Below are positions 1 through 56,196 of a stretch of DNA of 56,196 nt, in pieces. Made by a program: the position numbers and the translations under genes. Position 1 is the first letter of the stretch; every line of letters starts with the position of its first letter. The stretch covers positions 1 through 56,196 of the IMG/VR virus record IMGVR_UViG_3300046506_000485; one strand, 5' to 3'. The notes under the pieces are model-generated. The model ran no database searches. It was not told where the DNA came from and saw only the letters and a program-made list of their open reading frames with translations. This DNA is from a virus.

Positions 1-348
1 ATGGACACCACACCAGAGGCCAGCGAATGGCCCGACGAGTTCATCAGGGAAGAAATGCTCGAGCAGCAAAACGTACTCCTGATCGAGGAGTGCCGGATGC
101 TGCAAGAGGATTTGACGCGCTACCGGCAGAATCTCGCCAAGATGGTCGACCAGAACGCGATCGTTACCGCCGAACGAGACCGACTCCGGCGCCAACTGGA
201 CGAACACATATCCGAGCTTTCTAAAATGAGGCTGAGCGCCTGCGAGGATTGGAAGTCGATCAACAGAATGAAGAGGGTCATTGCCCAGCGGGATGAGCTG
301 CTGCGGCAATTCAAGGTGCCTGAGCAATACCTTGGCGGTCATAACTAA
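1..348 (+). CDS. Hypothetical coiled-coil protein
   Basis: 115-aa acidic/basic helical protein that I do not recognise. The central part (about residues 20-100) is rich in Glu, Arg, Gln and Leu in heptad-like spacing and lacks Gly and Pro, so a coiled coil is likely. The ATG is the first base of the window, so a ribosome site or a longer start cannot be judged. It is the first of four plus-strand genes lying opposite to the phage late genes, the usual position of accessory (moron) genes near a prophage end. No signal peptide or membrane segment is seen. Confidence 0.55.
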   Translation: MDTTPEASEWPDEFIREEMLEQQNVLLIEECRMLQEDLTRYRQNLAKMVDQNAIVTAERDRLRRQLDEHISELSKMRLSACEDWKSINRMKRVIAQRDELLRQFKVPEQYLGGHN

Positions 349-404
349 CTTTCACATGGCCGGCGTGGTCAACTTCAGATCAGGTTCAACCTTTGAGGGG
401 CGCC

Positions 405-1049
405 ATGTGTAGACATTATGAAGCACCATCACGCGCGCAGTTGGTGAAGGCGTTCGGCGTTGAGCCGTATGAGCAGGGACGATTGGATCTGTGGCCGACG
501 TATATGGGGCCGTTCATTCGGCGCCCCACCGGTGAGCAGGATGAGTCCGGTCCAGCGCTGGAATTGGTCGAAGGCTCGTTCGGGCTGATACCTGGCTGGA
601 GCAAGGACACAAAGATCGCCCGGCGCACCTACAACGCTCGGTCAGAGACGGCGGCCAAGAAGCCATCGTTTCGCAGCGCCTGGAAGAATGCCCAGCACTG
701 CATCATCCCGGCTGCGGCGATCTACGAGCCAGACTGGCGGACCGGCAAGGCCATTGCCACGCGCATCGCCCGCACCGACGGTGAGCCGCTTGGCATCGCC
801 GGGCTGTGGGAGTGGTGGAAGAATCAAGAAGGCGAGATCGTGCACAGCTATTCGATGCTGACGATCAACGCCGACGACCACACGCTCATGCGCGACTACC
901 ACAAGCCGGACGACGAAAAGCGCATGGTCGTGATTCTGCCGGCCGGCCTGTACAGCGACTGGCTCGACGCGCCCGCCAGCGAAAGCATGGAGTTCATGCG
1001 GCAGTATCCGGCCGATCGGATGTCGGTGCAGCCAAGGGAGGAAGTATGA
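405..1049 (+). CDS. SRAP-domain protein (YedK/HMCES family)
   Basis: 214-aa SOS-response-associated peptidase-like protein. Family members crosslink through Cys2 to abasic sites in single-stranded DNA and shield them. Start ATG 405 is chosen because it leaves Cys2 directly after Met, as the mechanism requires, and GAGGGG lies just upstream. Asn77 (NARSE), Glu108 (IYEPDW) and His166 (DYHKP) occupy the places of the known active-site residues, and the WEWW and RMVVIL blocks are typical. Its stop overlaps the next ATG (ATGA). A phage copy probably protects replicating DNA or takes part in SOS biology; that role is inferred. Confidence 0.9.
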   Translation: MCRHYEAPSRAQLVKAFGVEPYEQGRLDLWPTYMGPFIRRPTGEQDESGPALELVEGSFGLIPGWSKDTKIARRTYNARSETAAKKPSFRSAWKNAQHCIIPAAAIYEPDWRTGKAIATRIARTDGEPLGIAGLWEWWKNQEGEIVHSYSMLTINADDHTLMRDYHKPDDEKRMVVILPAGLYSDWLDAPASESMEFMRQYPADRMSVQPREEV

Positions 1050-1282
1050 TTTTGGATGAGGGGGCGTTGCCGCCTAAGTATCGCGAGGAAGTCTTGCGGC
1101 TGATGTCGATGATCGAGGTGGCGACTGATGACGCCGGCGTGCGTAAGGCTGGAAGTTACGCGGAGGGATTCGTGCGAGGGATCGAGGTTGCCGGGGCGTT
1201 GCGGGACCAGCAGATCGAGGAACTGTATGTGCTGATGGAAGCCGCAATGCACTCGCGGCTGGAGATATTGGCGTCTCAGTGA
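1046..1282 (+). CDS. Small hypothetical protein
   Basis: 78-aa protein starting at ATG 1046, overlapping the SRAP stop by four bases with AGGGAGG just upstream, so it is probably translationally coupled. It is Glu/Ala/Met rich and looks all-helical, with no membrane segment or cysteine motif. A longer reading frame runs upstream through the SRAP gene but is only its shadow. Function unknown; the coupling suggests co-expression with the SRAP protein. Confidence 0.7.
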   Translation: MILDEGALPPKYREEVLRLMSMIEVATDDAGVRKAGSYAEGFVRGIEVAGALRDQQIEELYVLMEAAMHSRLEILASQ

Positions 1283-1385
1283 ATAGCCAGGTTTTATTGT
1301 GCTGACGGACCTGCGCCGACCTTCTCTTTCGATCAGAACGTATACAATGTTTTTCTGGGAGCCGCTTCAACATGAGGATTTCGAT

Positions 1386-1610
1386 ATGAGTGTCAACATA
1401 GCTAAATGGCAAGCCTACTGGTCACTCGGCTCTTCTGGCGCGGCTTGTAACGCCTGCGGAAGAAGTCAGGACGTAGACGGAAGCTATCAACCTTTGGAGC
1501 ACGCCCCAGATTGTCCTGCCAAAGAAATAGCTGGTGCAAATCCGTGGGGCGATCTTTCTATAGCTGTCGGCCTGGACGAAAGAGATCGCGCGACCAATAC
1601 TGCGGCTTGA
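1386..1610 (+). CDS. Small Cys-containing hypothetical protein
   Basis: 74-aa protein starting MSVNIAKWQ, with GAGG about eight bases upstream of ATG 1386. It carries CNAC at about residues 18-21 and a later HAPDC, so a single zinc-binding site of the C-x2-C / H-x-C kind is possible. It lies about 100 bases after the 78-aa gene on the same strand and converges with the spanin gene, whose stop is at 1623. Product not recognised. Confidence 0.6.
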   Translation: MSVNIAKWQAYWSLGSSGAACNACGRSQDVDGSYQPLEHAPDCPAKEIAGANPWGDLSIAVGLDERDRATNTAA

Positions 1611-1622
1611 AATAATGTCGTC

Positions 1623-2123
1623 TCAGTGACTCAGCACGTCATACGCCCGCTCGCAAGCCAGCCCCGCTATTCGGCTTGCATCAGCGACTGCCGCCAGCTC
1701 TCCCGCTCTTTGGTCAGCGCGCTGGCGCAGGTCGGCGAGCACAGTGGTGAGGTCGCGGACTGTCTTGCCTCCGACGGCAATCTGGGAATTGAGGGAGGCG
1801 CGACCGGCAAGCAGCTTACTGACTTCGAGCTGCAGGCTGTCAGCAGCAGACTGAGCGTTAACAGCATCGGCGGCAGCCACTTTGATTTGCTTCTGTGCAT
1901 CGTCTCGTACCTGGTCAATGTCGCGTTGTCGTTGCTGTTCTGTTTCGCGGGCCTGCTCGCTGGCTTTCTGGGCGGCTTCCGCGATGTCGGATTGGTATTT
2001 GGCGTACTCGGTGCGCACGTCGGCGAGGGCCAAGGTCTGGTAGAGCAGCCCGCCCGATAGCGCCACGATCAGGGCGAGAATGCCCCACACCCAGACCGGG
2101 ACCAGTTTGAGCGCGGCGATCAT
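1623..2123 (-). CDS. Rz: Inner-membrane spanin (Rz-like)
   Basis: 166-aa i-spanin, the last lysis gene. An N-terminal membrane anchor (about residues 7-30, VWVWGILALIVALSGGLL) is followed by a long Ala/Gln/Glu/Arg-rich coiled coil that would span the periplasm. This is the topology of Rz/DUF2514 proteins, which join inner and outer membranes with Rz1 in the final step of lysis. Its ATG overlaps the endolysin stop (ATGA), giving an endolysin-Rz order. A second-frame lipoprotein gene (Rz1 candidate) is embedded in it. Confidence 0.85.
   Translation of the reverse strand: MIAALKLVPVWVWGILALIVALSGGLLYQTLALADVRTEYAKYQSDIAEAAQKASEQARETEQQRQRDIDQVRDDAQKQIKVAAADAVNAQSAADSLQLEVSKLLAGRASLNSQIAVGGKTVRDLTTVLADLRQRADQRAGELAAVADASRIAGLACERAYDVLSH
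1667..1900 (-). CDS. Rz1: Outer-membrane spanin lipoprotein (Rz1-like), embedded in Rz
   Basis: 77-aa frame entirely inside the Rz gene in another reading frame. From ATG 1900 it begins with a basic stretch (HRSKSK), then a hydrophobic run ending in the lipobox LLTAC with Cys23. The mature part starts SSKSV and has a proline-rich segment (LPVAPPSIPRLP). A lipoprotein signal and proline-rich mature chain nested in Rz is the classic lambda Rz1 arrangement. A TTG six codons upstream is an alternative start. No strong ribosome site is visible, so translation remains inferred. Confidence 0.75.
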   Translation of the reverse strand: MHRSKSKWLPPMLLTLSLLLTACSSKSVSCLPVAPPSIPRLPSEARQSATSPLCSPTCASALTKERESWRQSLMQAE

Positions 2124-2731
2124 GCCAGCACCTTCAGTGCGCGAGCATAGATGGCAGCCCGATCTGCGTAACCGTTGAGCCCTCCGTTGATTTTCCGTGT
2201 AATTGCATGCAGGTCGCCCGCGTCGGCCAGCGGGTTTAACCCATTAGCCGACCAGAACCACGCAGCAGACATCGCCGCGTTCGCAGGCTGTTCGAGCAAT
2301 TCAGGCTGAGCGATCAGATCCAGCCCCAGCGCGTCGCCGCACTTCTGGTAGTTGGCCTTGCCGGTGACTTGAATCAGGCCGCGGCCGCGATATTTCCAGC
2401 CGTCTCCCGATCCCGGCGCACCGTTGCCCATGCGCGAGGCGTAGGCGATGTTTGCGATCTTCTCTGGCTGTCGAGCGCACGCCGCCGCCTGCTCTGCCGA
2501 AAACCGGCTCGGCCATGTGACTTGGAGTGCTTGGGCGCTGTAGTTGAGGTTTTCCACGACTGCCGTGAGCTGGCCGCTCTCATGCCCGACCTGAGCAATG
2601 AACGCAGCCATGCGCGCGGGCGTGGTGATCTGATACTTCGCCATCGCCGCGTTGAGCCCCGGCGTGAACTTGCCTGCGACCTTCGCCGCGCCCGGCAGAA
2701 TTGCAACGATCTGACTTTCGGTGATCGGCAT
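2120..2731 (-). CDS. Endolysin, GH19 chitinase-like
   Basis: 203-aa peptidoglycan hydrolase of the GH19 (lysozyme-like) fold. Glu51 in the GHESGQL block is the expected catalytic acid, and YRGRGLIQVTGKANY at about residue 111 onward is the diagnostic GH19 phage lysin block. No signal peptide is seen, so a holin is needed for release. Start ATG 2731 has GGAG seven bases upstream; GTG at 2734 is less well spaced. It precedes Rz with an ATGA overlap. A terminator hairpin lies in its leader, downstream of a late-promoter element. Confidence 0.92.
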   Translation of the reverse strand: MPITESQIVAILPGAAKVAGKFTPGLNAAMAKYQITTPARMAAFIAQVGHESGQLTAVVENLNYSAQALQVTWPSRFSAEQAAACARQPEKIANIAYASRMGNGAPGSGDGWKYRGRGLIQVTGKANYQKCGDALGLDLIAQPELLEQPANAAMSAAWFWSANGLNPLADAGDLHAITRKINGGLNGYADRAAIYARALKVLA

Positions 2732-2749
2732 CACTTTTCTCCAGACAAT

Positions 2750-2770
2750 AAAAAACCCGCAAATGCGGGC
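2750..2770 (-). terminator. Rho-independent terminator in the endolysin leader
   Basis: On the minus strand CCCGCA pairs with TGCGGG and is followed by TTTTTTAT. It ends the tail-fibre unit. It also lies downstream of the late-promoter element at 2793-2817, so a transcript from that element would be stopped after a few dozen bases unless the terminator is read through. Confidence 0.85.
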
Positions 2771-2792
2771 TGGGTGTTCCCGTATATGCAGG

Positions 2793-2817
2793 CTCTGTGA
2801 CTGGATGGTGGCGTCCA
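2793..2817 (-). promoter_or_regulatory. Late-promoter element, copy f (lysis genes)
   Basis: Minus-strand AGTCACAGAG preceded by TGG twelve bases upstream, where most other copies have TTG. It lies just after the stop of the 161-aa gene and before the endolysin. It contains an ACTGGA/TCCAGT inverted repeat. One of nine copies described in the findings. Confidence 0.6.
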
Positions 2818-2820
2818 GTG

Positions 2821-3306
2821 TTATGCGGTGGGTGGCTCGACTGTTTCGGGTGTTTCGGCGGCCAGTGCCGGTGCGTTGAGCAAACCTGTCAGGCGCCGAA
2901 TTTCGGCTTGCTGAGTGTCGCTCTGCTTTTCGGCGGTCGCGGCGTCTGCGGCAAGTAGATCGTTAAGGCGTTGAATCTCTGTCTGCGCGGCCACCAGTTG
3001 CTCGGTCAGTGTCGCCGTGCTCGCCTGCTCAGATGCCAGCGCGTTCGACAGGTTCTGGTTCTCGATGATCGTCGCGGCATTAACCTCGCCCAGCACCTCG
3101 GAAAGCATTTCGCCCTCTTCGCCAGCGATCAGCGCCAGTTGCTCGGGCGAATTGATGTTTGTCGCGATCGGCACGCCGTCTTTGGTGGTCTGCGTGATCG
3201 TGGTGCGGGAGGCGCCAGTCAGCTTGCCTTTGTTCGGGGCGACATCACCAAAGCGCAGCAAGATTTCGTAGTTGAAGGTTTCTTCGTTGTATACGGGAGT
3301 AGGCAT
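2821..3306 (-). CDS. Tail-fibre-associated coiled-coil protein
   Basis: 161-aa protein, the last gene of the tail-fibre run. Residues about 1-60 are beta-like (NYEILLRFGDVAPNKG), then comes a Gln/Ala/Leu-rich coiled coil (about 85-145) and a Pro/Thr-rich tail. Its position after the fibre genes fits a fibre-assembly chaperone or fibre cap, but no family was recognised. Start ATG 3306 is preferred to an upstream in-frame start because it sits directly after the previous stop at 3309. Confidence 0.65.
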   Translation of the reverse strand: MPTPVYNEETFNYEILLRFGDVAPNKGKLTGASRTTITQTTKDGVPIATNINSPEQLALIAGEEGEMLSEVLGEVNAATIIENQNLSNALASEQASTATLTEQLVAAQTEIQRLNDLLAADAATAEKQSDTQQAEIRRLTGLLNAPALAAETPETVEPPTA

Positions 3307-3308
3307 GA

Positions 3309-3992
3309 TCAGCTCACTGTCGTTGTGGTGTTGAGGATTTGCCAAACCGTGCCGTTTGACCGGCAGCGCTTGGAGCCGCCATTGGCATTCGTGACATCAA
3401 TTTCATAGCCGCTATAGGCAGAAGCTGACGGGAGAGTGGTCAGGGTGAATTGCCCTACCCTAAAAGGCGCTGTAACCGTCGCATCGCCGCTCACGGCCAG
3501 AGCTGCAATTGTGGTCCTGCCAGTTGCCCGGCTAATTACCAAAGGCACACTGCCGTACGAGCTGTTGTCCTGATACCTGACGATGGAAAAGTCAGAGCCG
3601 ACGTTTGATCCTGACTCGGCATCAGCAGATTTGATTACCTGCCACCGCCTTGAGTTGCCGGTCTGGAAGGCTAGCGTTGATGCCTGACTAGCATCGGCGA
3701 TCAGGGTAAGCATGGCTGCGGCTGCTTGCCCGGCGCGTGTCAGGGTAAGGTCGCCACCTGCAACAGAGGCGCCGCCGGTGAATGCAGGACTCGCCAAGTT
3801 AGCCTTGAGATCTAGGGCGGCCTGTTGTGGCGCACTCACCGGCTTGACGTTGTCTGCAGTGTTGCTCGCCTGATCCAGCCCCACCATCGCCTTCGTGACC
3901 TGAACCCATGCGCTTGTTGCCTGTACCCACAAAAACTGCCCCGCCACGCTCGGCAGCGGGACCAGCTGTCCAAGCTGTCTGTTAGCCGTCAT
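3309..3992 (-). CDS. Tail fibre protein
   Basis: 227-aa Ala/Ser/Thr/Gly-rich protein. The segment near residues 55-80 (DLKANLASPAFTGG) is the repeat seen in phage tail-fibre proteins, and the C-terminal part (about 180-227) resembles a small receptor-binding head ending in VWQILNTTTTVS. Probably part of the host-recognition fibre outside the virion. It sits in a tight row of fibre genes spaced by 1-3 bases. Confidence 0.7.
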   Translation of the reverse strand: MTANRQLGQLVPLPSVAGQFLWVQATSAWVQVTKAMVGLDQASNTADNVKPVSAPQQAALDLKANLASPAFTGGASVAGGDLTLTRAGQAAAAMLTLIADASQASTLAFQTGNSRRWQVIKSADAESGSNVGSDFSIVRYQDNSSYGSVPLVISRATGRTTIAALAVSGDATVTAPFRVGQFTLTTLPSASAYSGYEIDVTNANGGSKRCRSNGTVWQILNTTTTVS

Positions 3993-3995
3993 AAA

Positions 3996-4706
3996 TCACC
4001 TGTCGAAGAGATAGCCGCGAACCCGAATCGTCAGGCCGCCGAGGGTAATGAGCCCGTTGAGGAAGTAGTTGAGCAGCTGGTTCCCGTTGACCTCGACGTC
4101 GTACTGGCCTGCCTGATTCGCTTTGACGAACAGGAGGAAGTTGGTCGTGGAGAGCGTTCCGTTGTCAGGAGTGCCGAGGTAGGCATCACTGGTCGATGTG
4201 TTGTCGATTAGCGTGTACATCAGGCGGCAGGTCATGGGGACGACAGTGGATGCGTCAACCAGAGTCGGAGCTGTGCCCGTTGCGACGTTGAGCAGGCGCG
4301 ACTGGGAGATTGCAGCGCCGCCCGGTGGGACGAAGCTAATCCGGTTGGCCCGGTCGCCCACCTGACTGTGCAGGAATGCCAGCGTCACGCCGCTTGCGTT
4401 GAAGTAGAGCGAGCCCAGATATCGGCGCGTCGGGTCATTGGATTTCGTGCGCGCCGTGCCCTGGTACGGATCGGCTGGAGCGGTGGCCGAGGCCTCGAAC
4501 TTGAGCACGCCGTCATCGTTGGCGATGTAGAAGTGTCGCCATGCGTTCGTCACGCCGGAGATCACCAAGCTCATGTCGCTCTGGGAGAGCGCGCGGCCTT
4601 GGTTCGGAATGTACGCAGCGCCCGGTGAAAGGCCAACCGTCACGCCGTCAGCCAAAACACTGAGCTTCAGCCCGACAATTCTTGCGTCGTTTACGTTATA
4701 GGCCAT
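3996..4706 (-). CDS. Tail fibre / baseplate-type structural protein
   Basis: 236-aa beta-rich protein beginning MAYNVNDARIVGLKL. It has the Ser/Thr/Gly/Asn-rich composition of phage adhesion proteins, no signal peptide and few charged helices. It is one base downstream of the 406-aa fibre protein and three bases upstream of the 227-aa one, so it is cotranscribed with both. Family not recognised; a virion fibre component is inferred from context. Confidence 0.65.
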   Translation of the reverse strand: MAYNVNDARIVGLKLSVLADGVTVGLSPGAAYIPNQGRALSQSDMSLVISGVTNAWRHFYIANDDGVLKFEASATAPADPYQGTARTKSNDPTRRYLGSLYFNASGVTLAFLHSQVGDRANRISFVPPGGAAISQSRLLNVATGTAPTLVDASTVVPMTCRLMYTLIDNTSTSDAYLGTPDNGTLSTTNFLLFVKANQAGQYDVEVNGNQLLNYFLNGLITLGGLTIRVRGYLFDR

Positions 4707-4707
4707 A

Positions 4708-5928
4708 TCACACCGTCACTATCGTGTTGTCGGCGACACGTACCCAGTTCGTGCCGTTGCTTACTACCACCCCTGCTCCGCCGGCCATGTTGGTGCACCA
4801 GCGTTGCTTGGCGAGGTTTGCAGATGCTGCGGGAAGACCTGCGACCGTGTACTGAAGCAGGGCGTCGTCTTGAGCCCTAAGCGCGCCGAGGACGACGACT
4901 GTCAGAACATCCCCTATCGCATCAGCACCAACTGCAAGCACCACGTTTGCACCATCGGTTGCCGTGTAGTCAGCCGGAGCGAGAACGGGACCTTTGAAGA
5001 ACGGGATAATTGCGCCTGCGGTGTAGCCGTTAGGGATGGCAAACGACGTCTGTCCAGCGGAAGTGGCTGCGATGTTTTCGATGCGGAAGACGTTGCCCGC
5101 TGGCAGATATGCAGCCGGGATCTTGCTGTCAGCGCCGAGAGGTGCAACGCCGTTGGCTGCACCAATCGCCGAGGTGCTGACCTTGCTGGAGTCGGAAGGC
5201 GTAATTACCGGCGTGCCATCCGCTTTGACGTAGTCCAAGACAAGCCAAGCAGTGGCGCTGATGGAAACGATTTTGATCCGATCGCGCGTCTTGCCGATGA
5301 TGTCGGCGCCGCCTGGAATGATCAGATTGCTGCTGTTTACGAGGGTGATACCGTCCGCGCCGAGAATCACCCATCGCTCAACGCCGCTATCGGGCGCAGG
5401 GCCAAACGAGGTGATGCTTGTGCCACCCCCTGGATCGACTTGGATGGTATTGGCGCCGGCCGATGCCGCACCAATGGTCGACGCAGTGAGGTTTACCCGG
5501 GCAATCGGGGCCTCGTTTATGGCGCCAGTCATTGTCCCGCCGGCGAGCGGCAGTTTCGTATTATCTGGAGCCGAAACCAGCGGCGATCCATCCTTTCGAT
5601 GGTAGTTGGTGCATTCCCAGTAGTTCTCGAAGCCTTCCGTGCCAATGCGGATGAATTCTGCCCAGTCGCCATTCTGCGTTGTGATGTTGGCGCCGGTCGG
5701 GAGAATGAAAGTCGTAGCGTTGTGCACGACTACCAGGCCGGCTACCGCGAATTTCACTCGCCGAGTGGTGCCTTTGGTGCTTCCGTAAAAGCCTGTGAAA
5801 TTGCTGCTGACCGAGGTGATGCGATAGGTGTTCGCGGGCTTATTGCTGTCCACTCTACCGTCAATGAAGACCTCGCCCGGCACGACATCAATGAAGGCCG
5901 CCTCGTCGATAGCGGCAACGTGCTTCAT
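4708..5928 (-). CDS. Tail fibre protein
   Basis: 406-aa protein rich in beta structure. It contains the fibre-type block NTKLPLAGGTMTGAI (about residues 125-140), a common trimerising repeat of tail fibres. The C-terminal third resembles a receptor-binding region. Its start overlaps the stop of the 240-aa gene (TAATG). Role inferred: distal host adhesion. Confidence 0.75.
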   Translation of the reverse strand: MKHVAAIDEAAFIDVVPGEVFIDGRVDSNKPANTYRITSVSSNFTGFYGSTKGTTRRVKFAVAGLVVVHNATTFILPTGANITTQNGDWAEFIRIGTEGFENYWECTNYHRKDGSPLVSAPDNTKLPLAGGTMTGAINEAPIARVNLTASTIGAASAGANTIQVDPGGGTSITSFGPAPDSGVERWVILGADGITLVNSSNLIIPGGADIIGKTRDRIKIVSISATAWLVLDYVKADGTPVITPSDSSKVSTSAIGAANGVAPLGADSKIPAAYLPAGNVFRIENIAATSAGQTSFAIPNGYTAGAIIPFFKGPVLAPADYTATDGANVVLAVGADAIGDVLTVVVLGALRAQDDALLQYTVAGLPAASANLAKQRWCTNMAGGAGVVVSNGTNWVRVADNTIVTV

Positions 5929-6650
5929 TACGCAACTACCGTTACGCGGTACTGCCCGGTCGTTGGAGCAACGCCAAATGTGAGCTGAACGGTATTCACG
6001 CCATTGGCGACCCAGTCAGCAATCACGCCAGCGTTCGACGTCACTTCTTTCACGCTCACCGACACGTCCTGAGTGCCAAGGTTGTGGGTGATCGTCAGAG
6101 TTGTAGCGGTGCCGTCGCCGATGGTGGCGCTGGCTTTGCGTGCCACAACGGCCGGATCAACCGCGATTACCCCAGCGTTCAGCGTGATGCCGTTACCTGC
6201 GGCGTATGAGGCGCCGCCACCGATCTGGGCAAATACAAGGGCCGTGGTGTTGAGGGTGATTGGCGCGTCCGTGGTTTGCAGCCAGATGCTGTTACCCAGC
6301 GTGGTGCCTTCACTGATGAAGGTCGCGGCGCCTACGGCTTCCGGCCCGGTATCCATGTCACTTGCGCGAGTCCAAGCGCCAGTCGCCGCAACGTAGATGC
6401 CGTTGGCTGATCCGGTCGTCTGGCTCTTCACCAGTACTCGGTCGCCAGCGATGATTGCCACGCCGTCGATGGTTTGGGCGCCGGAGAGCGTGATGTTCGC
6501 AGTAGTCGCGGCGCGGACTGGCGCTTTCCAGCTATAGCCCTGAATCGCCGCCTGCAACTGGGCGTAAGTAACCGCGTCCTGCTGATTGACGGCGTCCTTC
6601 AGGTTGATGAAGCCAAAGCCACTCGCGTCCAGCGTGTTGGTAATTTTCAT
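5928..6650 (-). CDS. Tail fibre protein, N-terminal adaptor type
   Basis: 240-aa protein whose N-terminus (NTLDASGFGFINLKDAV, then YAQLQAAIQGYSWKAPVRAAT) matches the attachment region of many phage tail fibres, where a long stem normally follows. Middle residues (about 60-145) carry the GDRVLVKSQTTGSANGIYV block. The C-terminus (about 170-240) is a small beta domain (THNLGTQDVSVSVKEV). The short length suggests the fibre is built from several small polypeptides. Confidence 0.8.
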   Translation of the reverse strand: MKITNTLDASGFGFINLKDAVNQQDAVTYAQLQAAIQGYSWKAPVRAATTANITLSGAQTIDGVAIIAGDRVLVKSQTTGSANGIYVAATGAWTRASDMDTGPEAVGAATFISEGTTLGNSIWLQTTDAPITLNTTALVFAQIGGGASYAAGNGITLNAGVIAVDPAVVARKASATIGDGTATTLTITHNLGTQDVSVSVKEVTSNAGVIADWVANGVNTVQLTFGVAPTTGQYRVTVVA

Positions 6651-6661
6651 GCGGGTCTACC

Positions 6662-6970
6662 TCAGTTTAAGTACGCCTTGCCTGCGTAGGCCGCGCCGTG
6701 AATGACTTGGATGATGTTTGCGTCGACGTACCGGATATCAGGCGTGATCACGCCGTCGAGCGAATCGACGACGGTCACTGATGGGTGCCGATTCAGGTTG
6801 TGCGGGATGGTCCAGACGCTCAGGGCTGATGCCTGCGTCCATGTGAATGTGCTGCTCGCGCCGGCGCCGGACTTGCCAGGTGCACCGCGCTGCCCCGCCA
6901 TGATCGTGAATGCGCCATTGCTGCTACGGCAGCAGCTCGATGATCCGCGCACAACGAATGCGGAGTTCAT
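6662..6970 (-). CDS. Small tail protein with short collagen-like stretch
   Basis: 102-aa protein. After a Ser/Cys-rich N-terminus comes GQRGAPGKSGAG, a short collagen-like Gly repeat, then a beta domain with HNLNRHPSV, a motif shared with phage fibre head domains. Start ATG 6970 overlaps the upstream stop (ATGA) with GAGG nearby. ATG 6901 (MAGQRG) would give a tidier protein but lacks a ribosome site. Likely a fibre component. Confidence 0.65.
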   Translation of the reverse strand: MNSAFVVRGSSSCCRSSNGAFTIMAGQRGAPGKSGAGASSTFTWTQASALSVWTIPHNLNRHPSVTVVDSLDGVITPDIRYVDANIIQVIHGAAYAGKAYLN

Positions 6971-7569
6971 CGAGTGACCTCGGCGCCGATCGTGACCTTG
7001 CTGATTGCGGTGATCGGATAGACGTCGCCGTCCGGGGTGATCAGTTCAAGGTCGTAGACGCCCTGCTTCCATGTGATCAGTGCGGTAACGGCGGGAGAAA
7101 GGCGCACGATCAGCGCCGCCAGCGCGACGTCAACTTCGATAGTGCCGTCTGCGCCGACCGAATCGCTGCTCAGCGAAAGCAGAATCTTATCGGTTCCACG
7201 GTCGCGGATCTGCATTCGGGCCGAGCAACCAGTGAGGTCGAATGGCCGGTTAAAGATCACTGAACCGCCAGAGGTGTAAGCGCGCCAGTTATCCGCGCGG
7301 ACGGCGTTCAGTTCGATGGTGTTCGCATCGACAAAGGAGGCGATGAAGGCCTGATCGTCCTGGGTGTTCAGCTCTTCCGGATGGCGAACGCCTTCAATGC
7401 TGATCGGCCAGCCATCAGGAATGCCGTGATTGGCGACACTCAGGCGAACCGGCGCAGTACTGGGCATGCCTGAAATTGGCGCGTACACCAGTTCGGAGTC
7501 GGCATAGCGATAGGCAAACTCGAAAGTCTTGCCTCGAACGATATTGATGTCGACGACGGGAGCGCCCAT
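6967..7569 (-). CDS. Tail/baseplate structural protein
   Basis: 200-aa protein, first gene of the tail-fibre transcription unit. It begins VDINIVRGKTFEFAYRY, a pattern I associate with small phage tail proteins that precede fibre genes, and is beta-rich with repeated Asp/Ser/Ile patterns. ATG 7569 has GGAG in range, and its leader contains GGAAATC/GATTTCC arms. The late-promoter element at 7597-7621 lies about 30 bases upstream. Confidence 0.7.
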   Translation of the reverse strand: MGAPVVDINIVRGKTFEFAYRYADSELVYAPISGMPSTAPVRLSVANHGIPDGWPISIEGVRHPEELNTQDDQAFIASFVDANTIELNAVRADNWRAYTSGGSVIFNRPFDLTGCSARMQIRDRGTDKILLSLSSDSVGADGTIEVDVALAALIVRLSPAVTALITWKQGVYDLELITPDGDVYPITAISKVTIGAEVTR

Positions 7570-7596
7570 GGAAATCTCCAGCGATTTCCGATGAGC

Positions 7597-7621
7597 CTAT
7601 GTGACTGGATTGGGTGGACAA
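7597..7621 (-). promoter_or_regulatory. Late-promoter element, copy b (tail-fibre unit)
   Basis: Minus-strand TTG, twelve bases, then AGTCACATAG. It directly follows a GC-rich hairpin that ends the preceding unit and lies about 30 bases upstream of ATG 7569. Confidence 0.75.
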
Positions 7622-7642
7622 GGGGATGTCACACCCCTCGCG
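7621..7642 (-). terminator. Weak terminator-like hairpin
   Basis: On the minus strand, after the stop at 7643, AGGGG pairs with CCCCT around an eight-base loop and is followed by TTG. The stem is short and the T-run poor, so its strength is uncertain. Confidence 0.4.
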
Positions 7643-7918
7643 TCAATTACACCGAATCTGCCGATTCTCGTAGCCATAGCTGTAGCAGTTCAGATTGCTG
7701 GGCGGTTGCGGCCGGATGATGATCGGACGCTGACGAACAGGTTCTGACTCCAGGCCGGCGTCAATCCGGGCGCGCTGGGCGGCTTTGCGCTTCGCCAATT
7801 CTTCCTGGCGCTGCTGCTCTCGGCCCATGGAGCTAGTGCTATCTGGAACGATAGTGAGGGTGCCAGCGGCGGAAATCCCTGAGGCGAGCATACAGGCCAG
7901 CAATAAGGCGATTTTCAT
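7643..7918 (-). CDS. Small exported protein
   Basis: 91-aa protein with a clear Sec signal (MKIALLLACMLASGISA, cleavage predicted near AG). The mature part is Arg/Gln/Glu-rich and ends with NCYSYGYENRQIRCN, whose two cysteines could form a disulphide. Start ATG 7918 is chosen because it begins the signal peptide; upstream in-frame starts would bury it. Last gene of the ejection-protein unit. A periplasmic protein made late in infection, function unknown. Confidence 0.75.
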   Translation of the reverse strand: MKIALLLACMLASGISAAGTLTIVPDSTSSMGREQQRQEELAKRKAAQRARIDAGLESEPVRQRPIIIRPQPPSNLNCYSYGYENRQIRCN

Positions 7919-7940
7919 TCCGTACGTCCTTGTGGCGAGG

Positions 7941-8177
7941 TCAGTGCCTAGCTTTGAATCCATCCACGACCCAGGAAAGGCCGATTGATACTGCATAAAT
8001 CAAGACGACTGGCGCCAGGCCAAACAGGCAGAAATCAGCAATTGGTGATGACCGCCCAATACTCATCGCAGCGACGATCACCAACCAAATCGCGGACAAA
8101 ACGAACCAAAGCCGGCGCATGCCAGCTCTGTACGATCGCTTGGGGTGAATGTCCCGCATGAATACCGGATCTCGCAT
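7941..8177 (-). CDS. Small membrane protein, two TM segments
   Basis: 78-aa protein with two predicted membrane spans (about residues 22-41, LWFVLSAIWLVIVAAM, and 49-70, FCLFGLAPVVLIYAVSIGL). Several in-frame ATGs exist (8177, 8159, 8120) and none has a strong ribosome site, so the start is uncertain. It lies between the ejection-protein gene and the exported-protein gene. It could be a membrane or superinfection-exclusion factor; that is speculation. Confidence 0.55.
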   Translation of the reverse strand: MRDPVFMRDIHPKRSYRAGMRRLWFVLSAIWLVIVAAMSIGRSSPIADFCLFGLAPVVLIYAVSIGLSWVVDGFKARH

Positions 8178-8199
8178 GAGGTCCGGTGCAGTCTAAACG

Positions 8200-10599
8200 T
8201 TACGGCCTGACAGTGGTAGCTGGTAGCTCAACAGCCTCTGGCGATGGCGCGGCATTGGTGGTGAAGTAGGCGACAGGGCCTACAGAGCGAATCTGGGCTT
8301 TGGCATTTTCGCCTACCGCTGCGAACCACTTCTTATACGCCAAGGTTCTCTCAAGCTGCGCCTCGCGCGCCCGCATCCGACCAAGCTGAGCCCCATCGGT
8401 AGCGGTTGCCGTGTAGATGGCATCGCGGAATTTCGGGCTTGCAATAAGGTTCTCGGCTGCATCCTTGATCGGTTCTTTCTCTTTGGAGAAGACCTTTGTC
8501 ATCACACCAACAGTGCCGGCACCTGGAAACCCAAGGCTACTGGTCACCCCCTCAGCAGCTCCCACTTTCTTGCCCACGTCGTACAGTTTGGACAGCAGGC
8601 CGCCCTCTTCAGCGAAATTCTGAAGCAACGAGATCGAGTTCAGGCGCCCAGTCGTGATTCGTTCTTTCGATGCTTCCCGCATGCCGCGCGCTACGGTAGC
8701 GATGTCGTCGAGTGTTTTCGCTGCGTCGGCCGGAAGATATTGCGTCAGCCGGCTTTTTGCCGCTGCGTTGCGGCTGATGCTGTCATACCAATCAACAAAG
8801 CCTGGCGCGCTCAACTGCTGCTGCGCGCCACTGCGCTTCGTAAATGCATTGTTCAGCGCAGTCAGCACGGCCTCTTGTCGAAGGTTGTTCGGAATCAGCT
8901 GGACCAGCTTGTCGAAATCTTTGAAGTTACCAGTACCGAGTTTGTCGACGGCATTGCCAAACGTTGAGCTGATAGCACCGGTCATGTCCTTGCCGATAGC
9001 GGCCACAAGCCCGTCTTCTAGGCCTTTTCGCTGAGCTACAACAGCTTTAGCGGCAGTGAACGCCTCACCTACCCCGGCAGCGTCGGCCACGGCCTGCTGA
9101 TCCTTGCTCAGGTTTGCATAGAGTGCGTCGAGTACTCGCGAGCTCGACGACGCAAACGGTCCGCGCCCTTTGTAGCCGTCGCCTACCGACTTGCGAACCG
9201 AGTCCAGCGCCGCATACGTCGGATGGGTGGTAATCGTCTGAACAGTGCCGGGCACCAAGGGGTTCGGCTCAGTAACGACTTTCGGCGACAGTATACTCAG
9301 GGCCTTCCTCTCATCAGACGAGAGCAGCGGTGCTCCGCCGAAGTCTGCAGCTCTGCCCTGAATGTAACCAATCGTGGAGTCGGCAGGCGCCTGAGTCCGG
9401 ACTGGAATGGCTTTTTGGACGTGGCTATAAAGGTCTTCCGCCTGGTTGTTGAGCCCGGCGATGGTCGACTGACTCTGCACCTTGAATTTGTCTGAGAATG
9501 CACTTTTGTCGAGCGAGCCGCCGTAGGTGGTGATGAGGTCGTCGGCTTTTTGGGCCAGTGCTGCGTAAGACTGTTTTTGCTGGGCGTTCAGCGTGCTACC
9601 TGGAACTGACGCGAGCGCTTGCTCGACCTCGCGATACGATTGGCTGCGCGAATACTGCGAAGGGATCAGGCTGTCTTTGATGCCGAGCCGGTCTGCGGCT
9701 GCGAGAATTTCCTGATTCGGCGCCACCTCTTGAGCCAGGTCGGCAATCTTTCCTGCTTGAGCTTTTGGCGTGGCCTGGGCGGCGTCGGCAACGGCACGCA
9801 CGGCGCCCGCCTGTTCCGACGCAACATCCGCTGTCCCGCCGGCCAGATTTGCTGCGTCCTGAGCGTCCTGGGTCGACTGAATGCCAGCTCGTTGCGCCGC
9901 GAGTTCGCCTTCTGTTTTGGTGGCGGATGTACGAACCAGCTTGCCAGCACCCGCAATCACCGCCGGGAATGCTGCGCCAAGCGCGCCGCCCAGTGCTGCA
10001 CCGCTGGCCGTCTCTGGCAGGCGGTCAACGAGATCGCCTTCGGCAGAACCGAACCCGTAAGCACCGCCGAAGCCGGCACCGACAACCGCTCCCTTTCCAA
10101 TGTTGCCCGCGAGCGTGGCTGCCGGAGCCGCACCGCCGGTGGCAATGGCCGGGACGATGCCGCCGACGAGGCCACCTGCGATAGAGGCTACTGGGTGCTG
10201 TTCCTGTCCTGCTTTCAGCAGTGCGCGCTGATTGGCAACGTTCTCGTCGTAGCGCTCGCTGAAGGTTGGAGCTGCAGAGCCGTTTTCCTTGATCGGGATG
10301 AGCGGCTGAACGGCTGCGTCAAGCCCGGCCAGAACTTCATCCTGCAGGCCGAAGGTGATGCCGTCCCCTGCCCCTCGGATAAATGCCTCGCCCGTCCCTA
10401 CTTCTGGCGGCGCGGCAAGGTTGGCCGCGGGCTCTATAGGGGCAGCGGCGACAGCGGCGACAGCGGGCGTGGATGCCGGCTTGATGATGGGGTCGCCGTC
10501 CCATGGGTTCGCAGCCACGGAAACCGGTTCGGCCGGAGACTGAGCGTCAGATAGTTGAGCAACAGGCTTGATGATCGGGTCGTTATCCCACGCGGCCAT
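8200..10599 (-). CDS. Large internal virion (DNA-ejection) protein
   Basis: 799-aa protein. The N-terminus has two copies of a WDxDPIIKP motif (about residues 4-12 and 33-41), seen in internal proteins of Pseudomonas podoviruses. Residues about 145-225 form Gly/Ala-rich hydrophobic stretches suited to membrane insertion. The rest is helical with Ala/Gln-rich coiled coils. By position and composition it matches P22-type ejection proteins that leave the capsid with the DNA. Start overlaps the 622-aa gene stop (TAATG). Assignment rests on context, not on a catalytic motif. Confidence 0.7.
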   Translation of the reverse strand: MAAWDNDPIIKPVAQLSDAQSPAEPVSVAANPWDGDPIIKPASTPAVAAVAAAPIEPAANLAAPPEVGTGEAFIRGAGDGITFGLQDEVLAGLDAAVQPLIPIKENGSAAPTFSERYDENVANQRALLKAGQEQHPVASIAGGLVGGIVPAIATGGAAPAATLAGNIGKGAVVGAGFGGAYGFGSAEGDLVDRLPETASGAALGGALGAAFPAVIAGAGKLVRTSATKTEGELAAQRAGIQSTQDAQDAANLAGGTADVASEQAGAVRAVADAAQATPKAQAGKIADLAQEVAPNQEILAAADRLGIKDSLIPSQYSRSQSYREVEQALASVPGSTLNAQQKQSYAALAQKADDLITTYGGSLDKSAFSDKFKVQSQSTIAGLNNQAEDLYSHVQKAIPVRTQAPADSTIGYIQGRAADFGGAPLLSSDERKALSILSPKVVTEPNPLVPGTVQTITTHPTYAALDSVRKSVGDGYKGRGPFASSSSRVLDALYANLSKDQQAVADAAGVGEAFTAAKAVVAQRKGLEDGLVAAIGKDMTGAISSTFGNAVDKLGTGNFKDFDKLVQLIPNNLRQEAVLTALNNAFTKRSGAQQQLSAPGFVDWYDSISRNAAAKSRLTQYLPADAAKTLDDIATVARGMREASKERITTGRLNSISLLQNFAEEGGLLSKLYDVGKKVGAAEGVTSSLGFPGAGTVGVMTKVFSKEKEPIKDAAENLIASPKFRDAIYTATATDGAQLGRMRAREAQLERTLAYKKWFAAVGENAKAQIRSVGPVAYFTTNAAPSPEAVELPATTVRP

Positions 10600-12467
10600 T
10601 ATGGTTTGCTCCGATGGTTTCCAGCCGGATCGATGTACTCCGCGCCCGAGGGCAGAGCTGCGTAAGCTGCCTCAGTTGAGATCTGGACTGGTGACGCGGC
10701 CGCAGTCTGCGGAGCACCTGAACCCTGGGGGGTGGCGGCAGGCTTCGCTGGATTGGCCTTGTCGTAGTCGCTGATTTTGGTGTTGAGCTTCGACGCGATG
10801 TCAGACAGTCGAGACTTCGTCCCCTGAACAGATCCTTTGATGCCTCCATCCGTCACGTTGAGGCCAGAGCCGATACGTCCGAGGAAGTCGATATCCTTGT
10901 CGGTGAGAACCCCAGACATCAACTTCAGGTTATCGAGCGTCAACAGGGACTGGAGGCGGTTTGCTCTGTTGATCAGGTCTTGGGAGTCGCCGTCCAATGT
11001 CGGCAATCGCGAGTTGACCGGCCCTACGACGTCAGGGAATCGCTTGTCTTTCGAGATACCGTTTGCCAGATCGCGCGCCTCTCGAGCGATATCGATGCTG
11101 CCGGCCTTCTGGTCGGTTAGGCTTTTCGCGGTGTTCGTCGCTTCTGTTTTGCGGCGATCAATTTCAAGCTGTGCGAGCTGCGCATCCAGCTTGGCCTTGG
11201 CTGCCTTGTCTTGCGCGCCCGGCGCAGTGCCATTCGCTTCGGCGGCGGCTTTCTCAGCATCTGCGCGCGACTTTTCGGCGGATGCGTTGGTGTTGCCGAT
11301 CTGTGCCTGAGTCAGTTGGCGTGCAAGCGCTTTCTCGCCAGTTGGGTCAATAGCCCGCTGAAGCGCAGCCTGTTGTTCAGGTGTGGCACCTAGAGCAGTC
11401 GCCGCCGTTTGTAGATCCTCAAGACGCGCAGCCTGACGATTTTTGAGCTCGCCTGCCTGCTGCTGTTGCAACGCGCCCAAAGCACCCTGGGCCTGATTAA
11501 TGTTTTCCAGCCTGGCTTGTTGGTCCTGACGGTCGAGCTGGGCTTGAGCCAGATCAGCACGCGTCAGGGGTTGGCTGCTGTCTCGAACGATGGTGGTGTT
11601 ATTTGCGCGGGTCGCGGCCGCCTGAGCATTTTCGAGACGATCCTCTGCTCGATACCCTGCTCGCAGGTCGTTTGCACGCTGGAAGCGGCCGGCAGCAAGC
11701 GCGGCGTCTCCAGGCTGGGCCTGGGAGAACGTTCCAATGCCGTCGCCGAGGTTTGCAGCCGACCCAAGCGATGCAAGCGACGCGGAAGGATCTGGCGATC
11801 GACCATCACCAGGCGCCAGTTGCGCGAGAGAAGTAGGCGCCGGTAGACCGCCGAGCGATCTGGTGTAGTTTGCCGCGCTTGCGAGATCGCTGGGCTGATT
11901 CGAGAATTCAGGAACACCGTTTGCGCCGGCGCGCATCACGATTGTTCCCGACGGAGATGTGCTATTCACGTCGGTAGGACGAAAAGAGTCCGCCGGTGGC
12001 GCAGCGTTAGGGATATCGGCAAGGCTCAGGCCCGCCGCCCCAGTGACTGCAGCAGCTGGAGTTGTCGAGGCTGACAGCGCATCGCCCAAGGATGGAGTTT
12101 TTAGAGGCGCAGCAAGCTGGCTGGCCGTCGGATAGGTTGGAGAGGATGCAGTTGGGGTCACGCCAACCGTGCCGAGCGTGGCTAGTGATTGCACTGTGGG
12201 GGCTTGGGGCGACTTGGCGAATTGCGACGGATTGGCGTAAGCGTCGGCCAGACTTACAGGGGTGGGCTGCGGCTGGACCGGGCCCTGCCCTGCAGTCTGA
12301 AGGCCAGCTACCGGAAGTTGTTGCTGAGCGCGGCTGACCGGGCCCGACGCTGCGCCGCCAAGCTCTGACAACGACTGCGCCCCGGAGCCCTTGATCAAGG
12401 CTGCGGCACGCTGTGCGGGGGTGAGATAGGCGGTTGCCAAATCTCCGACGAGGTCGCCATAAGCCAT
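10599..12467 (-). CDS. Internal virion / ejection protein
   Basis: 622-aa Ala/Gln/Ser/Pro-rich protein. The N-terminal half is low-complexity (Ser, Pro, Ala, Leu). Residues about 270-450 are a strong Ala/Glu/Arg/Gln coiled coil, followed by a helical segment containing DKDIDFLGRIGSGLNVTDGGIKGS, which recurs in phage internal proteins. First gene of its unit, with CCGGAG upstream and the late-promoter element at 12504-12528. Overlaps the next gene by one base. Likely works with the 799-aa protein in DNA delivery. Confidence 0.7.
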   Translation of the reverse strand: MAYGDLVGDLATAYLTPAQRAAALIKGSGAQSLSELGGAASGPVSRAQQQLPVAGLQTAGQGPVQPQPTPVSLADAYANPSQFAKSPQAPTVQSLATLGTVGVTPTASSPTYPTASQLAAPLKTPSLGDALSASTTPAAAVTGAAGLSLADIPNAAPPADSFRPTDVNSTSPSGTIVMRAGANGVPEFSNQPSDLASAANYTRSLGGLPAPTSLAQLAPGDGRSPDPSASLASLGSAANLGDGIGTFSQAQPGDAALAAGRFQRANDLRAGYRAEDRLENAQAAATRANNTTIVRDSSQPLTRADLAQAQLDRQDQQARLENINQAQGALGALQQQQAGELKNRQAARLEDLQTAATALGATPEQQAALQRAIDPTGEKALARQLTQAQIGNTNASAEKSRADAEKAAAEANGTAPGAQDKAAKAKLDAQLAQLEIDRRKTEATNTAKSLTDQKAGSIDIAREARDLANGISKDKRFPDVVGPVNSRLPTLDGDSQDLINRANRLQSLLTLDNLKLMSGVLTDKDIDFLGRIGSGLNVTDGGIKGSVQGTKSRLSDIASKLNTKISDYDKANPAKPAATPQGSGAPQTAAASPVQISTEAAYAALPSGAEYIDPAGNHRSKP

Positions 12468-12503
12468 TTTGGGTGCTCCGGATTAATACGTATGCCCCCA
12501 AAT

Positions 12504-12528
12504 CTATGTGACTAGACCGTTCGATCAA
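12504..12528 (-). promoter_or_regulatory. Late-promoter element, copy d (ejection-protein unit)
   Basis: Minus-strand TTG, twelve bases, then AGTCACATAG. The TTG overlaps the TGA stop of the 330-aa gene, so there is no terminator here; the element is placed directly at the gene border. It lies about 37 bases upstream of ATG 12467. Confidence 0.7.
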
Positions 12529-13517
12529 GCCACAACTTGAACCCCTACGAGCTTCGTCCAGAACGCCAGATCGATTTTCTGCATCGAGGCAAAGATCGGC
12601 CATCCATCTACGGTAGATCCTGCTCCTAATGCCGATACAAGCAGATCACTGAATGAGCTTGTAACGCCTGTGTTGCTGTTGGTGAGCGAATCTCCATCGG
12701 TGCCAATACTGAAGCTACCTTCCTGGTCCAGCCCCCTTGTTGACTGACCCTGACTAATGCCCAAGATGTGATCGATTCCGGTGACACCGCCCGCCTCGGC
12801 TACCGCGCGGATGTGGATAGGGGTTGCAGGCTGATACGTACCGCTGATTGTTTCGGTGAACGTCTGCACCCATGCACCCGACACCTTGCGGTAAGCGCTA
12901 CTTACGGCCGACTCACCACCAAGCGGCCCGCTGAGAACGATGGCATTTCCGCTTGCCGCGACAATCAGATTTGCCTGACCATCGAGCACGGTTCCGGGGT
13001 CGATAGTGATCGGGGATATGGTGACGCCGGATGCCGACACTTCATACATGCGTTCTGGGTCGGAGCTGGATGCGCTGCCGGGGTCTGTGTGCTTGAAGTA
13101 TGAAATCAGCTCGCTTTCGCCGAGGATCGTGCACGGACCCAGTCCGGAAGCGCCGAGCCATGACGGCGCAGTGAGCTCTTGGGTGTACGTCGTGATGATG
13201 CGCGAGGATGTGGCGTTCATCGCCATCAACCGAACATTCAGCGTGTAGGTCGTTGCCTGGTCGGTTGAGATTGCGATGATCAGGAACATGGACTCCTTGT
13301 CGCCAGTAACGCCGACGAAATCCAGCTTCTGCGTGAGAGACGTGTAAGCGCTTCCGTACTTAGCCTGGTCGGCGGTGACAATCTGGTTCATTTCCGCGAG
13401 TAGCGCTTCAATTGCAAGCGGCGCACTAACCGCCAGCGCCATTTGCACCGGGTCAAATGCCACCGTCAGATATTGGTTGCTAGGATCGTAGACCGTCGCC
13501 GCGATGTAGTTTTTCAT
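12525..13517 (-). CDS. Virion structural protein (tail)
   Basis: 330-aa protein starting MKNYIAATVYDPSNQ. ATG 13517 is preferred because AGAGGG lies upstream; a longer frame overlaps the previous gene. Mixed alpha/beta with a Ser/Thr/Gly-rich C-terminal half, no membrane segment or enzyme motif. It lies in the run of P22/F116-like neck and tail genes. Family not recognised. Confidence 0.65.
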   Translation of the reverse strand: MKNYIAATVYDPSNQYLTVAFDPVQMALAVSAPLAIEALLAEMNQIVTADQAKYGSAYTSLTQKLDFVGVTGDKESMFLIIAISTDQATTYTLNVRLMAMNATSSRIITTYTQELTAPSWLGASGLGPCTILGESELISYFKHTDPGSASSSDPERMYEVSASGVTISPITIDPGTVLDGQANLIVAASGNAIVLSGPLGGESAVSSAYRKVSGAWVQTFTETISGTYQPATPIHIRAVAEAGGVTGIDHILGISQGQSTRGLDQEGSFSIGTDGDSLTNSNTGVTSSFSDLLVSALGAGSTVDGWPIFASMQKIDLAFWTKLVGVQVVA

Positions 13518-13527
13518 GCTGCCCTCT

Positions 13528-15666
13528 TCAGCCGAATCGAACGGCGGGATCGTTGTTCCAAAGCTGATTTCCGATGAGGAATGAGCCGTTATTGCCGGCT
13601 GCATCCTCGATGTAGAGCCGCCAAGTCCAGCCACCATCGACAGACAGATAGGTTTCATCAGGCTGCTGCGGCACGTAGTTGTTTGTGATCGTGGTGCGAA
13701 ACGCTGCTAGCAGCGCGGCGGGCTTCTCTGCGGCATCGCCTGCTGCAGCCACCATCTGCTGAGCGACTGTGATCACGCAGAACCGGTCTGCCAGGGTTCG
13801 CTTAGCGATGACGCCGCGTACTTCGATGGTATTGGTGACGACATCGATTACGGCGCAAGAAACGTCGTGCTCGTCGAGGAGCGCCCATCCAGAAAACTGA
13901 CGAGCAAATTCGTCGATTACTTGATAGATGAAGATCGTTTCGTTGGGTACACATGCCGTGACGAGCTTGTCAGCGCCCATGTAATACGCGGCGCTGAATG
14001 TGGGGTCCGGGGTATACCAGAACTCACGCGAGTTCTGCGTTGGCTGGTATGTGGTAAATGCCGGGAAAACCCACGGGTAGAACATGTTTGGGTGGAAGAT
14101 CGCTGCGCAACTGTCGCCGGTCAGCGGGGTTCTTATTGGGGCTCCAGATTCCACCGAATAGAGCGCCCACTCTCCCCCGAGCGTTGCTGAGCCGGGGCAG
14201 AACTTACCCTCCAGCGTCTTGCCGCCCGGTGGGTTACCTTCTCCGCGGTAGCTCCACTCCTCCCAAACCAGCGCGTAGGCTGTGCGCTGCTCGACCTGAT
14301 CCACAAATCTCGCAACGGAGTCGACACCAACGATCATCGGCTGGACCAACTTGTCCGCGTCTGCGGTATCGATTGGCGTCCATCCTGGCTCGGTGAAGAG
14401 AATATCGTTACGGTCGGCTTTCAGTACGTGAGCGCGGTTGTCGTTGGTGACGACCACCAAAGCCGTAGACATAGCGATGTGCTCATTGCCGTACTCAATG
14501 CGCTGACTGTCGCTGAACCTCTCCATTTCTCTGTAATTCGGAGCGCGGTAAGTGCAGAAGGTGACGAATCCGTCTGTGCAGCGTGCGACTTGCGGCCCAA
14601 TGAACCAGCAATAGGCAGAAAGCATCGGGGCAGCGGTGCTTCCGAACCCTTGATACGTCGCTGGATAAGGCTGGATAGCCTCAGGAAGATCCTCTGAGCC
14701 GACAATCGACGTAGAGTCGAGTCTTGCTCGCAATGGCGAATTTTCGCCCGCACGGTAGTCCCTGCGATCCAGATGGCCCCGGAATATGCCAAGCCCGTGC
14801 ACACCCTGCCTGTCGTAATAATTGATGCCTGGCGGCTCCGACGCCCACATAGCAGTCTGATTCACTACCTCTGCCGCCATGCAGTAAACGTCCGTGCCGT
14901 CCTGGGTGCTGGCAGGAATAACAGCGCCACCAATAGAGAGAGATCGGGTCAGTGGAGATGCATAATACGGATCGCTCGTCTGATAGTAGTTCCGCGATAC
15001 AAGCCTGCGAATCATGAACTCCCAGCCAGGAACTTCGCTCTCCAGCACCCAGAAGGTGTTCAGCGACATGTAGTTGTCGCGAACCGTCGGCACAGGGGCG
15101 ACCGAGTTTTGCATCTTGGTCAGCGACATGCCGATGCCTACGTCTTGAGATGGCGTGAAGACCTCGAATTCGTCAAGGCGCCAAAGGGCTGCCGCTGACC
15201 TGATTGGAATTCGGCGGTAGCCAATGGTCCTCATGCCGTCGTTGTATATCTGCGGCGGCATCTGACCAATGAAGATGGCCGGCGCATTGTCTGCTGCAGC
15301 CGGCGGATAGATCGGCGCAGGGATTACGAACCTCGCTTTATCGGCCTGCGAGGCAAGCGTGAATTTGTTGGTAGGCGGCGCCTCGGCCGAGGCTTTGAGG
15401 AAGTCATCCCGCGTGCCAATGAACATGCATCTATCCCGCACGCCAAGCTCAACGCCGGATAGCAGAACCATGGCCGGAGTATCGAGGATGTAAACGTTAT
15501 ACGACTCAAGCGCACGCACAGCCCGGAGAATGTAGCCGTCCAGTATTTGGTTCTTGCCTTGCGATTCTGTCGCGTTCGCCGAATTTCCGAGACGCTTTGC
15601 GTTGCCATACAGTCGCGCCCCACTCCGAGAGACGGAGCGGACTGTGATGAGCAGTGGATCGGTCAC
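13528..15666 (-). CDS. Large virion structural protein (tail hub/nozzle-like)
   Basis: 712-aa protein with many Trp, Tyr and Pro, typical of beta-rich tail components. No hydrolase motif seen. It overlaps the 315-aa gene stop by four bases (GTGA). Its position two genes upstream of the ejection proteins and downstream of the gp10-like stopper suggests a tail hub, nozzle or needle component. Product not recognised, so the specific role is inference. Confidence 0.65.
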   Translation of the reverse strand: MTDPLLITVRSVSRSGARLYGNAKRLGNSANATESQGKNQILDGYILRAVRALESYNVYILDTPAMVLLSGVELGVRDRCMFIGTRDDFLKASAEAPPTNKFTLASQADKARFVIPAPIYPPAAADNAPAIFIGQMPPQIYNDGMRTIGYRRIPIRSAAALWRLDEFEVFTPSQDVGIGMSLTKMQNSVAPVPTVRDNYMSLNTFWVLESEVPGWEFMIRRLVSRNYYQTSDPYYASPLTRSLSIGGAVIPASTQDGTDVYCMAAEVVNQTAMWASEPPGINYYDRQGVHGLGIFRGHLDRRDYRAGENSPLRARLDSTSIVGSEDLPEAIQPYPATYQGFGSTAAPMLSAYCWFIGPQVARCTDGFVTFCTYRAPNYREMERFSDSQRIEYGNEHIAMSTALVVVTNDNRAHVLKADRNDILFTEPGWTPIDTADADKLVQPMIVGVDSVARFVDQVEQRTAYALVWEEWSYRGEGNPPGGKTLEGKFCPGSATLGGEWALYSVESGAPIRTPLTGDSCAAIFHPNMFYPWVFPAFTTYQPTQNSREFWYTPDPTFSAAYYMGADKLVTACVPNETIFIYQVIDEFARQFSGWALLDEHDVSCAVIDVVTNTIEVRGVIAKRTLADRFCVITVAQQMVAAAGDAAEKPAALLAAFRTTITNNYVPQQPDETYLSVDGGWTWRLYIEDAAGNNGSFLIGNQLWNNDPAVRFG

Positions 15667-16610
15667 AGCGTTTCGATCTGCGCAGTGAGCGAGCCGGCGG
15701 CGTTGTAGGCCTGACCTGCGATCTTGGCGAATGCGTCAACAGCCTGGCCCTGCGCCTGACTTGCACCGGTTCCGGCGCCGTAAAGGCTGATCCTGTTGCG
15801 GTCGGTGCTGACGGATACGCCCGCCGTTTCGGACGCAGCCTGAAGCCGTAGCCCTTCCCAGCTCGTCTCGGCGCTATAGAAGCTGGACAGCGCATTGTAA
15901 AACGACTGATAGGCCTGGGCCCGGACGCGCGCCGTCTCGTTGCTGAGGTTGTACACGCTGTAGTAGGCCTTGAAGAACTCGGCGCTCGCAGTGAGGATGC
16001 CCATTTTCAACTGCGAGGCGATACCTACCGCGTGCTTCAGGATATCGATCTTGACGTCAGCATCTTTGATCGCCTGCTCCCGCACGGTGTCGATTGCAAT
16101 GTCAGTCGCGCGACGCTCGGACTGGGCCAGCGCGTCAATCAGTGCGCCAGGTGGAAGAGAGAAGCCGCGTGACGAGAATGTCGCCTCCAGGTTGCTGCGC
16201 TCACTTCGCACGGTCTTGTAGGCTCGATCGCGCGACTGCTGCCAGACCAGATCGAAAACTGACTTGTCCACGCCGAACGGCTTCACGCCGCTGATGACGT
16301 TGATCAAGTAGTCCTCTGGCACGTTCTTGAAGCCGGAATTGATCGAGGGGAAGTATTTCGCCAGCCACTCGTCAACCTGATCGTTCAGCGCGGCTGTGGT
16401 CGAATCAGTGCTGTCGGCACCAGTGAACAGGTCGGTGAATTGCGGGGCTGAGCCGAAGTTTTTCGCGCCAACGGTGTATTTTAGCGTCGGATTGGTCAGG
16501 TTCGGCTTGATGTCAGCGCCGATCCGGCCAGCACTCAGCGAGGCAAGCCCGGTCGCCTGTTGGGCGCTCGAAAATAGCTGATTGGTTGTGCTGCTGTATT
16601 CAGATGCCAT
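15663..16610 (-). CDS. Virion structural protein, helical
   Basis: 315-aa protein. The N-terminal 90 residues are Ser/Thr/Asn-rich. Residues about 120-250 are long amphipathic helices (SERRATDIAIDTVREQAIKD), and the end is a Gly/Ala-rich tail. No catalytic motif. It sits between two structural genes with a 4-base overlap to the 712-aa protein. It could be a tail tube or adaptor ring protein; family unknown to me. Confidence 0.6.
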   Translation of the reverse strand: MASEYSSTTNQLFSSAQQATGLASLSAGRIGADIKPNLTNPTLKYTVGAKNFGSAPQFTDLFTGADSTDSTTAALNDQVDEWLAKYFPSINSGFKNVPEDYLINVISGVKPFGVDKSVFDLVWQQSRDRAYKTVRSERSNLEATFSSRGFSLPPGALIDALAQSERRATDIAIDTVREQAIKDADVKIDILKHAVGIASQLKMGILTASAEFFKAYYSVYNLSNETARVRAQAYQSFYNALSSFYSAETSWEGLRLQAASETAGVSVSTDRNRISLYGAGTGASQAQGQAVDAFAKIAGQAYNAAGSLTAQIETL

Positions 16611-16620
16611 GCATCACCTC

Positions 16621-17742
16621 TTACGTGCGTCTGCCGGTGGTCGAAACTACCCACTCGAAGTTGTCCAGTCGGGCCTCTGTTGAATCCAGCACTTCGAGGC
16701 GCAGGCGCCAGAAGCGGGACTTGCCGCCGCGACCCATGTCAGCCCGGAACTCGGACCGGCGCTGATACGCCCGGTAATTCGCCTCGCGGTCGTCGTCATC
16801 GGTCATGCGCACGAAGACATCGCCATCCGTTTCCAGGCCGAGGAAGACGTTTCCGACGCGCTTGCCCTGAGGCGTGCCGAATTCGTCGGCCGCAAAGTCG
16901 ATCAGCATGTTGATCGGCGCGCCGCTGTCGTCACCGCCGCCAATCTTGTACAGGCCATCACTCTTGAAGCCGTAAGTGTCCATGCCGACACGACAGAAAC
17001 CGTCGAAGCCGAACCCCTCATAGCGAGTCGCCGCACCGGTTAGCAGGTTGGTGGCGTACTGCAGCGTTTTGATACCGCCGACCGATCCCCCGCTGGAAAG
17101 CCGCAGTGCCGACCCGACGCCTGCAACGATCGTGATGCTTGCACCAACGCCATCCAGCAAGACGAGCGTGCTACCCGCGCCAGCAAGCAGAATGACTCGG
17201 CCCGCGCCGCTTCCGCTCAGGGTCAGGTCGCTACCGGCACCGGCGTAGACAAACCTCTCGAAGCCCCCACCGTCCGACAGCGTGATCGTGCTGCCGCCAC
17301 TCGCGTTCGTGATGTCCTGCGCGTAGTCGGTAATGGTCGGGGAGTTGATCGAGTCGCCGGGCGAGTAGAAAACCGCCTGCAACGCCTTACTACCGGTCGA
17401 TGGCTTGGCGCTGGTGAAAGAGAAATTGCCGACGACGTAGTAGACGACCGATGCCGCCCGGTAGATCTGCACTGGCGTATCGGTCGTGAACACGATGCCG
17501 GTCGACGCCACGATGACGCCGCTTTCGATGATCCGGATGGGCGCGCCGGCCTGCGCCAGAAATCCATGCTCGACAGATGCGTAAGACGGATTGCTAGATG
17601 CGGGTGCAAGGCCCGCGACTATCCCGGCGCTTCCCGCCACCAGTGTGAAGGACGCTGCCAGATTGCCTGGGCGCGACGATGCTGAAACCGCTCCCGCGTC
17701 CCAAGCGTTGGTCGTTGCCGCCTTTACCAGTTTGTTCGCCAT
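16621..17742 (-). CDS. Virion structural protein, beta-rich
   Basis: 373-aa protein. Residues about 150-225 contain repeated short beta turns of the form GAGSxLxL, suggesting a beta-helix or stacked repeat. The C-terminal 80 residues are Arg/Asp-rich with a compact FWRLRLEVLDS domain. Similar C-termini occur in phage gp10/tail accessory proteins. ATG 17742 leads directly into the open frame. Structural role inferred from neighbours. Confidence 0.65.
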   Translation of the reverse strand: MANKLVKAATTNAWDAGAVSASSRPGNLAASFTLVAGSAGIVAGLAPASSNPSYASVEHGFLAQAGAPIRIIESGVIVASTGIVFTTDTPVQIYRAASVVYYVVGNFSFTSAKPSTGSKALQAVFYSPGDSINSPTITDYAQDITNASGGSTITLSDGGGFERFVYAGAGSDLTLSGSGAGRVILLAGAGSTLVLLDGVGASITIVAGVGSALRLSSGGSVGGIKTLQYATNLLTGAATRYEGFGFDGFCRVGMDTYGFKSDGLYKIGGGDDSGAPINMLIDFAADEFGTPQGKRVGNVFLGLETDGDVFVRMTDDDDREANYRAYQRRSEFRADMGRGGKSRFWRLRLEVLDSTEARLDNFEWVVSTTGRRT

Positions 17743-17763
17743 GAGGCTTACCGCCTTCGTTCG

Positions 17764-18270
17764 TTACGCGAGGACGTTTTGATATTGGTAAAGCTCGAGC
17801 GTAGAGCCTGCGGGAACGTCGTAAGGTGTGGCGAAACGAGCGATGGACAGCAGGATTCCGCTGTTGCCGCCCTTTGCCGATTCAGACACCACGAAGCACC
17901 CGTACAGGCGCTTGGCCGTGGTGAAGGTGAACGACGCGCGATTGTCGATGCTGGTGATCAGGCTGACGCCGTCATAGGTCTTGTCCCACGTCGGGCGGGA
18001 TGTCTGGCTGTACGCGGTCGACTCAACGATGACGCTTGGCAGATCGGCTGCCTTCGCGGCTTTGACGGGGGTGTAGTCGCCCTCGTAAACGCCGACGTAC
18101 CAGGGAGAGATCACCGCCTGAGTGCCCATGAACAGCCCGGCGACGTAATCCACGCCAACCTGCGGGTTCAGATTCACATCCATGCCGCTCTGCAGCACAT
18201 TGCCGTCCGCGTCGATCACCCGGCCGACGAAGGTCAGGCTGCTACCCAGCGGTTTGTGTTGAATGTTCAT
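17764..18270 (-). CDS. Structural protein (tail/neck)
   Basis: 168-aa beta-rich protein with a Gly/Asn-rich N-terminal part (GRVIDADGNVLQSG). Its ATG overlaps the stop of the gp10-like gene (ATGA). No signal peptide or enzyme motif. The short size and location between a gp10-like stopper and larger tail genes suggest an adaptor or decoration component. Family not recognised. Confidence 0.6.
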   Translation of the reverse strand: MNIQHKPLGSSLTFVGRVIDADGNVLQSGMDVNLNPQVGVDYVAGLFMGTQAVISPWYVGVYEGDYTPVKAAKAADLPSVIVESTAYSQTSRPTWDKTYDGVSLITSIDNRASFTFTTAKRLYGCFVVSESAKGGNSGILLSIARFATPYDVPAGSTLELYQYQNVLA

Positions 18271-19478
18271 AAAATGTCGCTCTCCGCTACTGAATAGTCA
18301 TTGGCCCGGAGCGAGTTCTCGTCCGACGCACTGCGCAGTGTGGTGACCACCAACTGGCTACCGTTGCGCTCGATAATCCCGGAGCTTCCGTGACTGGCGA
18401 GCCCTGGCAAGAAGTTTGCGGCGCTGATCAGTGCTGCCTTGCCTAGACCATCGCTCTTCGCCAGGCCGTAGCGCGTCATCCAGGCAGCGAAGTTGTCGAC
18501 GGTCTTGATCATCGTCCCGCGCACGCCGCCGTGAGGCAGGATGTCGGTCTGCTGAGGCTGATCAGTTTCTAGTCCGACGATGAAATAGGTCTTGTCGGCC
18601 AGCACGAACAGGCCGTTGTCGGCAGACACGATGCCGTCGATGCGCGCCGGGTACTGGAAGAAGCGTTTCGACTGGTCGCGCAGATGCGGCCGCAGCGGAT
18701 CGGTAAGCCACAGCGTTTGGCCGTCTGCAATGCAGATCACACCGTCATGTTCGCAGATGAAATCGCCCGGGATCGGCTCGCGCAGGCCTTGAGTTTCCAG
18801 CCGCGCGGTGTCGGTGACGATGGTTGAGCACAGGAACGAGCCAATCCCTTCGAATTGCAGGAACAGCTCACTGCCTTGGACTGGCGCGACATAAAGCCGG
18901 ACCCGTCCGCCACTTGGTGGAGTAGGCAGAGTGAATAGGAGGCCTGCGTTATCCGCCACCGTGACGATCTGAGGAAGAACTGTGCCGCCCTCCTCGCCAT
19001 ATGCATCAACGAAGGTGGCCGCGAACTGGTATTCACCGGCAAGCAGGCCGCCAGCGGCGATTACAGGCGTCGGCTGAAGCGTGACAGTAGGAACGCCCCA
19101 AGGTCGAAGCGCGCCATTCTTGAATCGCAGGCACTCGTCATCGGTGCAGAAGAACAATTCGTCGTTGAAGACGTCGCCGGAGAATCGACCGGCACCGATG
19201 ATGGTCTTGAGCGTGCTGCTGGTGTTGGTATCAGTGCTGAAGAGGCGAAGACTGTTGCCGTCGGCCATCAGGATCGAACTGCCGACACTCAAGGCGCCGC
19301 GTAGGGCTCCGGTTGTTGCAGATTTGGTGAAGCCGGAGCGCAAGGTGAAAACGCCGCTCGGGCCCGGATCAACGTTGATGGCATCGCGAACAGTGCCGGC
19401 AGGTAGCGCCGTTTCGTTCGCGCGATTGTTGATTCCTCCGGGCCAGGGACCGCGGCGGCCTGGCTGAGCCTCGGCCAT
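18267..19478 (-). CDS. DNA-stabilisation/tail stopper, P22 gp10-like
   Basis: 403-aa protein. The start GPWPGGINNRANETALPAGTVRDAINVD is of the type seen in phage stabilisation proteins, where beta-propeller-like repeats follow. Blocks such as DDECLRFKNGALRPWGVP, YQFAATFVDAYGEEGG and RTMIKTVDNFAAW fit this. P22 gp10 seals packaged DNA at the portal-tail junction. Start ATG 19478 forms TAATG with the upstream stop; an earlier in-frame start is inside the gp4-like gene. Homology was judged by eye only. Confidence 0.7.
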   Translation of the reverse strand: MAEAQPGRRGPWPGGINNRANETALPAGTVRDAINVDPGPSGVFTLRSGFTKSATTGALRGALSVGSSILMADGNSLRLFSTDTNTSSTLKTIIGAGRFSGDVFNDELFFCTDDECLRFKNGALRPWGVPTVTLQPTPVIAAGGLLAGEYQFAATFVDAYGEEGGTVLPQIVTVADNAGLLFTLPTPPSGGRVRLYVAPVQGSELFLQFEGIGSFLCSTIVTDTARLETQGLREPIPGDFICEHDGVICIADGQTLWLTDPLRPHLRDQSKRFFQYPARIDGIVSADNGLFVLADKTYFIVGLETDQPQQTDILPHGGVRGTMIKTVDNFAAWMTRYGLAKSDGLGKAALISAANFLPGLASHGSSGIIERNGSQLVVTTLRSASDENSLRANDYSVAESDIL

Positions 19479-20140
19479 TAGAAGTGGCTCCGGATCGGAC
19501 GACGGCAATCACCGCGGCGCAGAATGCCCTTCTCTCGAGCGTTCTGGCATGCAGTCTCGAATCGCTCAAGGTGCTTGTCCGAGCTCTCGATACTATACGT
19601 CTCGCCCTCGTTGACCCGGTACGCCTTGTAGGCGATGTACGAGAGAAGGTGACGCCGATCAGTCGGCAGCAGGTCCGGAATCTTGTCGCACTTGTCCAGC
19701 TCTCGAACAGGCCGGCGAATGACCTGCAACCTGATCTCACCCGCAGCGGTCGGCTTCGGGTTTAAAGTGAGGATGCCGGCCGCATTGAAATGGAAGTGGG
19801 AACCGCAGCCGTTGTAGGCCAGCCAATAGCCGCCCCGAAAGGCGTTACCGAAGCCGTTATGGCAGCGCTCAAGGCGGCATGACGGACTTCCCTCAATCCA
19901 GGCATTCACCACGTCAATGATGCAGGGATCGAGATCAAAGCGATGTTCGCCTATGCCGTAAGGGATCAGCGTTACATCGCCTTCATCGTCGTAAATGCTA
20001 TGGGATTGCTCAGCGAACTCCGTCAGTGCCTCGTTGATCCAGCGCACCAATTGACTGTCGGACCAGAAGTAAGGCTCGATCGCGTCCTTCTCGTCTTCAC
20101 GAAAGGCTTTGATCAGCGCACCGACGGTTTCGTAGGCCAT
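19478..20140 (-). CDS. Head-tail connector, P22 gp4-like
   Basis: 220-aa protein. The N-terminal helical part (ETVGALIKAFREDEKDAIEPYFWSDSQLVRWINEALTEFAEQS) matches the pattern of phage connector/head-completion proteins that ring the portal. The C-terminal half has RRPVRELDKCDKIPDLLPTDRRHLLSYIAYKAYR, again typical. It lies between the head accessory gene and the gp10-like stopper, the order found in P22-like phages. No enzyme motif visible. Confidence 0.75.
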   Translation of the reverse strand: MAYETVGALIKAFREDEKDAIEPYFWSDSQLVRWINEALTEFAEQSHSIYDDEGDVTLIPYGIGEHRFDLDPCIIDVVNAWIEGSPSCRLERCHNGFGNAFRGGYWLAYNGCGSHFHFNAAGILTLNPKPTAAGEIRLQVIRRPVRELDKCDKIPDLLPTDRRHLLSYIAYKAYRVNEGETYSIESSDKHLERFETACQNAREKGILRRGDCRRPIRSHF

Positions 20141-20143
20141 GGG

Positions 20144-20530
20144 TTATGCCAGGGACTTTTCGAATGCGGCGAATGCTTTTTCAAGCTGAGCTTTGGTGAC
20201 GGTGAAGCCGACTTGCTTGCTCACAGCTTCCAAGGTCGGACGGCCACTCGGCTCGATCTCTTCCTTGGTGTCGCGAGAAATGACGGCTTCGAGCGCTTCG
20301 AGGATCAGTTCAGCTTTAGTTTTCGGCGCCTCTTCCTCTTCGTCCACGTCGACACCTACAACGGTGCAGCCAGCGGAGAACGCGTCTTTGCGGAACTTGA
20401 CCGGTACCGGAGTACCCGCCAGACCGTCGATTGGGTGTGTCCGGTGAATGCACAGGCTGTGGCCTGAGAGACTCACCAGAGAATGAATAAGTGCGCCTTG
20501 TGGCGGAACTAAGCGGATATCGTCAGACAT
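20144..20530 (-). CDS. Head-region hypothetical protein
   Basis: 128-aa protein. The N-terminal half is beta-like (PPQGALIHSLVSLSGHSLCIHRTHPIDG), with a central acidic stretch DVDEEEEAPKTK, and the C-terminal half is helical. It is cotranscribed between the putative head decoration gene and the connector. A hairpin at 20556-20573 separates it from the upstream gene. Function unknown; probably a minor virion protein. Confidence 0.65.
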   Translation of the reverse strand: MSDDIRLVPPQGALIHSLVSLSGHSLCIHRTHPIDGLAGTPVPVKFRKDAFSAGCTVVGVDVDEEEEAPKTKAELILEALEAVISRDTKEEIEPSGRPTLEAVSKQVGFTVTKAQLEKAFAAFEKSLA

Positions 20531-20555
20531 TGTTTTGCCCCTCTGTCGTTAAGAT

Positions 20556-20573
20556 GCCCCGGCGAACCGGGGC
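20556..20573 (-). other. Strong GC hairpin between head genes
   Basis: Perfect 7-bp stem GCCCCGG/CCGGGGC with a UUCG loop on the minus-strand transcript. No T-run follows (ATCTTAAC), so it is more likely a transcript-stabilising or attenuating hairpin after the abundant head proteins than a true terminator. Confidence 0.6.
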
Positions 20574-20580
20574 AATGGAT

Positions 20581-20961
20581 TTACTCTTGGATTTCGTCCG
20601 CTTTACGCTCTGCCATGGTCTGGGCGATAACCCGAACCTTGCCAGCCGTTGCGGCAGCGTTGACGCCAGTCGGAGTGATGACCAACTCGGTTGCGGTGGC
20701 GTTAATGAAGCCGTTGACGACCAGCTCCTGAATGCCTGCGGTCAGGGCCAGGCCTGTGCCGTAGCGAGTCGGGTTCTGGGTGTCGCCAACCGCAACGGTG
20801 CCTGCTGCAAACGCCTGTGAAACCACCAGCTGAAGACGCAGCACCGTGGTGCCTCGCTGCAGCGACAGCGCATTGAATGCACCACCAGCGAAATCCGCCG
20901 GCACCAGGTCGTTGTACCCAACCAGCGGCCACTGGCGCTCATAGTGGAAATAGTTGCTCAT
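20581..20961 (-). CDS. Head protein, probable decoration
   Basis: 126-aa protein starting MSNYFHYERQWPLVGYNDLVPADF, with AGAGGAA well placed before ATG 20961. Middle residues (GTTVLRLQLVVSQAFAAGTVAVGD) form a compact beta domain common in small proteins encoded next to N4-gp56-type capsid genes. It directly follows the coat gene. Decoration or capsid-stabilising function is inferred from position. Confidence 0.65.
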   Translation of the reverse strand: MSNYFHYERQWPLVGYNDLVPADFAGGAFNALSLQRGTTVLRLQLVVSQAFAAGTVAVGDTQNPTRYGTGLALTAGIQELVVNGFINATATELVITPTGVNAAATAGKVRVIAQTMAERKADEIQE

Positions 20962-21008
20962 GATCAATTCCTCTTGAGGCTGCCGGACCATCGGCCCGGC
21001 GAGCGCGA

Positions 21009-22130
21009 TTACTGGCCGGAGTTCGGCAGGTAGTGGTCCACCGCAACGACGCCGAAGTCTTCTACCGACTTGTCGTAGGTGCTGTAGAACTTGGGTTTCA
21101 CGAAGCCCACGAAGCGGTCGATGGAGATACCCATCTTGCTGTCGTAGTCGAAGAGTTTTTCGACCCAGGCGGTGCGGCGCTCTTGCTGGATGTCAGCAAA
21201 GCCCAGCGCTTGAGCACCCAACAGCAGAGTGCGAGTGCCGTTGACGTTGCCGCCAGCGCCCCACTTCGAACCGGCAGGAGCGCCGATGGTGCTGTAGACC
21301 ATGTTCGACTCATGGATGATTGCGCCGTCCACGGTCACGGTGGCACCGGTGAACCATGGGTTCTGGTCGCCACGTACGCCGGCGTTGGTCAGACCGTTCT
21401 GCCACAACGGGTCCATTTTCAAGGCCGCCAAGGTGCCAGGCTGGACCAGCAGCACGTAGTACTTCTTGCCATTCGCCGTAACCGGGCGGATGTGGTGGGT
21501 TTTGGCGTAGGCGATCAGGTCCACGATCATCTTGTACTTCGGCAGACCTGCAGAAGTGATGGTGGTGTTGTCGCCCGGTACCAAATCAGTGCCGTTCCAG
21601 GTCAAATACCGCTTCGCTGAGGGGGCACTCACGTCCGCGGCAAACTCAAGACCTGGGAACGACGACCCGTTGCGGACACTGCCGTCAGTGTTGAAGCTGT
21701 AGGCGATGCCAGAAAGAGTGAGAATTGCGAGTTCGTCGACGCGGTTTGCCAGCCAGAAGGCCAGACGGTCTTTCGCCAGGGTGCGGAAGTCGTGGACAGA
21801 TTGCTGGTTGGACAGCTTGCCCTTGTCGCGCACTTGGTTGGAGATCAGGTCGACGTTGATTTTCTGCCACGAAGCGGTCATTTCCTCTTCGTTGCCTTCG
21901 CGCCAGTTGTCACCGGTCACGCCGTCACCGACCAGGTCGGCAACCATCGACATGAGTGCTTCAGTACCCTTTTCGGTCTGAGTCAGCTCAGTGATGTGTT
22001 GGATGATTGCGGAAGTGCCGTCGCCGAGGAATTTCTCAACGAACATGTCATCGCGTGCGGCGGTCCAGATCTTTTTGGACCAGTAGACTTTGCTCTGCAG
22101 TTGCAGGGCGGCAAAATTGGTTACTGCCAT
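21009..22130 (-). CDS. Major capsid protein, N4-gp56/DUF4043-like
   Basis: 373-aa coat protein. Sequence blocks such as KVYWSKKIWTAARDDMFVEKFLGDG, a central WREGNEEEMTASWQKINVD and KRYLTWNG match the N4-gp56 family (HK97-fold). Later YVLLVQPGTLAALKMDPLWQNGL and the C-terminal DRFVGFVKPKFYST strengthen the call. Gene order scaffold-coat-head accessory agrees. It has a long 235-base leader with a late-promoter element at its far end and a strong hairpin, suggesting special expression control of this abundant protein. Confidence 0.85.
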   Translation of the reverse strand: MAVTNFAALQLQSKVYWSKKIWTAARDDMFVEKFLGDGTSAIIQHITELTQTEKGTEALMSMVADLVGDGVTGDNWREGNEEEMTASWQKINVDLISNQVRDKGKLSNQQSVHDFRTLAKDRLAFWLANRVDELAILTLSGIAYSFNTDGSVRNGSSFPGLEFAADVSAPSAKRYLTWNGTDLVPGDNTTITSAGLPKYKMIVDLIAYAKTHHIRPVTANGKKYYVLLVQPGTLAALKMDPLWQNGLTNAGVRGDQNPWFTGATVTVDGAIIHESNMVYSTIGAPAGSKWGAGGNVNGTRTLLLGAQALGFADIQQERRTAWVEKLFDYDSKMGISIDRFVGFVKPKFYSTYDKSVEDFGVVAVDHYLPNSGQ

Positions 22131-22284
22131 GAGGGCAATTCCTATGAAGGTGGCTTTGTGGTTCTGGGTATGTCGCCACCCTTGCGAGGACAGGTTTGGA
22201 CGCTCCTGATGCGCTTGAATCGGTCAGCTTTACGCCCTGCTGGCGAAAGACACCGTGACTCGGTGAGCGAGCTGTATCGGGTAT

Positions 22285-22310
22285 GTCATCCACGTGGAAA
22301 GCTGGATGAC
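22285..22310 (-). other. Hairpin in the coat-gene leader
   Basis: GTCATCCA and TGGATGAC form a perfect 8-bp stem with a ten-base loop in the 235-base leader upstream of the coat gene. No T-run follows, so it is not a terminator. It may stabilise the message or act in translation control. Confidence 0.5.
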
Positions 22311-22344
22311 GTCCTTGTCCCGATGGCTACAGCAGTTACGAAAA

Positions 22345-22368
22345 TATGTGACTGGAACTTGCCGTCTA
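22345..22368 (-). promoter_or_regulatory. Late-promoter element, copy e (coat protein unit)
   Basis: Minus-strand AGTCACATAT preceded twelve bases upstream by TAG (the stop codon of the scaffold gene) where other copies carry TTG. It would produce the coat message with a leader of about 200 bases. Confidence 0.6.
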
Positions 22369-23307
22369 CAGGTTTTTTCCAGAAAGACGGTCTTCTTCTT
22401 CCTGAGGCAGGTTCTTGAAGTCCTTATCGGACATCTTGTTCAGGTCGAGCTTGTTCGCGCGCTCTCCCACACCCTGGGCCTTGGCCGGAATCTGATTGGC
22501 GCGGTCAATACCCTTCTGAATGTCTGGCTTCGGCGTCTCAACCGGCGGCGTCTCGCCCTTCTTGGTGTGCGCCGGGCCAACCTTTGCAGCAGCAGCCTTG
22601 AGCGCTTCAGCGGCCGTCATGCCCTTGCCACGGAAATGCTGGGTCCATACCAGGGTTTCTTCGATAGCGTCCGCGTTCGCGTCGGCCGCCTCGGCATTCA
22701 GGAACGGATACGCCGCGTAGGCCTTGCTCAACTCCAGGTCGAATTCCAGCTTCGTGCGCTTGGCGTCGTCATCCTCGCGATGCTTGTTGTAGCGAAGGTC
22801 GGCAGCAGCTTCCGCCTCAGCCTTGGCTTGCGCACGCTCTTGGCCGCGAATTTCGGTGCGGATTGCGGCGGCATTGGTCTTATCGCCATCCAAAAACGCC
22901 TCCTGATAGCGGTCTTCTGCCGCATCGAAGTCGTATTCCTTGGGCGTTTCCTGAAGCTTCGCCGGCTCTTTCGGCGCTGATGCCTCGGCCTTGCCATTCA
23001 GGCGGGCCAACTCCAACTCCAGTTCATGAACTCGAGCCTCTGCTGCCTTCTTGCTGAGATTCACCTCGTTGAAGCGCGCATGCGGCACGGTCGCCGGCTT
23101 GTCTTCGCCCGCAATCAAAGCCAGCGTCTCGGCACTGATGTCGGCCGGCGCATCCTTAGGCTTCTCTGCCTTTGGCTCGGCCACTGCTTCCGGTTCGTCG
23201 TCGTTGGTCGGCTCGAAGTCCTCGCCGCTGTCGATGCGTTCCTGCGCCAGGCGTGCGTCGATGTCTTCCTGCGACTCTTGTGCTGCTGCGTTTGCTGCTG
23301 TGCTCAT
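22366..23307 (-). CDS. Capsid scaffolding protein
   Basis: 313-aa highly charged protein, acidic N-terminus (about residues 10-60) and Ala/Glu/Lys-rich helices through the middle, with no hydrophobic core typical of an enzyme. Position between portal and coat genes and composition fit P22 gp8-like scaffolds, which guide procapsid assembly and then leave. C-terminal NKMSDKDFKNLPQEEEDRL is a small charged helix, as in the coat-binding end of scaffolds. No protease motif seen. Confidence 0.8.
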   Translation of the reverse strand: MSTAANAAAQESQEDIDARLAQERIDSGEDFEPTNDDEPEAVAEPKAEKPKDAPADISAETLALIAGEDKPATVPHARFNEVNLSKKAAEARVHELELELARLNGKAEASAPKEPAKLQETPKEYDFDAAEDRYQEAFLDGDKTNAAAIRTEIRGQERAQAKAEAEAAADLRYNKHREDDDAKRTKLEFDLELSKAYAAYPFLNAEAADANADAIEETLVWTQHFRGKGMTAAEALKAAAAKVGPAHTKKGETPPVETPKPDIQKGIDRANQIPAKAQGVGERANKLDLNKMSDKDFKNLPQEEEDRLSGKNL

Positions 23308-23335
23308 GATTTGCCCCTTTGGTATTCGGAAATTC

Positions 23336-23500
23336 TTACTTGGCGATCTTGGCCAGGTCGGCCATCTTTTCTTTCGCCAGGGCCTGAGCCGCCTTGAGGC
23401 GCTTCGGGTCCTTGTTGATTTCTGCAGCCTCAGCCAATGCGCGAAGGTCGCTTTCGGTTTTCCATTTCAGATCGTCTACTGCTACTTCGGCCTTGCTCAT
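23336..23500 (-). CDS. Small helical protein between portal and scaffold
   Basis: 54-aa protein (begins MSKAEVAVDDLKWKTESD), Lys/Ala/Glu-rich and fully helical. Its ATG at 23500 overlaps the portal stop (ATGA), which supports translation. The longer open frame upstream is a shadow of the portal gene. Possibly a minor head-assembly factor; function unknown. Confidence 0.7.
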   Translation of the reverse strand: MSKAEVAVDDLKWKTESDLRALAEAAEINKDPKRLKAAQALAKEKMADLAKIAK

Positions 23501-25659
23501 GCTGGTACTCCTTCGATGGCTGGGGTTTCGATGCCTGCGTTCAGGCCGACGCCCGGATTTGCCGGCGTCAGTGGATTGGTGTTGGAAGGCGTTTGCGCTT
23601 CCAGGACTGTCCCGCTGTACTCTGGGACGATCGGCGCCGCGTCGTGATCTTTGTAATTCGAGGAAAGCAGGATTGCGTCGGCCAGGCTCGATACCGCCGG
23701 CTGCGATGCGATGACGCCCGCTGTCTGGATGGCTGAGTAGACTGATTCCACCGACTTGGCGACTGCCTCGGCGTTGACCAGATCGATTTGAGCCTGAGCC
23801 AGACCGATGCTTGCCTGCGCTTTCGCTGCCTCTGCCTGGGCTTTGGTGCCTTGAGCTGCCAGCAGGTCGGCTTTGGCCTGCAATGTCGGATCGACCGGAG
23901 CCGCCTGACGCTGTTGCTGCATGGCCTGGATGAGCTCTTGCTTGTTGGCAAGATTCGAGTAGCCGATGATGAATTCCCACGGAATCCCGGCGCCCTTCTC
24001 GTTCAGTTCGATGGCTTGCAGGAACTGGCTGTTCTCGAACGTGATCTGCGCCGGAGCCTCGGTGACGATGACGTCATATTCGCCGATGGTCAGGTCGTTG
24101 AGGATGCGCGCGTCCGACTGGGGCCAATTCAGCGGGATTTCCTGAGTGTTTTCCTGCCCATCCTGACCGGTTTCGGTGATGCGGATGATGCGCGGCTGGT
24201 CGTAGAACTGCTGGAACATCTCCAGCGTGCGACCGGCAAGCAAAGCGCGAGTGCGAGCAAGGTTGTCCAGCGGAACGGCCAATTGCTGCTGTGCGGCGAA
24301 CTGCCGGGTCTGGATGGCGATTCCTGAGACTTCGTTGCCTTGGTTGCCGGACATCGCCTCGTTCACGCCAGTAGACGATTCCAGCAGCGCGGAGGCGCGA
24401 TCAATGAAACGGTCGATACCACTCGGCACCTGATTGGGCTGGATCTTCTGGGGACGATCTTCGATTGCCGTCCCTTTCTTGATTACGATGTGCAGGCCTG
24501 TTTCAGAGCCGCGATCTGCCAGCTCATCGTCATTCATGTTCGCAAGGGTGCCGGCAACACTCGTCCAGCCGCTGTTCGCCATGGTGCTGATCGAGTGCAG
24601 GAACGAGCTCATCGACTTGTTGAGCAACTGTTGCGGGCCGATAGCGTCATCCACCAGGCCGCGAGTCTTGCCGCGACGGAATGTCGGGAAGAATGGGATA
24701 ACCGTGAAGTGATTGAACGGCGACCAGTCGTCGTGCAGCACCTTGTCCTTGGTGGTGATCAGCCAGCGAACACGCTTGACCGTGCGCTTCTGCCGAACAC
24801 CGCCGGCCGCGATCATGTCGGCGATTGCTTCCGGCTTGGTGCCTTCGATGACGCGGATGTCACCGGTGGCAGTGATGATCACGTCGCACTTGCTCATCTG
24901 CCAGTACTGACGGTCTATGACACGGATACGCCTGCCGGACTTGTCGTCGCCTTCAAGATTCGCGTAGCCGGAGAACATCGAGTCGTCATCCCCGAACGAA
25001 TTGCGGTCGTCGTCGATGATCTCGGAGCCGAACACTTCGCCAGACAGCTCTTCTTCGCTGATTGATTCCTTGGCCTTGGTGCCGTACAGAACTTCGATTT
25101 CGATCTCGGTTAGCAGGCGGCTGATAGTGACGTCCGCCCAGCCGTCCGGGTCGTAGGAATTCGCGTCTGGGTCAGGGATGACGTCCATCGGGTCCAGTAC
25201 GTCGATGGCGATTTCACCCAGGATCGTGTCGGCATACGACATGCGCAGATCGTAGAAGCCGCGCTGCTGGATCAGGCCGTCGCGGAACACCTCACTTTCC
25301 TTGAAGTGCAGTTGCGTGTTGTCAGACACCTGCATGGCGAGCTTCGACAGTGTTGTCGCAGTCGCAGCATCAGCGGCGCCAGATCGCGGACGAAAGCCCA
25401 TGTCCATCCGATTGCCGATCTGATAGCCCGCGGCGGCATTGACCTTGTTCTTGATCTGGTTGAACTCGAGCGCGGGGCGGCCAGACTGCGCCATCACCTG
25501 ACGGTCGATCTCTGTCCACTGACAGCCACCGCCCAGGTAGAAGTCCTCGCAGATGCGGGCCTGCATGATGTAATCGCTATGGCCGCGGCGCATCCCGTAT
25601 TCATAACGGCTCCAGTTCTCCGCAGCACGCTGGCTATCTGTCGCTTTAGGTTCAGCCAT
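23497..25659 (-). CDS. Portal protein, P22-like
   Basis: About 720 aa, matching the roughly 725-aa length of P22 gp1. The N-terminus has YIMQARICEDFYLGGGCQW, and blocks PALEFNQIKNKVNAAAGYQ, IDVLDPMDVIPDPDANSYD and SPFNHFTVIPFFPTFR are typical of P22-type portals. The C-terminal 150 residues are an Ala/Gln helical barrel segment. It forms the dodecameric DNA gate at one vertex. ATG 25659 follows the terminase stop by one base; GTG 25668 is an alternative start that overlaps terminase. Confidence 0.9.
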   Translation of the reverse strand: MAEPKATDSQRAAENWSRYEYGMRRGHSDYIMQARICEDFYLGGGCQWTEIDRQVMAQSGRPALEFNQIKNKVNAAAGYQIGNRMDMGFRPRSGAADAATATTLSKLAMQVSDNTQLHFKESEVFRDGLIQQRGFYDLRMSYADTILGEIAIDVLDPMDVIPDPDANSYDPDGWADVTISRLLTEIEIEVLYGTKAKESISEEELSGEVFGSEIIDDDRNSFGDDDSMFSGYANLEGDDKSGRRIRVIDRQYWQMSKCDVIITATGDIRVIEGTKPEAIADMIAAGGVRQKRTVKRVRWLITTKDKVLHDDWSPFNHFTVIPFFPTFRRGKTRGLVDDAIGPQQLLNKSMSSFLHSISTMANSGWTSVAGTLANMNDDELADRGSETGLHIVIKKGTAIEDRPQKIQPNQVPSGIDRFIDRASALLESSTGVNEAMSGNQGNEVSGIAIQTRQFAAQQQLAVPLDNLARTRALLAGRTLEMFQQFYDQPRIIRITETGQDGQENTQEIPLNWPQSDARILNDLTIGEYDVIVTEAPAQITFENSQFLQAIELNEKGAGIPWEFIIGYSNLANKQELIQAMQQQRQAAPVDPTLQAKADLLAAQGTKAQAEAAKAQASIGLAQAQIDLVNAEAVAKSVESVYSAIQTAGVIASQPAVSSLADAILLSSNYKDHDAAPIVPEYSGTVLEAQTPSNTNPLTPANPGVGLNAGIETPAIEGVPA

Positions 25660-25660
25660 G

Positions 25661-27199
25661 TCAGGCACTCATCGCAGATTTGGCGGAATTTCGGCGCATT
25701 AATTCGGCCTTCCAATTCGGGGTGTGTTGATCGTCAGCAGCAACAGGTTCGGCGAATGTCAGCGCCAGGGCATCGCCGTCGTCCGGAGAGCGGCCAATGT
25801 GCTTCTTGGCCTCTTCTTTCGGGACGAGCTTGAGCTGACCGTTGCTGGTGTATTTGTCTTTGGCGACGGACGTCAGATCGCCATGCAGGCGGTCGTCGTC
25901 AGGAATGCTTGGGGTGATGTCGCTGTGAATCCACTCGGCCATTTCGCCCCACATTTCGCAGCGCTTGTTGAAGTACTTGCGGGAATCGGAGGCGGAAGAG
26001 CCGAAGTTCACGGCAGTGACGCGGTCGCCGAAACCCATCTCGACCAGACGGTCATACACGCCTGCGCCTATACCGCCGATGTCGATGAACATCATGCGGA
26101 TGGTCTTGTCATCGGTGAGCATGCGAGCGGCCTGACCGGCAACCGCCATGGTGTCCGGGACGTTGTTACGCTCGATGCCCCACGCTGCCCGACCTTGGCG
26201 ATGGATGAACGTGGAGGTATCGCCGCCGCGTGCAGGGTCGAGGCCGACGACGTGCGCGCCGATGCGCTGAATGTGTTTGAGCAGCTGCTTGCGGGCCAGA
26301 GACACCTTGATGGTGTTGATCAGCGGCTTATGGCCGATCTTCTGGAATGCCAGATCAGGCGTGGCCGGGTATTCCTGATTGAACCAGTCAAGGTCGCCGG
26401 CGAAGTCGGTCGCAATCTTCGCCGCGCGCCATGCCATCTGCTCTTCGTCCAGGTCGTACGCTTCCATGTACGCCATGTCATCTTCGGACAGGTCGAAGCC
26501 TTTCGGCACTGCTCGGCGATAGCCTTTCTCAACGAACCATGGAATGAACACGGCCATGAAGTCGGACTGACCGGACATGGCAAGCGTCCACATCTGGTGC
26601 GAGAGGTGAGCAATACCATTGCCGGTCGTTTCGAGGATGATTTCGCTGTCTTCGACCATCGGCACGGTTTGGCCGAGACCCGCCATGATCTGCTGAGCGT
26701 TGGCCCAGAACGCGAACTCGGAGCCGTGCAGCATCTGGATGGCGTCAGATCGACCTGCGTGCTTGCTGCCTGCCGTGGCTACCTTGTATCCGCTGCGCAG
26801 TTTGGCGAACGAGAGCTCAGTGCCAGAGTTGGCCTTGATGGCCGGGCGCAGGGTGCTGTCGCTGAGCTCGAAGAATGTCTTCGCCATGCCGAACAGGGTT
26901 TGTGTCGCCGCGTCCAGGTGCGTGAGGATCATGGTGCGCTTGCCGAACCCCATGCTGGTGCGCTTGTAGAAGCGACCCGACACATAGGTGCTGATGCCTT
27001 GCTGACGACCCTTGAGGACGATTGCTCGAACCCAGCCCTTCTCTTCCTTCTGCGCTTCAAGGCGGGCATGAAGGATGCGCTGCGCCTCATTCCACACGAA
27101 CGGCAGAACCTTGCCCTCTTTCGTACGGATCTTCAGATTGCGCGCGCAGTAAAGCTCATCGTCGCTGATGAGCTGGGAGAGCATGGCGTCGGCTGACAT
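25661..27199 (-). CDS. terL: Terminase large subunit
   Basis: 512-aa packaging motor ATPase/nuclease. Walker A-like GRQQGIST lies at residues 64-71, the Walker B end at about 157-161 (LHGSE), and a coupling motif LETTGNG near 189-195. The RNase H-like nuclease part carries D321 (GLDPARGGD) and D373 (FIDIGGIGAG), with a late DDGDALALT block. It pumps DNA through the portal and cuts concatemers. It follows a 58-aa gene by three bases and lies about 2 kb from the small subunit, an unusual separation. Confidence 0.95.
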   Translation of the reverse strand: MSADAMLSQLISDDELYCARNLKIRTKEGKVLPFVWNEAQRILHARLEAQKEEKGWVRAIVLKGRQQGISTYVSGRFYKRTSMGFGKRTMILTHLDAATQTLFGMAKTFFELSDSTLRPAIKANSGTELSFAKLRSGYKVATAGSKHAGRSDAIQMLHGSEFAFWANAQQIMAGLGQTVPMVEDSEIILETTGNGIAHLSHQMWTLAMSGQSDFMAVFIPWFVEKGYRRAVPKGFDLSEDDMAYMEAYDLDEEQMAWRAAKIATDFAGDLDWFNQEYPATPDLAFQKIGHKPLINTIKVSLARKQLLKHIQRIGAHVVGLDPARGGDTSTFIHRQGRAAWGIERNNVPDTMAVAGQAARMLTDDKTIRMMFIDIGGIGAGVYDRLVEMGFGDRVTAVNFGSSASDSRKYFNKRCEMWGEMAEWIHSDITPSIPDDDRLHGDLTSVAKDKYTSNGQLKLVPKEEAKKHIGRSPDDGDALALTFAEPVAADDQHTPNWKAELMRRNSAKSAMSA

Positions 27200-27202
27200 G
27201 GG

Positions 27203-27379
27203 TTACTGGGCTGCCTTGAATGGGGCTACGGTAACAACGTAATGCTTACCGGCGAACTCCAATGGCAGCGTCGCCGAGTTAGCACCCATGCCAAGCACAT
27301 GTCGAACGACCTCTTGTGCGGCAGCACCCACGCGGGCGTTATCTGCGTTCAACGCTGCGCAAGCCTTTTCTTCGCTCAT
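27203..27379 (-). CDS. Small protein upstream of terL
   Basis: 58-aa protein starting MSEEKACAALNADNARVG and ending three bases before the terminase start codon. Helical first half, then a beta stretch (GKHYVVTVAPFK). GGGGCAGGGC lies just before ATG 27379, and late-promoter copy a is about 45 bases further upstream, making this the first gene of the terL-portal-scaffold unit. Function unknown. Confidence 0.75.
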   Translation of the reverse strand: MSEEKACAALNADNARVGAAAQEVVRHVLGMGANSATLPLEFAGKHYVVTVAPFKAAQ

Positions 27380-27420
27380 GCCCTGCCCCTATCCCGATTA
27401 TCGAAATGACAGAGGCGAGG

Positions 27421-27445
27421 CTATGTGACTGGATTCGTTGTGCAA
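27421..27445 (-). promoter_or_regulatory. Late-promoter element, copy a (terL-portal unit)
   Basis: Minus-strand TTG, twelve bases, then AGTCACATAG. It lies only a few bases after the terminator at 27453-27480, so transcription must restart here for the terL unit. Confidence 0.8.
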
Positions 27446-27452
27446 CAGGCGT

Positions 27453-27480
27453 AAAAAAGCCCGCTGCGGGGCGGGCTTCT
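27453..27480 (-). terminator. Rho-independent terminator
   Basis: Minus-strand AGCCCGC/GCGGGCT stem followed by TTTTTTAC, directly after the stop at 27495. It closes the one-gene unit of the 125-aa protein. Confidence 0.9.
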
Positions 27481-27494
27481 GATTGCCGATCAGG

Positions 27495-27872
27495 TCACTG
27501 GACTAACCCGAGCTTCTTCGCTGCTTCGTACAGGTCTTCGCTCAATTGGTCATCGAACTGCGGATCGCGCACGAACGAATGGGTCATACATTCGATCATT
27601 TCGCCGTCGTGCAGCTGCATGCCATCGTCCCGGATGTAGTTGATGGACGGATGGTCTTTGTATGAAGCCGTTCCGATTCGCTGGTATTCGTCATCAAAGC
27701 GTTTCGCCGCATCACTGGTGTCAGTGCCGTCGAACAGCGAGTCGGGAAGCTGCTTACGGTTCGGCTCTCGCTCTTGGTAGGCGGCTGCCCATCCTTCCAG
27801 CGTCTCCAGCGACGGAAGTGGATCATCGCTGCTGTAGCGCCCGCCGTGCTGGTCTGTGATTACGTAGCTCAT
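27495..27872 (-). CDS. Hypothetical acidic protein (own cassette)
   Basis: 125-aa protein starting MSYVITDQHGGRYSSDDPLPSLE, with AGGGG before ATG 27872. Acidic, with no membrane segment or Cys motif; DGEMIECMTHSFVRDPQFDDQL near the end looks like a small alpha/beta fold. It is a complete unit: late-promoter copy g upstream, terminator downstream. Not recognised. The ORF extends further upstream, but only across the promoter. Confidence 0.7.
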   Translation of the reverse strand: MSYVITDQHGGRYSSDDPLPSLETLEGWAAAYQEREPNRKQLPDSLFDGTDTSDAAKRFDDEYQRIGTASYKDHPSINYIRDDGMQLHDGEMIECMTHSFVRDPQFDDQLSEDLYEAAKKLGLVQ

Positions 27873-27912
27873 GTCATGCCCCTGATGTGATTGTCGAATA
27901 ACACCATCAACG

Positions 27913-27937
27913 GTCTGTGACTGGCACCAATCTGCAA
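27913..27937 (-). promoter_or_regulatory. Late-promoter element, copy g
   Basis: Minus-strand TTG, twelve bases, then AGTCACAGAC. It lies a few bases after the terminator at 27943-27970 and about 45 bases before ATG 27872. Confidence 0.75.
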
Positions 27938-27942
27938 GCACA

Positions 27943-27970
27943 AAAAAGCCCGATCAATGCCGGGCTTTTT
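27943..27970 (-). terminator. Rho-independent terminator (near symmetric)
   Basis: AAAAAGCCCG pairs with CGGGCTTTTTT around an eight-base loop, with T-runs in both directions. It ends the unit of the exported 99-aa protein on the minus strand. Confidence 0.9.
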
Positions 27971-27997
27971 CATGTCAGCCCGAAGGCTCAGTATTTT

Positions 27998-28297
27998 TTA
28001 AACTGGCTGGCTGCCGTCGACGTCCGGCTGAGCCTGGATTGCCGTGAAGACCAGGCCACCGCTGGACGCGTGCATGTCAGAGCGAGTAGTACGAGATTCA
28101 CTGGCGACATCGTGCTGCCACTGGATCAGTGCCAGTTCGCGCACCACCTTGGCGGTTGCCGACTCGTAGCCACCGATGAACACGTGGCCGCCAGTCTCGG
28201 CATAGGTGAAGTGGTGCGGCTCAGGCGATGCGGCAGCGTAGCCACACGACAGGGCCATGGCGAAGGCGATGCACAGGAAAGATCCGATTCGTTTCAT
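27998..28297 (-). CDS. Exported hypothetical protein (own cassette)
   Basis: 99-aa protein with a Sec signal peptide (MKRIGSFLCIAFAMALSCGYAAA, cleavage near ASPEP). The mature part is about 75 residues, with HVFIGGYESATAKVVRELALIQWQHD as a compact helix region. GGAG precedes ATG 28297. It is a promoter-gene-terminator cassette with late-promoter copy h. A periplasmic protein made late in infection; function unknown. Confidence 0.75.
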   Translation of the reverse strand: MKRIGSFLCIAFAMALSCGYAAASPEPHHFTYAETGGHVFIGGYESATAKVVRELALIQWQHDVASESRTTRSDMHASSGGLVFTAIQAQPDVDGSQPV

Positions 28298-28352
28298 AGG
28301 TGAGGCTCCGATTGATTGGCGAGGCGAGATTTCGTTATCAGGAGCCTTGAGA

Positions 28353-28377
28353 GTTTGTGACTGGCAAGGGATTGCAA
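28353..28377 (-). promoter_or_regulatory. Late-promoter element, copy h
   Basis: Minus-strand TTG, twelve bases, then AGTCACAAAC. It abuts the terminator at 28382-28411 and lies about 60 bases upstream of ATG 28297. Confidence 0.7.
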
Positions 28378-28381
28378 CAAA

Positions 28382-28411
28382 TAAAAAGCCCAGCTGGTTA
28401 AGGGCTGGGCT
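28382..28411 (-). terminator. Rho-independent terminator
   Basis: Minus-strand AGCCCAGC/GCTGGGCT with a nine-base loop, followed by TTTTTAT. It closes the operon that starts at the holin. Confidence 0.9.
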
Positions 28412-28417
28412 TGGAAT

Positions 28418-28798
28418 TCATTTCATCTTCGGCGGATCTGGTAGCGGCTGCCAGTGCGTAACCATCAATATCTCGCCACCCTCATCGCGGAACAGACCGT
28501 CGCCATTGTGCGAGGCGATGCGCTGATTCCCAGCGTAGTAAATGAGGACATCGGTGTGCGGCTTTGGCGGCCCGAACTTCGCGTCCTGCCATCGCTCGTA
28601 ATCGCTGAAGTCAAACAGCCTGGACATAGCGACCTTCAATCTGTCGTCATCTTCGACGTACTCGACGATCAGGTCGTTGTCGCACTGCTTGAGGAACATG
28701 CCAATTTCGGTCAGACCTATCTGCTCGCGATCTGCGTCGGGCGAGTTGAGGCGGTCTTTAATCAATTGCGTGAGATTGGGTGTGTCGGTGGTTTTCAT
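28418..28798 (-). CDS. DUF551-like protein
   Basis: 126-aa protein. The C-terminal 60 residues (KPHTDVLIYYAGNQRIASHNGDGLF then THWQPLPDPP) match the DUF551 pattern, where a conserved W-x-PLP-x-PP motif ends the domain. Many phages carry such proteins; their role is not known. The first half is acidic and helical. ATG 28798 has GAGG in range. Last gene of the holin-TerS operon. Confidence 0.75.
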   Translation of the reverse strand: MKTTDTPNLTQLIKDRLNSPDADREQIGLTEIGMFLKQCDNDLIVEYVEDDDRLKVAMSRLFDFSDYERWQDAKFGPPKPHTDVLIYYAGNQRIASHNGDGLFRDEGGEILMVTHWQPLPDPPKMK

Positions 28799-28805
28799 GC
28801 GTACC

Positions 28806-28976
28806 TCAATCAACTATCGCCAGTGGCCAGATTGTACGCGCAATCTCCAGCGCCTCATCGCGAGAAACATCCTCCATCACAATCATAGGAAACGGTGCGT
28901 GACGAGGCGTCGTGACGGTACAGTTCTTTTTGCGCGCCACGATTGCTGAAGGTGGGGTTTCGTGGCGCGGGGTCAT
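28806..28976 (-). CDS. Small hypothetical protein
   Basis: 56-aa protein (MTPRHETPPSAIVARKKN...). Start ATG 28976 overlaps the upstream stop (ATGA), the main support for the gene. The N-terminal 30 residues are basic and Pro/Thr-rich, the rest a short acidic helix (SRDEALEIARTIWPL). Not recognised. Confidence 0.6.
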   Translation of the reverse strand: MTPRHETPPSAIVARKKNCTVTTPRHAPFPMIVMEDVSRDEALEIARTIWPLAIVD

Positions 28977-29218
28977 TTGGCTCTGCGCCCATCCTGATGC
29001 CAGTAGTAAGCATGGCAATCAACCTCGCCACCGCACTCGGTGCACACGTAGCGCTTGCCAAACTTCTTGGCTTCCTGCCCTGGCGCCTCTACGAATTCAT
29101 GGTAGCCGCAAGCATTCAGCTTCTTGCTGTTAGCTTGGACCTGCAGCGCAATCTCGCGCAGCTCAGGCGACTTGATGTTCATCACGCCGGCGAGGATGTC
29201 GAAGTTTGATTTGCTCAT
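28973..29218 (-). CDS. Small zinc-ribbon-like protein
   Basis: 81-aa protein with a helical N-terminal half. C-x2-C and C/H residues in CTECGGEVDCHAYYWH (about residues 59-74), with Cys37 further upstream, suggest one metal site. It overlaps the TerS stop (ATGA) and the next gene start (ATGA), so it is translated in chain. It could assist packaging or bind nucleic acid; inference only. Confidence 0.7.
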   Translation of the reverse strand: MSKSNFDILAGVMNIKSPELREIALQVQANSKKLNACGYHEFVEAPGQEAKKFGKRYVCTECGGEVDCHAYYWHQDGRRAK

Positions 29219-29841
29219 CCCTTCACCTCCATCAGACGCGCAAGGCGGTCTTCGTAGGATTCTTCAGATGACCCTTCATCGATGCCGTAAGCCTGACGCT
29301 CAAGCGCGATCAGCACACGCAAAGTCTCGCTCAGGTCCTTGCTCATCTTTACCCGGCCAGGCAGCGACAGAGCGCCACGGAAGGCTTGCTGCATCTTCTC
29401 GTAAGCGTCCGACGTCTCGTCTTTGGATTCCTCGACACCAGCAATCAGGTCGCGCAGTTGCTCGAACAGTTCGCGGTTGTCGGTCATGGCCTCCAGCTCT
29501 TCCATCATCTTCAGCGCGAGACGGCGGTTGCGACCTATATCACCGCGATGAGCCATGCGGATGTCAGCAATTGCCTGAGCGTTTGCGTCGATGATATTTC
29601 GGTCTGAAACAGCACGGTTCGCTGTTACAGCTTCTGTTACAGCCTGTCGTGTTACAAGATCGTCTGCCTTCGCTTTGATCTTGGCGGACAGGTCTTGCAC
29701 CCATCCGAACTTCTTGGCGCGTCGAGCGATAGCTACGTGGTTCGCACCCGGGCATGCGCTTGATATCTCACGCAGAGAGAGGACACCAGCCCTGTAGTGG
29801 CTTTCAATCAGCTCCCAGTCTGGAGCGGCGTTGTTGGTCAT
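29215..29841 (-). CDS. terS: Terminase small subunit
   Basis: 208-aa DNA-recognition subunit of the packaging motor. The N-terminal 50 residues form a helix-turn-helix (SLREISSACPGANHVAIARRAKKFGW). The middle is a long coiled coil (about 60-150), probably the oligomerising core, and the C-terminal part would contact TerL. Overlaps its neighbours by ATGA on both sides. About 2 kb and two independent gene cassettes separate it from terL. Confidence 0.85.
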   Translation of the reverse strand: MTNNAAPDWELIESHYRAGVLSLREISSACPGANHVAIARRAKKFGWVQDLSAKIKAKADDLVTRQAVTEAVTANRAVSDRNIIDANAQAIADIRMAHRGDIGRNRRLALKMMEELEAMTDNRELFEQLRDLIAGVEESKDETSDAYEKMQQAFRGALSLPGRVKMSKDLSETLRVLIALERQAYGIDEGSSEESYEDRLARLMEVKG

Positions 29842-30281
29842 TGCACACCAGCCCCATCAAGCGATGTCAGGCGAATCTGCCCACCTGTATAGGCGTCACG
29901 CTTAGCCGCAAGCTCGACAGCCTCCTTGGCCGTTGCGCCCATATCCATGGCAGCCAGTGCGAAGTCTCGACCGCTACCTGTAGCGAATGGACGCTCTGAC
30001 CAAACCTCGTCGACCCAAAACCCGCTCTCAGCGTCATGTCCTATCTGATAGAGCTTTCCATTGGTGATGACAACACCGCTTGCCTCAAGTGGTTTGTCGC
30101 TTAGCTTCAGGCCAAGGTACTCATCCATCAACGCAGGGAAATCACAACCCGAGCCAGTGAACAGAAAGCGATGCCCTTCCCTGTAGATCAGCTTCTCGAA
30201 ATCGTCATGGTCAATGAGCGATCCGCGAGTGACACGCGAGTCATAGGCGATCACGCCGTCTTTGTAGGCGATGGTGGTCAT
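29838..30281 (-). CDS. HslV/proteasome-like Ntn hydrolase
   Basis: 147-aa protein of the HslV (proteasome beta) fold. Thr2 after the initiator Met is the expected N-terminal nucleophile, and Asp14 and Lys30 (precursor numbering) align with HslV Asp17 and Lys33. ATGSGRDFALAAMDMGATAKEAVELA corresponds to the GSGG-nyAlaAA block. It is about 25 residues shorter than HslV. The gene is next to terS. It could act as a peptidase in virion maturation or host takeover; no unfoldase is encoded nearby. Confidence 0.8.
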   Translation of the reverse strand: MTTIAYKDGVIAYDSRVTRGSLIDHDDFEKLIYREGHRFLFTGSGCDFPALMDEYLGLKLSDKPLEASGVVITNGKLYQIGHDAESGFWVDEVWSERPFATGSGRDFALAAMDMGATAKEAVELAAKRDAYTGGQIRLTSLDGAGVQ

Positions 30282-30563
30282 TCAGACGGCCTCGTAAGTC
30301 GCTTCGAAGATGTCCGGCTTGCAGGGGTAGAACTCACCCTTCACACCCCTGATGATCCAATCGCCACAATCGGCGGCCATCTCACCTTCCAGGGTTTGAA
30401 TTCTCAGCCCATTGAGCGCGATAGAATTCGCGTACTGGTCCCAGTAAGCGGAACCCACACCCTTTAGGTCGGGAGTACCACTGATGAATTCGGTTACCGC
30501 GAACAGGTTGAGCCCATTCCACTTGATGGCATCAATGACGACCGGCTTCTTTCTGAATTTCAT
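30282..30563 (-). CDS. Conserved phage protein of unknown function
   Basis: 93-aa protein. It starts MKFRKKPVVIDAIKWNG and ends WIIRGVKGEFYPCKPDIFEATYE, the hallmark termini of a widespread small phage family of unknown role. Its stop abuts the HslV-like start without overlap. No signal peptide or enzyme residues visible. Confidence 0.8.
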   Translation of the reverse strand: MKFRKKPVVIDAIKWNGLNLFAVTEFISGTPDLKGVGSAYWDQYANSIALNGLRIQTLEGEMAADCGDWIIRGVKGEFYPCKPDIFEATYEAV

Positions 30564-30590
30564 TGCGCACTGCTCCCGTGCTTGATGTGA

Positions 30591-30950
30591 TTACCACTTC
30601 CACAGCGAGCGCAAAGGCCTCGCCATGTTTCCGCGATTGACCACGCAGATGTAGGTGATGCAGAACGTGTAAACGACGAGGCCGAGTTCGGCGTAGGCGC
30701 TCAACTGATCGAACTTGGAGGCGCCCTGGAAGAACATGTAGCCGGATGAGGACGCCAGCAGGATTGCCAGCGCGGTCGCCCGCATGTTGGTGCGCGCGCC
30801 ATTCATGTACGAGACGATCGACCAGACCGTAATCACGTTCATGGTCAACCGAAGGGAAAGGCAGGCCGGGCCGTACCAGAACTTGATGAACGTGACCATC
30901 GGTGCCATGTGTAAGGCCATCAAGTCGTACCAGCTCGTTTCACTGACCAT
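30591..30950 (-). CDS. Membrane protein (possible second holin)
   Basis: 119-aa protein with three or four hydrophobic segments (about residues 15-35, 38-50, 57-78, 85-106). Its start overlaps the holin-like gene by eleven bases, and similar paired membrane genes often encode holin and antiholin. Without a family match that is only suggestive. A short charged C-terminus (RPLRSLWKW) is typical of holins. Confidence 0.6.
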   Translation of the reverse strand: MVSETSWYDLMALHMAPMVTFIKFWYGPACLSLRLTMNVITVWSIVSYMNGARTNMRATALAILLASSSGYMFFQGASKFDQLSAYAELGLVVYTFCITYICVVNRGNMARPLRSLWKW

Positions 30951-31347
30951 CGTCGCCTCTCTTTAGAATTGGAATTCTGTTCAAGATGTTGGACAGCCAT
31001 TGCGGAAGCGGAGCGTCGTTGCGAACGGTCAGATTGAGGGCACCGATGATTGCAGCCGCAAGTGCTGAAATGAGGATCGCGACTGGCATTGCCCAGGCAG
31101 CCCAGTTGACGGACTGTCCAAGCGCTGAGCCTGTTGCGTATCCAGCTCCCCATGAAGCAATCAAAAGTGAAATCTTGCGTAGTGTCTGTTCGAAGCCTGT
31201 GCCCTTTTGCGGGTCTGGAAAGGCCAGGAAGAAGAAGCAGCCGAATGACGCACCACTGGCGGCACCTGGATGGAGTTGTTCAACCACGCTCCATACCCAC
31301 AGAGCGAGGATCAGCCAGATCGACCCTGCACCATGAGGGTCATTCAT
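30940..31347 (-). CDS. Holin, LydA-like
   Basis: 135-aa membrane protein starting MNDPHGAGSIWLILALWVWS, with three to four transmembrane segments and a basic/polar C-terminal tail (LNRIPILKRGDDGQ). The pattern resembles LydA-type holins of P1-like and Pseudomonas phages, which permeabilise the inner membrane for endolysin release. An upstream ATG at 31368 would add seven residues. First gene of the late operon driven by copy c; the endolysin and spanins are 28 kb away. Confidence 0.7.
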   Translation of the reverse strand: MNDPHGAGSIWLILALWVWSVVEQLHPGAASGASFGCFFFLAFPDPQKGTGFEQTLRKISLLIASWGAGYATGSALGQSVNWAAWAMPVAILISALAAAIIGALNLTVRNDAPLPQWLSNILNRIPILKRGDDGQ

Positions 31348-31431
31348 TTTCCAGCACCGTAAAGTCATGTTTTCTCATCGCTGGCCTCGGGCTCGCCCGG
31401 CTACTGCTGTCCGGATCTCATAACAGCGAGA

Positions 31432-31456
31432 CTATGTGACTGGATTGCCAGTACAA
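31432..31456 (-). promoter_or_regulatory. Late-promoter element, copy c (holin-terS operon)
   Basis: Minus-strand TTG, twelve bases, then AGTCACATAG, the strongest match together with copies a and b. It also contains ACTGG/CCAGT arms. It lies back-to-back with copy i on the other strand. Confidence 0.8.
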
Positions 31457-31459
31457 CCC

Positions 31460-31485
31460 TTGCGGCGCTTGAGTCAGTCACATGC
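31460..31485 (+). promoter_or_regulatory. Late-promoter element, copy i (plus strand)
   Basis: Plus-strand TTG, thirteen bases, then AGTCACATGC, 31 bases before ATG 31517. It is the only copy on this strand and stands before the only plus-strand gene of the late half. Confidence 0.65.
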
Positions 31486-31516
31486 ACTGGCCTCTTCACT
31501 CAAAGGGGCAATACTC

Positions 31517-31783
31517 ATGACCGCAAAACAATTCATCGGCTCTACCACCGACTCGGCGTACATGGCGATCACGGAAGTGATGGGACTGACTGCTGATGCC
31601 ATGGATCAGAACCCATCTGACGCCTTGCTCGTAATCACCCTGTCCGGCAAGTCCGAGAACGCTATCGTCGGCGGCACGCTCAACTCGGAAAAGATCACCC
31701 GACTGCAATCCCTGCTCGATGACCTGAAGCTGCGCGCCGCCAGTGAAGGCGACGGCGACAAGGTTCTCCACGCCTGGCGTTAA
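31517..31783 (+). CDS. Divergent small protein under a late element
   Basis: 88-aa protein starting MTAKQFIGSTTDSAYMAI, with AAGGGG nine bases before ATG 31517. Mixed alpha/beta, with no membrane segment or Cys motif; not recognised. It lies opposite to all its neighbours, converges with the 120-aa gene (4-base tail overlap) and has its own late-promoter copy i. It may be made together with late proteins but kept apart from the operon on purpose. Confidence 0.7.
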   Translation: MTAKQFIGSTTDSAYMAITEVMGLTADAMDQNPSDALLVITLSGKSENAIVGGTLNSEKITRLQSLLDDLKLRAASEGDGDKVLHAWR

Positions 31784-32142
31784 CCGAACATTTTCCAATG
31801 CTTCATGAAGGTGCTGCGCTTCAACTCTGGAGCCAGCGCCTCGGTCCAGTTAGCCCCTCGCATCCTCCGCATCTTCACTGTCTGCCACTTCAACCCAAGT
31901 CGTGCCGCCCACTCCGCCGCTGCCAGGGTGATGCCGTCGCGCGTCACCTTCGTTGCGCCCGCACAGGTTGTGCTGCGTATCGGCATGCGTGGGATGCGCG
32001 TCACCGATGCCAGAGCAGGCGCTGTGAAGTCGATAGCCAGCTGCTCGGGCTGAGGCCCTGATTCGGCCCGCACCCGAGGCACGATGCGCAGACGTGGGCG
32101 CACTGGCGGGAATAACATATCGAACGACATCTGCTCGGGCAT
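31780..32142 (-). CDS. Small HTH-like protein in the antiterminator/Q position
   Basis: 120-aa protein. The Pro/Arg-rich first half (MSFDMLFPPVRPRLRIVPRVRAE) is followed by a helix-turn-helix-like C-terminal half (ITLAAAEWAARLGLKWQTVKMRRMRG). It is the last gene of the early minus operon, just before the late region, exactly where lambdoid phages keep Q-type late regulators. It is the best local candidate for the factor that acts at the late-promoter family; this is inference. GGGAG precedes its ATG. Confidence 0.6.
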   Translation of the reverse strand: MPEQMSFDMLFPPVRPRLRIVPRVRAESGPQPEQLAIDFTAPALASVTRIPRMPIRSTTCAGATKVTRDGITLAAAEWAARLGLKWQTVKMRRMRGANWTEALAPELKRSTFMKHWKMFG

Positions 32143-32154
32143 GGCGGGCGCTCC

Positions 32155-32220
32155 CTACGGCTTTACGTAATCCACGATGCGGACGCGTACGGCGCCGCCC
32201 TTGATCGTTTCTTCGCTCAT
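32155..32220 (-). pseudogene. rusA: rusA 3' remnant
   Basis: 21-residue frame MSEETIKGGAVRVRIVDYVKP. Its KGG-A-V-x-V-x-I pattern matches the C-terminal end of RusA resolvases (KGG-R-L-E-L-T-I in E. coli RusA as I remember it). It lies just after the fused endonuclease gene in another frame. The catalytic middle of RusA is absent. It may be translated as a tiny peptide but cannot be an active resolvase. Confidence 0.6.
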
Positions 32221-32225
32221 CTGAC

Positions 32226-33236
32226 TCACGCTTCCCAGCCGGGGACGAGACCAGCGACCTGCTTCTTGAGCTTCGTGTAGGAGGAACTGTCGATGACAAT
32301 CAGCTTCACTGTCGGGTGATACTTCGCCATACGCCGGATCTTCGTTGCGCTGCGGGCGTCCATCCACCCCTTAACTTCGTGATAGGCCTCGCTGCCGTTG
32401 TTCTCCACCACATGAAAATCAGGTAGGTAGCTGACACACCCGCGCTTTACGCCCTCAAACCAAAATGTCTTCGATTCATGGGTCCACGAAGCGATTTGCC
32501 CTTGTTGTTTTAGCCACTCCAAGTAGTAGGCGTAATTAGCCTCCCACTTGGATCGGTAATATTTCCTGATGCCGCCAATCTCACGCCATGCTGCCTTCCA
32601 TGAGGCGCCTGGGCGCTCTCGGATTAACGTCCCGTTGCGCATCTTGGTCTTGGTCGCCTTTATCAAATACTCAGTCCTCTGCTCATCTGTCCTTGCTGCA
32701 TTCATCAGAACCGAGGCCTGACTGATCGCCGCCTTGGTCGATTCAGAATGCTTTTTGCCTGCCATATGTCGCGGATGGCCTCTCGCTGCGATAATTGATT
32801 TCTGGATCGCTGACATATGGGCACTGCGCTCTGCCGCGCTGTTGAATTTGCGGGCGCGAACTTTCGGTATCTCAACCTGTGGCCGATTACCATCCCCAAG
32901 ACCAAGCCTGGATGCTTTGAGATGAACCGCGTGTTTCGATTTTCCGGTGGCGGCACATATGGCATCTATGTCGATTTTTCGACCCGGCAGGTACATGTCC
33001 TTCAGCGTTTCGATCTGTACCGAGGACCAATCCCGCGCGATCAAGAGACCCAACCGCCAGGCCCGGTTTTTGATTGATCCGGCGGTGCGTCCTGAAGCAG
33101 CGCAAATCTCAGCTTGCGAGAGCCCTGCCTGAATGTGGTCACGCAAGGCCTGATCCTCGGTGGCGGACCAATGCGAACGCGCATTCGGACTGAGCACCGC
33201 CGGCGGCCACGGCAACTCAATGACCGGCGCGCTCAT
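32226..33236 (-). CDS. RusA N-terminal remnant fused to a homing endonuclease
   Basis: 336-aa protein. Residues 1-25 (SAPVIELPWPPAVLSPNARSHW) match the N-terminus of RusA Holliday resolvases. From residue 30 on there are two helix-turn-helix segments (about 30-66 and 75-113), a NUMOD3-type GKKHSESTKAAIS motif (about 160-175) and a PD-(D/E)xK nuclease core with E232, P272-D273, E287 and K289. This is the domain plan of homing endonucleases. Start ATG 33236 overlaps the previous stop (ATGA). The endonuclease replaced the centre of rusA. Confidence 0.8.
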   Translation of the reverse strand: MSAPVIELPWPPAVLSPNARSHWSATEDQALRDHIQAGLSQAEICAASGRTAGSIKNRAWRLGLLIARDWSSVQIETLKDMYLPGRKIDIDAICAATGKSKHAVHLKASRLGLGDGNRPQVEIPKVRARKFNSAAERSAHMSAIQKSIIAARGHPRHMAGKKHSESTKAAISQASVLMNAARTDEQRTEYLIKATKTKMRNGTLIRERPGASWKAAWREIGGIRKYYRSKWEANYAYYLEWLKQQGQIASWTHESKTFWFEGVKRGCVSYLPDFHVVENNGSEAYHEVKGWMDARSATKIRRMAKYHPTVKLIVIDSSSYTKLKKQVAGLVPGWEA

Positions 33237-33409
33237 GGATACGTCCACTCGAAACGGCCAGTGATCAGCCCTGCCTTGGTCTGGTAGGTCATATCGCGGC
33301 TCTTCTCCTCGATGTGGGCAGTACGCTCGGCGCGGATCAGCTCGCCATTGACCTTGATCACCAGCGGGCAACCTACAGGCGGGAGCGATTCGGGGCGGTT
33401 CAGCTTCAT
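33233..33409 (-). CDS. Small conserved early protein
   Basis: 58-aa protein (MKLNRPESLPPVGCPLVIKVNGELI...). Beta-rich, with a KVNGELIRAERTAHI core and a basic C-terminus. ATGA overlaps at both ends place it in the early chain between the 73-aa gene and the RusA fusion. Not recognised by name; similar short proteins occur in nin-like regions of Pseudomonas phages. Confidence 0.7.
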   Translation of the reverse strand: MKLNRPESLPPVGCPLVIKVNGELIRAERTAHIEEKSRDMTYQTKAGLITGRFEWTYP

Positions 33410-33627
33410 GCGACCGCCTTTGCCGGGATGCCAGTGCTGCTCAACCAGTCCAGCTCGTAGTCGGCAATCGCCTGGGTGTACTCGGTGCAATCCGCGATCA
33501 GGGTGTCGACGATGGTTCCTGGCGTGAACGTGCCGATCAGCATCAACACCCCCTTACAACGAACGATCATCCCTGGCAGCAACTCTTCCGGCGCGCCCTT
33601 GGTCCATTTCAGATTCAGAATTGTCAC
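33406..33627 (-). CDS. Small early protein
   Basis: 73-aa protein with GTG start at 33627, overlapping the DUF1364 gene stop (GTGA). Beta-rich N-terminal half (GMIVRCKGVLMLIGTFTPG), acidic helical C-terminal half. No metal motif. Translation support comes from stop/start overlaps at both ends. Function unknown. Confidence 0.65.
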   Translation of the reverse strand: MTILNLKWTKGAPEELLPGMIVRCKGVLMLIGTFTPGTIVDTLIADCTEYTQAIADYELDWLSSTGIPAKAVA

Positions 33628-33926
33628 GCTGCTACCTTCCCTTCACTGACGAGAATATCGATGGTCCGCACCATGCCTTCGAGGTGCATCATGCGGAGTT
33701 CGTGGTGGTTGAATTCGGTCTTGATGCGGGAGTCGACGGCGTCGTGGCACGCCGAGCACGACCACGCACCCTGTAGGTCGTTTGGCTTGATGCCCATGCC
33801 GCTGCGAGTACCAGCCATGCGGTAGTGCGCGAGGATTGTGGTTTCAGAATTGCCGTTACACACGCCCGGGATTCGGATCTGGCAATCCCGGCCGCGCGCA
33901 GCTTTGGTCAGCTTGGTCTGCTTCAC
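33624..33926 (-). CDS. DUF1364 / YbcO-like nuclease family protein
   Basis: 100-aa protein with KAARGRDCQIRIPGVCNGNSETTILAHYR and later WSCSACHDAVDSR, the Cys/His pattern of DUF1364 (YbcO family, suspected HNH-like nuclease in nin regions). Start GTG 33926 is chosen because it overlaps the stop of the 36-codon gene (GTGTGA) and lies after a G-rich ribosome site; an upstream GTG at 33941 is possible. It probably acts in phage recombination or repair. Confidence 0.8.
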   Translation of the reverse strand: MKQTKLTKAARGRDCQIRIPGVCNGNSETTILAHYRMAGTRSGMGIKPNDLQGAWSCSACHDAVDSRIKTEFNHHELRMMHLEGMVRTIDILVSEGKVAA

Positions 33927-34033
33927 ACCCCACCCCCACACTGAAAGCTCACTGTCGAAGGCTCAAGAGCTGCGCACTCCATCATTGCGGCGAAGCATGA
34001 GGCGACCCGAATGAGGGCCTTGATGGTCTTCAT
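33923..34033 (-). CDS. 36-aa microprotein in the nin-like chain
   Basis: 36-residue frame (MKTIKALIRVASCFAAMMEC...). Its ATG overlaps the stop of the 98-aa gene (ATGA), and its TGA overlaps the GTG of the DUF1364 gene. Both overlaps argue for translation. The basic start followed by an Ala/Met/Cys-rich hydrophobic run suggests membrane association. No family known. Confidence 0.65.
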   Translation of the reverse strand: MKTIKALIRVASCFAAMMECAALEPSTVSFQCGGGV

Positions 34034-34326
34034 GCGGTCACCTCGATGGACTTGGTTTGCTCAGGTGCGAAGTCACCGCGCAGGGGCATCAGCAATCCTG
34101 GACTGATGAGGCCGTCACGTACCGGGTAGCGCCCTGGAAACGTACCAATTTTGGCAGTCAGCCCGCTTCCAGCGACACGCCAAGAGGGTGTTTCAGCCTC
34201 GCAAAGACACCCATTATTCAGCCTCACATCTCCCGATTGATGAAAGGAGATCAGCTCTACAGCGCAGCCAGCACATGGGCCGCCGACGATAAGCGCCAAA
34301 TCACCAGCTTTGAATTGATGGCTCAT
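34030..34326 (-). CDS. Small early protein, beta-rich
   Basis: 98-aa protein starting MSHQFKAGDLALIVGG. Cys pairs (CAGCAV and CLCEAE) may bind metal. The fold looks like a small beta barrel (SH3-like: FKAGDLALIV, GDVRLNNGC). ATG 34326 overlaps the NinB stop (ATGA) and GGGAGG lies upstream. Function unknown; part of the nin-like operon. Confidence 0.65.
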   Translation of the reverse strand: MSHQFKAGDLALIVGGPCAGCAVELISFHQSGDVRLNNGCLCEAETPSWRVAGSGLTAKIGTFPGRYPVRDGLISPGLLMPLRGDFAPEQTKSIEVTA

Positions 34327-34790
34327 GCTGCCGCCTCCCATGACTCTGGCATCTGCCCTTTAGGCTCGCTCCAGACGATGTTTTTTTCGACGCCGAACGC
34401 ATACATGCACTCGATCACGTCGCCCAGTTCACGGACGGTCATGCGCTTGGTGCTGACGCCGAGCATTACGACGCCGCCATCGATACCGGCAGCCATGCGC
34501 ACTTGATGTCGTGCGGCAGCGGTCATCAGCGACTTCCAGTCCTCGGCATCGAGGCGCTGCATGACGCCGTTGACCGGCCATTCCACCTGACGGGAGATAT
34601 CGCCCAACATCGCCCAGAGCTTGGCGTTCTGTTCCAGGGTGCGGCGGCTCTTGACCGGGCGGACAATGATTTCTACGGCAGTGGCGGCCGACAGCTCGAA
34701 GGCGAACAGGTAGGCCAGCTTGAACACGTCACGGATTCGCGCAGATCCTGCCGCCCAGAAGTGGCGAGGCTTGTGGATGACGTCACCCAT
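34323..34790 (-). CDS. ninB: NinB recombination protein
   Basis: 155-aa protein of the NinB/Orf family, which binds single-stranded DNA and SSB and helps phage recombination. Diagnostic blocks are RRTLEQNAKLWAMLGDISRQVEWP, MTAAARHQVRMAAGIDGG, and MTVRELGDVIECMYAFGVEKNIVWSE. It overlaps the Ead-like gene stop by eight bases. Length agrees with lambda NinB (146 aa). Confidence 0.9.
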   Translation of the reverse strand: MGDVIHKPRHFWAAGSARIRDVFKLAYLFAFELSAATAVEIIVRPVKSRRTLEQNAKLWAMLGDISRQVEWPVNGVMQRLDAEDWKSLMTAAARHQVRMAAGIDGGVVMLGVSTKRMTVRELGDVIECMYAFGVEKNIVWSEPKGQMPESWEAAA

Positions 34791-35385
34791 GGGAAGCCTC
34801 CTTGTTCATGGCAGCGTCGACGGCAGCATCAGCGATCCCGGAGAACAACGGCACGCGCCCTTCTCTCCAGACCGCCAAGGTGGAGGATGTCCCGATCGGA
34901 GTGCGGACGAACCTCCATCGCTGAGCATCCGTGCGTAACGCCGATATCACGGAGGAGATTTCTTGCGGCAGAAAGCTCATGAAGTCCAGACTGCATTTTT
35001 CGGAAACTGCTGCCCCGCAAGACGTGGCGCAATCACCGATGATTTTCCGCAGCGCATCGTTCTCAGCCTTGAGCTGCTCAATCTGATCGGCGCGCGCTTG
35101 CGCAAGTCCAAACGCATCAGTTCCATCTGCCTTGGCTTGCTCGATCTCCGCGATCAGCTCCAGCACTGTGGCAGGCGTGCATGCGAGGAAGAAAGCCTCG
35201 TCCTGCTCACCCTTTTCGCCAACAAACCCCCACTCATCGTTCTTGTGATCGACCTTGAGGACCAGCGAACCATCGTCACCAGTACATTCGTATTTGAGCC
35301 CGCCGCCGACCTCCGGATACCGATCAAAGTTGCGACCCGGGGTGGCAGCCTCAGCCAACCGCTTCAATTCGCTGTAGTCAGTCAT
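34783..35385 (-). CDS. Ead/Ea22-like protein
   Basis: 200-aa protein. The N-terminus (YSELKRLAEAATPG) and the central ATVLELIAEIEQAK helical part match the Ead/Ea22-like family of phage accessory proteins. There is a coiled coil at about 100-125 and a beta-like C-terminus (WRFVRTPIGTSSTLAVW). Its ATG overlaps the stop of the 38-aa gene (ATGA). Function of the family is not established. Confidence 0.75.
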   Translation of the reverse strand: MTDYSELKRLAEAATPGRNFDRYPEVGGGLKYECTGDDGSLVLKVDHKNDEWGFVGEKGEQDEAFFLACTPATVLELIAEIEQAKADGTDAFGLAQARADQIEQLKAENDALRKIIGDCATSCGAAVSEKCSLDFMSFLPQEISSVISALRTDAQRWRFVRTPIGTSSTLAVWREGRVPLFSGIADAAVDAAMNKEASHG

Positions 35386-35498
35386 TTGAACAAAACCTCC
35401 GACAAAGCCACGACGCGCTTCTCAGCAACAACCGGCTGATTCATCTGTACGGCTGTGATGAACACTGTGAGGGATAGGATTAGGAGGGGGAGTTTCAT
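35382..35498 (-). CDS. 38-aa membrane/signal-peptide-like microprotein
   Basis: 38-residue frame (MKLPLLILSLTVFITAVQMNQ...). The first 17 residues are a hydrophobic signal-anchor. ATG 35498 overlaps the upstream stop (ATGA), and its TGA overlaps the Ead-like start (ATGA). These double overlaps are the support. It could be an inner-membrane peptide; function unknown. Confidence 0.65.
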   Translation of the reverse strand: MKLPLLILSLTVFITAVQMNQPVVAEKRVVALSEVLFK

Positions 35499-35707
35499 GG
35501 GCGAGCCTCCAATGTCTTGGTCCAGTCGCGGTAGCAAGGCGTTTTCCGAGCCCATCGCTCAGACGCATCTGGGCACCCGTGCCAAGTCCCCCACTTGTTT
35601 ACGCCTATGACTTGCATCGGTTTCTCATCGAACCAATGCCAGATACCATCGGCGTCTTGCGCTAGCCATTGCGCCCACTCAGGGGCGTCGATCCAGTGCG
35701 GAGTCAT
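35495..35707 (-). CDS. Small Trp-rich early protein
   Basis: 70-aa protein with eight Trp residues (PHWIDAPEWAQWLAQDADGIWHWF). ATG 35707 has GAGGG in range; an upstream in-frame start runs into the 129-aa gene. Similar short Trp-rich proteins (APEWAQWLA) are frequent in phage early regions. No known activity. Confidence 0.7.
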   Translation of the reverse strand: MTPHWIDAPEWAQWLAQDADGIWHWFDEKPMQVIGVNKWGTWHGCPDASERWARKTPCYRDWTKTLEARP

Positions 35708-35717
35708 AGATGCGCCC

Positions 35718-36107
35718 TCAAAATGGAATGCAGCCGTTGAGAAAGTCTTTGTGGCAATCAACGATTCCGCACGTTGGGCACGGATCGCCGTTGCGCTGCC
35801 ATTCCATCTGAGGTTCGCCGGGAAGGAGCATCCATTCAGGGCGCTCGAAGGTGATCTGCGTCAGCTCCCAGCATTGCCGGAACTCACAATTCCCCATTTC
35901 GTCGTACTGACTGTCGAGCCAAACCGCCTCGTAGGTGTACAGGCCCGGGCCTTCCGGGAATTCGTGGTCGCCTGAAATCTGCTCCTCGATCATGGTGAGC
36001 CCGTGAACGCTTACTTCACCGTTTACCGCGCAGATGCATGGCTCATCTGATTCATCAGAATGAAAAACCATGATCACCAAATCCTTCTTTTCTCGGAAAA
36101 GGGTCAT
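35718..36107 (-). CDS. Early hypothetical protein with Cys motif
   Basis: 129-aa acidic protein. The C-terminus has NGDPCPTCGIVDCHKDF, a C-x2-C...C-x-H site likely binding zinc. The middle is beta-like (GLYTYEAVWLDSQYDEMGN). ATG 36107 overlaps the 92-aa gene stop (ATGA); ATG 36071 is an alternative. Family not recognised. Confidence 0.65.
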   Translation of the reverse strand: MTLFREKKDLVIMVFHSDESDEPCICAVNGEVSVHGLTMIEEQISGDHEFPEGPGLYTYEAVWLDSQYDEMGNCEFRQCWELTQITFERPEWMLLPGEPQMEWQRNGDPCPTCGIVDCHKDFLNGCIPF

Positions 36108-36382
36108 GAGCTCACCTTCAAGCCGGCGGCTTCAATGGCGTCGACCATGTTGCGGATCCCTTGCCGATACCCCTTGTGGTACGGTCCATCAGCTTCGGCG
36201 AATTCGCATTTTTCTGGACGATCAATCACCAGCGCGGCGCGTGACCCGTTCCAGAAATCGAAGTAAGCCTGTGCGGCGTAGTTGGTGTAATCGCCGCCCG
36301 CATCCTTGGTCAGATGTCCAGGACCCAAGCCACCTGCTGCACTCAGGGCAAATTCTTCAAACTGCTGCTTCGACTTATCCAT
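36104..36382 (-). CDS. Early hypothetical protein
   Basis: 92-aa protein (MDKSKQQFEEFALSAAGGLG). ATG 36382 shares its A with the TGA of the upstream gene (TGATG). The pattern QAYFDFWNGSRAALVIDRP is one I have seen in short phage proteins (a WNGSRAAL helix), but no function is known. Cotranscribed in the early chain. Confidence 0.7.
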   Translation of the reverse strand: MDKSKQQFEEFALSAAGGLGPGHLTKDAGGDYTNYAAQAYFDFWNGSRAALVIDRPEKCEFAEADGPYHKGYRQGIRNMVDAIEAAGLKVSS

Positions 36383-36702
36383 CACACGCACCCCCGAATA
36401 ACCTTCACATTGCTTGCGTCTGCCCGATTCTGACTGCCGTCCTGACGCACAAAGCGGACATCGGCGCCTCTGGTCAGTAGGATCATTTCGTGCAGTTCTT
36501 TGTTTTCAGCCTTGAGCCTGTTGATCTCTCCGCGCAGCACGGTTATTTCCTGGCCGATGGTCAGTTCGCGGGCGGCATACACACGCTTGCTGTTTTCTTT
36601 GGCGCATTCGATGCAGATGCGATTCGGGATGTAGCGCTGACCCAGTAGCTCTGGGTGCTTGGCGCAGACTTTGCCGATTGCTGTTTGTCGATCTGGCTTC
36701 AT
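36382..36702 (-). CDS. Early zinc-site protein with coiled coil
   Basis: 106-aa protein. The N-terminal VCAKHPELLGQRYIPNRICIECAKEN has a C-x3-H...C-x2-C arrangement similar to zinc ribbons of phage HNH-linked proteins. Residues about 60-90 form a coiled coil (VLRGEINRLKAENKELHEMI). ATG 36702 overlaps the upstream stop (ATGA). It may bind nucleic acid; inference. Confidence 0.7.
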   Translation of the reverse strand: MKPDRQTAIGKVCAKHPELLGQRYIPNRICIECAKENSKRVYAARELTIGQEITVLRGEINRLKAENKELHEMILLTRGADVRFVRQDGSQNRADASNVKVIRGCV

Positions 36703-37352
36703 GCGACACCCCGCTGGGATTTTCGAAATTCGTGACGATCCAGGAACCACTTGATCCCGCGCTCGCAGATGGAAACTTCGCGTGCGACGGCAGATCGCTG
36801 CCTGTTGGCATCGCCGTGAATTTCCCGGAGTACCTTTTCCATGTCAGAGCGGTCTGCTTTGCCGAGGAAGTACTCTTCTAGGATGTCGCCGATGGGGCGC
36901 ACCCAATCCATGTCGTCCTGCTTCACGGCCTGGTGAATAGCTCGCCATGCCAAAACGCCAACGTGATCGCGGACAATTTCGTGCAGGTCGTACGGCGATA
37001 TCCCGCTTGTCCAGCCGCCGGTGCCGCGCACATACATGCCGCAGTTGAAGAGCCCTTTGGCGTCTGACTCAGGCTTCCCGCATAAGAAAACGACTTCGCG
37101 GCCGGTCCGATCCATGACGGCGTCGGCCTTGCTGAATTCCTCCTCTGTCGGGTTTTTGCCTTTCACCTCAACGTAAATACCGGCATTCGGAAGCCAGAAA
37201 TCGGGCAAATAGAAACCGTCACCGACATGAACCAAATCAGGCTCGTACAGATAGAAGATGTCCGCCGCATCAAGAACCCGAGCCCATACCAATTCGGTGT
37301 ATGAGCGAAGCCTGTAACCGTGATGGTGGTAAACCGTTCTGCGCTCTCTCAT
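36699..37352 (-). CDS. PD-(D/E)xK nuclease
   Basis: 217-aa protein. A first acidic residue E20 (SYTELVWARVLDAA), the PD dipeptide P50-D51 and E62-V63-K64 in IYVEVKGK give a complete PD-(D/E)xK active site in the N-terminal 70 residues. The C-terminal 100 residues are helical and charged, with WKRPIGDILEEYFLG-like helices. It follows the DnaB-like helicase with a TGATG overlap. It may act at replication forks or junctions, possibly replacing the lost RusA. Confidence 0.75.
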   Translation of the reverse strand: MRERRTVYHHHGYRLRSYTELVWARVLDAADIFYLYEPDLVHVGDGFYLPDFWLPNAGIYVEVKGKNPTEEEFSKADAVMDRTGREVVFLCGKPESDAKGLFNCGMYVRGTGGWTSGISPYDLHEIVRDHVGVLAWRAIHQAVKQDDMDWVRPIGDILEEYFLGKADRSDMEKVLREIHGDANRQRSAVAREVSICERGIKWFLDRHEFRKSQRGVA

Positions 37353-38692
37353 CAGAAGTTCACCTTCACGACGTTGTCTTGGCGGGTGTGGTTGGCCAGC
37401 GGCATGAAGCGGGATCGATTGCCCTGGAACGCGGCAGGCACCATGCCGATTTCGCCATCACGGTTTTTACGGATGAGGATTTCAGCAATACCGGCGTCTT
37501 GGGTGTTCGGGTGGTAAACCTCGTCGCGGTACACAAACATCACGATGTCAGCGTCCTGCTCGATGGCGCCAGACTCGCGCAAGTCGCTGAGGACCGGACG
37601 CTTGTCTGGACGGCCTTCACAGCCGCGATTGAGCTGGGACAGGATGATCACCGGGCAATCCAGCTCGCGGGCCAGCAGCTTGATCTGGCGCGACATGGTG
37701 GTCACGTCTTCGGTGCGACCTTTCCCGTCGCCCTCGACAAGGCCGAGGTAGTCGATGACAACGAGCCCGAGGCCGCCCATGCGGTGCGACTGGCGGCGTG
37801 AGATTGAGCGGATACGCGCCATGGTCATTACCGGGACGTCTGACACGGCAATTGGAGCATCACGCAGTCTGCTCCCGGCTACCGACAGCGCCTGACCATG
37901 ATCGGCAGACACCTCGCCGGTCTTCAGGGAAGGCAGCGGGATGCCGCCCACCGCAGCCAGCAGTCGATCCATGAGCTGCGTCTTGCTCATTTCCAAGCTG
38001 ATGACCACCACCGGCTTTTTCTGATTAATGGCAACGTCTGCGGCGATGTTCATGGCGAGAGTGGTTTTGCCCATTGCAGGCCGACCCGCGATGACGATCA
38101 TCTGCCCGGACTTCATACCCTGGGTGTACTTATCCAGATCCGGCAAGCCGCTACCCAGGCCATCCATGACGATTCCCTTCTCGAATCGGTCCAGACGTTC
38201 CTGAAGAATTTCAATGTGGCCGACGAGGATGTCGCCGATCATTTGGCATTCGCCGTCACTGCCCGTGGCGTCCAAGCCCAGAACGATTGATTGGGCCTGC
38301 GAAATTTTGTCCTCGATGCTCGACTGCTCGTAGGCCAAGTCGTTGATACGCTCGGCGGCCGACGACATCAGGCGGCAAATCGCGCGGTCACGGATGATCT
38401 GCGCGTATTCCTTGGCGTTCGCCACGCTCGGTGTGTTCGCTTGAATCTCGGCGGCGTAGGTGAAAACGCGGGTGCCGGTTGTCAGTTCAGCGCGGCGATC
38501 TCCGAGAGTGATCACGTCAACCGGCGTGCCATCGGCGTGCAGTTCCAGGATCAGGCGATACAGCTCGCTGTTGTCCTCCCATGCAAACGCGTCAGGGGAA
38601 AGATCGTCGGACAGCACGTCGATCAGGTGAGGCTGGCGAAGCATTGCGCCGATGAGGCCGTGCTCCGCTTCGAGGCTCTGAAGTTCGATCAT
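37352..38692 (-). CDS. Replicative DNA helicase, DnaB family
   Basis: 446-aa hexameric helicase. Walker A GRPAMGKT at residues 203-210, Walker B VVIDYLG about residue 312, and the arginine-finger region FMFVYRDEVYHP with RKNRDGEIG. The N-terminal domain (EAEHGLIGAMLRQPHLID) is the primase-binding type. It overlaps the O-like initiator by ATGA, giving the O-DnaB order seen in P22-type replication modules. Confidence 0.95.
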   Translation of the reverse strand: MIELQSLEAEHGLIGAMLRQPHLIDVLSDDLSPDAFAWEDNSELYRLILELHADGTPVDVITLGDRRAELTTGTRVFTYAAEIQANTPSVANAKEYAQIIRDRAICRLMSSAAERINDLAYEQSSIEDKISQAQSIVLGLDATGSDGECQMIGDILVGHIEILQERLDRFEKGIVMDGLGSGLPDLDKYTQGMKSGQMIVIAGRPAMGKTTLAMNIAADVAINQKKPVVVISLEMSKTQLMDRLLAAVGGIPLPSLKTGEVSADHGQALSVAGSRLRDAPIAVSDVPVMTMARIRSISRRQSHRMGGLGLVVIDYLGLVEGDGKGRTEDVTTMSRQIKLLARELDCPVIILSQLNRGCEGRPDKRPVLSDLRESGAIEQDADIVMFVYRDEVYHPNTQDAGIAEILIRKNRDGEIGMVPAAFQGNRSRFMPLANHTRQDNVVKVNF

Positions 38693-39681
38693 TGCGCAGC
38701 CTCCGACACTTCGCGGAAGACGGCGCGGCTGACCAGCGACTCAAGGCGCGGAGCAACGTTGGCACCACGGAAGAACACCTGGCTGCGGTTGTTCGCTTTG
38801 TGGAAGAACGGCAGCCAGAACCCCTGCCCGCTCTGATGGCTTGGTGACTCGTTCCAGCGCTCAGCGATCATGCTGCGCAGAATCTTGTCGCTGGACACGG
38901 TGACCGGCGCCAGATTCGGGCAGACCTTGTGGTACAGGTCGATGATCTTGTCGACGGGTACGCCAGCCTCGGAAGCACCATTCGGATTGCGCTTGAGCTG
39001 GTTGCCCAACCACTTGACCAGAAAACGGCGCCAGTCCTTTTTCGGGCGATTCGCGCTGGCCCAGGCTGCGGCGCGCTTGATCTCTGCCTCGACGTCAATC
39101 GGGGCATAGGCTTCTGCCCACTTGTTGATCAGGATGGTGTCGACTGTGAAGTCTTCGCCATCGAACGAAACCAGCGGTGCTTCTTCGATCGGAGCCGGTG
39201 CAGCCCCTTGGGGCGTATTAATCTCTTCCGTAGGAAGAGTTAATAGGGGTATTTCTTTCGTATAAAGAAGGGAACCAACGGATATCGGGAGTTTCGTCAC
39301 GTTGTTGAGTGAACCGATATCGGTTGAGACAACGGATTTCCGTTCACTCAACACTTCCTTTTTTGGCTCTTCAAATATCCACTCTGACGGATCGCAGATG
39401 CCGATATCGCCACGACTTCCACCGACCCGATACAGCACACGACGAGCCAGTAGACTGCTGATTGCTGAGGAAACGTGCTGAGTGCGGATATTGATCTTCT
39501 TGGCGATCTCGTCGGCCGTAATGCGTCGCTCTTGCTGGTGGTAGCCAACGGTCAGGCGAGTGATGGCGTGCAGAGTCTTGAACTCGGCCGGCGACAGGTG
39601 AACTGCTGCCAAGGCGTCCATCAATGTATTGTCCATCCGGGTAAACCCCCCGGTTGATTTCAATGGAATGACATTGCTCAT
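38689..39681 (-). CDS. Replication initiator, lambda O-like
   Basis: 330-aa protein. The N-terminal winged helix (GFTRMDNTLMDALAAVHLSPAEFKTLHAITRLTVGYHQ, then ITADEIAKKINIRTQHVSSAI) matches the phage replication protein O family. Residues about 110-150 are a Ser/Pro/Thr linker coded by DNA full of inverted repeats, and the C-terminal part (LINKWAEAYAPIDVEAEIKRAAAW) would recruit DnaB. Overlaps both neighbours by ATGA. Confidence 0.85.
   Translation of the reverse strand: MSNVIPLKSTGGFTRMDNTLMDALAAVHLSPAEFKTLHAITRLTVGYHQQERRITADEIAKKINIRTQHVSSAISSLLARRVLYRVGGSRGDIGICDPSEWIFEEPKKEVLSERKSVVSTDIGSLNNVTKLPISVGSLLYTKEIPLLTLPTEEINTPQGAAPAPIEEAPLVSFDGEDFTVDTILINKWAEAYAPIDVEAEIKRAAAWASANRPKKDWRRFLVKWLGNQLKRNPNGASEAGVPVDKIIDLYHKVCPNLAPVTVSSDKILRSMIAERWNESPSHQSGQGFWLPFFHKANNRSQVFFRGANVAPRLESLVSRAVFREVSEAAQ
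39277..39352. other. Probable replication origin (inverted repeats inside O gene)
   Basis: Within 76 bases of the O gene there is a 14-bp perfect palindrome AACCGATATCGGTT (39312-39325), the related blocks AACGGATATCGGGA (39277-39290) and AACGGATTTCCGTT (39331-39344), and an outer inverted repeat GTTGAGTGAAC (39304-39314) / GTTCACTCAAC (39342-39352). Lambda-type origins carry such iterons in the linker part of O, the same place as here. Confidence 0.65.
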
Positions 39682-39887
39682 GCGCGCGCACTCGACAGGG
39701 ATGCTTTGAGGTGTTCAACGCATTTGCGACGAAACCTGTTCTTCGATTCTTCCGAGTACTGGAAGCGGATCATCCGGGCCGCGAGCATGGCTGCTGATTG
39801 GTGGTCGGAAACTGAGCGCGCCACGATTTCCGAATCGGAGTTTCGTGGCGCGGATGGGGTATTGTGTGATTCTGGTGTTGTGTGCAT
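39678..39887 (-). CDS. Small basic early protein
   Basis: 69-aa protein (MHTTPESHNTPSAPRNSDSE...). The first 25 residues are disordered and Ser/Thr/Pro-rich; the rest is a basic helix (SAAMLAARMIRFQYSEESKNRFRRKCVEHL). It overlaps the O-gene start (ATGA), so it is cotranslated with it. ATG 39887 begins after the terminator at 39916-39939. Could bind nucleic acid; not recognised. Confidence 0.65.
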   Translation of the reverse strand: MHTTPESHNTPSAPRNSDSEIVARSVSDHQSAAMLAARMIRFQYSEESKNRFRRKCVEHLKASLSSARA

Positions 39888-39915
39888 AATCAACTCCGCA
39901 AATGCTGTTGAAAGA

Positions 39916-39939
39916 GCCGACCTGACCGTCGGCTTTTTT
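39916..39939. terminator. Bidirectional-looking terminator
   Basis: GCCGAC/GTCGGC stem with a six-base loop. On the plus strand TTTTTTG follows; on the minus strand CTCTTTC follows. It lies between the 67-aa gene and the 69-aa gene, so minus-strand early transcription must pass it, as lambda tR1-type terminators are passed with antitermination. Confidence 0.75.
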
Positions 39940-39958
39940 GTGGGTGGAATTTGGCAGA

Positions 39959-40162
39959 TCAATTTTCAAATCTTCGGCGGAACGCTTGAATCGTCCCGCT
40001 CATGGATTTCGGCCTGGTTCGCTCCGTGAGTTTTCGTTGCATCCCGATCTTGGCGGTCTCAGCCAGGGTCAAACCCCTGCGCTTTGCCTCCTCCTCCAGA
40101 ACTGTCAAATCCTCAGCGTCGATCAACTCTCCGAGATCCATGCCTTCGTCTTTCTCAGGCAT
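39959..40162 (-). CDS. Small early protein
   Basis: 67-aa protein, acidic N-terminus (DEGMDLGELIDAEDLTVLEEEAKRR) and basic C-terminus (RTRPKSMSGTIQAFRRRF). GAGGAGGG lies before ATG 40162. No HTH motif. It is the third gene after cro, followed by a terminator; the position resembles that of lambdoid delayed-early regulators, but no function is claimed. Confidence 0.6.
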   Translation of the reverse strand: MPEKDEGMDLGELIDAEDLTVLEEEAKRRGLTLAETAKIGMQRKLTERTRPKSMSGTIQAFRRRFEN

Positions 40163-40231
40163 AGGCCCTCCTCTAACTGCGGGTCGCTGTGAGGTCCCTC
40201 GCGGGTCCCTACGCGGGCCCTACTGAAGTGC

Positions 40232-40444
40232 TTAGGCCACTCGGCTATCTGCCTTAGAATTAGCAACAACATCGACAAGCCAAGACTTGAGGACTTCGCG
40301 GGCATAGGCCGATTTGCTGGTTCCATGGATCTTCGCGGCGCAGGTCAGCAGGTCTTCGAATTCGTCATCGAGACGAACCTTGATCTGGTTGATGTTTTTG
40401 CGGTTGGGGCGCGGCTCTTCGGGGGTGCGTGGCTCGTCGTTCAT
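40232..40444 (-). CDS. Ribbon-helix-helix DNA-binding protein
   Basis: 70-aa protein with the Arc/CopG-like pattern: a strand NINQIKVRLDDEFEDLL, then helices KIHGTSKSAYAREVLKSWL. GAGGAG precedes ATG 40444. Second gene of the early minus operon, after cro. No toxin partner is adjacent, so a transcriptional regulator is more likely than an antitoxin. Confidence 0.75.
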   Translation of the reverse strand: MNDEPRTPEEPRPNRKNINQIKVRLDDEFEDLLTCAAKIHGTSKSAYAREVLKSWLVDVVANSKADSRVA

Positions 40445-40473
40445 CGGTGTTGCTCCTCTGTGGTTGGAATTGT

Positions 40474-40701
40474 TTAAGCGGCAGAAAGGATCTGAAATTT
40501 GGCGGGCGGGAACACGTCATCAAGCGTCACCGAGGCACCGAACAGGTTTAAGGCGGCAACGATTCGGCGGCACTCATCTAGGCCTGGCTTGCGCCGATCA
40601 GCTTCGTAGTGGGCGATTGCGCCCTGAGTGAGCCCAACCGTTTTGGCTAAAACCGTCTGCGTGATGCCTGCTTTTTCGCGGACTGCTTTCATATTTGACA
40701 T
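40474..40701 (-). CDS. cro: Cro-like repressor
   Basis: 75-aa HTH protein. Helix-turn-helix at about residues 13-33 (TQTVLAKTVGLTQGAIAHYEADR), a short XRE domain with no dimer extension. It is divergent from the larger CI-like gene across 92 bases with three TAC-N5-GTA sites, the classical CI/Cro layout. GGAG precedes ATG 40701. It would shut the repressor promoter during lytic growth. Confidence 0.85.
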   Translation of the reverse strand: MSNMKAVREKAGITQTVLAKTVGLTQGAIAHYEADRRKPGLDECRRIVAALNLFGASVTLDDVFPPAKFQILSAA

Positions 40702-40725
40702 GGGGTTCTCCGTTCTCTTAATCGG

Positions 40726-40754
40726 ATAATACGTTTTGTACTGGTATAGCGCAA
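40726..40754 (-). promoter_or_regulatory. Early promoter for cro operon (PR-like)
   Basis: Minus-strand -35 TTGCGC (40749-40754), 17-base spacer, -10 TATTAT (40726-40731), giving a leader of about 18 bases before ATG 40701. Operator 40730-40740 overlaps the -10 end and spacer, so a bound repressor would block it. Confidence 0.8.
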
Positions 40755-40799
40755 GCCACCAATACGCTATGTATCTTGAGCGGGATAATACAATGCGTA
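40730..40799. promoter_or_regulatory. Three TAC-N5-GTA operators between cro and repressor
   Basis: Sites TACGTTTTGTA (40730-40740), TACGCTATGTA (40763-40773) and TACAATGCGTA (40789-40799). All share TAC(A/G)-N3-(T/C)GTA, allowing for small mismatch. The third covers the repressor start codon region. They are spaced 33 and 26 bases apart and are the probable CI/Cro binding sites. Confidence 0.7.
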
Positions 40800-41539
40800 A
40801 TATCTACAGCATGAAAAAATGGAACGAGCTGGCAAAGGCCAGGATGAAAGAAACGGGGCTCACTCAGGACAAGCTGGCCGAACGCCTGGGCGTGACTCAG
40901 GGCGCGATTGGGCACTGGCTAAACGAGCGCCGCGAGCCGACTCTTGAAATGATCTCCAAAATCCTTGACGAGGTAGGCTTGCCGCCCTTGGGCGTGGCCT
41001 ATCCGTTCCCGGCTGCCGAAAAGCCATCACGCAATAGAGACTCAAACGCGGAACTTATCGGCGACCTATCTGTATGGGATGAGGGCGATCCGCTTGACGA
41101 GGACGACTGTGAAGTCCCTTACTACGACGAAGTGGAGTTCGCTGGTGGTAATGGAATGACAGAAGTAGTGGAAGTCGCTGACCGAAAATTGCGGTTCAGC
41201 AGTTCAACCCTTAAAGCCGCTGGAGTGGATTGTAAGAGCGCTGCATGTGCCAGGCTCAACGGCAAGAGCATGGAAAGACTTATCCTTGATGGCGCCTCCA
41301 TAGGGTTCGACAGGGCAAGCACGTCGATCATTGATGGTGAGATATATGCCTTCAACCATGGCGGCATGCTCAGGGTGAAGTACCTTCATCGGATGCCCGC
41401 GGGGGCTGTGAGGATTCGCAGCGAGAACTCAGACGAGTTTCCAGACGAGCTGATGACGGCCGAACAGTATCGCGATGAGGTCATTATGCTTGGTCGAGTC
41501 TTTTGGTGGTCCACAGTGAGGCGCGCGCCCAGGGCGTGA
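40793..41539 (+). CDS. CI-like repressor with S24 peptidase domain
   Basis: 248-aa protein. XRE helix-turn-helix at about residues 22-44 (TQDKLAERLGVTQGAIGHWLNER). The C-terminal LexA/CI-type domain has Ser159 (NGKSME) and Lys196 (LRVKYL), the catalytic dyad. Ala117-Gly118 lies about 42 residues before the Ser, a reasonable self-cleavage site, so the prophage should be SOS-inducible. Start ATG 40793 has GAGCGG nine bases upstream; ATG 40811 (MKKWNEL) resembles homologous N-termini and is possible. The promoter is weak by eye. Confidence 0.9.
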   Translation: MRNIYSMKKWNELAKARMKETGLTQDKLAERLGVTQGAIGHWLNERREPTLEMISKILDEVGLPPLGVAYPFPAAEKPSRNRDSNAELIGDLSVWDEGDPLDEDDCEVPYYDEVEFAGGNGMTEVVEVADRKLRFSSSTLKAAGVDCKSAACARLNGKSMERLILDGASIGFDRASTSIIDGEIYAFNHGGMLRVKYLHRMPAGAVRIRSENSDEFPDELMTAEQYRDEVIMLGRVFWWSTVRRAPRA

Positions 41540-41553
41540 CGAATCGCTAACAT

Positions 41554-41580
41554 AGAGCCCGGCCACTGCGCCGGGCTTTT
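41554..41580 (+). terminator. Terminator of the repressor gene
   Basis: AGCCCGGC/GCCGGGCT stem with a six-base loop followed by TTTTCA, starting 15 bases after the repressor stop. Confidence 0.85.
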
Positions 41581-41714
41581 CATATCTGCCGCACCCTGCC
41601 CCTCCGCTCCCCCTGAGCGAACAGCGAAAGCTGATGTAAGACAAAGCAACCCCAATCCGCACCACCATACCAACTCGAAAGACTCGGACTTTTCGTTCGC
41701 TCGAAAATAAATAC

Positions 41715-41754
41715 TACATTTCGTATTGACCACGAATAATACATAACGTACTGT
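41715..41754 (+). promoter_or_regulatory. Second early promoter (PL-like) with two operators
   Basis: -35 TTGACC (41726-41731), 17-base spacer, -10 TACTGT (41749-41754). Operators TACATTTCGTA (41715-41725) and TACATAACGTA (41740-41750) flank and overlap it with 25-base spacing, the same TAC-N5-GTA pattern as at the cro side. It should drive the plus-strand early operon under CI control. Confidence 0.75.
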
Positions 41755-42058
41755 TCACCCATCGAAGCGAAACACGCCGAGACAGGCCGAGAGGCCTCGG
41801 GCAACCGGAAGCTCTTTAGCCACACCCCTTGCCGGATAACCACCGGCCCAGATCCAAAGGCAGCGATGAGTCGGCCTAAACGACTCAGATGGGTGGCCAC
41901 TACCCAAGGCGTGCAGCGTAAAGCGCCAAGACAAGTGTTCCAGCGGGAGACAAACCGAAAGGTCGCGGCTGGAGAGAAAGAACCAGCCAAGAATTTCACT
42001 GATGCAGCTTGGCGACAGGCTGCATTGGGAAATACCCCACTCCACTCGAGGTAATCCC
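41755..42058 (+). other. Early leader, no convincing gene
   Basis: About 300 bases between the PL-like promoter and the TerB-like gene. It contains a GAGTCG/CGACTC hairpin near 41867 and several short GC-rich arms. A 62-codon frame at 41866-42054 has only AAGG upstream and an Arg/Gln/Lys-rich product lacking features, so I do not call it. Possible antitermination leader or small RNA. Confidence 0.4.
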
Positions 42059-42493
42059 ATGTTAGGCAAACTGTTTGGCAAGAAGTCTGGTCAGGCCCGC
42101 GCTGCTGTATCGAAGCTGGCGAATCGCGATCTGATGGAAGCTGTCGTATACGGCGCTATCTACGTAGCCGCTGCTGATGGCGAGCTGGAAGAAAGCGAGC
42201 TAAGCAAGATCGAAACCATCCTCAGCAACAACCCGGCGCTCCAGGGCTTCGGCGCTGAGCTGTCCAACACCATCGACCGCGCCAAGACGGACTTCAAGTC
42301 TGGTGCCCGCATCCTGCGTCAGAACGCCGAGAAAGAACTGGGCGATCTGGCCCACAGCCCAGCCGAAGCGCTCACTGTACTGAACGTGATGCTGACGGTT
42401 GCCGAAGCAGATGGCGAAATCGAAGACAGCGAACTCAAGGCGCTGGAACGCTCGGCGAAGCTGCTCGGCCTCAACCTGAAAGACCACCTGTAA
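42059..42493 (+). CDS. TerB-like protein
   Basis: 144-aa protein of the TerB/tellurite-resistance-like helical fold, with two acidic metal-type motifs: AAADGELEESEL (about residues 38-49) and AEADGEIEDSEL (about 120-131). The N-terminal MLGKLFGKKSGQA is a basic amphipathic start. GAGG precedes ATG 42059. It is the first gene of the plus early operon. TerB proteins are linked to stress and phage inhibition in bacteria; the phage role is unknown. Confidence 0.8.
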   Translation: MLGKLFGKKSGQARAAVSKLANRDLMEAVVYGAIYVAAADGELEESELSKIETILSNNPALQGFGAELSNTIDRAKTDFKSGARILRQNAEKELGDLAHSPAEALTVLNVMLTVAEADGEIEDSELKALERSAKLLGLNLKDHL

Positions 42494-42664
42494 ATGGCCT
42501 GGGTCAAGGTAATGGGGAATCGGCTTCGGTCGTTTCTCATTCTGGCCCTGCTCATCGGCGTTGTGCTGATCGACTCGGTTTCTCGAATCATCAGCATGTG
42601 CGCCGACGGGTTTCTTGCGGTGCTGATCCTGCTGCTGATCTGGCCGCTCATCAAGAGCAAGTGA
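42494..42664 (+). CDS. Small membrane protein
   Basis: 56-aa protein (MAWVKVMGNRLRSFLILALL...). Two hydrophobic spans (about residues 13-28 and 41-53) separated by SVSRIISMCADG. It starts one base after the TerB-like stop, so it is coupled to it. Could work with the TerB-like protein at the membrane; function unknown. Confidence 0.7.
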   Translation: MAWVKVMGNRLRSFLILALLIGVVLIDSVSRIISMCADGFLAVLILLLIWPLIKSK

Positions 42665-42992
42665 GCATCACCTCAGCCAATTCGATGAGTTGGCTGAAGG
42701 ATGTAGGACGCCAACCCCGCAGACGCGGGACACCTTGCATCAAGCAGATGAATGCCCGGGCTGACGGGCAAGTGTAAGACCTGAGGGATCGCGGGAATCG
42801 TGGCCGGTAAAGTGAGTAAGCGCCCAGATGGCCACGGCGAGTCCAGGAATAAGCGGCTGAAACCTTCGCCCCGGTGAAACTCCGGTGTCACTAAGGCCGC
42901 TAATAGTCGTGCCGGGATCAGCTCCGGTCATCTGCACCCCCATTCAATAGGTAGCCACTGCCTGCCCAGTGAGCGAGCAATAGGAGATTGCG
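42665..42992 (+). other. Structured untranslated region of 328 bases
   Basis: No supported gene. Inverted repeats are dense: CAGCCAA/TTGGCTG (42674-42696), CCCCGC/GCGGG near 42715-42730, GCCCG/CGGGC near 42755-42770, a long GTGGCC/GGCCAC pair near 42800-42833, and a repeated CCGGTG near 42872-42890. It ends with CCCATTCAAT and a CACTG/CAGTG hairpin before GGAG and ATG 42993. It may encode a noncoding RNA or a long regulated leader. Confidence 0.45.
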
Positions 42993-43295
42993 ATGAGTGA
43001 ATTCAAGGTCGTGTACACAAGCCAAGACAGTCGATGGCCTGATCATGTAGTGGTTTCTGTGCAAACCGATCGCGAAGCTGACGAAGTAATACGCTTGGTC
43101 GATGCTGCGCCTGACTTGCTCGCAGTGCTCAACAAGGTGATCGAAGCGGCCTGCACCGTCAGCAACGGCTCCGAAGTAGTGCGTGCCAAGCGTGACGAGC
43201 AGGATGACATCCATACCCACGAACGCTGGGCAATGGAAGAACTGGATAAGGTTGTGGCCGAAGCATTGTTGATAGTCGAGAAAGTCACCGCGTAA
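42993..43295 (+). CDS. Hypothetical early protein
   Basis: 100-aa protein starting MSEFKVVYTSQDSRWPDHV, with AGGAG before ATG 42993. Beta-strand start then helices (ADEVIRLVDAAPDLLAVLNKVIEAA), and a long acidic helix at the end. No Cys motif or membrane segment. Phage proteins ending in AAPDLLxxL helices are common and unassigned. It follows the structured 328-base leader. Confidence 0.7.
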   Translation: MSEFKVVYTSQDSRWPDHVVVSVQTDREADEVIRLVDAAPDLLAVLNKVIEAACTVSNGSEVVRAKRDEQDDIHTHERWAMEELDKVVAEALLIVEKVTA

Positions 43296-43417
43296 CACCC
43301 GCCTAAACCCCCGCCGAACATACCGCACTGCCCATCCTCCGCTGCCTATCTGGCCGTTCGCGTTCTTGTGTGGGCAGTTCCGTGTGTTTGGTTAATCAGC
43401 TCGCCATGGAGGCGACC

Positions 43418-43702
43418 ATGACTTACGAAGTGATTATTGAGGATTACGTCCTCGAGGTTTTCATCAGCGCCATCGTGGACGTTAAGCCTTCGCCTTCGAA
43501 CTGGACGAGCGACTGGGACCACGACGGGTATCGCGAGCTTGAATTCGAGGTCTGGTCGGGCTTTACGTACGACGATGATCGGATACCGATGGACATCGGA
43601 AAGAACGCCTGCGCAGCGGTTGCAGAACAGTACGCCGAGGAAATCGAAACCGAACTCTGGCGCCAGATTGATGAGGCCAAAAAAGGCCGGAGAGCAGCAT
43701 GA
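43418..43702 (+). CDS. Hypothetical early protein, acidic
   Basis: 94-aa protein (MTYEVIIEDYVLEVFIS...). GGAGG precedes ATG 43418. Acidic/aromatic, with DWDHDGYRELEFEVWSG in the middle and a charged helix at the end (YAEEIETELWRQIDEAKKG). It overlaps the next gene (ATGA). Not recognised. Confidence 0.7.
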   Translation: MTYEVIIEDYVLEVFISAIVDVKPSPSNWTSDWDHDGYRELEFEVWSGFTYDDDRIPMDIGKNACAAVAEQYAEEIETELWRQIDEAKKGRRAA

Positions 43703-43917
43703 CGCCGCATGACATCGCACTTCATTGGATCGAGCGTGAGATTCGCAAGATTCCGACATCGATCATGCCAACCAACGTAGCTGAATGCGCCTGCGCGGCC
43801 GCATACCTGTCCTGCGACCTGGGAGCCATCACCGCCCAGGAGCGTGACGAGTTGGTGGCACGCATCCGAGCTGCTGAGATTCCCCGCTACCTTGAATTGC
43901 TGGAGAAAGCAGCATGA
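43699..43917 (+). CDS. Small early protein
   Basis: 72-aa all-helical protein (MTPHDIALHWIEREIRKIP...). Cys pair in VAECACAAAYLSC; no clear metal site. Starts and stops overlap neighbours by ATGA on both sides, giving good evidence of translation. Function unknown. Confidence 0.7.
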   Translation: MTPHDIALHWIEREIRKIPTSIMPTNVAECACAAAYLSCDLGAITAQERDELVARIRAAEIPRYLELLEKAA

Positions 43918-44105
43918 CCCCTCTCTACCCCTCCCTGATCGACGAACAAGTCGAAGAGGCTGCCGAGCCTTTTGCAACCATCGCTCGCGGCAGGCCATTT
44001 AACGAGGTCATAGGCCGCCCTCGCGAGTTTCTTGTGCAGAACCTTCCCAAGCAGTTGGCCGCCACTATCAAAGGTGGTCGTATTGCGGTGAGGGAGCGGT
44101 CTTGA
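43914..44105 (+). CDS. Small early protein
   Basis: 63-aa protein (MTPLYPSLIDEQVEEAAEPFATI...), with acidic start and a basic C-terminus (KGGRIAVRERS). ATGA overlap with the 72-aa gene upstream and TTGA overlap with the 35-aa gene downstream. Not recognised. Confidence 0.65.
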   Translation: MTPLYPSLIDEQVEEAAEPFATIARGRPFNEVIGRPREFLVQNLPKQLAATIKGGRIAVRERS

Positions 44106-44209
44106 CCCGCTACCAGCACGCCAAGCGCATCACATTCTGGCGCGGCAGTTTCGTCACCCTTCTGCTCTGTTCGGCCTGGATAGTCGCCAGCGCCTACGCA
44201 CCGCACTGA
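44102..44209 (+). CDS. 35-aa membrane microprotein (TTG start)
   Basis: 35-residue frame translating as MTRYQHAKRITFWRG followed by a hydrophobic span FVTLLLCSAWIVASAYA. TTG 44102 overlaps the previous TGA (TTGA), and GAGGGAG lies seven bases upstream. N-terminal positive charges suggest a cytoplasmic N-terminus. Function unknown. Confidence 0.6.
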   Translation: MTRYQHAKRITFWRGSFVTLLLCSAWIVASAYAPH

Positions 44210-44269
44210 TTCAACCCTCCCCCATTCAATCGCAGCGCCCCGGCAACGGCATGGCGCGTGGAGATAGTC

Positions 44270-45025
44270 ATGTCTGATTTAACCGTAAAGCAAAGTTTCA
44301 GTCTCACCCCGTCGTCGCTGACTGAGGCAATGGCGTTTGCCGACATTCTCGCCAAGTCGACCATCGTGCCGAAAGAGTTCCTCGGCAATCCCGGCAACAT
44401 CTTGGTGGCGATCCAGTGGGGTCTTGAGCTTGGCCTGCAACCTCTGCAAGCGATGCAAAACATCGCAGTCATCAACGGTCGTCCAGCTCTTTGGGGTGAC
44501 GCAGTCATTGCCCTGGTGCGCGGCTCGACTCTTTGCGAATACGTCTACGAGGAAGACGACGGCCACGTTGCCACATGCCGAGTGAAGCGCCGCGGCGAGA
44601 ACGAGCAGGTCCGCACGTTCAGCATGGATGACGCGAAGGTCGCTGGCCTGATGGGCAAATCTGGCCCTTGGACGCAGCACCCGAAGCGGATGCGCCAGAT
44701 GCGCGCCCGAGCGTTCGCCCTGCGTGACGTGTTCCCTGACGTGCTGCGCGGCATGCCGGTAGCAGAAGAGCTGCAGGACATGCCGAAAGAGCGCGAGCCG
44801 GGCGCAACGCTGAGCAGCGTGCCGAAGATTGATGCGCCGGCGGCACTGCCTGAGTACCCGGCTGAACTGCTCACGGAAAACCTCGTTAAGTGGCAGCCGC
44901 TTATCGATTCCGGCCGAACCAGTCCTGACCACCTGATCGCGACCATCAGCAGCAAATACACGCTGACCGATGACCAGGCCACCACCATCAAGAACCTGAA
45001 AGCACTCGACGGAGAGGCAGCATGA
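44270..45025 (+). CDS. recT: RecT single-strand annealing protein
   Basis: 251-aa recombinase. Blocks such as AMAFADILAKSTIVPKEFLGNPGNILVAIQWG, LQPLQAMQNIAVINGRPALWGDA, and RMRQMRARAFALRDVFPDVLRG match the RecT/Redbeta group used by many phages. It anneals strands made by the adjacent exonuclease. ATG 44270 has GGAG in range; a GTG four codons upstream is less likely. Overlaps the YqaJ gene (ATGA). Confidence 0.92.
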   Translation: MSDLTVKQSFSLTPSSLTEAMAFADILAKSTIVPKEFLGNPGNILVAIQWGLELGLQPLQAMQNIAVINGRPALWGDAVIALVRGSTLCEYVYEEDDGHVATCRVKRRGENEQVRTFSMDDAKVAGLMGKSGPWTQHPKRMRQMRARAFALRDVFPDVLRGMPVAEELQDMPKEREPGATLSSVPKIDAPAALPEYPAELLTENLVKWQPLIDSGRTSPDHLIATISSKYTLTDDQATTIKNLKALDGEAA

Positions 45026-46662
45026 AAATTCACAACGTAGCCCAAGGCAGCGCCGAATGGCACGCCCTCCGCGCCAAGCACTTTACCGCTTCGGAAGCTC
45101 CGGCAATGATGGGCACCTCGAAGTACCAGAGCCGCACTGACCTGCTGACCATGAAGACAACCGGCATCGCGCCGGACGTCACGCCGCAGATGCAGCGCAT
45201 CTTTGATCGGGGTCATGCGACCGAGGCTATGGCCCGCCCGCTGGTTGAGGGCATGATCGGCGAAGAGCTTTACCCTGTCGTCGGCACCAGCGGCAACCTG
45301 CTCGCCTCAATGGATGGCGCGACGATGCTCGTCGAGACATTGTTCGAGCACAAGCTCTGGAACGAATCGCTGGCCGCCCAAGTTCGCGCCGAACAGCTTC
45401 ACCCGCACTACTACTGGCAGTTGGAGCAACAACTGCTCGTAAGCGGCGCCGAGCGAGTAATTTTCGTCTGCTCCGACGGCACCGCTGATAATTTCGTGTC
45501 GATGGAATACCGCCCTGTCGACGGCCGTGCCGCGCAGTTGGTCGAAGGCTGGAAACAGTTCGAAGCAGATCTTGCCGGGCACTCCCCGGTTGAAGCCATT
45601 GCCGAAGCGGTCGGTAAGACGCCAGACAGCCTGCCCGCGCTGCGCATCGAAGTTACCGGCATGGTAACCGCAAGCAACCTTGAGCAGTTCAAGGCTCACT
45701 CGCTGGCAGTGTTCGGGGCGATCAACACTGACCTGCAGACCGATCAGCACTTCGCCGACGCGGAGAAAACTGTGAAGTGGTGCGGTGATGTCGAAGAGCG
45801 ACTGGCAGCGGCAAAGCAGCACGCACTGAGCCAGACCGAAAGTATTGATGCCCTCTTTCGTGCCATCGACGAAATCAGCGCCGAAGCGCGCAGCAAGCGC
45901 CTCGAACTCGACAAGCTGGTGAAAGCACGCAAAATCGCCATCCGCGACGACATCGTGATGACCGCAGCAAAATCGCTGCAAACTCATATTGACCAGATCA
46001 ACGCTTCGCTGGCCGGGAAGGCACGACTGCCGAAAGTGGTCGCCGATTTCGCCGGGGCCATCAAGGGCAAAAAGACGATCGCCAGCCTGCGCGATGCCGC
46101 AGACAGTGAGCTGGCCCGAGCCAAGATCGAAGCAAGCCAGTTGGGTGACAGCATCCGCTGCAACCTGAACAGCCTGGACGAGCTCGCCGCCGACTACACC
46201 TTCCTGTTCAACGATACCGATCGGCTGATCCTGAAAGCCAATGACGATTTGGTATCGCTGATCAAGGTGCGGATTTCCGAGCACAAGCAGGCAGAAGAAG
46301 CCAAGGAAGCGGCGCAGCGCGAGCGAATCCGCAAGGAAGAAGTTGCGCGTATTGAGCGGGAAACAGCGGATCGCATTGCGGCCGACGCCAAAGAGGCATC
46401 ACCACTAGCCACTCCCGCACCGGTGAAGGTCGAGCAGCCAGCGGTGCGGGTAGCAGCCGTGCCATCTGCCAAGGTTCCTCCGAAGCCGATGAAGTACGAA
46501 GCGCGGGTGACAGACCTTGAAGCTTTGGTGAAAGCCGTTGCTGCGGGCGAAGTGCCTATCAGTGTACTGACGGTCAACTGGCAGGGCCTCGATGATCTGG
46601 TCGAAGCCCAGGGCTCTGAATTCAACGTGCCGGGGGTAACCCTGGAGCAGGTGGCAGCATGA
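45022..46662 (+). CDS. YqaJ-type exonuclease with C-terminal coiled coil
   Basis: 546-aa protein. Residues 1-200 form a YqaJ/lambda-exonuclease nuclease: SAEWHALRAKHFTASEAPAMMG, D98 in ASMDG and E109-x-K111 in LFEHKLW as active-site residues, plus an upstream E68. Residues about 240-440 are long helices, and 410-470 a charged coiled coil (EEAKEAAQRERIRKEEVARIERE). The end is a small domain with Pro/Val-rich linker. It makes 3' single strands for RecT. The extra C-terminal 300 residues exceed typical YqaJ length (about 200-330). Confidence 0.85.
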   Translation: MKIHNVAQGSAEWHALRAKHFTASEAPAMMGTSKYQSRTDLLTMKTTGIAPDVTPQMQRIFDRGHATEAMARPLVEGMIGEELYPVVGTSGNLLASMDGATMLVETLFEHKLWNESLAAQVRAEQLHPHYYWQLEQQLLVSGAERVIFVCSDGTADNFVSMEYRPVDGRAAQLVEGWKQFEADLAGHSPVEAIAEAVGKTPDSLPALRIEVTGMVTASNLEQFKAHSLAVFGAINTDLQTDQHFADAEKTVKWCGDVEERLAAAKQHALSQTESIDALFRAIDEISAEARSKRLELDKLVKARKIAIRDDIVMTAAKSLQTHIDQINASLAGKARLPKVVADFAGAIKGKKTIASLRDAADSELARAKIEASQLGDSIRCNLNSLDELAADYTFLFNDTDRLILKANDDLVSLIKVRISEHKQAEEAKEAAQRERIRKEEVARIERETADRIAADAKEASPLATPAPVKVEQPAVRVAAVPSAKVPPKPMKYEARVTDLEALVKAVAAGEVPISVLTVNWQGLDDLVEAQGSEFNVPGVTLEQVAA

Positions 46663-47261
46663 GCGTATCCATGGAACACAGCACCATCCAGTTCAACAGC
46701 CTGCAGTCGGCCATCATCAACACGCAGGTCGATGATTTCCTTCGCCGCGGTGGTGAGATATCCAGCGAGGCGCCGGTACAGCCTGCTCCAAGGCCGTATG
46801 GTCGCGTAGCTCCTGCCGTCGCCTCGGTGCGTCGGGCAAAGTCGCTTGCAGCCGAGCCGCGGCGCACAGTTAAAAAGCCGCGGACCAATCCTTCGGCGTA
46901 CCCGCCAGAGCTGATCGAATCGATTCGCGCCATGGCTGCGGAAATGACGCAGGAGCAGGTCGCAGAGAAAACGGGCATGACAGCGAACAAGCTCTACTCG
47001 CTGGCAGGGCGCAACGGTTTCACGTTCGTCCAGGCTGAAAACCCCGGCGTGTCGAACCTGATTCACAAGAGCATTGATGAGCGGCGCGACCTGCAAAACG
47101 TCGAGCGGATCAAGTCTTTCATGGCGCTCGGAATCAACCGCCGGCAGGCAGCAAAGCACATGGGCATCAGCACCTGTTATTTCTCTCGGCTGATTGCGGA
47201 CTACTCAATCGACTATCCGAAGTGTGAGCCGGGCTCCAGGAAGAAGGCGGTCAGCGCTTGA
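46659..47261 (+). CDS. DNA-binding protein with two HTH segments
   Basis: 200-aa protein. The N-terminal 85 residues are basic and Pro/Ala-rich. HTH 1 at about 95-118 (TQEQVAEKTGMTANKLYSLAGRNG) and HTH 2 at about 162-185 (NRRQAAKHMGISTCYFSRLIADY). ATGA overlap with the exonuclease gene. A regulator or recombination partner; a candidate transcription factor of this phage. Not assigned to a named family. Confidence 0.75.
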   Translation: MSVSMEHSTIQFNSLQSAIINTQVDDFLRRGGEISSEAPVQPAPRPYGRVAPAVASVRRAKSLAAEPRRTVKKPRTNPSAYPPELIESIRAMAAEMTQEQVAEKTGMTANKLYSLAGRNGFTFVQAENPGVSNLIHKSIDERRDLQNVERIKSFMALGINRRQAAKHMGISTCYFSRLIADYSIDYPKCEPGSRKKAVSA

Positions 47262-47277
47262 AACGATCCATCCCCCA

Positions 47278-47297
47278 GCGCCGCAAGCGAGCGGCGC
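47278..47297 (+). other. Perfect 7-bp hairpin after the HTH gene
   Basis: GCGCCGC and GCGGCGC pair around a six-base loop (AAGCGA), 17 bases after the stop at 47261. No T-run follows, so probably an RNA-stabilising leader hairpin of the next gene. Confidence 0.55.
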
Positions 47298-47327
47298 AAC
47301 ACCATCTGCCACCGAGTGGTATCGAAC

Positions 47328-47555
47328 ATGCAACTACCACCAACCAGCTATCAGATGACTATGACGGACGCGGTACTCGCTTTGCTTCTGGCGTATCGAA
47401 TCCACGGCACGGATGCGGCAATCAAGGCGACTGCTCATCGTGTCCGAGACAAAGTTCGGATCGGCTGTCGCCCAACTATCAATAATGTGATTCGTTGCAG
47501 CTCGCAGACCGCTTGGGCGAAGAATCTTTGCGAGGACGATGGATCATGGCTTTGA
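47328..47555 (+). CDS. Small hypothetical protein
   Basis: 75-aa protein (MQLPPTSYQMTMTDAVLALLLAYRIHG...). Helical, with a hydrophobic patch (AVLALLLAYRI) and a basic middle (RVRDKVRIGCRP). It overlaps the next gene by ten bases. A competing frame from TTG 47258 seems to be a shadow since it crosses the hairpin. ATG 47328 has only weak GAG nearby, so the start is uncertain. Confidence 0.55.
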   Translation: MQLPPTSYQMTMTDAVLALLLAYRIHGTDAAIKATAHRVRDKVRIGCRPTINNVIRCSSQTAWAKNLCEDDGSWL

Positions 47556-47857
47556 ACCAGCAGCAGCGTGATGAGCGCATGGCCGAGAAGCGGCGCAAGG
47601 TAGGCGAGGAAGAGTTGCGGTTTCGGGTTCGCCCTGGCACGAAGCAGGCCTTGGCTGAGCTGATGGCCTGGGCGGAGATCGAGGAACAAGGCGAAGCGCT
47701 GACGCTGATGATTCACCATCTTCATGGTTTAGGGCCTGATCGGGCCCTGCCGCTGCTTGCCATCCCGCGCCACGAAATAACGGTTTCGCCAATCGTGGAG
47801 CGGAAACTGGCACTTGCCTACCGGCGTGAGGAGTTGCGGATAGGCCGAGATGATTAA
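47546..47857 (+). CDS. Conserved small phage protein, RHH-like core possible
   Basis: 103-aa protein. MALNQQQRDERMAEKRRKVGEEELRFRVRPGTKQALAEL resembles a common Pseudomonas phage family of unknown function whose FRVRPGTKQALAELM core could be a ribbon-helix-helix-like DNA-binding element. The middle contains IEEQGEALTLMIHHLHGLGP. GAGGA precedes ATG 47546. Converges with the minus-strand 66-aa gene (stops overlap by four bases). Confidence 0.7.
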   Translation: MALNQQQRDERMAEKRRKVGEEELRFRVRPGTKQALAELMAWAEIEEQGEALTLMIHHLHGLGPDRALPLLAIPRHEITVSPIVERKLALAYRREELRIGRDD

Positions 47858-48054
47858 AGCTTGATCTGACTCTTGAGGTGAGACAGATAGTTTGCAGCTT
47901 TCGTCTTTTGCTCTGTCCCTGGCGGTCCATCTGACCCCATAAGCGCTGCATCCGCCTTGTCGAAAGCGATTTCGACGTCAGCTCTAAATGAATGTGTCCT
48001 GAGAAACGCCATCAACAGTTGTTCGACTGCATCGATCTGCGCCTGATTCGTCAT
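47854..48054 (-). CDS. Small minus-strand protein
   Basis: 66-aa helical protein (MTNQAQIDAVEQLLMAFLRTHSF...), AAGGAG well spaced before ATG 48054. It lies against the direction of the early operon, converging with the previous gene, so its expression would be separate. The longer minus frame is a shadow. Not recognised. Confidence 0.65.
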   Translation of the reverse strand: MTNQAQIDAVEQLLMAFLRTHSFRADVEIAFDKADAALMGSDGPPGTEQKTKAANYLSHLKSQIKL

Positions 48055-48159
48055 CACTTCACTCCTTGACCCAGCCCTATGCCGGTCAACACGTATAGCC
48101 CACCACCAACCTATTCGCCACCGTCCATCCGGAGGGAGGCGCCTGCATGGAGCATCGCC

Positions 48160-48414
48160 ATGAGCTTGAACAACACGTACCGGCACACCTTCACGGCGAA
48201 CTGTCCGTCTGACGGTGAGGTGATCATCTATCGCCTGACCATCCACACAGACAAAATGCTGCCGGTGGAGCATATCCGCGCAGCGACCGCACAGCTCAAG
48301 AAAGGCTATCAAGAAGAGATTGCCGACACCCTGAGCGAGTTGCTGCCTGGCGAACAGGAGATAGTTGGAGTTCACCAGGGCGTCGAAGTAGAAACGGTAA
48401 GGTCAGGGAGATGA
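48160..48414 (+). CDS. Small hypothetical protein
   Basis: 84-aa protein (MSLNNTYRHTFTANCPSDGEVIIYRLTIHTD...). Beta-rich first half and a helix at 50-75 (AATAQLKKGYQEEIADTLSELL). GGAG precedes ATG 48160. It overlaps the TGT-like gene (ATGA), so it is likely its partner in expression. No family recognised. Confidence 0.65.
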   Translation: MSLNNTYRHTFTANCPSDGEVIIYRLTIHTDKMLPVEHIRAATAQLKKGYQEEIADTLSELLPGEQEIVGVHQGVEVETVRSGR

Positions 48415-49136
48415 TCCATTACCACGGCACGCCAGTCGGAGGTAAGCGCGAGGATGCAGCCAAGTTCCTTGCTGGCCGGCACGCCCTGGTCCCCTTCCCT
48501 CGCAAAGATGATCTCGGAATCGTCGCAGACGTATGCAAGTCGTTTGTTTTCGATAACGGGGCGTTCACCGTATGGAAGAAAGGCGGCGAAGTCGACGTCG
48601 AGGGCTACACGCGATGGGTAGAAGACTGGCACCGCCATCCCGGATTCACTTGGGCGCTTATTCCTGACGTCATCGACGGTGACGAAGACGCGAACGACGA
48701 TCTCGTTCGGCAGTGGCCAGAAGAGTTGCGGGGCGTGCCGGTTTGGCACCTGCATGAGTCGCTTGATCGGCTGCAAAGACTCGCCAGGTGCTGGAGGACT
48801 GTTGCCATCGGCAGTTCGGGTCAGTGGGCGACACCGGGCACCGGATCGTGGTGGAAGCGAATGGGCTCTGCAATGAACGCTGTCTGTGACGATCAGGGCC
48901 GTCCGGTATGCCGCCTGCACGGCCTACGAATGCTTGACCCGGCCATCTTCAAGCACCTGCCATTCGCCTCCGCAGACTCAACGAACGCCGCGGTGAATGG
49001 CGGGAGCATAAGCAGATTCGGAATGTACACACCGCCAACCGCAGGCCAGCGTGCCAACGTTATTGCCGACCGTATCGAAGCGCATAACAGCGCCCCGATT
49101 TGGCGGCGAGAAACGCAAGTTGAAATGGCGCTCTGA
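48411..49136 (+). CDS. TGT-like (DpdA-type) TIM-barrel protein
   Basis: 241-aa protein. FVFDNGAFTVWKKG (D48), ALIPDVIDGDEDAN (D86), VWHLHESLDRLQRL, VAIGSSGQWA and FASADSTNAA (D189) follow the order of catalytic and binding blocks in tRNA-guanine transglycosylase-like enzymes, including phage DpdA proteins that insert deazaguanines into DNA. A base-exchange reaction is therefore possible. No queuosine-precursor synthesis genes are seen here, so the substrate is unclear. ATGA overlap with the 84-aa gene. Confidence 0.6.
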   Translation: MIHYHGTPVGGKREDAAKFLAGRHALVPFPRKDDLGIVADVCKSFVFDNGAFTVWKKGGEVDVEGYTRWVEDWHRHPGFTWALIPDVIDGDEDANDDLVRQWPEELRGVPVWHLHESLDRLQRLARCWRTVAIGSSGQWATPGTGSWWKRMGSAMNAVCDDQGRPVCRLHGLRMLDPAIFKHLPFASADSTNAAVNGGSISRFGMYTPPTAGQRANVIADRIEAHNSAPIWRRETQVEMAL

Positions 49137-49328
49137 TCACACCACCGCATCCACTGCTACCTCAATGGCCATGACGGCATTTGCCGCCATACGCTTATCA
49201 ACTGGCGAATGAGCAAGGCTCTCCGCAACCGACTCGGTGAGTGCGGCCAGGTCAACGCCCTGCTTTTGTATCTCACCCATCAAATAAATCAGCGCTACTT
49301 CAAGCGCTGCTGACCTGCTCTTGCTCAT
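49137..49328 (-). CDS. Small minus-strand protein
   Basis: 63-aa helical protein (MSKSRSAALEVALIYLMGEIQKQ...). GGAGG sits eight bases before ATG 49328. It converges with the TGT-like gene; the two stops are back to back (TGATCA). Second antisense-orientation gene in the early operon. Function unknown. Confidence 0.65.
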   Translation of the reverse strand: MSKSRSAALEVALIYLMGEIQKQGVDLAALTESVAESLAHSPVDKRMAANAVMAIEVAVDAVV

Positions 49329-49399
49329 GACCACCTCCGACGTGAGTCGCAAGCATATGGCATTCCCAACCTTGAATCACGCCACTGGCGAGGATCAGC

Positions 49400-50263
49400 A
49401 TGTCCCCCTATAAAATCACCGGGCCGGCCCAGATCGGGCTCAGCGGTGGACGCACAAGCGCGCATATGACCTGGAAAATCCTCGAAGCTCACGACTTCAA
49501 GCTTCCACCTGACGTTCACCTCTTCTTTCAAAACACCGGCAAGGAGCGGGAGGAAACACTGGTATTCGTGGACCAGATGGCTAAGCGCTGGGGCATCAAT
49601 GTTGTGTGGATGGAGTGGTGTCGGCAGTACGGCCAGCCCGCCGATGCTCCTTGGTATCGCTTGGTGGACTTCGCAACGGCAAGCCGTAACGGTGAGCCAT
49701 TCATGATGATGCTCGAGTACTACGCTGAGTACAGGAAGCAGGAAAAGGGTCTACAGCCGGTCCTGCCGAACTTCTCCAACAATATGTGCACCGCTTACTT
49801 GAAGATAAAAATCGGCGAGAAGCACATGAGATCACTTGGGTACGACGAGTGGGATTGTGTGATCGGTATACGGAAGGATGAACCAGGCCGTTACCACCGA
49901 ATGATGGCCGCTAACGCCAAGGGCGGCACACGCTGGGATAACGTTTGCCCCTCCTACACCGCGGGAATTACCAAAGCGGACGTGGCCGAGTTCTGGTCAG
50001 CTCAGGACTTTGATCTTGGCATGGATTCAGATCTGGGCAACTGCGACCTCTGCTGGAAAAAAGGCGAGGACAAGCTGTTCAAGGCGATTCAGGCCGAGCC
50101 TGATCGAGTTCTATTTTGGTCGGGCGCCGAAGAGAAGTTCAACCAGGTCTTCCGCATGGACCGACCGAAGTATTCCCACCTCGCCTGGTACGCCGAGAAC
50201 TACAAAGGCCAGATGGACGCTTTCGGATATTCCGAAGACGTCGACTGCTTTTGCGGCGACTAA
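49400..50263 (+). CDS. PP-loop (PAPS reductase/DndC-like) protein
   Basis: 287-aa protein of the adenine nucleotide alpha-hydrolase fold. PP-loop GLSGGRTS at residues 13-20 binds ATP. Cys residues in NNMCTAYLKIK, GNCDLCWKKGED and VDCFCGD could bind an Fe-S cluster, as in DndC and PAPS reductases. The enzyme could adenylate or sulphurate a nucleobase or nucleic acid. It lies two genes from the TGT-like protein, so a joint nucleic-acid modification role is plausible but unproven. GAGG precedes ATG 49400. Confidence 0.8.
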   Translation: MSPYKITGPAQIGLSGGRTSAHMTWKILEAHDFKLPPDVHLFFQNTGKEREETLVFVDQMAKRWGINVVWMEWCRQYGQPADAPWYRLVDFATASRNGEPFMMMLEYYAEYRKQEKGLQPVLPNFSNNMCTAYLKIKIGEKHMRSLGYDEWDCVIGIRKDEPGRYHRMMAANAKGGTRWDNVCPSYTAGITKADVAEFWSAQDFDLGMDSDLGNCDLCWKKGEDKLFKAIQAEPDRVLFWSGAEEKFNQVFRMDRPKYSHLAWYAENYKGQMDAFGYSEDVDCFCGD

Positions 50264-50282
50264 CAGACCAAAAACCCCAGAT

Positions 50283-50328
50283 GTAGCCTCTAGAGGCTAC
50301 TTTTCCAATAGTAGCCTCCTGAGGCTAC
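50283..50328. promoter_or_regulatory. Two tandem 18-bp palindromes
   Basis: GTAGCCTCTAGAGGCTAC (50283-50300) and GTAGCCTCCTGAGGCTAC (50311-50328), 28 bases apart start to start. The first is a perfect palindrome and is followed by TTTT, so it may also end the previous transcript. The second lies 12 bases before GTG 50341. Such twin sites look like operators for a dimeric regulator. Confidence 0.65.
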
Positions 50329-50340
50329 ATTGAGGTCAAA

Positions 50341-51051
50341 GTGACAGTAATCGATCAAGCAATAGGGCCGCAGCCTTTGGGTTTCGTAACGCGCGAAGAC
50401 GCTCGTAGCGTTGAGGCGGGTACGGCCGAATGCATGCTAATGATGCGAGAGCAGACCGGAAAGTTTGAACGGCCTGTTTACTCTCGCCCGGAGCAAGTTG
50501 TCGCCGTGCCGCCTGCTGGCGGAGAGGTGGAAATCGCCGGTTATGCGGGTCGCAATGCGGTGAAAGGCTTCATGAATAACGGGTCTGAAGTCAGCGTAAT
50601 GCTAAAGCCGGAGCGCTTCTTCGACATCCCGCTTACACCGCTGGAGAACATCACCCGCCTCCAGGCCGAGAACGCCGCCCTCCAGCATCGGCTGACCATT
50701 GCGGATCAGCGCGTAGACGATCTGGAATCGGAGCTGACGAAGGCGCGGGAGTGCATCGCGCATACGTTGGGACTCTTGCGCGCAGACAAGTCTACCCACG
50801 CTCAGTACGCAATCCTGCGTTATCAAGAATTTCCAACTGACAACCAATCCGCGCCAGCCGCAAATTTCATTGCCTGCAAAGTCGACGAGAGCTGCGGGCA
50901 AGACGCGCCAGCCGCGAAGGGTGGCGATTCAATTGGCGGTGAATGCTGGTCCTGCAAAAAGCCAGTAACGCTGATTGAGTGGGTCGAGACTGATGGTCAT
51001 TGCCCGCACTGCGACGCTGAGATTGACGAGGCAGAAGGTGTGAAGCCATGA
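50341..51051 (+). CDS. Hypothetical protein with zinc ribbon
   Basis: 236-aa protein with GTG start 50341 (GAGGT in range). A helical middle at about 100-140 (LENITRLQAENAALQHRLTIADQRVDDLESELTKARE) is a coiled coil. The C-terminal CWSCKKPV...CPHCDAEI is a C-x2-C/C-x2-C zinc ribbon. Downstream of the palindromes. Overlaps the next gene (ATGA). Similar phage coiled-coil proteins exist, function unknown. Confidence 0.75.
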   Translation: MTVIDQAIGPQPLGFVTREDARSVEAGTAECMLMMREQTGKFERPVYSRPEQVVAVPPAGGEVEIAGYAGRNAVKGFMNNGSEVSVMLKPERFFDIPLTPLENITRLQAENAALQHRLTIADQRVDDLESELTKARECIAHTLGLLRADKSTHAQYAILRYQEFPTDNQSAPAANFIACKVDESCGQDAPAAKGGDSIGGECWSCKKPVTLIEWVETDGHCPHCDAEIDEAEGVKP

Positions 51052-51914
51052 ACAACAAAACCGAAATGCGCGCAGCGATGCGCCTCGCTTGCCCGTCGGT
51101 TCCGGGCGACTTGCTGGACCATGCGCTGGATGCTGCCTTAGCGGTGCCGGCATCATCAGCTCAACAATGCGGCGCATGTTCGGGCTGCACAGATGGATGC
51201 CGACTGGATAGAGAAAGCCCGCCATGCGCCCCTGTCGAGCGCGTCGAACCAATCGCCTACATGCGGCAGGACGACAGCCCCTACAACAACCTTGTGAAAT
51301 GCACCTTCACTTGCCCGGGCGCGTTCGGGGTATACGGATCTCCAGAGGATGTCCGCGCAGTGGTGGATGAGCCGGTGGTTTACCAGTATCGCGTCAAGGA
51401 CTGGATGATTGAGTGCTTCGGCGTCGTCATCGCGGCAGATCGTCAGGAGCGCAACCACCGGTTTCTTGAGGAGGCGCTTGAGCTGGTCCAGGCCTGCAAC
51501 TGTGGTCGCGACGAGGCTCATCAGCTCGTCGACTACGTCTACGGCCGAGAGGTCGGCGAGAAAACTCAGGAAGTCGGCGGCGTAATGGTCACTCTCGCTG
51601 CATTGTGCCTAGCACAGAACCTCGATATGCACACAGCCTCCGAAGCTGAGCTTGCGCGTGTCTGGACGAAGGTCGAACAGATCCGCGCCAAGCAACAGGC
51701 GAAACCTGCAATCGGACCGCTACCCGGTGCGTACCCTGATCGGATGACAGCGCCCAGCACACAACTCTTCCAGACCATGCCACCCCTGCCGCACCCTCCC
51801 CGCCACTGGGGATTCCTTGAGCCAAACCACGAAGTCCCCGGCTACACGCTCGAGCAGATGAAGGAATACGGCGCGGCGTGCATCGCTGCGTTCGCCAAGC
51901 ACAACACGCAGTAA
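51048..51914 (+). CDS. MazG-like domain protein
   Basis: 288-aa protein. Residues about 140-205 hold the MazG/NTP-PPase pattern: RFLEEALELVQA (E-E-x-x-E) and EKTQEVGGVMVTLAALC as the second metal motif. An N-terminal Cys-rich segment (CGACSGCTDGC) may bind metal. The C-terminal 60 residues (MPPLPHPPRHWGFLEPNHEVPGYTLEQMKEYG) form a domain frequent in phage proteins. Could hydrolyse (d)NTPs or ppGpp-like nucleotides. Overlaps the zinc-ribbon gene. Confidence 0.75.
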   Translation: MNNKTEMRAAMRLACPSVPGDLLDHALDAALAVPASSAQQCGACSGCTDGCRLDRESPPCAPVERVEPIAYMRQDDSPYNNLVKCTFTCPGAFGVYGSPEDVRAVVDEPVVYQYRVKDWMIECFGVVIAADRQERNHRFLEEALELVQACNCGRDEAHQLVDYVYGREVGEKTQEVGGVMVTLAALCLAQNLDMHTASEAELARVWTKVEQIRAKQQAKPAIGPLPGAYPDRMTAPSTQLFQTMPPLPHPPRHWGFLEPNHEVPGYTLEQMKEYGAACIAAFAKHNTQ

Positions 51915-51958
51915 ACCCCTATCCCTATTGCCTGCTGCGTATGCGGCGAGGAGCAACT

Positions 51959-52288
51959 GTGCGCGTAACCAAAGAAGAAATCGCAACACTCGGGCCGAAG
52001 ATTGCCATCGCCATTGAGGCCGGCAAGGTCGCCGCTGACGCAATGGCTAACGACGGGGGTAGCGCCAATTGTGATCGCGTGGTCATTCCGATGCCGGGAG
52101 TGCGCGAGGCCTCTGTCGCTGGACTCCCGGGTTACTTGCAGGAGCGCAGCGGCTGGCACCGTCGAGGCATTCATCTGGACACGCCTTTTGGTGGTATCGG
52201 AAATCGCCGGGCGGCTGGGGTTCAAGCTATGAACCGGTCCCTTAAAGAGCAAGGCGTGGACTGCTACGTCTACTACCAAATCGACTGA
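51959..52288 (+). CDS. Hypothetical protein
   Basis: 109-aa protein with GTG start 51959 (GAGGAG seven bases upstream; the longer frame overlaps the previous gene). Gly-rich middle (GVREASVAGLPGYLQERSGWHRRGIHLDTPFGGIG) and a short C-terminal strand (VDCYVYYQID). A hairpin-containing leader separates it from the MazG-like gene. Not recognised. Confidence 0.6.
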   Translation: MRVTKEEIATLGPKIAIAIEAGKVAADAMANDGGSANCDRVVIPMPGVREASVAGLPGYLQERSGWHRRGIHLDTPFGGIGNRRAAGVQAMNRSLKEQGVDCYVYYQID

Positions 52289-52348
52289 ACACCCCTTACC
52301 CCTCATTCAATTCATGCCTGCCGGTGTACGGCGAGCTGAGGAATTCGC

Positions 52349-53065
52349 ATGCTCGAAACAATAGAGGTGACGCTTGTGAAGCGCTTCGCCGCGAACACTG
52401 CCGGGCGTGACATTGCCGTCGGCGACATTCACGGCCACTTCAAGCGCTTGCAGTCCGCGCTTGACGCGGTCGGCTTTGATCCTGCCGTTGACCGGCTTTT
52501 CAGTGTCGGCGATCTGGTCGACCGCGGGCCTGAATGCGAAGACGTGATCAAGTGGCTGAACAAGCCGTGGTTTCACCCGGTGCGCGGCAACCATGACGAT
52601 TACGTGGTCCGTTTCGACACATGCGACATCGGCAACTGGATGCAGAACGGCGGCGTCTGGTTCGTTGGCCTGCCGCTGACCGAGCAGCAGAACTATCAGG
52701 TGATGTTTCAGGACCTGCCGATCGCCATCGAAGTCGAGACAGTCGGCGGCATTGTCGGGATCGTGCACGCTGATTGCGTCTTCGATACCTGGGCCCAAAT
52801 GAAGAGCGAACTGGAATCGCCGGAAAGCCACAAGCGGCTGCGTCTCGTGCAGAACACCTGCATGTGGTCGCGCTCGCGCATGGAACAGCAGGATTGCCGA
52901 CCGATCCCCGATGTCCGCGCGGTCGTAGTCGGCCACACGCCAATCGAACACACGGTGACGCTGGGCAACACCTATCACATCGATACCGGTGGCTGGATGA
53001 AGGATGGCAGCGGACATTTCACGCTGCTGGATCTCGCCACTCTGAAACCACTCAACCCCGCATAG
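52349..53065 (+). CDS. Serine/threonine protein phosphatase, NinI-like
   Basis: 238-aa metallophosphatase. GDIHG (25-29), GDLVDRG (54-60), GNHD (80-83), later VHAD and GHTP give all metal and catalytic motifs of the PPP family, as in lambda phosphatase (NinI, 221 aa). It may dephosphorylate host proteins. GAGGA precedes ATG 52349, after a GCCG/CGGC leader hairpin. Confidence 0.92.
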   Translation: MLETIEVTLVKRFAANTAGRDIAVGDIHGHFKRLQSALDAVGFDPAVDRLFSVGDLVDRGPECEDVIKWLNKPWFHPVRGNHDDYVVRFDTCDIGNWMQNGGVWFVGLPLTEQQNYQVMFQDLPIAIEVETVGGIVGIVHADCVFDTWAQMKSELESPESHKRLRLVQNTCMWSRSRMEQQDCRPIPDVRAVVVGHTPIEHTVTLGNTYHIDTGGWMKDGSGHFTLLDLATLKPLNPA

Positions 53066-53084
53066 ACCCCGGACGGAGAAAGCC

Positions 53085-53327
53085 ATGACCAAGCTGACAC
53101 TGGAAGAATGGGCGGCGGACCAGTTCAAGTCGCCGCCGAATCTCAATACCCTACGTACCTGGGCGCGTGAAGGTCGGATATCGCCGAGCCCGGTAAAACA
53201 CGGTAAGCGGTATTACGTCGAGTCAGACGCCTGCTACCGTGAACCTGAAAAGCCACAACGAATCCCTGCGGGCGCGAGCCTGATCAGCAGAATAGAGAGT
53301 GCTCGCCATGGCGCCAAGGCCGCGTAA
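53085..53327 (+). CDS. xis: Excisionase, lambda Xis-like
   Basis: 80-aa winged-helix protein: LTLEEWAADQFKSPPNLNTLRTWAREGRISPSPVKHGKRYYV is the typical excisionase fold, with the wing residues HGKRYYV. GGAG precedes ATG 53085. It overlaps the integrase start and would bind att arm DNA to direct excision. Confidence 0.88.
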   Translation: MTKLTLEEWAADQFKSPPNLNTLRTWAREGRISPSPVKHGKRYYVESDACYREPEKPQRIPAGASLISRIESARHGAKAA

Positions 53328-54411
53328 CACGGGTTCAAAAGACCTGCCCCCAAACCTCTACCGAAAAACAGATAGCCGCAACGGGATCACCTACTACACC
53401 TACCGCGACCCAGTAAGCGGGCGAGTGTTCGGCCTTGGCAAGGATAAGGACACGGCGATACGCGAGGCAGTGGCCGCAAATCATGCTGAGGTGTTGAAGC
53501 CCTCTCTCGCGGCGCGTCTGGCAGAGCCGGCAGTGGAGGCCGGCAAGACCTTCTCGGAATGGCTTGTTCAGTACAAGCTCGATTATGCGGACAAGGGCAT
53601 GTCGATCCACTCGATGCGAAGTTTTAAAAGCCGCATCAAACGTCTGGAGGAGGTGTTCGGCACCAAGGCAATTAAAGGCATCCGAACGGTAGACGTGGCT
53701 GGGTATTTGACCGGCCTCGCTAAAGAGGGAAAGGGCCAAATGTCGAAGGCCATGCGCTCCCTGCTTCGCGATGTCTTCGCCGAAGCTATCGCCGCCGGCC
53801 TGTGCGACACAAACCCCGTGGACGCAACCAAGGCGGCGCGCACGAAGGTCACGCGCGAACGTCTCAGTCTGGAGTTGTGGAAAGCAATCTATGAGACCAC
53901 TGATCGACCATGGCTGAAGCGCGCCATGGAGTTAGCGCTCTTGACGGGCCAGCGGCGAGACGACATCCGGTCAATGCTTTTCAGGGATGAAAAGGACGGC
54001 TTTCTTCACGTAGTTCAGTCGAAAACCGGCGCCCGCCTCCGCATCAGCACGTCGCTCCGTCTTGAGGCGATTGACCTGGATCTCGCTACAGTGATCAAGC
54101 GCTGTCGAAATCAGGTCATATCGCAGCACCTGGTTCACCATTCAAGGCCGTTCGCGAAAGCCAAGATCGGAGCCCCCATCAAGCTTGAGAGCTTAACCAT
54201 CGTGTTTGCGGAGGCCAGAGACCAGGCAGCGGCCGCGTACGGAATTCCTCTTAGCAAGCATCCACCAAGCTTTCACGAAATGCGCTCATTGGCCGCGCGC
54301 CTGCATGCTGCCGAAGGCCGCGACCCTCAAAAACTGCTCGGCCATAAGAGCGCGGCGATGACGGACTTGTATCGTGACAGTCGCGGCACTGAGTGGATTG
54401 ACGTCGCCTGA
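53308..54411 (+). CDS. int: Tyrosine integrase
   Basis: 367-aa lambda-like site-specific recombinase. Residues Arg216 (TGQRRDD), Lys239, His323 and Arg326 (FHEMRS), His346 (LLGHKS) and Tyr355 (TDLYRDS) form the complete R-K-H-R-H-Y set. The N-terminal 80 residues are arm-binding, the next 90 core-binding. ATG 53308 gives a reasonable N-terminus (MAPRPRNTGSKDLPPNLY). Last phage gene; the host kinase fragment follows 87 bases later. Confidence 0.95.
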   Translation: MAPRPRNTGSKDLPPNLYRKTDSRNGITYYTYRDPVSGRVFGLGKDKDTAIREAVAANHAEVLKPSLAARLAEPAVEAGKTFSEWLVQYKLDYADKGMSIHSMRSFKSRIKRLEEVFGTKAIKGIRTVDVAGYLTGLAKEGKGQMSKAMRSLLRDVFAEAIAAGLCDTNPVDATKAARTKVTRERLSLELWKAIYETTDRPWLKRAMELALLTGQRRDDIRSMLFRDEKDGFLHVVQSKTGARLRISTSLRLEAIDLDLATVIKRCRNQVISQHLVHHSRPFAKAKIGAPIKLESLTIVFAEARDQAAAAYGIPLSKHPPSFHEMRSLAARLHAAEGRDPQKLLGHKSAAMTDLYRDSRGTEWIDVA

Positions 54412-54498
54412 CCCGACTGAGTTTTGAGGATATATTGGGGAGGTTTTGGGGAGGATATTTAATCATTAGATATCATCCACTTACGGCGTCGGCATGTC
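54412..54498. other. attachment-site region (attL/attR side) with tandem repeats
   Basis: Non-coding stretch between int and the kinase fragment. TTGGGGAGG occurs twice (54435-54443 and 54446-54454), and GGATAT occurs on both sides. These look like integrase arm sites. An in-frame stop for the kinase frame is at 54460-54462, so the crossover point lies between about 54463 and 54499. The core sequence cannot be named without the other end. Confidence 0.6.
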
Positions 54499-56196
54499 TT
54501 GGACGAGGACATTCCGCTGATCCTCGACCGCTCGCTGCACATCGGCGACCGGCAGCTGACGATCTACCACTGGATCCTGCCGTTCAGGGATTCCCTCGGC
54601 AAGGTCCAGGGCATCATCGGCGGCTGGATCGACATCAGCGAACGGCGTTTGCTGATCGAGCAGATGCAATCGGCCAAGGAACTGGCCGACGACGCGAACC
54701 GTGCCAAGAGCACGTTCCTGGCGACCATGAGCCATGAAATCCGCACCCCCATGAACGCGGTGATCGGCATGCTCGAACTCGCCCTCAAGCGCGCCGATCA
54801 GGGCCAGCTCGACCGGCCGGCCATCGAGGTGGCGTACAGCTCCGCCAAGGATCTGCTGGAGCTGATCGGCGACATTCTCGACATCGCGCGCATAGAGTCG
54901 GGGCGGCTTAGCCTCAGCCCCGAGCGCGCCAACCTGCGCCAGCTGGTCGAATCCGTGGTGCGGGTGTTCGACGGGCTCGCTCGGCAGAAAAGCCTGACGC
55001 TGGTGCTCGAACTCGACCCGCGGATCAATATCGATGTGCTGGTCGACCCGCTGCGGTTCAAGCAGATCCTGTCGAACCTGATCAGTAACGCCATCAAATT
55101 CACCGAGCAGGGGCAGGTCAAGATCACCCTGCAGGCCGAGGACGGGCCCACCCCCCAGCAACTGCGGGTGCAAGTGACGATTCATGACAGCGGCATCGGC
55201 ATCAGTGACGAAGATCAGTTGCGCCTGTTCGCGCCGTTCGCGCAGGTCGACAACGCCGGTCAGCTGGCGCGAACCGGCGCAGGGCTGGGCCTGGTGATCT
55301 GCCGCAGCCTGTGCGAAATGATGGGGGGCAAGCTGAGCCTGGAAAGTCGCCCCGGCACCGGCACCCGGATCGACATGACGTACGACCTCACCACACTCGA
55401 CCCGCTCGATGTGCTCAGCACGCCGCGGGTGACGGAGCCTCAGCCGGAGCAATCGCTGAGCATTCTGATCGTCGACGACCACCCGGCCAATCGTCTGCTG
55501 CTGTTCGAGCAGCTGTGTTTTCTCGGCCACCACTGTGAAATGGCCGTGCACGGCGCCGAGGGTTTGCAACGCTGGCGCAGCGAGCCGTTTGACGTGGTCA
55601 TCGCCGACTGCAACATGCCGGTGATGAACGGTTACGACCTGACCCGGCACATCCGCGATCAGGAACTCAGCGAGTCCCGCCCGCGCTGCACCATTCTTGG
55701 TTACACCGCCAACGCGCAGCCGGAAGAAACGCGGCGCTGCCGGGACGCGGGAATGGATGACTGCCTGTTCAAACCCATCAGCCTCACGGCCCTCAACGAG
55801 CATCTGTCAAAGGTCATCGCCCTTCCCCGACGGCCCCTGTTCGACACCCCCGAAACCTTCGACCCCGACAGCATCACGGCGCTGACCGGCGGGCGCGAAG
55901 GCATGGCGCGCAGGCTCATCGAGCAGCTCATCACCAGCCTTCACGATGACCGGGAGGAGCTGAACGCCTTGATGCCGGAAGCCGACCCCCGGCACCTGCG
56001 GGACATCGGGCACAAGATTCGCGGGGCCGCGAGGATCATCAGCGCCCGGCATGTGGTCGAGATGTGCGAAGCGCTGGAAGACGCCTGCGACGAGCCCGAC
56101 GCCGTCGACATCATCGCGGCACGTCACGCGGCGCTGAACACGGCAATGAACAGTCTGGAACAGGCACTTCGCGCTCATCTGGAGCAAGCGGCCTAG
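54499..56196 (+). pseudogene. 3' part of a hybrid histidine kinase (BvgS/EvgS-like), interrupted by the prophage
   Basis: 565 codons without a good start. The start looks like the end of a PAS domain (TIYHWILPFRDSLGKVQGIIGGWIDI), then H-box SHEIRTPMN with His79, an N/G-type ATPase (about 190-300), a receiver domain with Asp370 (DCNMPVMNGYD), and a C-terminal HPt domain with His505 (IGHKIRGAARI). This is a complete C-terminal phosphorelay without its sensor. The 5' half must lie on the far side of the prophage, so integration interrupts the kinase. TTG 54499 is simply the first in-frame codon considered, not a supported start. Confidence 0.85.

Follow-up and report, generated by a model that had tools for sequence, protein, structure and literature searches.

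Sigma-70-type late promoters with a predicted spacer operator and a candidate HTH regulator in a dispersed phage regulon

Introduction

Late control in the well-studied temperate phages takes the form of either one antiterminated operon, as in lambda and P22, or a dispersed regulon, as in P1, P2, and Mu. The virus record IMGVR_UViG_3300046506_000485 (the window, meaning the whole analysed stretch of 56,196 nucleotides) raises the question of how its late units are switched on, and by what protein. The original prediction for this DNA was that a nine-copy family, TTG-N12-AGTCACA, makes up a late regulon built from repeated promoter elements, where P22-like phages normally rely on one promoter with antitermination. 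The regulon, as opposed to one antiterminated operon, is supported here, while the nature of the promoters themselves turns out to be different from what was first proposed.

A family of exact repeats

All nine copies were located in the window where they had first been reported, and on the same strands (Table 1). TTG precedes the 7-base element at N12 in six of them (a, b, c, d, g, and h) and at N13 in one (i), with TGG and TAG in the remaining two (f and e, respectively). Every copy is intergenic or begins at the stop codon of the upstream gene, and the early half (31486–56196) has 0 copies. The idea that transcription restarts directly after terminators is borne out at h, g, and a.

Table 1. 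Predicted late promoters and neighboring genes in the window
Feature	Position	Strand	Element and following hexamer	Context
Promoter c	31432–31456	-	TTG-N12-AGTCACA-TAGTCT	Late region start (holin, HslV-like peptidase, TerS)
Promoter i	31460–31488	+	TTG-N13-AGTCACA-TGCACT	Divergent; predicted to drive the 88-aa gene, toward the HTH gene end
Promoter h	28350–28377	-	TTG-N12-AGTCACA-AACTCT	Intrinsic terminator directly before
Promoter g	27910–27937	-	TTG-N12-AGTCACA-GACCGT	Intrinsic terminator directly before
Promoter a	27418–27445	-	TTG-N12-AGTCACA-TAGCCT	Precedes terminase large-subunit unit; terminator directly before
Promoter e	22341–22368	-	TAG-N12-AGTCACA-TATTTT	Precedes major capsid gene; long conserved leader
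Promoter d	12501–12528	-	TTG-N12-AGTCACA-TAGATT	-35 overlaps stop codon of upstream gene; orthologues found
Promoter b	7594–7621	-	TTG-N12-AGTCACA-TAGGCT	Orthologues found
Promoter f	2790–2817	-	TGG-N12-AGTCACA-GAGCCT	Precedes endolysin; weakest copy
88-aa protein gene	31517–31783	+		Conserved; tail-to-tail with the HTH gene
120-aa HTH protein gene	31780–32142	-		Last early gene; candidate reader of AGTCACA

Comparison with shuffled genomes indicates that the family is far from a chance expectation: its nine copies compare with ~0.1 expected in shuffles, and TTG-N12/13-AGTCACA was observed 7 times against 0.19 expected, with 0 of 300 shuffles reaching 7. AGTCACA without this context shows mild enrichment, with 10 copies against a shuffle mean of 5.6; 13 of 300 shuffles reached 10. 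When all 7-mers in the TTG-N12/13 context are ranked, it comes first with 7 copies and the runner-up has 3. The excess is absent from a loose search allowing 2 mismatches (40 observed against 38.8 expected), so it is the exact element that carries the signal. The tenth AGTCACA (2516–2522, minus strand) falls within the endolysin gene, has neither the TTG nor the downstream T, and is probably a chance occurrence.

Promoter anatomy

The spacing was originally thought not to match sigma-70, a view that came from taking AGTCACA itself as the -10. The true -10 is formed by the six bases that follow (mostly TAnnnT), and with that placement the spacer is canonical, 16 bp for N12 and 17 bp for N13, behind a TTG -35. 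In a logo of 101 nonidentical N12 sites, AGTCACA is followed by T at -12 (81%), A at -11 (94%), and T at -7 (100%); these sites were selected on TTG and the 7-mer alone, so the T at -7 lies outside the selection and the TTG within it. TAnnnT appears at one offset only, in 63% of 123 sites, and at 0–1% at all others. Within the window, 9 of 9 hexamers after AGTCACA end in T (p ~7e-7). The sigma-70 signature of this hexamer rules out AGTCACA as a -10 for an alternative sigma factor.

Each site is, judged from its sequence, a sigma-70-type promoter with a fixed predicted operator in the spacer. The 7-base element occupies -19 to -13, against the -10; its sequence is no palindrome, and the logo shows no conserved second arm. 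The inferred start lies a median of 33 nt from the start codon. The promoters match the sigma-70 consensus poorly. A search for consensus sigma-70 promoters found 0 across the late 33 kb, where ~5 were expected for each half scanned.

Given the canonical -10/-35 spacing, no alternative sigma-like factor is needed. Of the two agents first suggested, a phage activator or a sigma-like factor, it is the former that provides the best reading. The proteins scanned, which cover the small open reading frames (ORFs) only in part, include neither a sigma factor nor a phage RNA polymerase, the latter in line with what was reported at first. A single-subunit phage polymerase was considered specifically and is absent from these proteins; the largest ORF outside the late region is ~565 aa. 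An Rfam search gave 0 matches. The evidence favors host sigma-70 polymerase working with a phage protein that would be bound in the spacer.

Conservation of the family

The family is kept at orthologous positions in more than 15 related phages. A scan of 16 related phage records found 4–11 sites in each, on the transcribed strand save for single divergent copies in a few, and a reversed control pattern had 0 sites in all 16. The divergent pair c and i is kept in relatives, and the N13 spacing of i is kept in its close orthologues. Promoter a has an orthologous site in relatives at ~8050, and in relatives the -35 of promoter e is TTGAC. Two host genomes of 6.3 Mb have 8 and 13 motif matches, of which 6 in each case lie on the prophage contig. 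The phages with the family are mostly Pseudomonas temperate phages.

The family has limits. The description of this phage as P22-like is a loose one; the portal and TerL place it in a Pseudomonas/Paracidovorax group, with weak portal similarity to F116. Neither the AGTCACA family nor a shared TTG-7mer-nAnnnT word was found in the Paracidovorax relatives (L078–L080, L087, and L088; portal ~50%), and neither an HTH homologue nor a comparable motif family was found in F116 and Acidovorax phage AP1. A scan of the viral collection with a pattern of 15 fixed bases gave 50 stretches among the matches listed, none on a known family record and possibly due to chance. A stricter pattern gave 30 stretches, most on records already assigned to the family; the HTH gene was not found in the six new records, possibly fragments without the early region. 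Ten other viral contigs with AGGGACATAGCGT gave 0 HTH matches, and in the one inspected closely (L158) the match to AGGGACATAGCGT lies on the antisense strand where a CI-like gene ends.

The HTH protein as candidate regulator

The HTH gene is present in 18 of 18 related loci that cover its position, and seven phages that are more distant (L107–L113) also have it. TTG-N12-AGTCACA-TAgcgT-type sites lie near it in 6 of these 7; L111 has an N13 site only, and the genomic copy L155 adds a tandem pair. The L113 portal is only 25% identical, yet L113 keeps both the gene and the motif, indicating that the two cross structural lineages together. In short prophages (L147, L148, and L155), a tandem AGTCACA-N11-AGTCACA-TA sits directly 5' of the HTH start codon.

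The protein had no match in Pfam and a weak match only in PHROG, with none to the antitermination families of either. It shows weak similarity to the DNA-binding regions of HNH endonucleases. An AlphaFold model of the core is of moderate quality (pLDDT 78), and fold searches with both models found nothing significant in the PDB; the I-TevI DNA-binding domain was listed, but at E 6–7. A tblastn search of INPHARED phages found 0 homologues, and matches in an order-wide search were confined to a Pseudomonas genome already in the set. Another candidate regulator, the GcrA-like/resolvase gene at 32226–33371, was set aside, as its only match was one of 17 residues in one relative.

The HTH protein is suspected of reading the tag because tag and recognition helix changed together in two lineages. 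Four phages have AGCCACA promoters and the helix IKWNTVKM in place of the otherwise near-invariant LKWQTVKM. Across the 16 records the segregation is strict, with AGCCACA only in 3 (25 sites) and AGTCACA only in 13 (73 sites), and the AGCCACA phages are nested within the AGTCACA clade (support 0.99). The distant phage L150 has AGGGACA at six sites and the helix LCWETAKK. These amount to two independent switches, one event for the four closely related AGCCACA phages and one for the single AGGGACA phage. The correspondence between helix residue and motif is not one to one, since L143 and L147 have S in place of Q and retain AGTCACA, while L149 has a Q-type helix and one plausible site only (L149:3460, TTG-N13). 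Several further residues also differ between the HTH proteins of AGCCACA and AGTCACA phages. The coupled change suggests that the HTH protein probably reads the 7-base tag and is the likely trans factor of the late promoters.

Proposed mechanism and alternatives

We consider it probable that the HTH protein acts through the spacer operator to activate the nine elements as late promoters of the sigma-70 type. Host RNA polymerase holoenzyme would recognize two pared-down elements 16–17 bp apart, a -35 reduced to TTG (often TTGC or TTGAC) and a -10 reduced to TAnnnT, with an asymmetric operator of consensus aTYC-AGTCACA, at about -23 to -13, abutting the -10. The HTH protein would bind this operator via its LKWQTVKMRR recognition helix and activate otherwise weak promoters. 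All late units would switch on together upon early transcription reaching the HTH gene. Transcription from the divergent copy i would run back toward that gene's end, perhaps for feedback or early shut-off.

The HTH protein might alternatively act like Q, binding a promoter-embedded QBE at many constitutive promoters and making polymerase terminator-resistant. This is unlikely, even though the element at -19 to -13 is where the phage 21 QBE subsites are found (PMC6606751) and the HTH gene closes the early operon, where Q is usually found. An intrinsic terminator (2771–2754) also lies between promoter f and the endolysin gene, as at lambda pR', and counts against activation. However, most sites run directly into a gene without a leader terminator, terminators at h, g, and a precede the promoters rather than follow them, and a -10-like pause element at a fixed downstream distance was not found (TAnnnT 0–1% per offset). 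Many promoters would also be redundant under antitermination, and the protein has no Q family match. A combination of the two activities seems slightly less plausible again: a new transcription factor family at the extended -10 of sigma-70 polymerase that activates initiation and stays on polymerase past terminators, with a few helix residues resetting specificity across the regulon.

It is improbable that the element is a repressor operator that silences late promoters during lysogeny or at an early stage of infection. The stoperators of cluster A mycobacteriophages are likewise asymmetric, transcription-oriented, and intergenic (PMC9283540), an operator across the spacer could block polymerase, and the HTH gene's own promoter carries operators in tandem. 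Yet every site is tied to a -35 and -10 at a fixed spacing that a stoperator does not need, promoters this poor need help rather than repression, and the factor gene ends the early operon, apart from the CI-like gene (40736–41539).

It is more doubtful still that the sites are bound by the 88-aa protein, or by a protein of the host, with the HTH gene playing no part. The 88-aa gene occurs in the same 18 close relatives as the HTH gene and at 6 more distant loci, and many alignment columns of its protein differ in the AGCCACA phages. However, L113 and L111 both have the HTH gene and AGTCACA sites, and the 88-aa gene was detected in neither; its protein has no family match; for a host factor, a specificity change that follows phage lineage would be unexpected. 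Module boundary or recombination sequences, suggested by the location at gene-unit borders, are scarcely credible given the invariant -10 T/A/T and -35 TTG positions, the concerted base change across a phage's sites, and the tandem copy at the HTH gene start.

Comparison with known systems

The proposed activation of host-polymerase late promoters by a phage protein can be compared with several characterized systems. Phage P1 has 11 late promoters on host polymerase, with the activator Lpa and an operator that is a 9-bp inverted repeat (PMC10695390). The present phage would similarly have one small activator and has dispersed late promoters, each with a conserved operator, and no single antiterminated operon. 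Unlike that of Lpa, the operator is asymmetric, 7–11 bp long, and against the -10, with TTG retained and no inverted repeat found; the HTH protein, compared with Pfam and PHROG profiles only, has no match to a known activator family. Mu C serves four sigma-70 late promoters with poor -10 and -35 elements (PMC4461284). Several weak sigma-70 late promoters would likewise answer to one phage protein here, but the C site is upstream of or over the -35, whereas the operator predicted here falls within the spacer, adjoining the -10. P2 Ogr is a small activator of four dispersed late promoters with the motif TGT-N12-ACA (PMC3931495), a logic that the HTH protein may share. Ogr is a zinc finger of the form CX2CX22CX4C; the HTH protein alignment does not show this pattern, having a single conserved Cys (C60), and the DNA motif is different.

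The cluster A mycobacteriophage stoperators resemble these sites in that both are asymmetric repeats with a set orientation that occupy short gaps between genes (PMC9283540). They differ in being repressor sites without obligatory promoter elements, and the sites described here did not occur independently of promoters. In phage 21, QBE substitutions map at -21 and -13 (PMC6606751). The present element is in the same place, between -35 and -10, the predicted binding factor is also an HTH protein, and its gene is at the end of the early region. Unlike in phage 21 and lambda, the promoters are many and mostly lack a leader terminator, a -10-like pause element was not found downstream of them, and the protein has no Q family match.

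The motif offers a simple sequence rule for annotating late units in these prophages. The AGTCACA, AGCCACA, and AGGGACA groups with their matching helices should help reveal how a factor and at least 4 sites per phage shift specificity jointly, a shift that is testable with a handful of proteins and promoters. To the known modes of late control this phage adds a dispersed regulon in a lambda-like layout, with a candidate regulator of no known family and a predicted operator in an unusual place. As far as tested, the system is akin to P1 Lpa in logic and to the lambda/21 Q site in position, and a member of neither.

A repeated late promoter with a putative internal operator

The late genes carry nine copies of an AGTCACA repeat (promoters a to i; only i lies on the plus strand, and c and i diverge from each other where the early and late regions meet). 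All nine copies named in the original prediction were confirmed in place. TTG-N12/13-AGTCACA occurs seven times, against 0.19 in dinucleotide shuffles, none of 300 reaching seven, and AGTCACA far outnumbers any other 7-mer after TTG-N12/13 in the window. Motif scans of related phages, gathered via the portal protein, found the same element ahead of TerL, behind the portal gene and, at the boundary between early and late regions, as two divergent copies. Sixteen phage records hold 4–11 TTG-N12-AGYCACA sites each, on the transcribed strand bar a few divergent copies, while the reversed control pattern had no match across these records. In two 6.3 Mb host genomes, the prophage contig accounts for 6 of 8 and 6 of 13 motif matches.

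Alignment of 101 non-identical sites, anchored on AGTCACA (or the variants AGCCACA and AGGGACA), gives T in 81%, A in 94% and T in 100% at bases 1, 2 and 6 after the anchor, with weak preferences in between. Judged by sequence, this hexamer is the sigma-70 -10 pattern. Counting TTG as the -35 start, N12 sites have a 16 bp spacer and N13 sites one of 17 bp, and TAnnnT falls at the expected -10 offset in 63% of 123 sites, against 0–1% at all other offsets. Because these features fix the -35 and -10, the conserved putative operator, aTYCAGTCACA, is placed at about -23 to -13. The earlier view that the spacing does not match sigma-70 was wrong, since it mistook the operator for the -10. Close orthologues of promoter i have a 17 bp spacer and TGnnnT.

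Arrangement of the late units

The 56,196-base window, a viral contig, comes from a lambda-like temperate phage, and its named relatives derive mostly from Pseudomonas. Its late genes, which lie on the minus strand, encode holin, HslV-like peptidase, TerS, TerL, portal, capsid, DNA-transfer-type protein, tail/fibre proteins, endolysin and spanin.

Features of the phage genome
Feature	Position	Strand	Remark
Terminator	2771-2754	minus	between promoter f and endolysin
Capsid leader	22285-22310, down to about 22130	minus	after promoter e
HslV-family peptidase	29838-30281	minus	within late region
88-aa protein gene	31517-31783	plus	conserved, function unknown; tail-to-tail with HTH gene
Small HTH gene	31780-32142	minus	after replication genes, before late genes; last early gene
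GcrA-like plus Holliday-resolvase/DUF1064-like regions in one protein	32226-33371	minus	directly upstream of HTH gene
DnaB-like replication gene	37352-38692	minus	
O-like replication gene	38689-39681	minus	
CI-like repressor	40736-41539	plus	
Queuine tRNA-ribosyltransferase-like gene	48411-49136	plus	cargo
Phosphoadenosine phosphosulfate reductase-like gene	49400-50263	plus	cargo
Integrase and recombination genes		plus	

At promoters h, g and a, the -35 comes right after the end of an intrinsic terminator, so transcription restarts there; promoters d and e begin at the stop codon of the preceding gene and therefore probably add to through-transcription. The median distance from inferred start to first start codon is 33 nt. 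Two overlapping scans of the late half (1-33500) found no consensus sigma-70 promoter, with about five expected per scan by shuffling. Promoter f, its terminator and the endolysin gene are laid out like lambda pR'/tR'. In L181, a stretch from a related phage, the matching hairpin starts within the -10 hexamer; a transcript from that promoter would therefore lack the hairpin's 5' arm. Promoter i would drive the 88-aa gene against the early direction.

The capsid leader is strongly conserved among relatives and has no Rfam match. Its hairpin reads GTCATCCA...TGGATGAC in the window and GTCACCCA...TGGGTGAC in the relative L060, and this change in the arms suggests a paired RNA element.

A candidate regulator

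The 120-aa HTH protein has no Pfam family and only a weak PHROG match, to an HNH-endonuclease region (E 0.006). The AlphaFold model of its core has a beta hairpin followed by the HTH, with W27-M35 of the core as recognition helix; no PDB fold gave a significant match. All 18 relatives with a locus spanning its position encode the protein, and seven further phages carry more distant homologues (46–66% identity). Six of these have TTG-N12-AGTCACA-TAgcgT-type sites near the HTH gene and elsewhere; the seventh, L111, has one N13 site, with a tandem pair in its genomic copy, L155. In L113 the portal is only 25% identical to that of the window, yet both HTH protein and motif are retained. Tandem AGTCACA-N11-AGTCACA-TA lies directly ahead of the HTH start codon in L147, L148 and L155, pointing to self-control.

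Some short prophages, L155 (G002:C29) and L154/L156, carry an additional HTH paralogue of shorter length (LHWKTLKT or LGWQALKM), with AGTCACA sites on either side. More distant HTH relatives (LKWETVRKRR type), for which no motif family was found, adjoin terminase-like genes in the prophages L151, L152 and L153.

Motif and helix change together. Recovered promoter sites in four phages (L060, L061, L074 and L075) read AGCCACA; the three such records scanned whole hold 25 AGCCACA sites and no AGTCACA. Their helix is IKWNTVKMRR, against LKWQTVKMRR in all close AGTCACA relatives, and their clade is nested inside the AGTCACA group (support 0.99). The distant relative L150 (TerL 72% identical) has AGGGACA at six sites, of which five carry TTG at N12 or N13 and one lacks TTG; its helix reads LCWETAKKRR. 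As exceptions, L143/L147 have S instead of Q in the helix with the motif still AGTCACA, and L144 has LGWQALKMRR with an AGTCACA site.

Proposed activation from the spacer

The HTH protein, bound in the spacer, would activate weak sigma-70 promoters. Such activation would explain the poor hexamers, the many promoters and, because the HTH gene is the last early gene, the timing. A Q-like antiterminator would have its operator in the right position, but the pause element is absent, as are leader terminators save at f. A repressor of the late promoters would have its gene in the wrong position and leave the poor promoters unexplained.

Comparison with known systems

In open-access full text, only three unrelated papers mention AGTCACA together with promoter and phage, and an earlier description in subscription journals may exist. 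As far as tested, the family belongs to none of the P1 Lpa, Mu C, P2 Ogr and Q systems, each comparison failing in one feature or more. The proposed spacer-bound activation resembles P1 Lpa (PMC10695390), Mu C (PMC4461284) and P2 Ogr (PMC3931495) in regulatory logic, and the Q-binding element (PMC6606751) in operator position.
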